Shown in pieces: positions 1-37,912 of a stretch of 37,912 nt of DNA. The position numbers and the translations under genes were made by a program. Numbering within the stretch: position 1 is the first letter of the stretch; every line of letters begins with the position of its first letter. Location: NCBI GenBank assembly GCA_001897615.1, contig MKTG01000071.1:144886-182797 (forward strand), written 5' to 3'. The notes beneath the pieces are model-generated. The model saw only the letters and a program-made list of their open reading frames with translations, searched no databases and had not been told where the DNA came from. This DNA comes from Burkholderiales bacterium 68-10 (lineage in GTDB: Bacteria; Pseudomonadota; Gammaproteobacteria; Burkholderiales; Burkholderiaceae_C).

Positions 1-693
1 CTCGCCCCACGGCGCCTGCGCCAGCCGCGTCGGCAGCAGCCCGCTGCCGGCCAGCAGCGCGAACGCCGGCACGTAGATGACAAAAGCAAACACCGTGATG
101 GCGATGGTGGCGCGCACCGGATCGAGCCCGAAGCGGCGCGCCAGCACGCTGTAGGCGGACCAGCAGAACGCCGCGCTCATGAAGATCAAGTCGCCCTTCC
201 ACACCTGGCCGCCGTCGAACGCCGACAGCAGGCCGCTGCCGCCCACCACCAGGTCGCCCGCCACGATGCAGCCCAGCCCCAGCGCGCGCGCCGCCGTGAT
301 GCGCTCGCCCAGCAGCGGCACAGCCAGCAGCGCCGTCCACAGCGGCAGGCTGCCCGGCATCAGCACCGCGGCGTGCGCCGCCGGCGCGTAGAAGAAACCC
401 GCGTAGCACAGGATGGCGTACACCAGCCCGCCGAACAGCCCGGTCAGCACCGTCGGGCGCAGCGGCAGCGGCGAGAAGCCGGCCAGCGAGCGGCCATCCG
501 GCCCGGCGCGCCGCGCCAGCACCCAGCCCCAGGGCAGCAGCACCGCGCCGGCGCCCAGGATGCGCAGCAGGGCGATGTCGAAGGGCAGCAGGGTATGCCC
601 GGCCGAGGCGCGGCCGATGACGATGAAGCCGGTCCAGATCGCCACCGTGACCACGGCCGCCGCGATGCCGACCGTGCGGGGAGACAGAGACAT
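1..693 (-). CDS. EamA/DMT-family inner-membrane transporter (3' end outside window)
   Basis: The ATG at 693 opens a reading frame that stays open to base 1, giving the first 231 residues of a protein that normally has about 290-300. The translation begins MSLSPRTVGIAAAVVTVAIW and is a run of hydrophobic helices separated by short Arg-containing loops, roughly eight segments here. A Gly-rich EamA repeat contains LPLWTALLAVPLLGERIT, the usual end of the first half. Proteins of this type export or import small metabolites across the inner membrane; the substrate cannot be read from sequence. It starts 8 bases after the LysR stop codon, so the two are probably co-transcribed, and the regulator may control this exporter as well as the divergent genes. 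The family call is firm; the substrate is unknown. Confidence 0.85.
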   Translation of the reverse strand, partial: MSLSPRTVGIAAAVVTVAIWTGFIVIGRASAGHTLLPFDIALLRILGAGAVLLPWGWVLARRAGPDGRSLAGFSPLPLRPTVLTGLFGGLVYAILCYAGFFYAPAAHAAVLMPGSLPLWTALLAVPLLGERITAARALGLGCIVAGDLVVGGSGLLSAFDGGQVWKGDLIFMSAAFCWSAYSVLARRFGLDPVRATIAITVFAFVIYVPAFALLAGSGLLPTRLAQAPWGE

Positions 694-701
694 GGCGCGA
701 A

Positions 702-1682
702 TTATCGCCCCGGCCCTGGCTCGCGCGCTGCCAGCCCCAGCGCCTGGCGCAGCAGCGCGACGCGGGGGTTCACCGCCCCGCTCCGATAGACCAGCGACAC
801 CGGCCCCCGGCCCAGGCGCGCAGGCAGCGCCAGCTGCGCCACCTGGCCCGCAAATCCGGGCTGGGACAGCAGCTCGGCCGGCACCGCGCTCAGGCCCTGA
901 CCGGCCGCCACCAGGCGCAGGTTGGTGATCGGGTTGGACGACTCGATCCAGGGCGCGGGCGCCAGCTGCCCGGACTGCGCGAACACCTCGTCGACCCAGC
1001 GGCGCAGCGTCGTGCCGAGGTCCGGCAGGATCCAGCGCTCGTCGAGCAGCGCCGCCCACGCCAGGCGCGCGCGCCGCGCCAACGGGTGCCCGGGCGGTGC
1101 GATGACGGCCACCGTCGAGTCGTGCAGCTTCTCGAAGCACAAGCCGGCGCCCGCCTGGCTGATCTCGACCGCATAGCTGGTGATCAGGGCGTCCAGCTGC
1201 CCATCCAGCAGCGCTTGCACCAGGGCCGGCACGCGCGCTTCGCGCAGTTGCAGGCGCAGCAGCGGCGCCACCGCCGCCAGTTGCGCCACCACGGCGGGCA
1301 CGTGGGCCTGCGCGACGAACGACGGCATGCCCAGGCGCAGCACGGCGCTGGCGGGCTGCGCCAGCGTGCTGCGGTGCAGATGCGCCAGTTCGGCCAGCAG
1401 CAGCGTGGCGCTGTCCAGCACCAGCCGACCGTCGGCGGTGGCGGTCAAGCCGCGCGGGCTTCGCTCGAACAGCGGAAAACCGAACGCGGCCTCGACCTCG
1501 GCCAGCGCCTTGCTGAGCGATGGCTGCGTCAGGTGCATGGCCTCGGCGGCCGCGTGCAGGCTGCCACGCGCATGCACGTTCGCCAGCAGCTGCAGGTGGC
1601 GAAAGCGCAGCTTGCCCAGCAGGTGGCGCCAGCGGCGATCGGGGTCGACGGCAGGGTCCATGGCGTTGATTGGTAATTCCAT
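702..1682 (-). CDS. LysR-family transcriptional regulator
   Basis: The N-terminus carries a LysR-type winged HTH: FRHLQLLANVHARGSLHAAA followed by LTQPSLSKALAEVEAAFG and FPLFERSPRGLTAT. A periplasmic-binding-like effector domain follows, with segments such as VIAPPGHPLARRARL and the C-terminal GLSAVPAELL. Length (326 aa) is normal for the family. Two starts are possible: ATG at 1682, or ATG at 1661 (MDPAVD). Neither has a clear Shine-Dalgarno; the later start would leave an inverted repeat (1669-1712) wholly in the promoter region. The gene is divergent from the Bug receptor at 1775, the classic layout for a LysR protein that regulates its neighbour, and is followed closely by the EamA gene. 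The inducer is unknown, plausibly an organic or aromatic acid that the divergent genes handle. Confidence 0.9.
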   Translation of the reverse strand: MELPINAMDPAVDPDRRWRHLLGKLRFRHLQLLANVHARGSLHAAAEAMHLTQPSLSKALAEVEAAFGFPLFERSPRGLTATADGRLVLDSATLLLAELAHLHRSTLAQPASAVLRLGMPSFVAQAHVPAVVAQLAAVAPLLRLQLREARVPALVQALLDGQLDALITSYAVEISQAGAGLCFEKLHDSTVAVIAPPGHPLARRARLAWAALLDERWILPDLGTTLRRWVDEVFAQSGQLAPAPWIESSNPITNLRLVAAGQGLSAVPAELLSQPGFAGQVAQLALPARLGRGPVSLVYRSGAVNPRVALLRQALGLAAREPGPGR

Positions 1683-1712
1683 TTGGCTATCAATGCATAG
1701 AAATTTACCAAT
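1669..1712. promoter_or_regulatory. Candidate LysR operator in the divergent promoter region
   Basis: ATTGGTAA at 1669-1676 is repeated in inverted form as TTACCAAT at 1705-1712, a perfect 8-bp pair with 28 bases between the arms. A smaller dyad, CTAT-N6-ATAG, lies inside it at 1687-1700, close to but not at the same centre. The stretch is much more AT-rich than its surroundings and sits between two divergent genes. A possible -10 (TAGACT, 1733-1738) for the rightward operon lies just downstream with no good -35, which would suit an activator-dependent promoter. Binding by the adjacent LysR protein is inferred. Confidence 0.5.
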
Positions 1713-1774
1713 TTCATGAATATCCGCAAGACCCTAGACTGAGCCCACCAAAGTCAACCCCAGGAGACCCCGCC

Positions 1775-2749
1775 ATGCAACGCCGAGCCTTTCTTGCCAC
1801 CAGCGCCGCCTGTTGTCTGCCCGTCTGGACCGCCCGCGCGGCCGACAACTTCCCGGTGCGCCCGGTGCGCATCGTCGTGCCCTACGCCGCCGGCGGCGGC
1901 CCCGATGTGCAGACGCGCCAGCTCGGCCCGCTGCTGGGCGAGGCGCTGGGCCAGCCGATCGTGGTCGAGAACAAGGTCGGCGCCGCCGGGGTGCTGGCGG
2001 CACAGGTCGTCGCCGCCGCCGCGCCCGACGGCTACACCGTGCTGCAGGGTGCCATCACGCATCTGCTGCAGAAGGTGCTGCAACCCAGCCTGAAGTTCGA
2101 CCCGCTGGCCGACTTCAGCCCGATCGGCAACATTTCCACCGGCGCCTCGGTGCTGGTGGTCGCGGCCGACGCCCCGTGGCGCACCGCGCAGGAGCTGATC
2201 GCCGCGGCGCGCGCCGCGCCCGGCAAGATGAACTACGGTTCGGGCGGCATCGGCACCACGGCGCACCTGGCCGGCGCCACCCTGGTGGCGCTGGCCAAGC
2301 TGCAGGCCACCCACATCCCGCTGCGTGGCTCGGTGGAGATCGCCGGCTCTCTGCTGCGCGGCGACACCCAGTTCGCCTTCCCGATCGCCGCCACCGCGCT
2401 GCCGCAAATCCAGGGCGGCAAGCTGCGCGCGCTGGCCATCACCAGTGCGGAACGGGCGTCAGCCCTGCCCGAGGTGCCCACGCTGCACGAGCTGCTGGGC
2501 AGCAAGCTGGCGGTGCAGGAGGCCTGGTCCGGCCTGTGGGCCCCCGCCCGCACGCCGCCCGAGGTGATGCAGCGCCTGTTCTCGGCGCTGGGCAGCACGC
2601 TCAAGACGCCCGCGGCACGCAAGATCATCGAGGCCGGTGGCGGCCAGCTGGCGGCCAGTGCCAGCCCGCAGGCCTATGCCGAGTTCATCCGCGCCGAAAG
2701 CGCCAAGTGGACCGAGATCGTGCGCCTGATCGGCCTGACCCCGAACTGA
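1775..2749 (+). CDS. Bug/TctC-family periplasmic solute-binding receptor
   Basis: This is a 324-residue exported binding protein. The start at 1775 is chosen because AGGAG at 1762-1766 precedes it and the product then begins with a signal peptide (MQRRAFLATSAACCLPVW, cleaved near residue 22, TARA-ADN). The mature part opens with FPVRPVRIVVPYAAGGGPDV, the hallmark of the Bug (TctC-like) family, and continues with IVVENKVGAAG and the usual C-terminal AEFIRAESAKWTEIV. These proteins bind carboxylates or related small molecules in the periplasm, either for tripartite tricarboxylate transporters or for sensing. No TctA/TctB membrane genes accompany it here, so it is an orphan receptor. It is first in an apparent operon with the CoA-transferase and the exported hydrolase, and divergent from its likely LysR regulator. 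The ligand is unknown. Confidence 0.92.
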   Translation: MQRRAFLATSAACCLPVWTARAADNFPVRPVRIVVPYAAGGGPDVQTRQLGPLLGEALGQPIVVENKVGAAGVLAAQVVAAAAPDGYTVLQGAITHLLQKVLQPSLKFDPLADFSPIGNISTGASVLVVAADAPWRTAQELIAAARAAPGKMNYGSGGIGTTAHLAGATLVALAKLQATHIPLRGSVEIAGSLLRGDTQFAFPIAATALPQIQGGKLRALAITSAERASALPEVPTLHELLGSKLAVQEAWSGLWAPARTPPEVMQRLFSALGSTLKTPAARKIIEAGGGQLAASASPQAYAEFIRAESAKWTEIVRLIGLTPN

Positions 2750-2759
2750 GGAGCCGCAC

Positions 2760-4025
2760 ATGAGCAAACCCCTGGAAGGCGTGCGCGTGCTCGACCTGTC
2801 GCACGTCATCGCCGGGCCGCTGGCCTCGTTCTACCTGGCTCAACTGGGCGCCGAGGTAATCAAGATCGAAGCGCCGCAAGGCGGCGACGTGATGCGCGCG
2901 GCGCGCGTGCGTCCCGGCGATGGCGACACGCCGGCGGGCTTCACGGCCCTGAACGCCGGCAAGCGTTCGCTGGCCATCGACATTCGCCAGCCGCAAGGCG
3001 CCGAGCTGGTGCGCCGGCTGGCGGCCACGGCCGACGTGTTCATCGAGAACTTCCGCCCCGGCGTGGTGGCCCGCTGCGGGCTGGACTACGAGTCCATCCG
3101 CGCCGTGCGGCCCGGCATCGTCTACTGCTCGATCTCGGGCTACGGCCAGCAGGGTGCGTGGGCCGGCCGCGGCGCCTACGACCACGTGATGCAGGCGCTC
3201 ACCGGCATGATGCTGATGTCCGGCGCCAGCGCCGACGCGCCGCCGATCAAGGTCGGCTTTCCGGTCATCGACGTGGCGGTCGGGATGCTGGGCGCGCTGT
3301 CGGTCAGCGCCGCGCTGCACCGGCGCGCGCGGACGGGCGAGGGCCAGCACATCGACGCCTCGATGCTGCAGGCCTCGATGATGCTGATGTACCCCAACGC
3401 CAGCAGCTACCTGACCGAAGGCGTCGAGCCGCAGCGCGCGGGCAACCGCGGCTACACCGGCAGCCCCACGGCCGACACCTACCGCTGCACCGACGGCTGG
3501 CTGGCCGTGGCCGCCAACACCCCGGCGCAGTTTCGCAAGCTCAGCGCCGCGCTCGGCCTGCAGGCGCTGTGCGAGGACGGCGAGCTGCTTGATCTGCGCG
3601 CCTTCCATGCGGCCGGCGGCGGCTTCGTGGTGGCGCGCGACGCCGACGGCCTGCGCGCGCGCTTCGAGGCCGCCTTTGCCCGCCAGTGCGCGCAGCCGAT
3701 GGAAGAACGCCTGAACGCCGAAGGCGTGCCGGCGGCGCGGGTGCGCCGGCTGGGCGAGTTCCTGGACGAGGTACGCACCGGCGACAAGGCCAGCTTCGCG
3801 CCCCTGACCCTGGGCCCGGCCGAGCGTCCGGTGCATACCCCGGGCCTGGGTTTCTGCGCCCGGCCGGCCAGCCGCGCCGACGGCAGCACCGCGCCCGCCC
3901 TGGGCGCCGACGGCCAGGCCCTGCTACACGAGCTGGGCCTGGATGCAACCGAGCTGCAGGCGCTGCAGGCCAGCGGCGTGCTGCGCCTGCCCGCACAGCC
4001 GCGGGTCGCCGGCTGCGCCGCCTGA
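2760..4025 (+). CDS. Family III CoA-transferase (CaiB/BaiF type)
   Basis: The product (421 aa) belongs to the CaiB/BaiF/formyl-CoA transferase family, which moves CoA from one acyl-CoA to another carboxylic acid. Landmarks are the N-terminal LEGVRVLDLSHVIAGPLASF, AEVIKIEAPQGGD, the ENFRPG segment near residue 96, ISGYGQ-G, and GEGQHIDASML near 194-203. Asp171 in PVIDVAVG falls where the catalytic Asp of the family is expected (from memory of the family, not aligned). The TGAGGAG overlapping the stop of the Bug receptor gives a strong ribosome site 7 bases before ATG 2760, so the two genes are translationally close. Together they suggest uptake of a carboxylic acid and its activation to a CoA thioester for catabolism. 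The C-terminal 20 residues are short and Ala-rich, unremarkable. Confidence 0.92.
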   Translation: MSKPLEGVRVLDLSHVIAGPLASFYLAQLGAEVIKIEAPQGGDVMRAARVRPGDGDTPAGFTALNAGKRSLAIDIRQPQGAELVRRLAATADVFIENFRPGVVARCGLDYESIRAVRPGIVYCSISGYGQQGAWAGRGAYDHVMQALTGMMLMSGASADAPPIKVGFPVIDVAVGMLGALSVSAALHRRARTGEGQHIDASMLQASMMLMYPNASSYLTEGVEPQRAGNRGYTGSPTADTYRCTDGWLAVAANTPAQFRKLSAALGLQALCEDGELLDLRAFHAAGGGFVVARDADGLRARFEAAFARQCAQPMEERLNAEGVPAARVRRLGEFLDEVRTGDKASFAPLTLGPAERPVHTPGLGFCARPASRADGSTAPALGADGQALLHELGLDATELQALQASGVLRLPAQPRVAGCAA

Positions 4026-4059
4026 AATCCCACCGCCCCCTCACGCGAGAACCAGAACC

Positions 4060-5436
4060 ATGTGGACCTTGATCTGCCGCGTCCTGCTCGGCCTGCTGAC
4101 CCTCACATTCACCGCCCTGGCGCCGGCACAAGAGGTCGGCCCGGCGCGCTTCTTCGACCTGCCCGCCATCCGCGACGAAAGCACGCTGGCCACCACGATC
4201 CGCAGCGACGTGGTGCGCGCCAGTGGCGTGCGCCCCGGCCAGCGCGTGCGCGTGATCGAGCTGGAATTCACCAGCCAGCACTGGAAGGGCCTGGTGTGGA
4301 AGCACCCGGCGCGCATCTACGTGCCGGACGGCTACGCGGGCGGCGGCAACGCCGGCATCATCGGCACCGAGCGCCAGTTCTTCGACCGGCCCGACGCGCC
4401 GCGCCGGCGCATCCCCGGGACCGAGCTGGACACCGAAGCCGAATACGGCGAGGCCACGGCGCTGGACCTGGGGCTGCCGATCATGCTGTTTGCCAACCCG
4501 GCCGAGGACTACTGGGGCCTGGGCGAATCCGACCTGGCCGGCTACACCCTGCGGCAGGCGCTCAAGACCGGCGACCTGAGCTGGAACGGCTACCACCCGA
4601 TCACCGTGGCCTATCTGCGCGCCATCACCCTGCTGCATGCGCTGCCCGGCGTGGCCAGCCAGCGGGCGGTGCTGATGGGTTGCTCCAAGCGCGGCCAGGC
4701 GGTGGGCATCGCCACCGGGGTCGATCCCGAGCGCGTGGCTGGCGTGATGGCGACCTGCCATTTCGGCGGCAACACGCTGTACTACATCGCGCGCAAGTTC
4801 GCCGAGTTCGGCGCCGGTGTGGGTGGGCCCGACCAGGTGCGCCAGGGCCCGGGCTTTCAGCCCGCCGACGAGGTGCTGCGCGCCATCAACAACCCCATCG
4901 GCTTGCAGATGCTGGTGCACTACGACCCCTACATGTGGCGCCACCGCATCCGCGCCCCGTTCCTGGTTGCCCTGGGCACCAACGACGAGTTCTTTGCCCT
5001 GGGCACGCCCAACAGCATGCTCGGCGAGATGAAGGGCGACAAGGCGTTTCTGGCGGTGGACAACCTGCGCCACAGCTGGGTGTCGACCAAGCACCTGGCG
5101 GCCTGGCGCATGTGGCTGGCGCACAGCTTCCTGGGACGCCCCATCCCGGGCATCTCGGCGCGCGCCCACGTCGATGGCGCGGAGCTGGCGGTGCAGGCGC
5201 GCGTCGAAGCCGCCCCCAGCCCCATCAAGGTGCGGCTTTTCCACGCCTACAACCCGCTGCAGACCGATTGGCGCCGGGCGCACTGGAGCGCGATCGAGCT
5301 GCCACTGGTCGATGGCGCCTATGCGGCCCGCCTGCCGCGGCGCGAAGGCCAGCGCCTGGCCTGGTACGTCGAGGTGGAAGATCGGGGTGCGGGCGGCGCG
5401 GGCTACGTCAGCTCGCTGGTGCAGATCGCCGATTGA
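4060..5436 (+). CDS. Exported alpha/beta hydrolase, PhoPQ-activated (PqaA-like) family
   Basis: The 458-residue product has a signal peptide (hydrophobic residues 5-20, cleavage near ALAPA-Q). A likely catalytic triad is visible: Ser209 in GCSKRGQAVG, Asp309 in LGTNDEFF, and His338 in NLRHSWVS. The SKRG nucleophile context and the NDEFF acid motif resemble PhoPQ-activated pathogenicity-related proteins, a group of exported alpha/beta hydrolases of uncertain substrate; that assignment is from recalled motifs. The ATG at 4060 has only a weak AG-rich stretch upstream (GCGAGAACC); an in-frame upstream extension lies over the previous gene and is unlikely. It follows the CoA-transferase by 34 bases in the same direction. 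It may release an acid from an ester in the periplasm, which the Bug receptor then captures; this is inference. Confidence 0.75.
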   Translation: MWTLICRVLLGLLTLTFTALAPAQEVGPARFFDLPAIRDESTLATTIRSDVVRASGVRPGQRVRVIELEFTSQHWKGLVWKHPARIYVPDGYAGGGNAGIIGTERQFFDRPDAPRRRIPGTELDTEAEYGEATALDLGLPIMLFANPAEDYWGLGESDLAGYTLRQALKTGDLSWNGYHPITVAYLRAITLLHALPGVASQRAVLMGCSKRGQAVGIATGVDPERVAGVMATCHFGGNTLYYIARKFAEFGAGVGGPDQVRQGPGFQPADEVLRAINNPIGLQMLVHYDPYMWRHRIRAPFLVALGTNDEFFALGTPNSMLGEMKGDKAFLAVDNLRHSWVSTKHLAAWRMWLAHSFLGRPIPGISARAHVDGAELAVQARVEAAPSPIKVRLFHAYNPLQTDWRRAHWSAIELPLVDGAYAARLPRREGQRLAWYVEVEDRGAGGAGYVSSLVQIAD

Positions 5437-5444
5437 CCGGCCAG

Positions 5445-7007
5445 ATGAGCCACCCGGAGCATAGACTTGCCGCCGTGCCCCAGATCTTGCCCGCCATCGT
5501 CCCCCGCCGCGCCGCCGCCTTGCTGCTGGCCGCCGCGCTGCTGAGCCCCGCCGCCCGCGCCCAGGGCGCGCTGCCCCCCGACATCGCCCAGGCGCTGGCC
5601 AAGGCCGGCGTGCCGGCCAGTGCCGTGGCCATGGTGGTGGCGCCGCTGCCGCCGCCACCGGGCGCCGTCACGCGCCAGCCGGAGCCGGTCAACCCCAGCG
5701 GCGAGGCCAACCCGGCGCCGGCCGCCGCCAGCCAGGCGCTGCCGCCGCCGCGCCTGGCCTGGCAGCCCGAGCTGCCGATGAACCCGGCCTCGGTGATGAA
5801 GCTGGTGACCACCTACGCCGGACTGGACCGGCTGGGGCCGAACTACTTCTGGCGCACGCGGGTGTATGCCCAAGGCCCGGTCGAGCAGGGCGTGCTGCGC
5901 GGCAACCTGCTGATCCAGGGCAGCGGAGACCCCAAGCTGGTGATCGAGCGCCTGCAGGAGCTGATCGCCGCCATCCGCGACAAGGGCGTGCAGCACATCG
6001 CCGGCGACATCGTGCTGGACAACAGCGTGTTCCGCCTGGCGCCGCACGACGCCGCCGCCTTTGACGACGACCCGCTGCGCGCCTACAACGTGGGGCCGGA
6101 CGGGCTGCTGCTGAACTTCAAGGCGCTGGTGCTGCGCTTCGTGCCCGAGCCGGCGCAGCGCCGCGTGCGCGTCGACAGCCAGCCACCCATGGCCGGCGTG
6201 GCCATCCCGGCCGAGCTGCCGGCCACCAGCGGCGCCTGTGGCGACTGGCGCACGCGGCTGGCGATCGACTTCGCCGACCCGCGGCAGTTGAAGCTGGGCG
6301 GGCGCTACCCGCTGGCCTGTGGCGAGCAGGAATGGGCCGTGGCCTACCCGCAGCCGGACAGCTACGCGCCGCGCGTGATCGAGGCCATGTGGCGCGCCGC
6401 CGGCGGCACGCTGAGCGGGCAGGTGACGTGGGCCGAGCGCCCCGCCGCCGGCGGGCGCCTGCTGGTGACCGGCCTGTCGCTGCCGCTGGCCAGCATCATT
6501 GCCGACATCAACAAGTACTCCAACAACGTGATGGCGCAGCAGCTGTTCCTGACGTTGTCGGCGGGCGACGGCCGGGCCAGCTTTGCCGAGTCGCGCAACC
6601 TGATCAAGCGCTGGTGGCGCGAGCGCTTCGGCCTGCGCACCACGCCGGTGCTGGACAACGGCTCGGGCCTGTCGCGCCAGGAGCGCGCCACCGCCGCGTC
6701 GCTGGCGGCGCTGCTGCAGCAGGCGGCCAGCCACCCGCATGGCGCGGTGTTCGAGCAGTCGCTGTCGCTGGCCGGGGTGGACGGCACCACGCGCCGGCTG
6801 GCGCAGCGCCGGCCGGGCTCGGCCGCCATCGGCAACGCGCGCCTGAAAACCGGCAGCCTGCGCGACGTGGCCGCCGTCGCCGGCTACGCCTACGGCCAGT
6901 CGGGGCAGAACTACGCCGTGGTGGGCCTGATCAACCACCCCAACGCCGGCGCCGCGCGCCCGGCGCTGGACCGGCTGGTGGAGTGGGCGGTGCAGGACGC
7001 GCCCTGA
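5445..7007 (+). CDS. dacB: D-alanyl-D-alanine carboxypeptidase/endopeptidase (PBP4)
   Basis: PBP4-type low-molecular-weight penicillin-binding protein, acting in the periplasm on D-Ala-D-Ala ends and cross-links of peptidoglycan. All three active-site motifs are present: SVMK at 116-119 (nucleophilic Ser116), SNN at 359-361, and KTG at 468-470. Between them lies the long extra region typical of class C penicillin-binding proteins. A signal peptide spans roughly residues 20-40 (AAALLLAAALLSPAARAQ-G). Two starts are possible: ATG 5445, or GTG 5475, which would leave a tighter signal peptide; neither has a good ribosome site. A Pro/Ala-rich segment at about residues 68-103 lies just ahead of the SxxK motif and is longer than I expect for the family. 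It begins 8 bases after the hydrolase stop but is functionally unrelated. Confidence 0.93.
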   Translation: MSHPEHRLAAVPQILPAIVPRRAAALLLAAALLSPAARAQGALPPDIAQALAKAGVPASAVAMVVAPLPPPPGAVTRQPEPVNPSGEANPAPAAASQALPPPRLAWQPELPMNPASVMKLVTTYAGLDRLGPNYFWRTRVYAQGPVEQGVLRGNLLIQGSGDPKLVIERLQELIAAIRDKGVQHIAGDIVLDNSVFRLAPHDAAAFDDDPLRAYNVGPDGLLLNFKALVLRFVPEPAQRRVRVDSQPPMAGVAIPAELPATSGACGDWRTRLAIDFADPRQLKLGGRYPLACGEQEWAVAYPQPDSYAPRVIEAMWRAAGGTLSGQVTWAERPAAGGRLLVTGLSLPLASIIADINKYSNNVMAQQLFLTLSAGDGRASFAESRNLIKRWWRERFGLRTTPVLDNGSGLSRQERATAASLAALLQQAASHPHGAVFEQSLSLAGVDGTTRRLAQRRPGSAAIGNARLKTGSLRDVAAVAGYAYGQSGQNYAVVGLINHPNAGAARPALDRLVEWAVQDAP

Positions 7008-7060
7008 ACCTAGCACGCACGCTCAGGTTCATGGCCTTTCAAGCCGGTGACGCCCATCTG

Positions 7061-7094
7061 GCAAGCGCCGGCAGCTCTTGTTTTAATAGTAAAC
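7061..7094 (+). repeat. Dispersed 33-bp element, intergenic copy A
   Basis: The copy reads GCAAGCGCCGGCAGCTCTTG followed by TTTTAATAGTAAAC. It lies in the 97-base gap between the convergent dacB and dehydrogenase genes. It shares CAAGCGC, AGCT and TTTTAATAG with the other copies listed here. No other feature was seen in this gap. Confidence 0.8.
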
Positions 7095-7104
7095 GGGCGG
7101 CGAC

Positions 7105-8193
7105 TCACGCGTCGCTGCCGGCCTCGATACGGGCCGCGATGGCCTCGCCCATCTGCGTGGTGGTGGCCGTGCCGCCCAGGTCGGGCGTGCGCGGGCCGTG
7201 GGCCAGCACCTGCTCGATGGCGCGCAGGATGGCGTCGTGCGCGGCGCTCTCGCCCAGGAATTGCAGCATCAGCGCGGCCGACCAGATCATGGCCACGGGG
7301 TTGGCGATGTTGCGGCCAAAGATGTCGGGCGCCGAGCCGTGCACCGGCTCGAACAGGCTGGGAAAGCGCCGCTCGGGGTTCAGGTTGGCCGAGGGCGCCA
7401 GGCCGATGGTGCCGGTGCAGGCCGGGCCCAGGTCGCTCAGGATGTCGCCAAACAGGTTGCTGGCCACCACCACGTCAAAGCGCTGCGGCTGCAGCACGAA
7501 GCGCGCGGTGAGGATGTCGATGTGGTGCTTTTCCACCGCCACCTGCGGATAGCGGGCGGCCATGGCGTCGGCGCGGCCGTCCCACCAGGGCATGGAAATC
7601 GCGATGCCGTTGCTCTTGGTGGCCACGTCCAGCTTGCGGCGCGCTCGCGCGGCGGCCTGCTCGAAGGCGAACTTCAGCACGCGGTCGGCGCCGAAGGCGC
7701 TCATCACGGTTTCCTGCACCACGATCTCGCGCTCGGTGCCGGCGTACATCACGCCGCCGAGGTTGGTGTATTCGCCCTCGGTGTTCTCGCGCACCACCAG
7801 AAAGTCGATGTCGCCGGGCTTCTTGCCCGCCAGCGGGCAGGGCACGCCCTCGAACAGGCGCACCGGGCGCAGGTTGATGTACTGGTCGAACTCGCGGCGG
7901 AACTTCAGCAGGCTGCCCCACAGCGAGACGTGGTCGGGCACGCTGGCGGGCCAGCCGACGGCGCCGAACAGCAGCGCGTCCTGGCCCTGCAGCCGCGCCT
8001 TCCAGTCGTCCGGCATCATCTGGCCGGTCTTGGCGTGGTAGTCGCAGCTGGCCCATTCGATGGGGGTTTGCCGCAGCGTGAAGCCAAAGCGCCGCTGGGC
8101 GGCGGCCAGCGCGCGCAGTGCCTCGGGCATCACTTCCTGGCCGATGCCGTCGCCCGGGATGACGGCGACGCGGTGGGTGCGGGTGGGGTTCAT
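7105..8193 (-). CDS. Tartrate dehydrogenase / D-malate dehydrogenase-type decarboxylating enzyme
   Basis: The 362-residue product belongs to the isocitrate/isopropylmalate dehydrogenase superfamily: VAVIPGDGIGQEV at the N-terminus, RENTEGEYTNLGG near the middle, and SLFEPVHGSAPDIFGRNIAN at the NAD-binding end. YHAKTGQMMP and SVPDHVSLWGSLLKFRREFD are typical of the TtuC/DmlA branch, which oxidises and decarboxylates tartrate, D-malate and related 2-hydroxy acids in the cytoplasm, rather than of LeuB. The ATG at 8193 follows AAGGAG with good spacing. It is convergent with dacB. A terminator (8233-8255) separates it from the GDSL gene upstream, so it has its own promoter within about 40 bases. 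Exact substrate preference cannot be decided from sequence. Confidence 0.88.
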   Translation of the reverse strand: MNPTRTHRVAVIPGDGIGQEVMPEALRALAAAQRRFGFTLRQTPIEWASCDYHAKTGQMMPDDWKARLQGQDALLFGAVGWPASVPDHVSLWGSLLKFRREFDQYINLRPVRLFEGVPCPLAGKKPGDIDFLVVRENTEGEYTNLGGVMYAGTEREIVVQETVMSAFGADRVLKFAFEQAAARARRKLDVATKSNGIAISMPWWDGRADAMAARYPQVAVEKHHIDILTARFVLQPQRFDVVVASNLFGDILSDLGPACTGTIGLAPSANLNPERRFPSLFEPVHGSAPDIFGRNIANPVAMIWSAALMLQFLGESAAHDAILRAIEQVLAHGPRTPDLGGTATTTQMGEAIAARIEAGSDA

Positions 8194-8232
8194 GCGCTTC
8201 TCCTTGAACCCGCGAGCATAGCGCCGGCCACG

Positions 8233-8255
8233 AAAAAGCCGGCGCGCGGCCGGCT
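8233..8255 (-). terminator. Rho-independent terminator after the GDSL lipoprotein gene
   Basis: Read on the minus strand, AGCCGGC (8255-8249), a 5-base loop and GCCGGCT (8243-8237) form a perfect 7-bp GC-rich stem. It runs straight into a short T run (8237-8233). It lies 25 bases after the stop of the minus-strand GDSL gene and ahead of the dehydrogenase start, in the right orientation to end that transcript. It is the only hairpin-plus-T-run I am confident of in this window. Confidence 0.78.
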
Positions 8256-8279
8256 GTCCGGGGTGCGCGCGGCGAGCGC

Positions 8280-9188
8280 TTACCAGCGCTCCTTGAAGCG
8301 GCGGTAGGCGCTTTCGGCGTAGTCGTTGGAGGAGAACTTGCGCTGCGCACCGGGCGAGAAGTGCAGGCCGTCGGCGAACAGCCAGCGGTTGTAGTCGGCC
8401 GAGGCCACGGTGGCGGCGGTGCAGGTGCTGGCGTCGGGCGTGGTGCAGACGGCGTCCTTGCCGTTGACGAGCTCGAAGTTCTGCGGCTTGCCGTACATCA
8501 GGCTGAAGAAGAAGGCGGCGTCGAAGTACAGCACGTTCTGGCCCAGATCGACGATGCTGGACAGCAGCGCGTCGTTGAACGCCACCGACAGCGCGTTGAT
8601 CTCGTCACGCTGGTTGCGCGCGCGCGCCCAGGGCGTGTCGCCCAGCAGCTGCACGCCGGTCACCACCACGTGCTGGCCGCCGGCGCCCACCACGCGCCGC
8701 ACCTGGGCGGCCAGGGCCTTGCCGGCGTCCTTGACGGTCTGGGTGGTGGCGTCGGAGATGCCGGTGGCCTCGACCGCGGCGACGATGTCGTGCATGCCGC
8801 CGTTGATCAGCACCACGTCGTCCTTGCCGGCCAGCGTGGTGCTGGCCAGCAGGGTGTCGATCTGGGCCGTGACGCTGGGCGCGCCGCCCACCGGGTCGGG
8901 CGTGCCGACGCGGGCGTGGCCCTGGGCATATCCGGTGCCGCCGCCGCTGGCGGGGCCGACCGTGAGCTTGTAGTGCGCGGCCAGCTCCTGCACCCAGTTG
9001 TTGGAGCCGTCGTTGACGGTGTAGCGCTTGCCGGCCTGGCCGACGTCCATGAAGCTGTCGCCGACGGTGAGAAAGCGCTTGGGCTCCAGGTCGGACACCA
9101 CCGAGCCGGAGCCGCAGGCCGCCAGCAGGGCCACCGCGCCGGCGCAGCCCAGGGCAAGGGCGGCGCGGCGAAACCAGGATGCGTTCAT
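8280..9188 (-). CDS. GDSL/SGNH-hydrolase lipoprotein
   Basis: The product (302 aa) starts with a lipoprotein signal, ALLAAC with Cys25 as the lipidated residue, so it is probably membrane-anchored facing the periplasm. The catalytic Ser45 sits in FLTVGDSFMDVG (block I), and the Asp-His pair in FADGLHFSPGAQ (Asp273, His276; block V). The block III Asn (usually GxND) is replaced by GGMHD, an oddity given that Asn normally helps form the oxyanion hole. The C-terminus NDYAESAYRRFKERW is conserved-looking. Such enzymes are esterases or acylhydrolases; no substrate can be named. The gene lies alone between tsaC and a terminator and reads the same way as tsaC, 51 bases downstream of it. The start at 9188 has AGGA (AAAGAGTCCTTCATCATG context) only weakly placed. 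Confidence 0.85.
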   Translation of the reverse strand: MNASWFRRAALALGCAGAVALLAACGSGSVVSDLEPKRFLTVGDSFMDVGQAGKRYTVNDGSNNWVQELAAHYKLTVGPASGGGTGYAQGHARVGTPDPVGGAPSVTAQIDTLLASTTLAGKDDVVLINGGMHDIVAAVEATGISDATTQTVKDAGKALAAQVRRVVGAGGQHVVVTGVQLLGDTPWARARNQRDEINALSVAFNDALLSSIVDLGQNVLYFDAAFFFSLMYGKPQNFELVNGKDAVCTTPDASTCTAATVASADYNRWLFADGLHFSPGAQRKFSSNDYAESAYRRFKERW

Positions 9189-9239
9189 GATGAAGGACTC
9201 TTTGCTTGGGACAGGGCCACGTAGTTTAACGAGGGCGCG

Positions 9240-10232
9240 TCAGCCCGAGGCGGCGGCGCGCTGCAGGCGGTCACGCACGCCGTCCCAGGCCGGGTCGGCC
9301 GGCGGCGTCTCGACCCAGATCAGCCGCGCGCCGGCGGCGTCGAAGTCGCGCAGCAAGGCGAACAGCTCGCGCGCGGCGGCGTCGGCCGACTCGGGCATGC
9401 GGCGCAGCAGCAACTGGCGCGAATCGGAATGCAGCGGCGCGCGCGTCCACACCGCGATGTGGCGCGCGTCGGCGCCCAGCACCCGCAGCGCGGCGCGCAG
9501 CTCGCGCGCGTCCATCAGGCGCAGCCTGGCGCGCGGGGCGTAGTGAGCCAAAAGCGTGCCTGGCGCTTGCGGGTCGGGCGTCAGCAGCTCCTCTTTGGAT
9601 AGCAATGGCCGACCCGCCACGCGCTCGATGTCGGCGCGCCCCAGCTGCCCCGGACGCAGCAGCACGGGGGCGCCGCGCGTGCAGTCGACGATGGTCGACT
9701 CGATGCCCACGGTGCAGGGCCCGCCGTCCAGCACCAGCAGATCGTCGCCAAACTCCGCCGCCACATGCGCTGCGGTGGTGGGGCTGACCCGCCCGAAGCG
9801 GTTGGCGCTGGGCGCCGCCAGCCCGGCGATGCCGCGCGCCGCGCAGGCCGCCAGCAGGGCGCGTGCCACCGGATGCGCCGGGCAGCGCAGGCCGATGGTG
9901 GCGTGGCCGCCGGCGGCGGCGCTGGCCACGCCTTCGCGGCGCGGCAGGATCAGGGTCAGCGGGCCGGGCCAGAAGGCGTCGATCAGGCGCTGCGCGAAAT
10001 CGGGCACGGCGGCGGCAAAGTCCGCCACGGCGGCCGGCCCGGCCACGTGCACGATCAGCGGGTGGTCGGCCGGGCGGCCCTTGGCGGCAAAGATGGCGCG
10101 CACCGCCGCGTCGTTGCCGGCGTCGGCCGCCAGGCCGTAGACCGTCTCGGTGGGCAGGCCGAGCAGTTGGCCGGCCGTGAGCCGCTCGACCGCGCGCTCG
10201 ATGGCCTGCGCCTGCGTGCCGTCGAGCACCAT
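9240..10232 (-). CDS. tsaC: L-threonylcarbamoyladenylate synthase (Sua5-type TsaC)
   Basis: The enzyme makes threonylcarbamoyl-AMP from threonine, bicarbonate and ATP, the first step of t6A37 tRNA modification. The YrdC/TsaC domain fills the first about 200 residues: GLPTETVYGLAADA, AAKGRPADHPLIVHV, FWPGPLTLIL, GLRCPAHPVA, GLAAPSANRFGRVSPTTA and GIESTIVDC. A further about 120 residues including GTLLAHYAPRARL form the Sua5 domain, so this is the long form (330 aa) rather than the short E. coli type. The ATG at 10232 overlaps the purK stop by one base (TGATG), implying translational coupling in a purE-purK-tsaC unit. A much longer in-frame extension upstream is only the opposite reading of purK. 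A possible copy of the dispersed repeat lies inside (9577-9606) at the junction of the two domains. Confidence 0.93.
   Translation of the reverse strand: MVLDGTQAQAIERAVERLTAGQLLGLPTETVYGLAADAGNDAAVRAIFAAKGRPADHPLIVHVAGPAAVADFAAAVPDFAQRLIDAFWPGPLTLILPRREGVASAAAGGHATIGLRCPAHPVARALLAACAARGIAGLAAPSANRFGRVSPTTAAHVAAEFGDDLLVLDGGPCTVGIESTIVDCTRGAPVLLRPGQLGRADIERVAGRPLLSKEELLTPDPQAPGTLLAHYAPRARLRLMDARELRAALRVLGADARHIAVWTRAPLHSDSRQLLLRRMPESADAAARELFALLRDFDAAGARLIWVETPPADPAWDGVRDRLQRAAASG
9577..9606 (+). repeat. Possible degenerate copy of the dispersed element, inside tsaC (copy I)
   Basis: The plus strand reads GCGTCAGCAGCTCC then TCTTTGGATAGCAAT. Compared in reverse complement with the purK copy, TTGCTAT, the 8-base spacer, AGCTGCT, CGC, and then GCAAGCGC fall at the same spacing. 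It lies opposite to the coding direction, unlike the other in-gene copies, and encodes roughly residues 209-219 (SKEELLTPD region), between the two domains. The match is weaker, so chance similarity is possible. Confidence 0.45.
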
Positions 10233-11431
10233 CAGAAGGCCTCGATGCCCAGCAGGGCGGCGGCCCGCAGCGCCACGGCGCGCGCGGCGTCGGCGCCGGG
10301 CGCCGTCAGCGTCAGGTGCCCCATCTTGCGGCCGCGCCGCGCCTCGGTCTTGCCGTACAGGTGCAGGTGCGCGCCGGGCAGGGCCAGCACATCGGCCCAG
10401 GGCGGGGTGCGCGGCGCGCCCTGGCCGTCGAACCACAGATCGCCCAGCAGGTTGAGCATGATGGCGGCGCTGTGCTGGCGCGGCGCGACCAGCGGCAGGC
10501 CGGCCAGCGCGCGCACCTGCAGGTCGAACTGCGACACGTCGCAGGCGTCGATGCTGTAGTGGCCGCTGTTGTGCGGGCGCGGCGCCATCTCGTTGACCAC
10601 CAGCGTGCCGTCCTGCAGCACAAAGTATTCGACGCACAGCACGCCCACGTAACCCAACTGGTTTGCTATATCAATCGTAGCTGCTTGCGCTTGACTGGCA
10701 AGCGCTGGCGGCAAATTTTGTTCATACACCTCGGTGACGGCGAGGATGCCGTCGCGGTGCAGGTTGCGCTGCACCGGCAGGGTGACGGCCTGGCCGTCGC
10801 GCCCGCGCGCCACGATCACCGAGCATTCCAGCGCCAGCGGCAGCAGCTGCTCCAGCACGCAGGGCACGCGGCCCATGGCTTGCCAGGCGGTGGCCAATTC
10901 AGCCGGCGTGGCCACGCGGGCCTGGCCCTTGCCGTCGTAGCCCAGGCGGGCGGTTTTCAAAATGCCGGGCAGCAGCGCCGCGGGCACGGCGGCCAGCTCG
11001 GCCTCTGACGTGATCACCGCATACGGCGCCGGCGCCACGCCGCTGGCGGGGGCGCAGCGCGCGAAGTGCGCCTTCTCGGCGCCGCGGTCCTGCGCAATGG
11101 CCACCGCGTCGGCGGCGGGTGACACCGGCCGCCGCGCGGACAGGCTCGCCAGGCTGTCGGCGGGCACGTTCTCGAATTCGGTGGTGACGGCGTGGGCGCA
11201 GGCCGCCAGCCGGTCGAGCGCGTCGCCATCGCGATAGTCGGCCCGGATGAAGTGCTGGCTCACGCGCCCGGCCGGGCTGGCGGCATCGGGGTCGAGCACC
11301 GCCGTCTCGTAGCCCAACGCCTGCGCCGCGTGCACGAACATGCGCCCCAGCTGGCCACCGCCCAGCACGCCCAGCGTGGCGGGGCGACCATCGATCAGGG
11401 TGCCGGGCAGCAAGGGCAATGGAGTGGACAT
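10232..11431 (-). CDS. purK: N5-carboxyaminoimidazole ribonucleotide synthase
   Basis: PurK uses ATP to carboxylate aminoimidazole ribonucleotide, supplying PurE in purine synthesis. The ATP-grasp protein (399 aa from ATG 11431) shows LGVLGGGQLGRMF near the N-terminus, TTEFENVPAD, KTARLGYDGKGQ, LEQLLPLALECSVIVAR, and the metal/ATP-site NEMAPRPHNSGHYSID, all typical. ATG 11455 would add eight residues (MRSSPDPS); neither start has a clear ribosome site, and 11431 (MSTPLPL) is the better family fit. It is followed by tsaC with a one-base overlap and preceded by purE across 162 bases holding a large palindrome. Residues about 239-257 are encoded by a copy of the dispersed repeat and read LASQAQAATIDIANQ; that stretch is AT-richer than the rest. 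Confidence 0.95.
   Translation of the reverse strand: MSTPLPLLPGTLIDGRPATLGVLGGGQLGRMFVHAAQALGYETAVLDPDAASPAGRVSQHFIRADYRDGDALDRLAACAHAVTTEFENVPADSLASLSARRPVSPAADAVAIAQDRGAEKAHFARCAPASGVAPAPYAVITSEAELAAVPAALLPGILKTARLGYDGKGQARVATPAELATAWQAMGRVPCVLEQLLPLALECSVIVARGRDGQAVTLPVQRNLHRDGILAVTEVYEQNLPPALASQAQAATIDIANQLGYVGVLCVEYFVLQDGTLVVNEMAPRPHNSGHYSIDACDVSQFDLQVRALAGLPLVAPRQHSAAIMLNLLGDLWFDGQGAPRTPPWADVLALPGAHLHLYGKTEARRGRKMGHLTLTAPGADAARAVALRAAALLGIEAF
10661..10714 (-). repeat. Dispersed element inside purK (copy B), with hairpin half
   Basis: On the minus (coding) strand the core 10693-10661 reads CAAGCGCAAGCAGCTACG then ATTGATATAGCAAAC. It is preceded by an inverted GCGCTTG partner, so GCGCTTG/CAAGCGC (10687-10693 and 10699-10705 on the plus strand) can fold as a perfect 7-bp stem with a 5-base loop. 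Here the unit is a small REP-like hairpin plus tail. It encodes QAQAATIDIAN in frame. Confidence 0.85.
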
Positions 11432-11469
11432 GGAGGGGTCAGGGGATGATCGCAAGCAGTCTCAAGCCC

Positions 11470-11574
11470 GAACGCAGAGGACGCAGAGGTGAAGCAGAAA
11501 TCGCAGAAGATGCAGGAAAACCATTTTTGGGTTTCCTCTGCGATTTCTGCGAAATCTCTGCGCCCTCTGCGTTC
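11470..11574. repeat. 105-bp imperfect palindrome between purE and purK
   Basis: The left arm starts GAACGCAGAGGACGCAGAGG (11470) and the right arm ends CTCTGCGCCCTCTGCGTTC (11574). The reverse complement of the right arm begins GAACGCAGAGGGCGCAGAGA and continues GCAGAAATCGCAGA in register with the left arm. Each arm is built of CGCAGAG-like units with an AT-rich centre near 11522-11529. It occupies most of the 162-base purE-purK gap; nothing else was seen there. The transcript would fold into a long hairpin that could reduce or stabilise purK-tsaC expression relative to purE. No T run follows, so a classic terminator is not supported. Confidence 0.8.
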
Positions 11575-11593
11575 GGCTGTTCAATGGCCGTTT

Positions 11594-12094
11594 TCATGAT
11601 CCGCCCACCGGCGGCAGCGCCATGGCGCGGGCGGCGGCGGTTTGTTCGGCGCGGAAGGCGTGCAGCCGCTGGCGCAGCGCGGTGTCGTCCGCGGCCAGCA
11701 AGGCCACCGCGAACAGCGCCGCGTTGGCCGCGCCCGCCGCGCCGATGGCAAAGGTGGCCACCGGCACGCCCTTGGGCATCTGCACGATGGAGTGCAGCGA
11801 ATCCACGCCCTGCAGGTGGCGGCTGGCCACCGGCACGCCCAGCACCGGCACCACGGTCTTGGCCGCCAGCATGCCGGGCAGGTGCGCGGCGCCGCCGGCA
11901 CCGGCGATGATGGCGCGCAGGCCGCGCGCCTGCGCGCCTTCGGCGTAGGCGAACATGTCGTCCGGCATGCGGTGGGCCGACACCACGCGTGCCTCGTGCG
12001 GCACGCCGAACTGCGCAAGGATTTGCACGGCGTGCTGCAGGGTGTCCCAGTCGCTGCTGGAGCCCATCACCACACCCACGAGAGGAGTTGTCAT
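11594..12094 (-). CDS. purE: 5-(carboxyamino)imidazole ribonucleotide mutase
   Basis: Class I PurE (166 aa) converts N5-CAIR, the PurK product, to CAIR in purine synthesis; it forms a cytoplasmic octamer. Diagnostic segments are [17 protein letters not shown] at residues 6-22, [17 protein letters not shown] with the catalytic His41, and [19 protein letters not shown] with VLGVP and [19 protein letters not shown] 12094 gives the expected N-terminus. It heads the purE-purK-tsaC unit. The 54 bases to the divergent thioredoxin gene must contain both promoters. No purine operator could be recognised. Confidence 0.96.
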
Positions 12095-12101
12095 CACGCT
12101 A

Positions 12102-12130
12102 TTGGCACAATGGCTGGTAATCCCCGATTT
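12102..12130 (+). promoter_or_regulatory. Possible promoter for the CnoX-like gene
   Basis: TTGGCA (12102-12107) resembles a -35 box. CGATTT or GATTTT 17-18 bases on is a poor -10. It lies in the only 54 bases between the divergent purE and thioredoxin genes, so a promoter must be nearby, but this exact match is weak. Confidence 0.25.
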
Positions 12131-12148
12131 TGCCCGCAGATACCCCAC

Positions 12149-13105
12149 ATGATCGACGTCACCGTTCAAAACTTCGAAGCCGAGGTCATCGCCGCCTCGA
12201 TGCATACCCCCGTGCTGGTGGACTTCTGGGCGCCCTGGTGCGGCCCCTGCAAGACGCTGGGGCCGATCCTGGAGCAGCTGGAGGTGGAATACGCCGGCCG
12301 CTTCAAGCTGGTCAAGATCGACTCCGACCAGCAGCAGGAGCTGGCCAGCGCCTTCGGCATCCGCTCGATCCCGACCTGCATCCTGCTGAAGAACGGCCAG
12401 CCGGTGGACGGCTTCATGGGCGCGCTGCCGGCCGGACAGGTGCGCCAGTTCCTGGACAAGCACGTGCCCAGCGAGGGTGCGCTGGCCGCCGAGGCCGAGC
12501 TGGACGAGGCCGAGGCCCTGCTGGAAGCCGGCGACGCCGAGGCCGCGCTGGCCAAGCTGGCCGACGCGCTGGCGCAGGACCCGGCCAACGACGACGCCCG
12601 CGCCGACTACGCGCGCCTGCTGATCGCCACCGGCGCCCTGGAAGAAGCCGCCGCCACGCTGGAAGAGCCCCTGGCGCGCGAGCCGCGCCCGCTGCGCTTC
12701 GACGCCCTGCGCCGCTGGCTGGACGCCATCGAGTTCGTGCACAAGGATGAACGCGGCAACTGGCCGCTGGAGCAGTTCGACGCCAAGATTGCCGAGAACA
12801 AGCGCGACTTCGACACCCGCTTTGCCAAGGCGCAGGCGCTGATGGCCGAGGGCCAGTGGACCGCCAGCATGGACGAGCTGCTGGAGATCATCATGCGCGA
12901 CAAGAAATGGAACGACGAGGCCGCGCGCAAGACCTGCGTCGCCATCCTGGAGCTGCTGACCCCGCCACCCGCCAAGGCCGGTGCCCAGGCCGACGGCAAG
13001 AGCGCCGGCGGCATCGAGCTCACCGGCAAGGCCGCCCAGCAGCAGGACCCGCAGGCGGAGCTGCTGTCGAGCTACCGGCGCAAGCTGAGCATGGCGCTGA
13101 ACTGA
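12149..13105 (+). CDS. cnoX: Thioredoxin-TPR protein, CnoX/YbbN-like
   Basis: The 318-residue product has an N-terminal thioredoxin domain with WCGPC (Cys31, Cys34) and the cis-Pro segment [16 protein letters not shown]. It then has about 200 residues of Ala/Glu/Leu-rich helices with tetratricopeptide-like periodicity ([20 protein letters not shown], then a second set from [12 protein letters not shown]). This is the CnoX/YbbN architecture: a redox chaperone or holdase that protects proteins under oxidative stress and hands them to GroEL or DnaK. E. coli CnoX lacks a CGPC active site, whereas this one keeps it, so oxidoreductase activity is plausible. ATG 12149 lies at the natural start of the domain. 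It converges with rsmA across a 106-base gap. Confidence 0.85.
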
Positions 13106-13170
13106 GGACGCATGACGGCGCTGGCGCGCCATGACCTCGCTGCGCTCGATGACGGCGGCTGCGCCGGCCT

Positions 13171-13230
13171 ATGACAAATGACGAATGACCCGTGAGCGAA
13201 CGACGGTCAAGTCATTTGTCATTTGTCATT
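13171..13230. repeat. Inverted repeat running into the rsmA stop end
   Basis: ATGACAAATGACGAATGAC at 13171-13189 faces GTCATTTGTCATTTGTCATT at 13211-13230, an almost perfect inverted pair with a 21-base loop. The right arm is also the last codons of rsmA (residues MTNDK and the stop). The arms are made of TGACAAA/TGACGAA units. It lies between convergent cnoX and rsmA, so it could act as a bidirectional transcript end, although no T run follows. Confidence 0.7.
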
Positions 13231-14021
13231 GAAGCCGCGGCAGCGGCGAAGTCATCGAGCGCAGCGAGGTCATGGGCCAGGGCGATGTATTCGGCCACCG
13301 GCACCTCCTCGGCGCGCCGCTGCACGTCAAAGTCGCCAGCAAAGCCCCGTGCGTCGAGCCATTTGCCCAGGCTGTGGCGCAGCAGCTTGCGGCGCTGGCT
13401 GAAGGCCACGCGCACCAGTTCTGAAAACGCATCCACATCCAGCGGCGCAAAGTCGCCGCGCGGCAGCATGCGCACCACGGCGCTGTCGACGCGCGGCGGC
13501 GGGTCGAACGCGCTGGGCGGCACGAACAGCACGTCTTCCATCGCGTAGCGCCATTGCAGCATCACCGACAGACGGCCATAGTCGGCCGTGGCGGGCGGCG
13601 CCACCATGCGGTCGATGACTTCTTTTTGCAGCATGAAGTGCTGGTCTTCGACGACGCCGGCAAAAGGCAGCAGGTGGAACAGGATCGGGCTGGAGATGTT
13701 GTAGGGCAGGTTGCCGCAAACTCTTATTTTTGTAGCTGCTCGCGCTTGCGCCACCTGCGAAAAATCCACTTTCAGCACATCGGATTCGATCACGTCGAGC
13801 TGCGGGTGGGCACGCAGCCGCGCCGCCAGGTCGCGGTCCAGCTCGATCACCGTCAGGCGCCCCAGCCGCTCGACCATCGGCTGCGTCAGCGCCGCCAGCC
13901 CCGGTCCGATCTCCAGCATCGCCTGGCCCGGGCGCGGATCAATGGCGCGCACGATGGCGTCGATGATGGCCGGATCGGCCAGAAAGTGCTGACCGAAGCG
14001 TTTACGGGGGATGTGCTTCAT
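13212..14021 (-). CDS. rsmA: 16S rRNA (adenine1518-N6/adenine1519-N6)-dimethyltransferase
   Basis: RsmA (KsgA, 269 aa) dimethylates two adjacent adenines at the 3' end of 16S rRNA during 30S assembly. Visible motifs are [17 protein letters not shown], the SAM-binding [15 protein letters not shown] (residues 35-49), [20 protein letters not shown], and the catalytic [15 protein letters not shown] (from residue 103), all at normal spacing. ATG 14021 is right for the family but has no ribosome site: the sequence upstream is a 7-bp tandem array ending 3 bases before the start codon. Residues 92-102 ([11 protein letters not shown]), immediately before NLPY, come from a copy of the dispersed repeat. 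The C-terminal ASMTNDK is encoded by one arm of an inverted repeat. It follows surA in the usual order, but no pdxA lies between. Confidence 0.96.
13716..13748 (-). repeat. Dispersed element inside rsmA (copy C)
   Basis: The coding strand reads CAAGCGCGAGCAGCTACA then AAAATAAGAGTTTGC, 33 bases, the same length as copy B and with the same leading core. It encodes [11 protein letters not shown] just ahead of the conserved GNLPYN motif. Its AT-rich tail contrasts with the surrounding GC-rich gene. Confidence 0.8.
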
Positions 14022-14023
14022 GC

Positions 14024-14169
14024 CGTTGAGCGTTGAGCGTTGAGCGTTGAGCGTTGAGCGTTGAGCGTTGAGCGTTGAGCGTTGAGCGTTGAGCGTTGAG
14101 CGTTGAGCGTTGAGCGTTGAGCTTGAGCGTTGAGCGTTGAGCGTTGAGCGTTGAGCGTTGAGCGTTGAC
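14024..14169. repeat. 7-bp tandem array (CGTTGAG)n next to the rsmA start
   Basis: CGTTGAG repeats 14 times from 14024 to 14121, then one 6-base unit (CTTGAG, 14122-14127), then 5 more copies to 14162 and a final CGTTGAC. The first unit begins 3 bases from the rsmA ATG (14021), on the upstream side for that minus-strand gene. A scatter of opposite-orientation relatives (GAACGCTCCACGCCCAACGC) lies at 14206-14228. Because 7 is not a multiple of 3 and the minus strand of the unit lacks stop codons, all minus frames stay open across it. It fills most of the 243-base surA-rsmA gap; nothing else was seen there. Confidence 0.95.
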
Positions 14170-14264
14170 AGATGGGCGCGGCCGCGAAAGTTCCGGTATT
14201 CACGCTGAACGCTCCACGCCCAACGCTCAACCTCCTCTTCACACGTCGAACGCCGGATCGGGCC

Positions 14265-15770
14265 CTATCGCGGCGGCTCGCGCATCTCGACGTAGGCGCG
14301 CCCGCGCACTTCCCTGGCCCAGGTCTCGAAGGCTTCCTCGGCCTTCTTCTCGCGCAGCACGTTGCGCGCCAGCTGGCGCTGCTCGCTGCTGCTGAGCACC
14401 TGCTCGCGCCGGCCATCGACACGGATCAGGTGCACGCCGAAGCGGCTGACCACCGGCTCGCTGATCTGGCCGGGGTCCAGGTTGTTCATGGCCTGCTCGA
14501 ACTCGGGCACGAACTGCCCCGGCGGCGCCCAGCCCAGATCGCCGCCGTCGGCCGCGCTGGCGTCCTGCGACTGCTCGCGCGCCAGCTGCTCGAAGTTGGC
14601 CTGGCCGGCTTCGATGCGCCGCTTGAAGTCGGCCAGCCGCTGGCGCGCCACCTGCTCGCTCTGCGCCGGGCCGGTGCGCAGCAGGATGTGACGCACGTGG
14701 GTCTGCGGGATGCGCACCTCGGGCAGGTCCTTGTTCTGCTTGCGCTCCAGCAGCTTGAGGATGTGAAAGCCGGCTTCGGACTTGACCGGGCCGACGACAT
14801 CGCCCACGCGCGCGCGCTGGACGCTGCGCACGAACAGCTCGGGGTAGCGGTCGGCGGGGCGCAGGCCCAGCACGCCGCCGTCGCGGCCACGGTTGTTGGC
14901 GTCGGAAAACTCCAGCGCCAGCGCCGCGAAGTCCTCGCCGGCGCGGGCGCGGCGCGCCACCTCGTCGGCGCGCGCCTGAAGGCGGGCCAGCTCGGCGGCG
15001 CTGCTGCCCTCGGGCACGGCCACCAGGATCATGGCCAGGTTCAGGTCGATGGCGGCGGCGGTGGCGCCGGTCTGCTCGCGGATGAAGGCGTCCACCTCGG
15101 CGTCGGTGACGCGCAGCTTGGGCTCGATCTCGCGCTCGCGCAGGCGCGCCAGCAGCACCTGGTTGCGCACGTCGTCCTGGAAGTCCTTCACCGGGATGCC
15201 GTCCTGCTCGACGCGGCGGTGCAGCTCGGCCACCGTGGCCAGCTGGTTCTGGCGCGCGATCGACAGCTCGGCCTGGGCCAGCGCGGCGGCGTCGACCTTG
15301 AGGCCGGTTTCGCGCGCGTACTGCAGCTGCGCGCGCTCGGCGATCAGGCGCTCCAGGATTTCCTGGCGCAGCGCCTCGGCCTGCGGCGCCGGGGCGCCGC
15401 GCTCGCTCAACTGGCGCTGGGCACGCGCCATGCGGGCGCGCACTTCCTGGTTGGTGACCGGCTCGCTGTTGACCAGGGCGACGATGTAGTCGGCCTCGCG
15501 CGGCGCGCTGCTGGCCGCCGGCCGCGCAACGGCCGGGACGCTGGCCGCGGCCGCCGGGGCGGCGCTGGCGGACGCGGGCGCAGGCGCAGGCGCTGCCGCC
15601 GGCTTGGCGGCGGGGGCCTTGCGCGGTGCCGGCCGGCTCTTTTGCGTCGCCTTGGGCTTCTTGGCCGACGGTGCGGCGTCGGCCGCGCCCTGGCCGCTGG
15701 CCGGCCCGGCCAGCGCCAGCAGCAGCAACAGCGCCCAGGCAGACGGGTGGCGGGGCGGGGTCTTACTCAT
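14265..15770 (-). CDS. surA: Periplasmic chaperone / peptidyl-prolyl isomerase SurA
   Basis: SurA escorts outer-membrane proteins, LptD among them, across the periplasm. From ATG 15770 (501 aa) there is a signal peptide (hydrophobic 11-23, cleavage near ASG-QG), an N-terminal SurA domain starting at DYIVALVNSEPVTNQEV (about residue 94), and two parvulin domains. The second is clearest: IPQTHVRHILLRTGP, ADGGDLGWAPPGQFVPEFEQAM and SRFGVHLIRVDGRR. Residues 29-91 are an Ala/Pro/Lys-rich linker absent from E. coli SurA (428 aa) and account for the extra length. The start overlaps the lptD stop by 8 bases (ATGAGTAA), so the two are coupled. The C-terminus EVRGRAYVEMREPPR is normal. Confidence 0.95.
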   Translation of the reverse strand: MSKTPPRHPSAWALLLLLALAGPASGQGAADAAPSAKKPKATQKSRPAPRKAPAAKPAAAPAPAPASASAAPAAAASVPAVARPAASSAPREADYIVALVNSEPVTNQEVRARMARAQRQLSERGAPAPQAEALRQEILERLIAERAQLQYARETGLKVDAAALAQAELSIARQNQLATVAELHRRVEQDGIPVKDFQDDVRNQVLLARLREREIEPKLRVTDAEVDAFIREQTGATAAAIDLNLAMILVAVPEGSSAAELARLQARADEVARRARAGEDFAALALEFSDANNRGRDGGVLGLRPADRYPELFVRSVQRARVGDVVGPVKSEAGFHILKLLERKQNKDLPEVRIPQTHVRHILLRTGPAQSEQVARQRLADFKRRIEAGQANFEQLAREQSQDASAADGGDLGWAPPGQFVPEFEQAMNNLDPGQISEPVVSRFGVHLIRVDGRREQVLSSSEQRQLARNVLREKKAEEAFETWAREVRGRAYVEMREPPR

Positions 15771-18204
15771 AGTCGGTGAAGCGGCTGGGTGAGGAGGTTT
15801 CTTCGCGCAGGTACTGGTAGCGCGGGATGTTGTTGCGCAGCGTGCGCATCGGGTTGCTGCCCAGGCGCGACAGACCGATGAACTCGATCTGGAACATGAT
15901 GCGCTTGGTGGAGGTGCTGATCGAGCTGTTGAGCTTTTCCAGCACCACGCGGCCGATCCAGCAGCCGGCATCGTATTCGAAGCCCAGCAGGCCTTCGACC
16001 AGGCGCTTGTCCTGCAGGCTGTAGTTCATCCGCCCGACGCCGTACCAGCGACCGTTGCAGCTGCCGCCGGCGCTGGCGCGGCTGGCGCCGAGCTCGCCGT
16101 GGCGCCCGACGAGGTCCGCCAGCGGCCACTGCCAACCCACATCCAGCGATTCGCTGCGCAGGTCGCGCTGGTGGCGGTAGGCGGCGCTGACGGTGTGGAA
16201 TTTTTCAGGCGAGTAGCGCGCCTGCACCGTGGTGCGGGTGGAGCGGCGCGTGTCCAGGTTGTACTGCACGACGGTGTCGAAGGCCCAGCGCGGGTCCCAG
16301 CTGACGGAGGCGCCCAGCATCAGGTCGGACAATCCGCGCGCGGTCGGCAGGCCGCCTGGCAGGGTGACCTGCTGGGCCGAGAAGCGGTAGCGCTGCGCGA
16401 TGCCCAGGCGCAGCGCCTCGGCGCCGGTCCGCGGGTCGAGCAGGCGCGTGGTCAGCCCGCCGGTAACCAGGTTGTTGTCGACGATGCGGTCGTTGCCGGC
16501 AAAAGCGTTTTCAGCCCAGATGGTGGCGAAGTTGAAGTCGTAGGCGCCGGTGTCGTACAGCGGCAGCCGGCCCTGGTCGCGGTAGGGGGTGTAGACGTAC
16601 TTCAGGCGCGGCTCCAGCGTCTGCGTGAAGTCGCGCCCGAAAAAGCGCGCCTCTCGCTCGAACACCAGGCCACCGTCCAGGCTCACGGTGGGCAGCGCGC
16701 GGGCGGCCGAGGTGGCGCCGCCGGGGATCGGGCGGTCGAACCGGTAGTGGCTGGCGTGCAACTGCACCCTGGGCGTGAAGAAGCCCCACGGGCGCGTGAA
16801 CGGGTGCGCCAGCTGCGCCTGCACGAAGCCGCGATCGGCGTTGGGCTGGCGGGTCCAGAACGGGTCGGCGCGAAAGCGCGTGAAATCGGCATCGACGGCG
16901 TAGTCGAAACCGCGGTCGTTGGTGCGCGCCCAGCGTCCGCTCAGCTGCGGCAGGCGGTCATAGGGCGGCACGATGGGCGCGGCCACGTCCTGCAGGGTCT
17001 GCCACTTGAGCGCGCGGGCGTTGAGCGACACGTCGCCGCTGGACCACGACAGCGCGCCGTCGTTGGCCAGCAGTCGCGTGGTCAGCGACAGGCCGCGGCG
17101 CGTGAAGTCGCGCCAGTAGTCGTCGTCGCTGACGCGGTTCAGGTTCAGCCCCAGCCCGACCGCGCCGACGGCGTCGATGCCGGTGTCGTGACGGCCGTTG
17201 TGGCGCAAAAAGTAGCCCCAGCGGTTGCGGCCGTCGCGCAGGCGGTCGTTGGGCGTCAGGTTGGCGTTGACGCGCCCCTGGTAGCCGCTTTCCAGGTAGC
17301 GGAACTCGCCCGCCAGATCGACCCCGCGGCGCGACATGAGGCCGGGCGTGAAGGTGGCGTCGCGGTTGGGCGCGATGTTCCAGTAATAGGGCACGGACAG
17401 GTCCAGCCCGCTCTTGTTGTCCAGCCCCAGGGTGGGTGGCAGCCAGCCGGAGCGGCGCCGCTCGCTGACCGGAAAGCTCAGCACCGGCACCGGCAGGATG
17501 GGCACGCCCTTGAACTCCAGCACCGCGCCGGCCGCGCGCCCCTCGTCGTCCTCGCGGTCGATGTCCAGCCGGTCGGCGCGCAGGACCCAGTCCGGCACCC
17601 AGTCGGGGCCACCGCGCACGCAGGTGGTGTAGGTGGCCCGCAGCAGGCTGGCGCGGTCCTGGTCCAGCCACTCCAGGCGCGTGGCCTCGCCGTGCGCGCC
17701 CGAGGCCAGGAACTGGTAGGTCGGCCGCAGCAGGAAGCCCTCCACGGCGTCCACGCGCAGCTGGCCGGATTCGGCGGTGTAGCGGTCGCCCGCCTGGTTC
17801 AGGCGCACGTCGCCGCTGACGGTGACGGTGTCCTCGCCCTGGTCGTAGCGCAGCCGCTCGGCGCGCGCCACGGTGCCGGGCTGGCGCATCTCGGCCTGGC
17901 CCTCCAGCACCGCCTCCAGGCCCACGCGGCCGCTGGCGCGCTCGCCGTAGACGGTGGTCGCCGCGCCGACCTTGGCCGGCGGCTTTTCGGCCAGCAGGGG
18001 GCTGGCGCGCAGCGTCAGTGGATCGCTGGCCTGCGCCGACGCGGCGCCGCACAGCAGCGCCAGCACGCCCAGCACCACCGGCTGCAGCGCCAGCGGCCAC
18101 CGGGGACGGGGGAGGTCAGGAAAGAGCAGGAAAGAGGGCAGAACAGGCACGGCAGAAACCGTCGATTCGGCGCGCCCTCGCCGTCGATGTCCGGGCAGGC
18201 GCAC
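15763..18204 (-). CDS. lptD: LPS-assembly protein LptD (outer-membrane LPS translocon)
   Basis: LptD, with LptE, inserts lipopolysaccharide into the outer leaflet. The product (813 aa from GTG 18204) has a hydrophobic signal ending ALLCGAASAQA, then the OstA/LptA-like jellyroll (VSGDVRLNQAGDRYTAESG), then the C-terminal beta-barrel with SGWLPPTLGLDNKSGLDLSVPYYWNIAPN and EPRLKYVYTPYRDQ, and ends GLSRLGSNPMRTLRNNIPRY. Mature cysteines at TTCVRGG, GGSCNGRW and DAGCWIG would serve the disulfides of the family. No ATG precedes the signal peptide; GTG 18204 or GTG 18150 are candidates and neither has a ribosome site. It leads the lptD-surA-rsmA unit and is divergent from amgK with only 17 bases between the two start codons, or 71 if GTG 18150 is used. 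Confidence 0.95.
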   Translation of the reverse strand: MRLPGHRRRGRAESTVSAVPVLPSFLLFPDLPRPRWPLALQPVVLGVLALLCGAASAQASDPLTLRASPLLAEKPPAKVGAATTVYGERASGRVGLEAVLEGQAEMRQPGTVARAERLRYDQGEDTVTVSGDVRLNQAGDRYTAESGQLRVDAVEGFLLRPTYQFLASGAHGEATRLEWLDQDRASLLRATYTTCVRGGPDWVPDWVLRADRLDIDREDDEGRAAGAVLEFKGVPILPVPVLSFPVSERRRSGWLPPTLGLDNKSGLDLSVPYYWNIAPNRDATFTPGLMSRRGVDLAGEFRYLESGYQGRVNANLTPNDRLRDGRNRWGYFLRHNGRHDTGIDAVGAVGLGLNLNRVSDDDYWRDFTRRGLSLTTRLLANDGALSWSSGDVSLNARALKWQTLQDVAAPIVPPYDRLPQLSGRWARTNDRGFDYAVDADFTRFRADPFWTRQPNADRGFVQAQLAHPFTRPWGFFTPRVQLHASHYRFDRPIPGGATSAARALPTVSLDGGLVFEREARFFGRDFTQTLEPRLKYVYTPYRDQGRLPLYDTGAYDFNFATIWAENAFAGNDRIVDNNLVTGGLTTRLLDPRTGAEALRLGIAQRYRFSAQQVTLPGGLPTARGLSDLMLGASVSWDPRWAFDTVVQYNLDTRRSTRTTVQARYSPEKFHTVSAAYRHQRDLRSESLDVGWQWPLADLVGRHGELGASRASAGGSCNGRWYGVGRMNYSLQDKRLVEGLLGFEYDAGCWIGRVVLEKLNSSISTSTKRIMFQIEFIGLSRLGSNPMRTLRNNIPRYQYLREETSSPSRFTDYE

Positions 18205-18221
18205 TCTAGAATCGATTATCC

Positions 18222-19334
18222 ATGAGCGCCGCCGACCCTTCCCGCCCGCCTGCCGCTGCCGCCGGCGCCACCGCCCCGAACTGGGCCGACCCGGCCCGCC
18301 ACGCCGCCTTCAACGCCTGGCTGGCGCGCGTGGCCGCCATGCACGGCCTGCTGCCCGCCAGCCTGCGCGTGGCCTCGGCCGACGCCAGCTTCCGGCGCTA
18401 TTTCCGCATCGACTGTGCCGACGGCGCCAGCCGCATCGTCATGGACGCGCCGCCGGCGCAGGAGAACTGCGCGCCCTTCGTGCAGGTGGCCGGCCTGATG
18501 CGGGACGCCGGCCTGAACGTGCCGCGCATCCTGGACTGGGACGAGACCGGCGGCTTCATGCTGATGACCGATCTGGGCGCGCGCACCATGATGGAGGTGA
18601 TCGACCGCGACCACCCCGAGGCCAATCGCGCGCTGTACGCGCAGGCGCTGGACGCGCTGCTGGCCTGGCAGCAGGCCAGCCGGCCCGGCGTGTTGCCGCC
18701 CTACGACGAAGCCCTGCTGCGGCGCGAGCTGCAGCTGTTTCCCGACTGGTACCTGCGGCGCCACCGCGGCGTGACGCTGGACGGCGCGCAGGCCGAGACG
18801 CTGGAGCGCCAGTTCGCGCTGATCGTGGCGCGCAACCTGGCGGCGCCCAGCGTGTACGTGCACCGCGACTTCATGCCGCGCAACCTGATGGTGCCCGGCA
18901 CCCGCGGCCAGGCGCTGGGGGTGCTGGATTTCCAGGACGCGGTGCACGGCCCCCTCACCTACGACATCGCCAGCCTGATGCGCGACGCCTTCCTGTCCTG
19001 GGACGAGGCGTTCGTGATCGACATCACCGTGCGCTACTGGGAGCGCGCGCGCAAGCTGGGGCTGATGGATTTCGAGGACTGGCACAGCGACTTCGGCAGC
19101 TTCTGGCGCGCCGTCGAATGGATGGGCCTGCAGCGCCACCTGAAGGTGGCCGGCATCTTCGCCCGCCTGACGCTGCGCGACGGCAAGCCGAAGTACCTGG
19201 CGGACGCACCGCGCTTCATCGCCTACATCCGCCACACCGCCGGGCGCTACCGTGAGCTGACGCCGCTGCTGCGGCTGGTGGATGGCATCGAGGGCACGCA
19301 GGCGCACAGTGGCTGGGCGTTCGGGCGGGTCTGA
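18222..19334 (+). CDS. amgK: N-acetylmuramate/N-acetylglucosamine kinase (AmgK)
   Basis: AmgK phosphorylates the anomeric hydroxyl of MurNAc and GlcNAc in peptidoglycan recycling. The 370-residue product is an aminoglycoside-phosphotransferase-fold kinase: ASFRRYFRIDC in the N-lobe, the catalytic VYVHRDFMPRNLMV (HxD...N), and the metal-binding VLDFQDAVHGPLTYDIASLMRDAF that is typical of AmgK. Placement next to lptD, divergently, also matches the arrangement known in pseudomonads and many betaproteobacteria. The usual partner murU (MurNAc-1-P uridylyltransferase) does not follow; the next gene is an unrelated convergent regulator. A -10-like TAGAAT lies at 18207-18212, only 9 bases before ATG 18222, so the transcript may have almost no leader. 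Confidence 0.9.
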   Translation: MSAADPSRPPAAAAGATAPNWADPARHAAFNAWLARVAAMHGLLPASLRVASADASFRRYFRIDCADGASRIVMDAPPAQENCAPFVQVAGLMRDAGLNVPRILDWDETGGFMLMTDLGARTMMEVIDRDHPEANRALYAQALDALLAWQQASRPGVLPPYDEALLRRELQLFPDWYLRRHRGVTLDGAQAETLERQFALIVARNLAAPSVYVHRDFMPRNLMVPGTRGQALGVLDFQDAVHGPLTYDIASLMRDAFLSWDEAFVIDITVRYWERARKLGLMDFEDWHSDFGSFWRAVEWMGLQRHLKVAGIFARLTLRDGKPKYLADAPRFIAYIRHTAGRYRELTPLLRLVDGIEGTQAHSGWAFGRV

Positions 19335-19420
19335 TCCAGCCGCACCCGCCGGGCGGCGCCCCGTCAGTGGTCCGGCATACTCGGGGTTCAGAGTCGAATC
19401 GAGCTCCATCGCGCCATGGA

Positions 19421-19454
19421 TCAGCGCCAGAAGCTATTGTTTAGATAGCATACA
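19421..19454 (+). repeat. Dispersed 33-bp element, intergenic copy D
   Basis: The copy reads TCAGCGCCAGAAGCTATTG then TTTAGATAGCATACA. It lies between the convergent ends of amgK and the LuxR gene, in a 182-base gap. The rest of that gap holds a GC-rich dyad, GCGCGGG (19483-19489) facing CCCGCGC (19494-19500), which could end the LuxR transcript but has no adjacent T run. Confidence 0.75.
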
Positions 19455-19516
19455 AATGGTCAAAAGGCGTTCCGGCCCGGCTGCGCGGGGGCTCCCGCGC
19501 CGAGGCATCGCCCCGC

Positions 19517-22138
19517 TCAGCGCCTATGCCAATAGGCGGCCGCCTGGGTGCGGCTGTCCACGGCCAGCTTGGTGAGGATGTTGGCGACATGGCGCTTGAC
19601 GGTGTGCAGGCTCAGGTCCAGGGCGCGGGCGATCAGCTTGTTGCTCTGGCCATCGGCCAGCAAGGCCAGCACCTCGCGCTCGCGCTCCGACAGGGGGTCG
19701 TCGGGGGGCTGCGCCTGGGGTGGTGCCGCCGCCGTCCAGTCCGCCAGCCGCTGGCACAGCCTGGCTTGCGCGGCCGCCGGGCACGGCAGGCGGGCCTCGG
19801 TGGCCTGCCACAGCGGCTTCAGGCGCCCGGGCGGTTCCAGCAGCAGGCCCAGGCCCTCGTCCTGGACGGACTCGGCCACCACCGGTCCCAGGGCGGTGGC
19901 TGCGGCATCCACATCCCCCTGCGCCCAGCAGCAGGCGGCCAGCGCGAAGCGCGCATCGCCCATGAAGGCCGGCAGCCAGCCGCCCGCCTGCAGCGCCACG
20001 GCATGTTCCAGGTGCTGGCGCGCCGTGGCCAGCTCGCCGCGCAGCAGGGCATGCTGGCCCTGCACCAGCGCGGCGCCGGTGTCCAGCACCGGCCATTCGC
20101 GCGCCGTGCGCGGCCGGGTCAGCTCGGGCAGCAGGGCCGCCAGGCCATCGGCGTCTTCGCCGCGCCACAGGATGCGGGCCTGTACATGGAGGTAGGTGCG
20201 GCGCCAGCCGTTGGCATAACCCGCGGTCATGAGGTGCTGCACCTGGGCCACGCTGGCCAGTGCCTCGGCCGCCTGACCCTGTACGGCCAGGTGCAGGGTC
20301 CGCAGGTGCAGCGCGGCGATGCCCAGCATCACGTCACCGGGCAGGTGGCGCTGCAGTTGCAGCAGGGTCTGCAGCGCCTCGCGCGCTGCTGCGGGCGTGC
20401 CATGCCAGAAGGCCAGCCAGGCATCGAGCGCAGGCACCTGCACCTCGCCGGGCGGGTGGGCGCGGCACAGGCGCTGCAGCCGCTGCATCGGCCCGCGCGT
20501 GCCCGGCAGGCCGACGAAGTGGCCGTAGCTCATGTCCACGATGTTGGGGTAGCGCACCTCGGGCGCCAGGGCGGCGTTGTCGGCCATGGCTCCCAGGGCG
20601 TCAAGCAAGCTGGCGTGGTCGCCACGCGCCAGGCCATGCCAGGCACGCAGCGAATCGAACGGCACCTGCAGCGCCGGCGTCAGCTGTGCAGCGGCCACCG
20701 CCTGCAGCGCCTCGCTGGCGCGCGGCAGGTCGCCCAGGGCGTTGTGGCAGGCGGCCAGCATGCCGAGCGCGACGATGCGGTCGCGCTCCTGACCCTGGCG
20801 CGCAAAGGCCGCGTGGCTGCGCTCGAACTCGCTCTGCGCGCGCAGCCAGTCCCAGCGCGACCAGGCGCACAGGCCGCGCAGCAGGGACACGTCGGCATCG
20901 GCGGCACGCCAGTCGGGCGGCAGTTGCTCCAGCCAGCGCTCCAGCCGGTGGGTGCCGCCCACGGCCAGCAGACCGTCGGCCATCTGGCGCAGGCAGGCCA
21001 GGGCCTCGGCCCAGCGGCCGGCGGCCAGCCAGTGCGGGATGGCGCGCTCGGCACTGGCCTCGGCCGCGGCGGCCCGGGCATGCAGCGCGGGCGCCAGGCC
21101 GGGCTGGCGCCGCTCCAGCTCGGCGCGCAGGAAGTCGCGAAACAGGTCATGAAAGCGCAGCACGGGCGCCACGTCGTCGAGCGCGCTGAGGAAGAGCTGG
21201 CGCGCGTAAAGCGCTTCGAGCACGGCCCGCGCGTCGGCGCGGCCCGTGACGGCCTGGCACAGCGGCGGGCTCAGCTCAGGCAGCACGCTGCTGTGCAGCA
21301 CGAACTGCTGCAGCGGCGGCGGCAGCCCGGCCAGCACCTCCTGGGCGAAGTAGTCGAACAGATGGCGGCGGGCGGCCGGCCCGATCAGGGCGGGCAGCGC
21401 ATCGTCTGGGCTGCGCGCGCTGCCCAGCACCAGCTGCAGCCCCGCGGCCCAGCCGTGCGTGCGTGCCAGCGCACCCTGCAGCGCCTCGCCGGGGGGCTCG
21501 TCCAGCCCGCGCAGCCGGCACAGTGCCTGGGCGGCGTCGAGGTCGAAGCGCAGGTCGTCCAGGCCCAGCTCCACCAGCTCGCCCCCGGCCCGCCAGCGCG
21601 CCAGCGACAGCGGCGGCGTCACGCGGCTGCCGATGCACACCGTCAGCTCCGGCGGCGCGCGGGCGATCAGCGCGTCCAGCAGCTGCAGCGCGGCCGTGTC
21701 GTCGATGTGGTGCAGATCATCCAGCACCAGGGTGATGTGGGCGTCGGGCCGCGCGCCCAGTGCCGCAACCAGCGGGCCCAGCGCAGTGCGCGCGGCCGCG
21801 CTGGCGTCCTGCAGTTGCGCCAGCACCGTGTCGGGGGGCAGCGTCCAGGGCAGCTGCAGCGGCGCCAGCGCGCCAAACAGCGCGGCAAACAGGCGGTTGC
21901 AGTCGTTGTCTTCCTCATCCAGCGACACCCAGGCGATGGCGGCGCCCGGGTCGGCGGCCCGCGCCGCCGCGAGCTGCGCGAGCAGCGTGGTCTTGCCAAA
22001 GCCGGCCGGCGCCTGCACCAGCAGCAGCCGCGCCGTCGTGGCCTGGGCCAGCGTGCGCGCCAGCAGCGCCGGGCGTGGCACCACGTCGCGCCGGCTGCGC
22101 GGGATGCGGTACTTGCCGGGCGGCGAGGGTGTGGTCAT
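19517..22138 (-). CDS. MalT-type large ATP-binding LuxR transcriptional regulator
   Basis: A signal-transduction ATPase/activator of 873 aa (ATG 22138). The N-terminus has a Walker [12 protein letters not shown] at about residues 44-54, and a Walker B-like [10 protein letters not shown] near residue 135. A long helical, Ala/Leu-rich repeat region follows. The C-terminus is a Lux[32 protein letters not shown] with [19 protein letters not shown]. The layout matches MalT/LAL regulators, which bind an inducer in the repeat region and ATP in the NB domain before activating transcription. The inducer is unknown. It is transcribed away from a short cytochrome gene 136 bases upstream on the same strand, and the hemerythrin gene lies beyond in the opposite direction; these are candidate targets by position only. 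A leftward extension to 22240 is possible but has no support. Confidence 0.9.
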
Positions 22139-22274
22139 GGCGCGGGCGGCGGATTTTATTCCGGCCGCCGCGCACACGTGGGCCGCCCGCAATGATGCGC
22201 GAGGCGATTTCAGGCCCGCCACATGAGCTTCTCCCACCATGGACTGGCGGGACGACCGCGCCCGCGTCGCGGGT

Positions 22275-22811
22275 TCAGCGCGCGGCCGGCGGCAGCGGGG
22301 CCGGCACGCGGTTGCGCACGGGCGGCAATGTCTGCAGGTAGGCGAACATGGCCTGCAGATCCTCGTCGCTCATCTGCCCATAGGCAGCAGGCATGGGCGG
22401 CAGCAGCGGCCGGCCCGAGCCCAGGTGGCGGCCGCTGCGCATGGTGCGCACAAAGTCCTGCGCGCTCCAGCGGCCCAGACCGGTATCGGGGTCGGGCGTC
22501 AGATTGGCCGTATAGCTGACGCCCCAGGGACCGGCCCAGGCAGTGTTGGTGGCCGAGGCCACGACCAGCCAGGGCCCGGCCGGCAGCGCCGGCGCCGGTG
22601 GCATGGCCAGCGCCTCGGGGTGGCCCGCGAACAGGCGCGTGCGATCCGGCTCGGGCCCGCGCGGGCCATTCTTGAGCGGCGTGTGGCAGTCCATGCAGCC
22701 GGTGGCGTTGATGAGGTAGCGGCCGCGTTCGATGCGCTCGCGCGGCGCCGGCCCGGCCGCCTGCGCGGCCATGGCAGTGAACAGGATCAACAAGGGTGCA
22801 AGGCGGGTCAT
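22275..22811 (-). CDS. Small c-type cytochrome, periplasmic
   Basis: The 178-residue product has a signal peptide ([20 protein letters not shown]) and one covalent heme site, CMDCH (Cys39, Cys42, His43). The surrounding [25 protein letters not shown] and the later [28 protein letters not shown] resemble c-type subunits of periplasmic dehydrogenases (alcohol or aldehyde dehydrogenase cytochromes). One heme only, with a Met ligand probably in [23 protein letters not shown]. It would carry electrons in the periplasm; the donor is not encoded nearby. GAGCTC-AGGGG-like bases upstream of ATG 22811 give at best a moderate ribosome site (CTGGAGCTCTGC). Confidence 0.85.
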
Positions 22812-23004
22812 GCAGAGCTCCAGGGGAATGTGTGGCTGCCGACTGTGCCGGGCGGCTCAGGTCCTGCCCTCGCTCCGAGGAGCCAGCGCCGGGCGGCCCG
22901 AAGAGCCATGCCAGGCCAGCGCAGGCCATGGCTCCTGCGGGCGATGCCGGCGCGCCGGCAAGAAAACACACTGAAGGCCCACTCACCACCCAAGGACCTT
23001 CGAC

Positions 23005-23673
23005 ATGAGCACCACCGACCGCTACGACATCTATGCCCCCATCCACAAGGCCTTGCGCCAGTTCATGACCGACACGCTGCAGCGCCTGGGCCGGCTGGAC
23101 CTGGACGACCCGCAGGACCTGCTGCTGGGACTGGCCCAGCTCGACGCCCTGCTGGATGCCGCCGGCCACCATGTGCAGCACGAGAACGCGTTCATACACC
23201 CCGCCATCGAGGCGCACAGCCGTGGCGCCAGCGCCCGCATCGTGGCCGACCACCAGGAGCACCTGGATGCCATTGCCGCCCTGCGCGCCGAGGCGGCCAC
23301 GCTGCGTGCCATGCCCACACCCGCGCTGGCGCATCGGCTGTACCGCCACCTGACCAGCTTCGTGGCGGAGAACTTCGAGCACATGGACATGGAGGAAACC
23401 GCCCACAACCGGGCGCTGTGGGCCGCCTGCAGCGATGCCGAACTGCAGGCAATCGAGGGCCGCATCCATGCCAGCATCGACACGGCCGAGATGAACGTCT
23501 GGCTGCGCTGGCTGATCCCTGCGCTCAACCCCGCCGAGCGGGCCGCCCTGATCGGCGGCCTGCCGCCCGAGGCGCGCGCGCCCGTGCTGGAGACGGCACG
23601 ACGCCTGCTGGATGACAGCGCCTGGGTCAAGCTGTGCCTTGCGCAGGCGCCGACGGCAGTATCGGCGGCTTGA
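23005..23673 (+). CDS. Hemerythrin-domain (HHE) protein
   Basis: The product (222 aa) is a cytosolic hemerythrin-like four-helix protein that probably binds a di-iron centre. Candidate ligands are His14 in the first helix, the H56xxxE60 pair in HHVQHENAFIHP, His83/His86 in ADHQEHLDA, His115 in YRHLTSF, and H126xxxE130 in FEHMDMEE. A C-terminal helical stretch of about 70 residues (WLIPALNPAERAALIGGLPP) extends beyond the domain. Roles known for such proteins include O2, NO or iron handling; which applies here is open. AAGGACC sits 8 bases before ATG 23005. Upstream on the opposite strand is the cytochrome c gene, with 193 bases between them. Confidence 0.85.
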   Translation: MSTTDRYDIYAPIHKALRQFMTDTLQRLGRLDLDDPQDLLLGLAQLDALLDAAGHHVQHENAFIHPAIEAHSRGASARIVADHQEHLDAIAALRAEAATLRAMPTPALAHRLYRHLTSFVAENFEHMDMEETAHNRALWAACSDAELQAIEGRIHASIDTAEMNVWLRWLIPALNPAERAALIGGLPPEARAPVLETARRLLDDSAWVKLCLAQAPTAVSAA

Positions 23674-23805
23674 CCACGGGCATACGGGCGGGCCGCGTGC
23701 CACGCCGCCACGACGCACCCCCATGGTTCAACCTCCGGGGCCGCCGATGGCAGACCCATTCCTCCACTACCATCGGGGCCATCAACCCCACAAGGAGCGG
23801 AGACG

Positions 23806-25092
23806 ATGAGCCTGTTCAACTGGCAGGAGAGGCCGGCTGCGGCCCTGGTCAACGGTGGCGTAATCGCCCCCGACGAGCGCCTGCCCTGGCCGCAGACCGC
23901 GGCCATGGGCGTGCAGCACGTGATCGCCATGTTCGGCGCCACCGTGCTGGCGCCAATCCTGATGGGGTTCGACCCCAATCTGGCGATCTTCATGAGCGGC
24001 GTCGGCACGCTGCTGTTCTACTTCATCACCGGCGGCCAGGTGCCCAGCTACCTGGGTTCGTCGTTCGCCTTCATCGGCGTGGTGATCGCCGCCACCGGCT
24101 ACGGCGGGCAGGGGCCCAACGCCAACCTCCCGGTGGCGCTGGGCGCCATCATCGTCTGCGGCCTGCTGTACGCGCTGATCGGCGCGTTGGTCAATGCCGT
24201 GGGCACGCGCTGGATCGAGCGGCTGATGCCGCCCGTGGTCACCGGCGCGGTGGTGGCGGTGATCGGGCTGAACCTGGCGGCCATCCCGGTCAAGAACATG
24301 GCGGCCAGCAACTTCGACAGCTGGATGCAGCTGGTCACCTTCGTCAGCGTGGCGCTGGTGGCGGTGTTCGCGCGCGGCATGGTGCAGCGCCTGCTGATCC
24401 TGGTGGGGCTGGCCATCGCCACCCTGATCTACGTGCTGCTGGCCAACGGCCTGGGGCTGGGTAAGCCGATGGATTTTTCGGGCATCGCCAACGCCGCCTG
24501 GGTGGGGCTGCCGCGCTTCACCGCCCCCGAGTTCAGCGGCAACGCCATGCTGCTGATCGCCCCGGTGGCGCTGATCCTGGTGGCCGAGAACCTGGGCCAC
24601 CTGAAGGCGGTGGCGGCCATGACCGGGCGCAACCTGGACCCGTACATCGGCCGCGCCTTCACCGCCGACGGCGTGGCCACCATGATCAGCGGCGCCGCCG
24701 GCGGCACCGGCGTGACCACCTACGCCGAGAACATCGGCGTGATGGCGGCCACGCGCATCTATTCCACCGCGGTGTTCGTGGTGGCGGCGCTGATGGCGCT
24801 GGTGCTGGGCTTCTCGCCCAAGTTCGGCGCGCTGATCCAGGCCATCCCGCTGCCGGTGATGGGCGGCGTCAGCATCGTGGTGTTCGGTCTGATCACCATC
24901 GCCGGCGCGCGCATCTGGGTGGACAACAAGGTAGACTTCAGCAATCCGGCCAACCTGCTGACCGCCGCCATCACGCTGATCCTGGGCACGGGCGACTTCA
25001 CGCTGAAGTTCGGCAGCTTCGCCCTGGGCGGCATCGGCACCGCCACCTTCGGCGCGGTGCTGCTGCATGCGCTGCTGCGGCGGCGCGCCTGA
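23806..25092 (+). CDS. NCS2-family nucleobase permease (uracil/xanthine type)
   Basis: The inner-membrane carrier (428 aa) has about a dozen or more hydrophobic segments. MGVQHVIAMFGATVLAPILM with the QH pair in helix 1 and LVAENLGHLKAVAAMTGRNLDP in the middle are the NCS2 signatures; GAAGGTGVTTYAENIGVMA and PLPVMGGVSIVVFGLI complete them. Proteins of this branch (UraA/RutG-like) import uracil or other pyrimidines with protons. AAGGAGCGGAGACG gives a strong ribosome site before ATG 23806. It is followed 43 bases on by an exported hydrolase in the same direction, with its own strong ribosome site, so both may share a transcript. Confidence 0.92.
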   Translation: MSLFNWQERPAAALVNGGVIAPDERLPWPQTAAMGVQHVIAMFGATVLAPILMGFDPNLAIFMSGVGTLLFYFITGGQVPSYLGSSFAFIGVVIAATGYGGQGPNANLPVALGAIIVCGLLYALIGALVNAVGTRWIERLMPPVVTGAVVAVIGLNLAAIPVKNMAASNFDSWMQLVTFVSVALVAVFARGMVQRLLILVGLAIATLIYVLLANGLGLGKPMDFSGIANAAWVGLPRFTAPEFSGNAMLLIAPVALILVAENLGHLKAVAAMTGRNLDPYIGRAFTADGVATMISGAAGGTGVTTYAENIGVMAATRIYSTAVFVVAALMALVLGFSPKFGALIQAIPLPVMGGVSIVVFGLITIAGARIWVDNKVDFSNPANLLTAAITLILGTGDFTLKFGSFALGGIGTATFGAVLLHALLRRRA

Positions 25093-25135
25093 GCAATCGC
25101 CTCGGCGCAAGCCGCCGCCAAGAAGGAGAACCGCG

Positions 25136-25927
25136 ATGACCAAGATGCCCACCCGCCGCCAGGTGCTGGCCCTGTCGGCCCTGCTGGCACCGACGCTGAC
25201 CGGCCCGGCATGGGCGCAGGACGACAAGGCCTGTGCGCTGGTGTTCGTGCACGGCAAATGGGGCAACACGCAGTACGTGGGATTTTTCACGCGCCGCCTG
25301 GAGCCGTACTGCAAGGTGCGCGTGCCCGAGGCGCCGTGGTCGCTGCGCCGCGGCTACGACGCGCCCTATTCGCGCGCGCTCGACGACATGGCGGCCGAGG
25401 TGAAGGCGCTGCGAGATCAGGGCTACCGCCGCGTGCTGGTGGGCGGCCACAGCTTCGGCGCCAACGCCGCCATGGCCTACATGGCCCGGGTGGGCGACGC
25501 CGATGGCGTGGTGGCGGTGGCGCCCGGCCATGCGCCAGCGGCGATGTATGCGCGCGGCATCGGCAAGGACGCGGTGGACAAGGCGCGCCAGTTGGTGCAG
25601 GCCGGCCAGGGCAGCGAGACCCTGACGATGGAGGATCTCAACCAGGGCCAGCGCAAGAGTGTGCGCATGTCGGCCGAGGTGCTGTGGAGCTACTTCGACC
25701 CCGAGGGGCTGGGCCACATGCCGGCCAGTGCGGCGGCCTTCAAGAAGCCGGTGCCCCTGCTGTGGGTGGTGGGCACGGCCGACCCGATCTACCGCGGTGG
25801 CGAGGAATTCGCATTCCGGCGTGCGCCGCCCCACCCGGCCAGCCAGTACCTGGTGTATTCCGGCGGCCACGGCGACATCGAGCAGACCGCCGAGCCGGTG
25901 CTTGCCTGGCTGAAAGCGCTGCCCTGA
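25136..25927 (+). CDS. Exported alpha/beta hydrolase
   Basis: The 263-residue product begins MTKMPTRRQVLALSALLAP with an Arg-Arg pair and ends its signal near PAWA-QDD; the RR may indicate Tat export, but the motif is incomplete. The mature enzyme has LVFVHGKWGN near its start, the nucleophile elbow GGHSFGANAAMAYMA, an acid in VVGTADPIYRGGEE, and His in YSGGHGDIEQT, a complete triad for a serine hydrolase. ATG 25136 is supported by AGAAGGAGAA upstream; an in-frame start at 25067 would overlap the permease and lacks a signal at its N-terminus. Coding together with a nucleobase permease hints at release of a substrate from a larger molecule, but this is speculative. It converges with the adenosyltransferase gene, 10 bases apart. 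Confidence 0.8.
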   Translation: MTKMPTRRQVLALSALLAPTLTGPAWAQDDKACALVFVHGKWGNTQYVGFFTRRLEPYCKVRVPEAPWSLRRGYDAPYSRALDDMAAEVKALRDQGYRRVLVGGHSFGANAAMAYMARVGDADGVVAVAPGHAPAAMYARGIGKDAVDKARQLVQAGQGSETLTMEDLNQGQRKSVRMSAEVLWSYFDPEGLGHMPASAAAFKKPVPLLWVVGTADPIYRGGEEFAFRRAPPHPASQYLVYSGGHGDIEQTAEPVLAWLKALP

Positions 25928-25937
25928 GCGGGATCGA

Positions 25938-26519
25938 TCAGCCCTCGGCCGACGCGCGCGCCAGCCGCTCGCTCTTCCAGTACACCTCGTCGCCCACGCT
26001 GCCGTCGGGCCGGTAGCGGTTGAGCACGCGCGAGAGCACGAACAGTAGGTCCGACAGGCGGTTCAGGTACTGGCGCGGCGCGGCGCGCAGCGGCTCCTGC
26101 TGGCCGAGCGCCACCACGGCGCGCTCGGCGCGGCGCGCCACGGTGCGGCACACATGGGCCTGGCAGGCGGCGCGGGTGCCCGCCGGCAGGATGAATTCCT
26201 CCAGCCGGGGCAGCGCGGCGTTGTGCTGCGCCAGCGCGGTGTCCAGCTGCGCCAGCGCCTCGTCCTTGAGCAGCTCGAAGCCGGGCATGGCCAGCTCGCC
26301 GCCCAGGTTGAACAGCTGGTGCTGGATGTCGATGAGCAGCTCGCGCACGGCCGGCGGCAGCTCTTCGCACAGCAGCAGGCCGATGTGGCTGTTGAGCTCG
26401 TCCACGTCGCCCATGGCCTGCGGGCGGCCGCTGGCCTTGGACACGCGGGTGTTGTCGCCCAGGCCGGTGGTGCCGTCGTCGCCGGTGCGGGTGGCGATCT
26501 GGGTCAGGCGCTTGCCCAT
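25938..26519 (-). CDS. Cob(I)alamin adenosyltransferase, PduO/MMAB type
   Basis: This enzyme (193 aa) transfers the adenosyl group of ATP to cob(I)alamin, making coenzyme B12. The N-terminal TRTGDDGTTGLGDNTRVSK is the ATP-binding signature of the PduO/MMAB family. GDVDELNSHIG, ACQAHVCRTVARRAERAVV and LNRLSDLLFVLSRVLNR complete the helical bundle. ATG 26519 is the natural start, 10 bases downstream of the aroQ stop on the minus strand, so it ends an aroE-aroQ-adenosyltransferase run. It is not the CobO type, which lacks this N-terminal sequence. Presence suggests use of adenosylcobalamin; no B12-dependent enzyme lies in the window. Confidence 0.92.
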   Translation of the reverse strand: MGKRLTQIATRTGDDGTTGLGDNTRVSKASGRPQAMGDVDELNSHIGLLLCEELPPAVRELLIDIQHQLFNLGGELAMPGFELLKDEALAQLDTALAQHNAALPRLEEFILPAGTRAACQAHVCRTVARRAERAVVALGQQEPLRAAPRQYLNRLSDLLFVLSRVLNRYRPDGSVGDEVYWKSERLARASAEG

Positions 26520-26524
26520 GGCTG

Positions 26525-26556
26525 GTTTCTCACTTTTTGATAGCTGCTTGCGCTTG
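26525..26556 (-). repeat. Dispersed element at the 3' end of aroQ (copy E)
   Basis: On the coding strand the copy reads CAAGCGCAAGCAGCTATC then AAAAAGTGAGAAAC. It supplies the last eight residues of AroQ (QAQAAIKK), the TGA stop, and bases running toward the next start. It shares core and orientation with copies B, C and H. Confidence 0.85.
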
Positions 26557-26979
26557 CCCCGCCAGCGCGCGCAGCCCCAGCAGATAAGAATCGACGCCAA
26601 AGCCGCAGATCTGCCCGCGCGCGATGTCGGCGATGAAGGAGCGGTGGCGGAACGGCTCGCGCGCGTGGATGTTGCTCATGTGCACCTCGACGATCGGGCA
26701 CTTCAGGATGGCCAGCGCGTCGCGGATGGCGATGCTGGTGTGCGTCCAGGCGCCGGCGTTGATCAGCACGCCGTCCACCGCGTCGCGGTGCGCCTGGTGG
26801 ATGCGCTCGCACAGGGCGCCTTCGTGGTTGCTCTGGAAGCACTCGATCGTGACGCCCAGCTCGCCGGCCAGCTGCCGCAGCGCGGCGTCGATGTCCGCCA
26901 GCGTGGCCGTGCCGTAGTGGCCCGGGTCGCGCTGGCCGAACATGTTCAGGTTGATGCCGTGCAGGACGAGGAGGTTCAT
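26530..26979 (-). CDS. aroQ: 3-dehydroquinate dehydratase, type II
   Basis: AroQ (149 aa) dehydrates 3-dehydroquinate in the shikimate pathway and works as a dodecamer. [19 protein letters not shown], with the catalytic Tyr at GHYG, is the N-terminal signature; [33 protein letters not shown] and [18 protein letters not shown] carry the substrate-binding and His residues. ATG 26979 is chosen because the family starts there; the ORF extends upstream without support. The C-terminal QAQAAIKK is encoded by the dispersed repeat. The aroE stop lies 14 bases upstream on the same strand, so the two shikimate genes are joined. Confidence 0.95.
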
Positions 26980-26993
26980 GGCGCCATTGTGAA

Positions 26994-27833
26994 TCACGCC
27001 AGCGGCACCGTCAGCCGCGCCAGCGCCTCGCGCGTGTCGGGGCGCACGCCGCGCCACGCGGCAAAGGCCTCGGCCGCCTGCTCGACCAGCATGCCCACGC
27101 CGTCGGCCAACCGCGCGCAGCCAGCTTGGCGCGCCAGACGCAGGAAAGGCGTCAGGCCCTTGCCGTAGACCATGTCGTAGGCCAGCGCGCCGGGCGCGAA
27201 CGCCCCCGCGGGCACGGCCGGAGCCTGGCCATCCAGGCTGGCCGAGGTGGCGTTGATGACGACATCGAACGCCCCCTGCGTGCCCAGCGCCGCCAAGCCG
27301 CAGCCCACCAGTGGCACGCCGCCGAGGTGCGGCGCCAGCTCGGCCGCCAGCGCCTCGGCCTTGTCGGCGGTGCGGTTGGCGATGACGATCCGCGCCGCGC
27401 CGGCGCGCGCGATCGGCCGCACGGCGCCGCGCGTGGCGCCGCCGGCGCCCAGCAGCAGCACGCGCCGGCCGGCCAGCGGCAGGCCCAGGTTGACCTCGAT
27501 GTCGCGCACCAGGCCGATGCCGTCGGTGTTGCGTGCCTCGATGCGTCCGCCCTCGAAGCTCAGGGTGTTGGCAGCGCCGGCCAGGCGGGCGTCCTCGCTG
27601 GCGCTGTCGGCAACGGCCAGCGCGGCCAGCTTGAAGGGCAGGGTGACGTTCATGCCGCGCCCGCCGGCGGCGCGGAAGGCGGCCAGCGCGCGCTCGAAGC
27701 CGCCCGGCTCGGCGCCGCCATCGATGGCTTCGTACACCATGTCCTGCCCGGTGGCCTGGGCAAACAGGCCGTGGATGAAGGGCGACTTGCTGTGGGCGAT
27801 GGGGTGGCCGATGACGGCGTAACGATCAGGCAT
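26994..27833 (-). CDS. aroE: Shikimate dehydrogenase (NADP+)
   Basis: AroE (279 aa) reduces 3-dehydroshikimate to shikimate with [26 protein letters not shown] is the N-terminal substrate-binding signature; [12 protein letters not shown] carries the catalytic Lys. [18 protein letters not shown] is the Rossmann dinucleotide loop, followed by [13 protein letters not shown] (NRT for NADP). The end has [14 protein letters not shown] and [19 protein letters not shown] 27833 fits the family; a longer frame to 27917 lacks support. It heads the aroE-aroQ-adenosyltransferase run and is divergent from the thioesterase gene with 66 bases between them. Confidence 0.96.
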
Positions 27834-27899
27834 GGCGCGATGGTAGCGGGCCGGCTGCGGTAGGCTATGCGCATCGCGATCACTCCAAGGACAAGCCCC

Positions 27900-28334
27900 A
27901 TGCGCATCTGGCAGCAACCCCTATCGGTGGACATCCTGAACGCCATCAACGAAGACACGGTGGTGCGCCGCCTGGGCATCGAGTTCCTGGAGGTCGGCGA
28001 CGACTTCCTGCGCGCCCGCGTGCCGGTCAACGCCCACACGCGCCAGCCCTACGGCCTGCTGCACGGCGGCGTCAGCGTGGTGCTGGCCGAGACGCTGGGC
28101 TCCTGCGGCGCGGTCTATGCCTGCCCCGAGGGCTGGCGCGCCGTGGGCCTGGACATCAATGCCAACCACATTCGCGGCGCCACCAGCGGCTGGGTGACGG
28201 GCACCGCGCGGCCGGTGCACATCGGCCGCAGCACCCAGGTGTGGCAGATCGACATGCACAACGACGAGGGGGAGATCACCTGCGTCTCGCGTCTGACGAT
28301 GGCAGTGCTGGCGCCGCGCCCGGAATACAAATGA
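27900..28334 (+). CDS. Hotdog-fold acyl-CoA thioesterase (YdiI/PaaI type)
   Basis: The 144-residue product is a single hotdog thioesterase of the YdiI/EntH group. YGLLHGGVSVVLAETLGSCG has the HGG motif (His55) and the catalytic Glu64. VGLDINANHIRGATSGWVTG and STQVWQIDMHNDEGEITCVSRLTMAVL complete the fold. It hydrolyses acyl- or aroyl-CoA thioesters; the natural substrate is not clear. CCAAGGACAAGCCCC gives a good ribosome site before ATG 27900. A near-copy of the start (ATGCGCATC) at 27867 in the same frame is an alternative, but sits before the ribosome site. It is divergent from aroE and followed by copy F of the repeat. Confidence 0.9.
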   Translation: MRIWQQPLSVDILNAINEDTVVRRLGIEFLEVGDDFLRARVPVNAHTRQPYGLLHGGVSVVLAETLGSCGAVYACPEGWRAVGLDINANHIRGATSGWVTGTARPVHIGRSTQVWQIDMHNDEGEITCVSRLTMAVLAPRPEYK

Positions 28335-28357
28335 TTCGGGCCGCGGCGCCTGCTGGG

Positions 28358-28391
28358 CAATCGCTAATAGCTATGATTTAGATAGCGTTTG
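28358..28391 (+). repeat. Dispersed 33-bp element, intergenic copy F
   Basis: The copy reads CAATCGCTAATAGCTATG then ATTTAGATAGCGTTTG, one change from the CAAGCGC core. It sits between the thioesterase stop (28334) and the oxidase start (28455). The remainder of the 120-base gap shows only the AGGAG ribosome site of the oxidase. Confidence 0.75.
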
Positions 28392-28454
28392 GCCACTGCG
28401 CGACATATCGGGCAGCGGTTTACACTGAACGCTCAGCCACAGGAGAGCCCGCCC

Positions 28455-29882
28455 ATGAACGCCCCCGCCACCGCCCGCCACGTCCTGCCCGTAGTCAAGC
28501 CGCGCCCCGTGCCGGCGGCGCTGATCGACACGCTGAAAAGCCGCTTCGGCGCGCAGTTCTCCGACGCACAGGCGGTGCGCGAGCAGCACGGCCGCGACGA
28601 ATCGGCCTTCACCACCGTGCCGCCGCCCGCGGCCGTGGTGTTCGCCGAAAGCACGCAGGACGTGGCCGACCTGGTGCGCCTGTGCGCGCGGCACAAGGTG
28701 CCGGTGATCCCGTTCGGCGTCGGCTCCTCGCTGGAAGGGCATCTGCTGGCGGTGCAGGGCGGCATCAGCGTCGACCTGGCGCGCATGAACCGCGTGCTGT
28801 CGATCAACGCCGAGGACCTGCTGGTGACGGTGCAGCCCGGCGTGACGCGCGAGCAGCTCAACGCCGAGATCCGGGACACCGGCCTGTTCTTTCCCATCGA
28901 CCCGGGCGCCAACGCCACCCTGGGCGGCATGAGCGCCACGCGCGCCAGCGGCACCAACGCCGTGCGCTACGGCACCATGCGCGAGAACGTGCTGGCGTTG
29001 GAAGTGGTCACCGCCAGCGGCGAGGTGATCCGCACCGGCACCCGCGCGCGCAAGAGCAGCGCCGGCTACGACCTGACGCGCCTGTTCGTCGGCAGCGAAG
29101 GCACGCTGGGCGTCATCACCGAAATCACCCTGCGCCTGTACCCGCTGCCCGAGGCGGTGTCGGCCGCCATCTGCTCGTTCCCCGGCATCGCCGAGGCGGT
29201 GGCCACGGTGATCCAGACCATCCAGCTGGGCGTGCCGATCGCCCGCGTGGAGCTGCTGGACGCCCGCACCGTGGCCGCCGTCAACCGCCACAGCAACCTG
29301 AAGCTGCGCGAAGCGCCCCTGCTGCTGATGGAGTTCCACGGCTCGCCCGCCAGCGTCAAGGAGCAGGCCGAGACGGTGCAGGCGATCGCCGACGAACACG
29401 GCGGCGCCGGCTTCGAATGGGCCGACACGCCCGAGGAGCGCACCCGCCTGTGGACGGCGCGCCACAAGGCCTACTTTGCCGGCGTGCAAAGCCGCCCGGG
29501 CTGCCGCTGCATCACCACCGACGTCTGCGTGCCCATCTCGCGCCTGGCCGACGCCGTGCTGGCCAGCGTGGAAGAAGCGGACGCCAGCGGCATCCCCTAC
29601 TTCCTGGTCGGCCACGTGGGCGACGGCAACTTCCACATGGGCTACCTGATCGACCCCGACGACGATGATGAGCGCGCCCGCGCCGAACAGCTCAACCACC
29701 AGGTCGTCAGCCGCGCGCTGGCGCTGGGCGGCACCTGCACCGGCGAGCACGGCGTGGGCCTGCACAAGATGGGCTTTCTGCTCGACGAGGCCGGCGCCGG
29801 CGCGGTGGCGCTGATGCGCACCCTCAAGCAGGCGCTGGACCCGGACAACATCCTGAACCCGGGCAAGGTGCTGGCGCCCTGA
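28455..29882 (+). CDS. FAD-linked oxidase, GlcD/D-lactate dehydrogenase family
   Basis: The product (475 aa) is a two-domain flavoprotein of the GlcD/DLD group that oxidises D-2-hydroxy acids and passes electrons to the respiratory chain or cytochrome c. PFGVGSSLEGHLLA is the FAD loop. DPGANATLGGMSATRASG with NAVRYGTMRENVL follows the usual PP-loop order, and GGTCTGEHGVGLHKM near the end is the C-terminal active-site signature with metal/flavin-contacting residues. AGGAGAGCCC precedes ATG 28455. It is probably D-lactate or glycolate-like in substrate; no GlcE/GlcF partners are present, so a single-chain D-lactate dehydrogenase is the better guess. It converges with the mscS gene, 11 bases apart. 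Confidence 0.88.
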   Translation: MNAPATARHVLPVVKPRPVPAALIDTLKSRFGAQFSDAQAVREQHGRDESAFTTVPPPAAVVFAESTQDVADLVRLCARHKVPVIPFGVGSSLEGHLLAVQGGISVDLARMNRVLSINAEDLLVTVQPGVTREQLNAEIRDTGLFFPIDPGANATLGGMSATRASGTNAVRYGTMRENVLALEVVTASGEVIRTGTRARKSSAGYDLTRLFVGSEGTLGVITEITLRLYPLPEAVSAAICSFPGIAEAVATVIQTIQLGVPIARVELLDARTVAAVNRHSNLKLREAPLLLMEFHGSPASVKEQAETVQAIADEHGGAGFEWADTPEERTRLWTARHKAYFAGVQSRPGCRCITTDVCVPISRLADAVLASVEEADASGIPYFLVGHVGDGNFHMGYLIDPDDDDERARAEQLNHQVVSRALALGGTCTGEHGVGLHKMGFLLDEAGAGAVALMRTLKQALDPDNILNPGKVLAP

Positions 29883-29893
29883 GCGGGCGCTGT

Positions 29894-30523
29894 TCAGCCC
29901 GGACTGGCGGGCGGATCGCGCGGTGCCGCTTCGCTCGCTGCGTCCGCGCCAGCCATGCCGCCACGCCAGCGCCGCACCACGCGCTGGAAGAACAGCGCGT
30001 TGGGAATCTGCAGCAGGCGCCCGCCGCCATCGGCTTCCTGCAGCGTGGTGTAGAGCAGGTTGATATCCACCACGCGACCCTTGGCGCCGGGCTTTTCGGC
30101 GGTGTCGAGCACCTCCACATCGTCGCCCAGCCGGAACGGTTGCGCCACCATGATGAGCAGCGCGCAGAACAGGTTGGACAGCACGCTCCAGGCGGCAAAG
30201 AAGGCCACCGCGCCGACGGCGGCAAAGCCGGTGAAGGCGGTCCACAGCACCGAGGCCGACACACCCAGCCGCCCCAGCACCAGCAGCACCGTGGCCGTGA
30301 TGATCAGCCAGCGCAGCACGCCGCGCAGCGGCAGCACGATCTGCGGCGGCAGGCTGTAGCGCCGCGCCAGGCGCAGCACCAGGCGCTTGAGCAGCCAGTG
30401 CAGCAGCCAGGCCGCCAGCAGGATCAGGCCGGTCTGCAGCGCCGGCACCAGCACGTCCAGCCAGTCCTGCACCCAGTCGGGCAGGCTGGCGCGACGGCGG
30501 CGGAGCAGCTCGATCAGGCTCAT
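29894..30523 (-). CDS. Small mechanosensitive channel, MscS family
   Basis: The 209-residue inner-membrane protein has three hydrophobic segments (about residues 25-45, 65-85, 90-115). It then has the MscS beta domain starting VAQPFRLGDDVEVLDTAEKPG and GRVVDINLLYTTLQEADGG, and the IPNALFFQRVVRRW segment. The C-terminal vestibule cap seen in E. coli MscS (286 aa) is reduced to a short tail, so this is a small variant. It would open on membrane tension at low osmolarity. ATG 30523 (MSLIEL) is preferred; the TTG at 30532 is an alternative. The tail EAAPRDPPASPG is low complexity. Confidence 0.88.
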   Translation of the reverse strand: MSLIELLRRRRASLPDWVQDWLDVLVPALQTGLILLAAWLLHWLLKRLVLRLARRYSLPPQIVLPLRGVLRWLIITATVLLVLGRLGVSASVLWTAFTGFAAVGAVAFFAAWSVLSNLFCALLIMVAQPFRLGDDVEVLDTAEKPGAKGRVVDINLLYTTLQEADGGGRLLQIPNALFFQRVVRRWRGGMAGADAASEAAPRDPPASPG

Positions 30524-30613
30524 GGGCGGCAACGGGAAGGCATGAGGGCGGATTGGACCACAGTGTCACGCCCCATCCAACGCAGACCATTTGCCCGACC
30601 AGCGCGCTTCTGA

Positions 30614-30646
30614 CAAGCGCAAATAGCTACTGTTTTAATAGTGATT
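30614..30646 (+). repeat. Dispersed 33-bp element, intergenic copy G
   Basis: The copy reads CAAGCGCAAATAGCTACTG then TTTTAATAGTGATT. It lies in the 211-base gap between mscS and the CsgG-like gene. The same gap holds a perfect GCCGGGC/GCCCGGC dyad (30675-30681 and 30690-30696) about 40 bases after the CsgG-like stop. It could end that transcript, but it lacks a T run. Confidence 0.8.
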
Positions 30647-30734
30647 GCATTCGGCCGCGAAGGTCCCTGGAAGGGCCGGGCGTGGTTCAGCCCGGCGGCC
30701 CCCGGCTTGGCAGGCCGCCCGGATCGGGCACCGC

Positions 30735-31655
30735 TCAGCGGCGGCGTGCCGGTGCGCTCTTGGGCGCCGTGCTCTTGGGCGCGTTCTCTGGCGTGTAGGT
30801 CTGGCTCGGCGCCGTGCCGCCATCCACGCCCAGCCGGCCACCGCCGCCCAGGCCCTGGCCCTGCACGCTCTGCGCGCGGTAGTTGCGCAGGCTGCGCACC
30901 ATCTGGTTGAAGGCATCCATGAAGGCGGCGGTGATCACCTTGCCCTGGGGGGTGTTGGTGTAGCCGCCCAGGCCGGCGCCGGCGCGGCCGCCGAACAGGC
31001 CGCCGAACAGGTTCAGGTCGGTCTTGGAGGCGCTGCCTTCGGACGCCGCCACCTGCACGCCCGAGCGGTTGTCCACCAGGGTCAGCATGGCGCTGGCCTC
31101 GCGCGTCTGCAGGCCGCCACCGATGGCGGCGACGGCACGACCGCTGCCACCGCCGATGAGACCGCCCAGCACGCCGCCGATGCCGCCGGCGTTGTCGGCG
31201 CTGAAGACGATTTCGGGCGACAGCGCGTAGTCGGAGGCCACCATCTGGCCCCGGCCGAAGTTGCTGCCGCCGCGCATCTCGCCCGACTGCATCAGCTCGC
31301 GCTCGCGGTTCATGGCGCGCATGCCGGCGGCGCCGCGCTCGACCACCACGAAGCAGTTGGATTGCTGCACCAGCAGGCGCAGCAGGTTGGCGGTGGGCGG
31401 CAGCTTGTATTCACCGGTCAGGATGGTGTACCAGCCGGCGGTCTGGTTCTCGACCAGCGAGACGGTGCCCAGCGGCGACGCGCACTTTTCCAGCGCCGTG
31501 TTCTCGCCCGAGGTGGCGGCGCCAGCGGCGCTGCCGGTGGCCACGGTCTTGGCCTCGGGGCTGCCCATCTTCATGCTGGTGGTTTCGCAGCCGGCCAGCA
31601 GCAGCGCCGTGCCCGTCGCGGCGATCAGGGCCAGTTTCCGTTTGTTGTTCGACAT
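30735..31655 (-). CDS. CsgG/HfaB-family outer-membrane lipoprotein
   Basis: The 306-residue lipoprotein has LLLAGC with Cys23 as the lipidated residue. KCASPLGTVSLVEN, a TILTGEYKLPPTANLLRLLVQQSNCFVVVERGAAG stretch, then SDYALSPEIVFSADN and a Gly-rich GGIGGVLGGLIGGGSGRAV segment, are consistent with the CsgG/HfaB fold, which forms nonameric channels in the outer membrane for curli or holdfast anchoring. The C-terminus is Gly/Ser/Pro-rich. A ribosome site AGGAGAGAGCAC precedes ATG 31655. The FlgO-like and unknown lipoprotein genes lie upstream on the same strand, 186 bases away. No curlin-like subunit gene (csgA/B) is seen nearby, so the cargo is unknown. Confidence 0.82.
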   Translation of the reverse strand: MSNNKRKLALIAATGTALLLAGCETTSMKMGSPEAKTVATGSAAGAATSGENTALEKCASPLGTVSLVENQTAGWYTILTGEYKLPPTANLLRLLVQQSNCFVVVERGAAGMRAMNRERELMQSGEMRGGSNFGRGQMVASDYALSPEIVFSADNAGGIGGVLGGLIGGGSGRAVAAIGGGLQTREASAMLTLVDNRSGVQVAASEGSASKTDLNLFGGLFGGRAGAGLGGYTNTPQGKVITAAFMDAFNQMVRSLRNYRAQSVQGQGLGGGGRLGVDGGTAPSQTYTPENAPKSTAPKSAPARRR

Positions 31656-31727
31656 GTGCTCTCTCCTGTGAATGGATGGCGTCCTGGTGCCCCTGCACGC
31701 GCGCAGGGCGTCCGGTCGCTCGGCGCC

Positions 31728-31756
31728 ATCATAAATCGGAGACGGTCGCATGAAAC
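31728..31756 (-). promoter_or_regulatory. Possible promoter of the CsgG-like gene
   Basis: On the minus strand TATGAT (31733-31728) makes a good -10 and GTTTCA (31756-31751), 17 bases earlier, a weak -35. It lies 73 bases upstream of the CsgG-like start, in the 186-base gap after the FlgO-like gene. This suggests that the CsgG-like gene can be transcribed separately. A perfect GC dyad, GGCGCGG-g-CCGCGCC at 31813-31827, sits just after the FlgO-like stop. Confidence 0.3.
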
Positions 31757-31841
31757 CGCGGCCTTGCGGAGCGCAGCGGCCAACGGCGCGCCGCAGGAAG
31801 GTGGACGCACACGGCGCGGGCCGCGCCCGGGCCGGCGTGCG

Positions 31842-32414
31842 TCAGCGGAACGACGGTTCCTGCAGCAGGCGCTGCACGTCGCGGTCGTTGGGCAGGGCGT
31901 AGTCATGACCGCGCAGGATGCGGCTGTCTTCGGTGCGCACCAGCTTGATGCTGACGTAGGTGTAGTCGGAGGCGGGCGAATAGGTGCCCACCAGCACCAC
32001 GGCGGCGTTCTGGCTGCGCGCGATGTCGCGCAGCTCGCGCGACAGCAGCAGCTCGCCCGTGCCTTCGCGCACGAACAATTCGCCGCGCAGCTTGACTTCC
32101 TTCACGTTGAAGCCTTGTGCCGCCATGTGCGAGGCGTATTGCTCCGACAGGGTGCGGCCCAGCGGCGCCGAGCGCGTGAGGTTGTTGACATTGACCACCG
32201 TGGCCACCAGCACCGGGCCGCCGGCCAGGGTATCGGCCGGCAATCCGTCGACCAGCTTGCCGACGGCGGCACGGCCGCTGTCGAGAAACGCGCTTTGCGC
32301 GGCGGACTCGTAGCTTGGGCCGGCACGGCGGGCCGGCGCCGGCTCGCCGAAGCTCGAGCAGCCGGCCAGCGACGCCAGCACCAGCGACAGGGCAAGGGAC
32401 GCGTACCTCCTCAT
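31842..32414 (-). CDS. FlgO-domain lipoprotein
   Basis: The product (190 aa) is a lipoprotein, SLAGC with Cys19. The mature part includes LVDGLPADTLAGGPVLVATVVNVNNL, LGRTLSEQYASHMAAQGFNVKEVKLRGELFVREGTGELLLSRELRDIA, and AVVLVGTYSPASDYTYVSIKLV, matching the FlgO-domain family first described in Vibrio for outer-membrane flagellar proteins. No other flagellar gene is in the window, so a flagellar role is not supported here. It overlaps the preceding lipoprotein stop by 4 bases (ATGA), so it is translationally coupled to it. Confidence 0.85.
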   Translation of the reverse strand: MRRYASLALSLVLASLAGCSSFGEPAPARRAGPSYESAAQSAFLDSGRAAVGKLVDGLPADTLAGGPVLVATVVNVNNLTRSAPLGRTLSEQYASHMAAQGFNVKEVKLRGELFVREGTGELLLSRELRDIARSQNAAVVLVGTYSPASDYTYVSIKLVRTEDSRILRGHDYALPNDRDVQRLLQEPSFR

Positions 32415-33163
32415 GACACCACCTTCAGGTTGACGGCCTTGTAACCGGGCGCGGAGCGCAGGAACAGCGGTGCGTCGACGTTCTCGAGGTAATACACGTC
32501 GGTCTTGCGGCTGACGAAGCGACCGCGGTTGCTCACCGTGGTGGTCAGGATCAGTTCGGTGTTGGTGGGGCCGCCCGTGTACACGCTGGCGCCGTAGTCG
32601 GCCGCCGCCGCCAGGCCCAGGGTGGCGAACAGCTTGGCGTCGAGGTGCTCCAGCCGCAGGCCGTAGGCGGCCATCAGGCCGGCAGCCAGCACGGTGAACT
32701 GGCCCGGCACGAAGTGCGGGCGCGGGCTGTCGTGGCGCACCACCTGGGTCTGGTAGGTGACCTCCAGCGCGTCCAGGTCGCGGCAGGCGGGCGTGGCGGC
32801 GCAGGCCTGCGTCTGCCATGCCACGGCGGCCGCCTGGTCAGGCTGCATGTAGACCGTCTGGCCGCTTTGCACCAGCTTGGTGATCAGGAACTCGCGAAAG
32901 CCGCGATCGAACTGGGACGGGTTGGCCGGCAGACCCACCACCATCGGGGTGTTGGCCGGCACCTGAGCGCTCTTCAGCGAGGCCAGGGTCTGCGTGACCA
33001 CGTCGTTGGACAGCAGTTCCCAGTGGCCCGCCGAGCGCACCTTGGGCTGGACGGTGAGGTCGAAGTTCTCGGCCAGGGGAATGGGCGCCTTGGTGGCGCA
33101 GCCCGGCAGGGCGGCCACGCCGGCCGCCAGCACGAGCGCGCTGATGCGCAGTGAACGCTTCAT
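32411..33163 (-). CDS. Lipoprotein of unknown function, first of the three-gene set
   Basis: I do not recognise a named family. The 250-residue product starts with a lipoprotein signal (MKRSLRISALVLAAGVAALP, then GCATKAP, Cys22). The mature protein has FDLTVQPKVRSAGHWELLSNDVVTQTLAS, TPMVVGLPANPSQFDRGFREFLITKLVQSG, two Cys (QACAATPAC), a hydrophobic segment FTVLAAGLMAAYGLRLEH, and LILTTTVSNRGRFVSRKTDVYYLENVD, ending APGYKAVNLKVVS. The last third looks like a beta-rich domain. GAGGAGAAACC is a strong ribosome site before ATG 33163. It shares a 4-base overlap with the FlgO-like gene and lies upstream of a CsgG-like gene; a common outer-membrane assembly is plausible. Confidence 0.85.
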   Translation of the reverse strand: MKRSLRISALVLAAGVAALPGCATKAPIPLAENFDLTVQPKVRSAGHWELLSNDVVTQTLASLKSAQVPANTPMVVGLPANPSQFDRGFREFLITKLVQSGQTVYMQPDQAAAVAWQTQACAATPACRDLDALEVTYQTQVVRHDSPRPHFVPGQFTVLAAGLMAAYGLRLEHLDAKLFATLGLAAAADYGASVYTGGPTNTELILTTTVSNRGRFVSRKTDVYYLENVDAPLFLRSAPGYKAVNLKVVS

Positions 33164-33310
33164 GGTTTCTCCTCGAACAGGTGCAATGCCATGCCGCAGG
33201 AAGCGGCCAGCCGATTGAGTCATTTGAATACATTTTGCGCACTCTGTTGAAGCGACACAACAAGAAGCCGCGCCAAGTGCATCAGGAAGTCAGGATTTGT
33301 TGTTTTTGTT

Positions 33311-33323
33311 CACACGTCGTGTG
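33311..33323. promoter_or_regulatory. Perfect 13-bp palindrome upstream of the lipoprotein set
   Basis: CACACG-T-CGTGTG at 33311-33323 is a perfect dyad, following a T-rich stretch (TTGTTTTTGTT), about 150 bases upstream of ATG 33163. The 283-base gap 33164-33446 is AT-richer than the rest of the window, contains no gene I can support, and must carry the promoter of the minus-strand lipoprotein set. It could be an operator. Confidence 0.35.
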
Positions 33324-33446
33324 GTGCATTGTCTGCGCCTGCTGGGTGCGCTGACGGCCCGCGAGACCATCATCGACTATGACTTTCGCAGCGGATGACG
33401 CAGCTCTGTCGTCAGCAATGTCTCGACAAGACGCCGGATCCGCCCT

Positions 33447-34214
33447 TCAACCGCCGCCCAGGCGCTCCAGCACGTCGATGCGGGCCGGCGGCAGGTTGGC
33501 CAGTACGCGCTCACGTCCACCGCTCACCAGTCCGGCCGTCTGCCAGGGCGAGCTTCCGCGCAAGGCGTAGGTGAACTGCAACAGGCGACCACCCGGTGCC
33601 AGCACCTGCGCGCCTGCGTGCAGGATGCGCTGACGCACCTCCGGCGGAATCGACAGCAGAGGCAGGCCGGAGACGATGCAGCACACCGGCAGCGGCGCGC
33701 CATCGTCGGCGCGCGGCCAGTCGGGTGCGGCGCGCAGCAGCGCCAGCTCGGCCGCGTCGCCCTGCACCACCCGCACCTGGGGAAAGCGCTGCGCCAGGTG
33801 CCGCGCCAGCGCCGGCGACTGCTCGATCACCACCAGCCGCTGCGGCGCCACGCCGCGCGCCAGCAGGGCCGCGGTGATGACGCCCGTGCCACCGCCCAGC
33901 TCCACCACCAGGCCCGGCGCCGCCGGATCGACCCAGGCTGCCATGCGCGCGGCCAGCTGAGGCGAGCTGGCGCAGATGGCGCCCACCCGGGCCGGTTGCG
34001 TCACCAGGGCGCGCAGAAACACCGAACGCGGCGATCGGTCGACCACCCGTTCCACCGCGCGCCGCACGCGGCTCACCCCGGCGCGGGCGGCGCGCAGGGC
34101 CAGCAGTGGCGCCGCGCGCCCAACACCGCGGCGGCGCGCCAGCCGGACCATGGCGCGCGCGCCAGGGGTGCTGCTGGTCGGCTGATCCGGTGCACGCATG
34201 TGAAGCCTGCTCAC
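33447..34214 (-). CDS. Class I SAM methyltransferase, phospholipid N-methyltransferase-like
   Basis: The 255-residue product shows FLRALVTQPARVGAICASSPQLAARMA, typical of the PmtA/phosphatidylethanolamine N-methyltransferase group. A SAM-binding loop VVELGGGTGVITAAL (residues 103-117) follows, then VVIEQSPALARHLAQRFPQVRVVQGDAAEL and the SGLPLLSIPPEVRQRIL segment characteristic of those enzymes. The first 60 residues are Arg-rich and low in conserved features. Two starts are possible: GTG 34214, overlapping the upstream gene's stop by 4 bases (GTGA), or ATG 34199. The overlap argues for coupling to the exported Met-rich protein. A substrate of phosphatidylethanolamine is likely from the family, but not certain. 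Confidence 0.8.
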   Translation of the reverse strand: MSRLHMRAPDQPTSSTPGARAMVRLARRRGVGRAAPLLALRAARAGVSRVRRAVERVVDRSPRSVFLRALVTQPARVGAICASSPQLAARMAAWVDPAAPGLVVELGGGTGVITAALLARGVAPQRLVVIEQSPALARHLAQRFPQVRVVQGDAAELALLRAAPDWPRADDGAPLPVCCIVSGLPLLSIPPEVRQRILHAGAQVLAPGGRLLQFTYALRGSSPWQTAGLVSGGRERVLANLPPARIDVLERLGGG

Positions 34215-35497
34215 CGGCCGAAGATGCCGCGCAGCAGATTGCCCGGGTTGAGCAGGATCTGGGCCGGCGAGCTGTCCTCCGGCCTGGGCTCGCCGCCCTG
34301 CCCCGGCGCGCCGGCAGCGGCACCGCCCGATCGACCGCCGCGCGCGGCGGCGGCGCCTTCCTCGCCCAGCATGGCCATGGTGTGGCTCTTGACGCGCACA
34401 CGCACCGCCCAGTCAGGCTCCCAGCGCGCCTTGGGGTCGGCCGGACGCGGCGGATGCGCGAAATGGCTTTCACCGCCATAGGCCATCATGCGCAGCATGG
34501 GCGTGGCGTCACGCCCGCCGGCCGCGAAGATGCCGCGCGGGATGGCGCACTGCGTGGTCTGGGCGTCCAGCAACACCCGCTCGCGCACCCAGCGTTCCTG
34601 GGTGGCGTTGGGCAGGTAGTCGAACAGGCCCATGCCGGTGTCCGGCGTTTCGGCGCTGGACCACAGAATCATGTCGTCGCCCGCCTGCGACAGGGCGTGC
34701 AGGTAGTAGGCGCGCGCGTGCGGCACCGGCTGCCACTGTGTGACGATGCTGTCCTGCACGCGGCCGCTGCTGCTCAGCTCGATCGGCGGCATCAGGTCCT
34801 GCGCGCTGCCGAGGCTGAACTTCATCGACGCCGGCACCCCCTCGCCCAGCACCTGGTGCTCGCCCACCAGCGAACTGCCGCGCGGCACGGCCGCCTGGCT
34901 GCGCTCGTTGGGGTACAGCGCGTGGCCGGGGCCGACGCGCGCGCCGCGCTCGGGCACCACACGGCCGGCAAAGGCCTGCGCGAACTGCGCCGCGCCGGCC
35001 TGGGCCAGGTCGATCACGCGCGGCTGGCCGGCGCGCAGTTCGGGCCCGCAGCCCCAGTAGACCAGCAGCCGCCCGCGCGGCTTGTCACGGCTGTACTCTT
35101 CGGGCAGCTCGCCCGGCTCGGACGGCGTGCGCGGCTCGGCGCGCGGCGGCAGCAACGGCAGGCTCTCGCCCATGCGCATGCCGGGCGGGATGGCCTGGCG
35201 CGCCTCCACGCCGGGCCGCAGGCTGTTGTGGAACGCGATGTCAACGACGCGTGGCGGCATCACCGCCATGCCGCGGGCCATGCCGTAGTGCATCTGCCCG
35301 CCCATGCCCGGCGGCGCGCCACCGCCCATGGGCAGGTCCATCTCCGGCATGCCGGCCATGCCGCCTGTGGACAGGTCGATCCAGAGCTGCGCCTTGGGCG
35401 GCCGGGCGCCCTGCGCCCAGGCGCCCGGCGCGCACCACAGCCACAAGGCCGCCGCGACCAGCGTCACGGGCCGGATGATCGATTGGACGCTGTTCAT
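34211..35497 (-). CDS. Exported protein with Met-rich segment, unknown function
   Basis: I do not recognise this family. From ATG 35497 (428 aa), which follows AGGAGACC, the product has a signal peptide (hydrophobic 12-24, cleavage near GAWA-QGA). Residues 47-80 hold nine Met among Gly and Pro (GGMAGMPEMDLPMGGG and so on). The body includes RLLVYWGCGPELRAGQPRVIDLA, WQPVPHARAYYLHALSQAGDD, LWSSAETPDTGMGLFDYLP and CAIPRGIFAAGG. A Gly/Ala/Arg-rich disordered stretch precedes the conserved-looking C-terminal tail (ILLNPGNLLRGIFGR). Met-rich periplasmic segments can bind Cu(I), but that is only a suggestion. It is co-directional with parB upstream, across 152 bases, and overlaps the methyltransferase start. 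Confidence 0.8.
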   Translation of the reverse strand: MNSVQSIIRPVTLVAAALWLWCAPGAWAQGARPPKAQLWIDLSTGGMAGMPEMDLPMGGGAPPGMGGQMHYGMARGMAVMPPRVVDIAFHNSLRPGVEARQAIPPGMRMGESLPLLPPRAEPRTPSEPGELPEEYSRDKPRGRLLVYWGCGPELRAGQPRVIDLAQAGAAQFAQAFAGRVVPERGARVGPGHALYPNERSQAAVPRGSSLVGEHQVLGEGVPASMKFSLGSAQDLMPPIELSSSGRVQDSIVTQWQPVPHARAYYLHALSQAGDDMILWSSAETPDTGMGLFDYLPNATQERWVRERVLLDAQTTQCAIPRGIFAAGGRDATPMLRMMAYGGESHFAHPPRPADPKARWEPDWAVRVRVKSHTMAMLGEEGAAAARGGRSGGAAAGAPGQGGEPRPEDSSPAQILLNPGNLLRGIFGR

Positions 35498-35602
35498 GAA
35501 TGAGGGTCTCCTGCCATGTCGCGCCGGGCGGGAGCCCGCCCGGCGCGGATATTCAGTGTATGCCGATGGCGGTGACTTTTCACCTGGGGCCAACGCGCGG
35601 AC

Positions 35603-35647
35603 GGCGTGAACGAGCCCGCCGTGGCCCGAGGCGGGCGCGTTCACGCC
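35603..35647. repeat. 18-bp-arm hairpin just downstream of parB
   Basis: GGCGTGAACGAGCCCGCC (35603-35620) faces GGCGGGCGCGTTCACGCC (35630-35647) with one mismatch and a 9-base loop, two bases after the parB stop codon (35650). Such a stem strongly suggests a transcript end, but neither side has a T run of more than three, so factor-assisted termination or mRNA stabilisation is as likely. Confidence 0.7.
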
Positions 35648-35649
35648 TT

Positions 35650-36627
35650 TCAACCGTTCCCGCGCAAGCGCTCGATCAGGCCGTTGAGTTCGTCCAGCGA
35701 GCCGAACTGGATCGCCAGCTCGCCCGCCTGCACCGCCGCGCCACCGCGGCGCGCGGCTTTCCGGACCCGCACCTCGACCTGCGCGGTCAGCAGGTCGGAC
35801 AGCTCCTCCTCCACGCGCCGCACGTCGCCCGACTTGTCGGGCGCGCCGGCGGGCTTGCGCGGGGCCGTGAGGTTGAACTCGGCCGACAGCTTGCGCGCCA
35901 GTGCCTCGGTTTCGCGCACGCTCAGCTTGCGCGCGGCCACCTGGTTGGCCGCGGTGATCTGGGCCGCGCCGTCCAGCGCCAGCAGGGCGCGCGCGTGGCC
36001 CATGTCCAGATCGCCCGCCATCAGCATGGTCTGCACCGGCTCGGCCAGATTCAGCAGGCGCAGCAGGTTGCTGGCGGCGCTGCGGCTCTTGCCCACGGAC
36101 TGCGCCGCCTGCTCGTGCGTGAGGCCGAATTCGTCGACCAGGCGCTTGATGCCCTGCGCCTCTTCCAGCGGATTGAGGTCCTCGCGCTGGATGTTCTCGA
36201 TCAACGCCATGGCGGCGGCGGCCTCGTCGGGCACGTCGCGCAGCAGCACCGGCACCTCGGCCAGGCCCGCCAGGCGAGCGGCGCGAAAACGCCGCTCGCC
36301 GGCGATGATTTCGTAGTTTGCTTCTAAAAAGATAGCTGCTGGCGCTTGTCCATCCTGCGCCAGAGCCGGTTTTTGCTTGAGCCGCCGAACCAGGATCGGC
36401 TGCATGATGCCCTGGCTCTTGATGCTCTCGGCCAGCTCGTACAGCGCGCCTTCGTCCATGCGGGTGCGTGGCTGGTACTGGCCGGGCGCCAGCGCGTCCA
36501 GCGACAGCATCATCGGCGTGCCGGCGGGGGTGGCGGCGGGCGCGCCCTCGCCGGCGTCGCCAGCCAGGCTGGGGCCGAGCAGCGCGTCCAGGCCGCGCCC
36601 GAGGCCCTTGGGTTTCTTGGTGACCAT
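35650..36627 (-). CDS. parB: Chromosome-partitioning protein ParB
   Basis: ParB (325 aa) binds parS, clamps on DNA using CTP, and works with ParA to segregate the origin. MVTKKPKGLGRGLDALLG is the typical chromosomal ParB start. The CTP-binding/arginine-patch GERRFRA lies at 110-116, ALIENIQREDLNPLEEAQG follows, then the HTH (LTHEQAAQSVGKSRSAASNLLRLLNL), and the C-terminal dimer domain with LDELNGLIERLRG. ATG 36627 is preferred over the in-frame TTG 36633. Between RRLKQ and NYEIIAGERR are about 18 extra residues (near 84-103), of which 94-104 (QAPAAIFLEAN) come from copy H of the dispersed repeat. ParA is not adjacent; aspA lies upstream instead. Confidence 0.96.
   Translation of the reverse strand: MVTKKPKGLGRGLDALLGPSLAGDAGEGAPAATPAGTPMMLSLDALAPGQYQPRTRMDEGALYELAESIKSQGIMQPILVRRLKQKPALAQDGQAPAAIFLEANYEIIAGERRFRAARLAGLAEVPVLLRDVPDEAAAAMALIENIQREDLNPLEEAQGIKRLVDEFGLTHEQAAQSVGKSRSAASNLLRLLNLAEPVQTMLMAGDLDMGHARALLALDGAAQITAANQVAARKLSVRETEALARKLSAEFNLTAPRKPAGAPDKSGDVRRVEEELSDLLTAQVEVRVRKAARRGGAAVQAGELAIQFGSLDELNGLIERLRGNG
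36316..36348 (-). repeat. Dispersed element inside parB (copy H)
   Basis: The coding strand reads CAAGCGCCAGCAGCTATC then TTTTTAGAAGCAAAC, 33 bases. It encodes QAPAAIFLEAN in the same frame as the copies in purK, rsmA and aroQ and sits just before the conserved GERRFRA motif. Confidence 0.85.
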
Positions 36628-36671
36628 GTGCAAAGCTCCGGATCAGGGGGTGACAGGCTGCGCCCGCAGGC

Positions 36672-37912
36672 TCAAGACAGCCGGGGCGCCAGGTTCAGCG
36701 GCACCGGCTGGGTCAGGGTTTCGGGCCGCAGCACGGCGTCGAGCTGCTCGCGCGTCATCAGGCCGCGCCGCAGCACCTCGTCGTAGACGCTGCCGCCGCT
36801 GGCGTGCGCGGCCTGCGCCACGGCGGTGGCGTGGGCGTAGCCGATGTAGGGGTTGAGCGCGGTGACGATGCCGATCGAGTTGGTGACCGCATCGCGCATG
36901 TGCTGCACGTTGGCGGTGATGCCGCTGACGCAGCGGTCGGCCAGGGTGCGGCAGCCGGCCGACAGGTGCCCCACGCTCTTGAACAGGCTGTGCGCGATGA
37001 TGGGCTCGAAGGCGTTGAGCTGCAACTGTCCGGCCTCGGCGGCAAAGGTGACGGTGACGTCGTTGCCGATCACCTCGTAGGCGATCTGGTTGACGACCTC
37101 GGGGATCACGGGGTTGACCTTGCCCGGCATGATGGACGAGCCGGCCTGCACCGCCGGCAGGTTGATCTCGCCCAACCCCGCGCGCGGGCCGCTGGAGAGC
37201 AGGCGCAGGTCGTGACACGACTTGGACAGCTTGGTCGCCACGCGCTTCAGGACGCCCGACAGTTGCACGAAGGCGCCGCAGTCCTGCGTGGCCTCGATCA
37301 GGTTGGGCGCGGTGGCCAGCGGAATGCCGGTGATGGCGCGCAGGTGCGCGATCACCCTGGCGGCGTAGTCGGGGTGGGCGGTGATGCCGGTGCCAATCGC
37401 CGTGGCGCCCATGTTCAGCTCGCAGATCAGCTGCTGCGCCTCGCGCAGGCGCTGCTCGTCCTCGGCCAGCATCACGGCGTAGGTGGTGAACTCCTGGCCC
37501 AGCGTCATCGGCACCGCGTCCTGCAACTGGGTGCGACCCATCTTGAGCACGTCCTTGAACTCGGCGGCCTTGGCCTCGAAGGCGGCGCGCAGGTAGGCCA
37601 TCGATTCGATCAGGCCGCTGATGCCGTGCCAGGCGGCGATCTTGAGCGCGCTGGGGTAGACGTCGTTGGTGCTCTGGCCGATGTTGACGTGCTCGTTGGG
37701 GTGCAGGTGCTGGAACTCGCCCTTGGCGTGGCCCAGCAGCTCGAGCGCGCGGTTGGCGATGACCTCGTTGGCGTTCATGTTGGTCGAGGTGCCGGCGCCG
37801 CCCTGGATGACGTCGACCACGAACTGCTCGTGCAGCTTGCCGGCCAGCAGCTCGTCGCAGGCGGCGCCGATGGCCTGGCAGTGCGCGTCGCTGAGCAGGC
37901 CGAGGTCGCGGT
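36672..37912 (-). CDS. aspA: Aspartate ammonia-lyase (5' end outside window)
   Basis: The frame is open to the right edge and gives 413 residues of a protein normally near 470. It belongs to the fumarase/aspartase superfamily: GGAGTSTNMNANEVIANRALELLG, HPNEHVNIGQSTNDVYPSA, KMGRTQLQDAVPMTLGQEF, and the catalytic-loop signature GSSIMPGKVNPVIPEVVNQ. The combination MNANEVIANRALELLG with LHPNEHVN, rather than the fumarase equivalents, favours aspartase, which interconverts aspartate with fumarate and ammonia. It lies 44 bases upstream of parB, on the same strand, in a position where parA would be expected. No terminator is evident between them. The start codon is outside the window. Confidence 0.93.
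   Translation of the reverse strand, partial: RDLGLLSDAHCQAIGAACDELLAGKLHEQFVVDVIQGGAGTSTNMNANEVIANRALELLGHAKGEFQHLHPNEHVNIGQSTNDVYPSALKIAAWHGISGLIESMAYLRAAFEAKAAEFKDVLKMGRTQLQDAVPMTLGQEFTTYAVMLAEDEQRLREAQQLICELNMGATAIGTGITAHPDYAARVIAHLRAITGIPLATAPNLIEATQDCGAFVQLSGVLKRVATKLSKSCHDLRLLSSGPRAGLGEINLPAVQAGSSIMPGKVNPVIPEVVNQIAYEVIGNDVTVTFAAEAGQLQLNAFEPIIAHSLFKSVGHLSAGCRTLADRCVSGITANVQHMRDAVTNSIGIVTALNPYIGYAHATAVAQAAHASGGSVYDEVLRRGLMTREQLDAVLRPETLTQPVPLNLAPRLS

Follow-up and report, generated by a model that had tools for sequence, protein, structure and literature searches.

How a short repeat came to be scattered through conserved genes and the gaps between them in Burkholderiales bacterium 68-10, and what it may do there, is the question raised by this locus. 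The window, a stretch of 37,912 nucleotides (contig MKTG01000071.1, positions 144,886 to 182,797), had been described in the initial annotation as holding eight copies of a 33-bp unit and perhaps a ninth at 9577. A right-arm profile made from a 595-kb sample of the genome, window included, was applied at a threshold of at least 13 bits. All nine copies are present, and the repeat is confirmed as a genuine dispersed element. The gene contexts were nearly as described, with copies inside purK, rsmA and parB, one across the end of aroQ, four between genes and the ninth in a TsaC-type gene. The unit size was not, for the real unit is a gapless composite of two arms, about 72 bp long, that extends around AAGCGC from about -41 to +31; the 33 bp were one arm only. 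The copies are as follows.

Element 1, 7022..7094, + strand: intergenic, between an ORF ending at 7007 and a tartrate-dehydrogenase-like gene (7105-8193); right arm 45.0, left arm 11.2 bits.
Element 2, 9535..9607, + strand: inside a TsaC-type gene (9240-10232); right arm 26.7, left arm 15.8 bits; ungapped alignment in congeners G418 and G396.
Element 3, 10661..10733, - strand: inside purK (10232-11413), amino acids 241-251; right arm 41.4, left arm 27.4 bits; ungapped in two PurK alignments.
Element 4, 13716..13788, - strand: inside rsmA (13212-14021), amino acids 92-102, in the variable loop before GNLPYN; right arm 35.2, left arm 4.7 bits.
Element 5, 19381..19453, + strand: intergenic; right arm 42.7, left arm 19.3 bits.
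Element 6, 26524..26596, - strand: half element overlapping the 3' end of aroQ (26530-26979) and preceding a PduO-type gene; right arm 36.5, left arm -0.3 bits.
Element 7, 28318..28390, + strand: intergenic; right arm 36.5, left arm 15.0 bits; counterparts in G418 and G015.
Element 8, 30574..30646, + strand: intergenic; right arm 46.2, left arm 3.0 bits.
Element 9, 36316..36388, - strand: inside parB (35650-36627), amino acids 94-104; right arm 47.9, left arm 17.1 bits.

AAGCGC, or what corresponds to it, has its first base at 7063, 9576, 19422, 28359 and 30615 on the plus strand and at 10692, 13747, 26555 and 36347 on the minus strand. Right-arm scores range over 26.7-47.9 bits and the left arm reaches at least 10 bits in six of the nine; a tenth match (19.7 bits, 28397, minus) is a mere opposite-strand overlap with the copy at 28359. 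The GC core reads GCGC...CAAGCGC-nAG and the anchor AGCTAT-nAATTn-ATAGC, the AT-rich tracts are spaced about one helical turn, and the whole motif carries 47-56 bits. The halves are palindromic in part, with the GC halves inverted. The GCGCTTG noticed earlier beside the purK copy is indeed present, but it is the left arm of the element itself and not a mere neighbour.

The profile search of the 595 kb gave 164 matches; the same DNA reversed gave 3, and a single first-order Markov simulation none (at least 13 bits). The density is about 0.27 per kb, and the chromosome is estimated to hold about a thousand copies. The possibility, raised beforehand, that the core is no commoner than chance was not borne out, since AAGCGCNARNAGCTA with at most one mismatch occurs 381 times genome-wide and its reversed pattern 22 times. 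The exact form of AGCAGCTAT was found 46 times against 0 reversed, and its one-mismatch form 96 times against 120. Among 159 distinct copies, 80 are intergenic, 29 lie at gene edges and 50 are inside predicted genes, which upholds the earlier description of a dispersed, partly palindromic repeat with unusual density in coding sequence; such genome-wide over-representation with many coding copies is also a mark of the USS/DUS uptake signals. In a separate listing of over-represented 10-mers, a CRISPR-like repeat and tandem repeats outrank those of the element.

The element favours gene ends and convergent regions (22 elements in 46 convergent gaps, 6 in 63 divergent ones), and together with the inverted GC halves this could be explained by a transcription terminator or a 3'-end RNA structure; the available part of PMC13020248 adds that uptake signals may double as terminators. 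We nevertheless consider such a role very improbable, because the 50 wholly intragenic copies lie in both orientations to their genes (26 same, 24 opposite), compensatory changes are absent and no Rfam match at E<=1 falls over any window copy. The sole Rfam match in the window at that cutoff, MIR2084 at 35591-35659, was taken as chance.

Close neighbours are fewer than under uniform placement, with 22 gaps below 1 kb against 37.5 expected (95% range 29-46), but 22 stands only at the edge of the range under a null respecting intergenic segments (30.4, range 22-39). In the congener G015, strand use is alike in the two chromosome halves (24+/36- and 13+/27-, p 0.53; the 100 listed of 108 exact copies) and the minus strand is commoner (67 against 41, p 0.016). 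Exact copies are missing from one 415-kb stretch of G015, which was considered as a foreign island; this was rejected, as eight 20-kb pieces of it (160 kb) hold 43 elements, against 37 in 100 kb outside.

In all 20 congener comparisons spanning a copy, the aligned segment carries the element, and an element-free counterpart was found in none of them. The 32 bases of the right arm are ungapped in 12 of the 20; copies are retained and their differences are mostly substitutions. Element 6 has counterparts in G418, G396 and G015, with one gap position in each; at the place of Element 5, element-like sequence stands in 5/5 aligned congeners, with flanks unalignable by eye. Beyond the congeners, similar motifs had been mentioned for Comamonadaceae, and the element does occur across the family: about 45 of the 141 genera sampled carry it, in dialects; elsewhere in the order it was not found at such numbers. 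Dialects among related taxa are a further USS/DUS trait. It has also been nearly lost repeatedly in related species.

Whether the copies arose by insertion or by substitution was judged from gaps in proteins. At eight sites with solved homologues, five were ungapped, RsmA was mixed, and GlyS and ParB had insertions, the ParB copy (Element 9) lying within 18 residues inserted with respect to the aligned ParB chains of known structure. The encoded segment is ungapped in the alignments shown for PurK, quinone reductase, FolP, MnmE and YggS. The pooled comparison gave gaps inside the element in 716 of 1885 cases against 409 in the flanks, and this set is dominated by one length-variable RsmA loop (28 of 51 tested copies, 1652 comparisons, 575 gaps) and one other gene (two copies, 154 comparisons, 125 gaps); outside these two loop sites gaps occur in 16/79. 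At the RsmA loop site the element is present in 28 of 87 stretches, and some of those copies coincide with insertions.

These insertions at ParB, GlyS and some RsmA loops, the palindromic halves and the scarcity in divergent against convergent gaps would fit a family of REP/REPIN or MITE type, dispersed by a RAYT or another transposase and now mostly relic. A copy (at least 16 bits) also closely follows the stop codon of the RAYT gene in 8 of 13 loci. This flank association is real, but it is confined to a single position after the stop codon, and the RAYT loci have ends of their own with another motif, GATGTGTCCCC...TCTGACCCC, which is rare (6 in 2.8 Mb sampled). The cognate Y1 transposase expected of a REP/RAYT system did not track the element: this genome (G000) gave no Y1 match, nor did G095, G196, G141 and G020, all five being rich by one of two patterns, and matches occurred in 24/28 element-rich genomes and in 19/25 of those poor by the first pattern. 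A hairpin kept by compensatory change was not seen either, as none of 52 pair tests of arm-arm covariation exceeded z 2.3 and the lowest was -4.1. With the ungapped in-gene copies added, the REP/MITE-like inserted unit of the initial annotation is unsupported, and we keep the transposase explanation as a rival that is rather improbable.

The sampled plasmid DNA is depleted of the element, as mobile DNA is of USS/DUS. Four Comamonadaceae plasmids from three strains, 200 kb in all, carry none, whereas chromosomal stretches of the same genera hold 33 in 276 kb (at least 18 bits). A blastn search with one consensus matched 10/72,556 plasmid and 0/50,697 phage records; this carries little weight, most copies being too short and too diverged to be matched at the E-value used. 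Integron cassettes are the exception: arrays of element copies lie inside them, and chromosomal integron arrays filled by the element are annotated "DUF1010".

Plasmids without the element, conserved positions in congeners, copy positions that follow no large-scale trend over the listed part of the G015 chromosome (KS p 0.78; the 100 listed of 108 exact copies) and a duplex-type signal without hairpin covariation would also fit a chromosome-wide protein-binding site, maintained site by site through selection and serving nucleoid organisation, segregation or intracellular self-versus-foreign marking. We hold this to be unlikely, since the 47-56 bits and strong consensus exceed those of usual intracellular sites (the part of PMC1626085 at hand argues likewise for uptake signals), near-loss is recurrent in related species, and arrays inside cassettes have no obvious architectural role.

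We lean, by a modest degree, towards a chromosomal self-marking sequence that would act in natural transformation as a signal for DNA uptake. According to the sections available of PMC1626085, USS/DUS show high copy number, preference for non-coding sequence with many coding copies, strand use that is alike in both chromosome halves, few close neighbours, a strong consensus and a core with AT tracts, and the match of the element to these traits is counted for uptake. The receptor, the drive and the uptake step itself are inferred. On the cell surface, a component of the type IV pilus would bind duplex DNA with the composite motif and draw it inside, and DNA that matches better would be taken up and recombined more often. 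Better matches, being favoured in uptake, would therefore build up by point mutation and replacement where genes tolerate them, and receptor and motif may drift jointly into dialects. This fits what is reported for Verminephrobacter, where transformation is sequence-selective and depends on pili: the accessible portion of PMC4212676 describes selectivity for sequence or species in Verminephrobacter eiseniae and in Acidovorax temperans, and pilus dependence in V. eiseniae, and names no signal for it. The same portion reports no transformation in Acidovorax delafieldii, which carries 4 elements in 20.8 kb (at least 18 bits), and this counts against an uptake signal, as do the minus-strand excess in G015, the insertions at ParB and GlyS, the pooled gap count and the copies behind RAYT genes. 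ComEC (80/80) and GspH/FimT-type pilins (80/80) are found in element-rich and element-poor genomes alike, so their ubiquity gives uptake no phyletic support. To our knowledge, the motif is longer and its density lower than those of known uptake signals.

Genome-wide uptake signals are, as far as we know, established in two families only. The same two alone are named in the part of PMC13020248 (2026) that was available, and a search of titles and abstract openings, with most subscription journals and bioRxiv outside its coverage, found no repeat of this kind or Comamonadaceae uptake signal named. It is conceivable, though we would not yet wager on it, that a third, independently evolved system spans Comamonadaceae, with an unusually long signal, dialects even between congeners, and DUF1010 cassettes as signal-bearing passengers. 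If so, the sequence selectivity of Verminephrobacter would be explained and an independent test offered of why signals evolve, by drive or by selection. DUF1010 cassettes would gain a function, pilus-selected DNA uptake would be linked to integron cassette capture, and the passage of these cassettes from environmental bacteria into class 1 integrons may be explained. The element would also point to its receptor and help in recognising foreign DNA in these environmental betaproteobacteria.

Among known systems, the GTAG/CGTC-tagged REP elements with RAYTs are likewise short, partly palindromic, present in hundreds of copies and fond of gene ends, whereas the present element is also intragenic, without covariation and without link to RAYT presence; in the part of the REP survey PMC3733652 that was available, the names of five genera from Comamonadaceae or related groups were looked for and not found. 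Neisseriaceae DUS, as covered by the available parts of PMC2397512, PMC3630211 and PMC7371117, share the hundreds of chromosomal copies, the dialects and the absence from recently acquired genes; their sequence and length are unrelated, and no receptor like their ComP was found here. Pasteurellaceae USS resemble the element in a GC core followed by AT-rich tracts, in subclade types, in many coding copies and in an origin examined by the same gap argument (PMC1626085, in the sections available). They differ in sequence, with a 9-bp core and two AT segments against the two-armed unit here, whose density is lower. In the DUF1010 (PF06231) integron cassettes the ORF runs through the element; there it has been annotated as a protein, while here the cassette is one of many hosts of the repeat.

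The nine copies of a 33-bp repeat reported in the initial annotation, the doubtful one included, were all found in the window (G000:C71:144886-182797; 37,912 bases, 71.5% G+C), which belongs to a genome (G000) of 3.64 Mb in 116 contigs. Side-by-side reading of 30 genomic copies placed each of them in a longer element with a single register, of which the 33-bp unit is one arm. The element profile was built from 72 seed sites and extends from about -41 to +31 around AAGCGC.

Parts of the element (profile of 72 seed sites)
Left arm: TT, AAAT and GGC..T.TAGCGCTTG
Central palindrome: GCGCTTGCC-N-GGCAAGCGC
Right arm: AAGCGC.AGCAGCTAT.AATTtaGTAGTaAt

Information content was 56 bits for 107 non-coding or edge copies versus 47 bits for 48 in-gene copies. 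The element was considered as an uptake signal, a chromosome protein-binding site, a REP/MITE relic and a terminator.

The right-arm profile gave 164 matches at 13 bits or more (159 distinct places) in 594,912 bases of G000, comprising the window and 28 stretches, against 3 when the sequence was reversed and 0 in a single Markov simulation; by extrapolation the whole genome would hold about 1000 elements. By a crude gene caller of our own (524 genes, 84% coding), 50 elements fall within genes, 29 on gene edges and 80 in intergenic sequence; a left arm of at least 10 bits accompanies 37 of the 50 in-gene copies. These 50 are evenly split in orientation (26 same, 24 opposite) and biased in frame (same strand, phases 1/0/2, 19/7/0; opposite strand, phases 0/2/1, 16/6/2). 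Divergent gene gaps carry 6 elements for 63 gaps, convergent 22 for 46 and tandem 77 for 212. By strand, the elements of the sample divide 70 to 89. Neighbour gaps below 1 kb are rarer than expected under uniform placement (22 versus 37.5, 95% range 29-46) and only at the edge of the range of a null respecting intergenic segments (30.4, 22-39). The 5-kb windows below 62% G+C hold 2 elements in 5 windows, versus 2.5-2.8 per 10 kb elsewhere. A 24-kb stretch without the element (L089:16577 to L091:663), with several genes of 58-62% G+C and two above 1000 codons, is perhaps an acquired island.

Whether the copies arose by insertion or substitution was analyzed among congeners and solved homologues. 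In rsmA the motif occurs at the same codons in many species of the genus with a graded match, and the length is mostly unchanged by eye. Copies in the window and contig C71 were compared with five congeners; 20 comparisons span the copy and 22 end before it. All 20 have an element of at least 14 bits within the aligned segment, whose length reaches about 630 bases, and in 12 the 32 right-arm bases align without a gap. At the site of the intergenic copy 19422, an element-like sequence is present in all 5 aligned congeners, with flanks unalignable by eye. Against solved homologues the copy-encoded segment is gap-free for five proteins: PurK in the 2 alignments shown, and a quinone reductase, FolP, MnmE and YggS in 3 each. 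One of the MnmE alignments has a gap two residues ahead of the segment, and the three for YggS are to variants of one protein. RsmA is gap-free against 3uzu_A and has a one-residue gap against 7afo_Y and 3tpz_A; for GlyS the gap is two residues long, and ParB has 18 residues inserted, the alignments shown for both being to near-identical chains. The DprA gene holds two copies. Pooling of 51 in-gene copies around rsmA gave gaps inside in 716 of 1885 comparisons and in the flanks in 409, one variable RsmA loop contributing 1652 of the 1885; outside that loop and one further gene there were gaps in 16 of 79. Taken together, these alignments suggest that the element originated mostly by substitution, with some copies sitting in length-variable loops. 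The RsmA loop is a hot spot (window 13716-13748 and orthologues), with the element at the same protein loop in 28 of 87 stretches. Just past the rsmA start the 7-base unit TTGAGCG is repeated in tandem (window 14026-14178).

A REP/MITE relic would have been spread by a RAYT, which is a Y1 transposase, or by another transposase; no Y1 match was found in G000. Y1 matches bear no clear relation to copy number, being present in 24 of 28 rich and 19 of 25 poor genomes (classed by the first pattern). In 8 of 13 RAYT genes a copy lies directly behind the stop codon, ahead of a different terminal motif. Comamonadaceae RAYT-type genes mostly share the ends GATGTGTCCCC ... TCTGACCCC (L121-L133, behind Y1 genes), and the element often sits between the RAYT stop codon and this end. 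No element at 18 bits or more was found in four stretches, 50 kb each, of conjugative plasmids from Polaromonas and Rhodoferax; at 14 bits or more they gave 3 matches, below the 12 in reversed controls of the first three. Sixteen chromosomal stretches of these genera, other than the plasmid strains' own chromosomes, gave 33 in 276 kb at 18 bits or more.

The few matches from a blastn search of plasmids led to DUF1010 ORFs, the one opened being in a class 1 integron. PF06231 was matched at E<=0.01 in 25 of 29 element-rich versus 0 of 26 element-poor genomes, six of the 25 being single matches (E 0.005-0.0093) that may be chance; 14 of 55 genomes exceed the family cut-off. Strong matches occur in arrays, as on contig C39 of G000, where four copies are spaced by 320, 262 and 262 bp. 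AttC-like sites (by eye and a crude pattern) separate the copies, and integron integrase (TIGR02249) adjoins arrays in G120 (7.2e-140) and G072 (2.6e-113). The G120 stretch has 16 element copies in 17 kb, in one orientation throughout. These findings suggest that DUF1010 represents the element and its cassette flanks read as an ORF. Chromosomal cassette arrays with attC-like sites and repeated DUF1010 ORFs enclosing the element are G000:C39:1338-2379, L274, L275, L276, L277 and L278, with integrase confirmed for L274 and L277.

The strict core is patchy even inside the genus, in part because dialects exist: profiles of other genomes keep the anchor CAGCTAT.AAAT..ATAGC and differ in the GCGC half.

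Dialects of the GCGC half
G000: CAAGCGC.AGCAGCTAT
G217: TATGCGCGAGCAGCTAT
G146 and G230: ACCTGCGC

Reversed controls of the dialect profiles gave 11 against 27 copies in G226 and 0-2 in nine other profiled genomes. A family survey of the anchor (up to 2 mismatches; 299 genomes, 141 genera) found at least 30 matches, mostly hundreds, in about 45 genera by reading of the table, with controls of at most 10. An order survey covered 150 genomes, four of them from the family; those outside it had at most 43 matches and controls mostly rise as well, the largest excesses over control being G290 43/18, G334 36/10, G289 37/17 and G322 27/6. Congeners can be unequal (g71: 423, 4, 520; g128: 166, 11, 8). 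Of 80 named loci, 72 were scored (9.7-20.8 kb each; eight short ones omitted): at 18 bits or more, 38 had at least two copies, 11 one and 23 none. Single short stretches of Paracidovorax citrulli, Paracidovorax cattleyae, Curvibacter gracilis, Curvibacter lanceolatus, three Ramlibacter and two Hylemonella had no element, from which genome-wide absence does not follow. The element label clusters on the RsmA tree (16 changes versus 28.7 after shuffling). The closest named RsmA (89% identity) is from a Rubrivivax sp. SJ498 MAG; other named matches are mostly Comamonadaceae, judged by title.

Covariation was searched in 52 pair tests over 155 copies, divided into a non-coding and an in-gene set, none exceeding z 2.3. 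Positions 18/20 pair below expectation (z -4.1), which fits A-runs or T-runs and not a hairpin; bases 17-20 read AAAA in 23 copies, TTTT in 14, other A/T in 48 and include G/C in 74. Both results point to duplex DNA as the recognised form. The complete chromosome of congener G015 holds 108 exact copies, of which the 100 listed have no positional trend within the range they cover (KS p 0.78). Their distribution is clumped (CV 1.37), with a single gap of 415 kb; strand use does not differ between the chromosome halves (p 0.53), and the minus strand is commoner overall (67 versus 41). Among over-represented 10-mers of the G000 sample (window and L073-L100), GTATCGCCCG and CGGATTGAAA resemble portions of a CRISPR repeat, and others, ranking with the most over-represented, are related to a 43-base inverted repeat of ACGCAGAGG type (window 11468-11576).

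ComEC and GspH-type pilins were found in all 80 genomes examined and therefore neither support nor refute the uptake reading. The perfect core AGCAGCTAT is in excess (46 versus 0) and singly mismatched cores are not (96 versus 120), a pattern described for uptake signals in the relevant part of PMC1626085. For Comamonadaceae, pilus-dependent, sequence-selective transformation is described in PMC4212676, whose passages on it name no signal, and in the passage concerned in PMC13020248 (2026) the only families named as having uptake signals are Neisseriaceae and Pasteurellaceae. For this candidate we infer the uptake step. The element resembles uptake signals in its abundance, strong consensus, AT tracts and dialects, in occurring within coding sequence, in its depletion from plasmids and, probably, in changing in place, and we class it as working like one, as a candidate and not a proven member.
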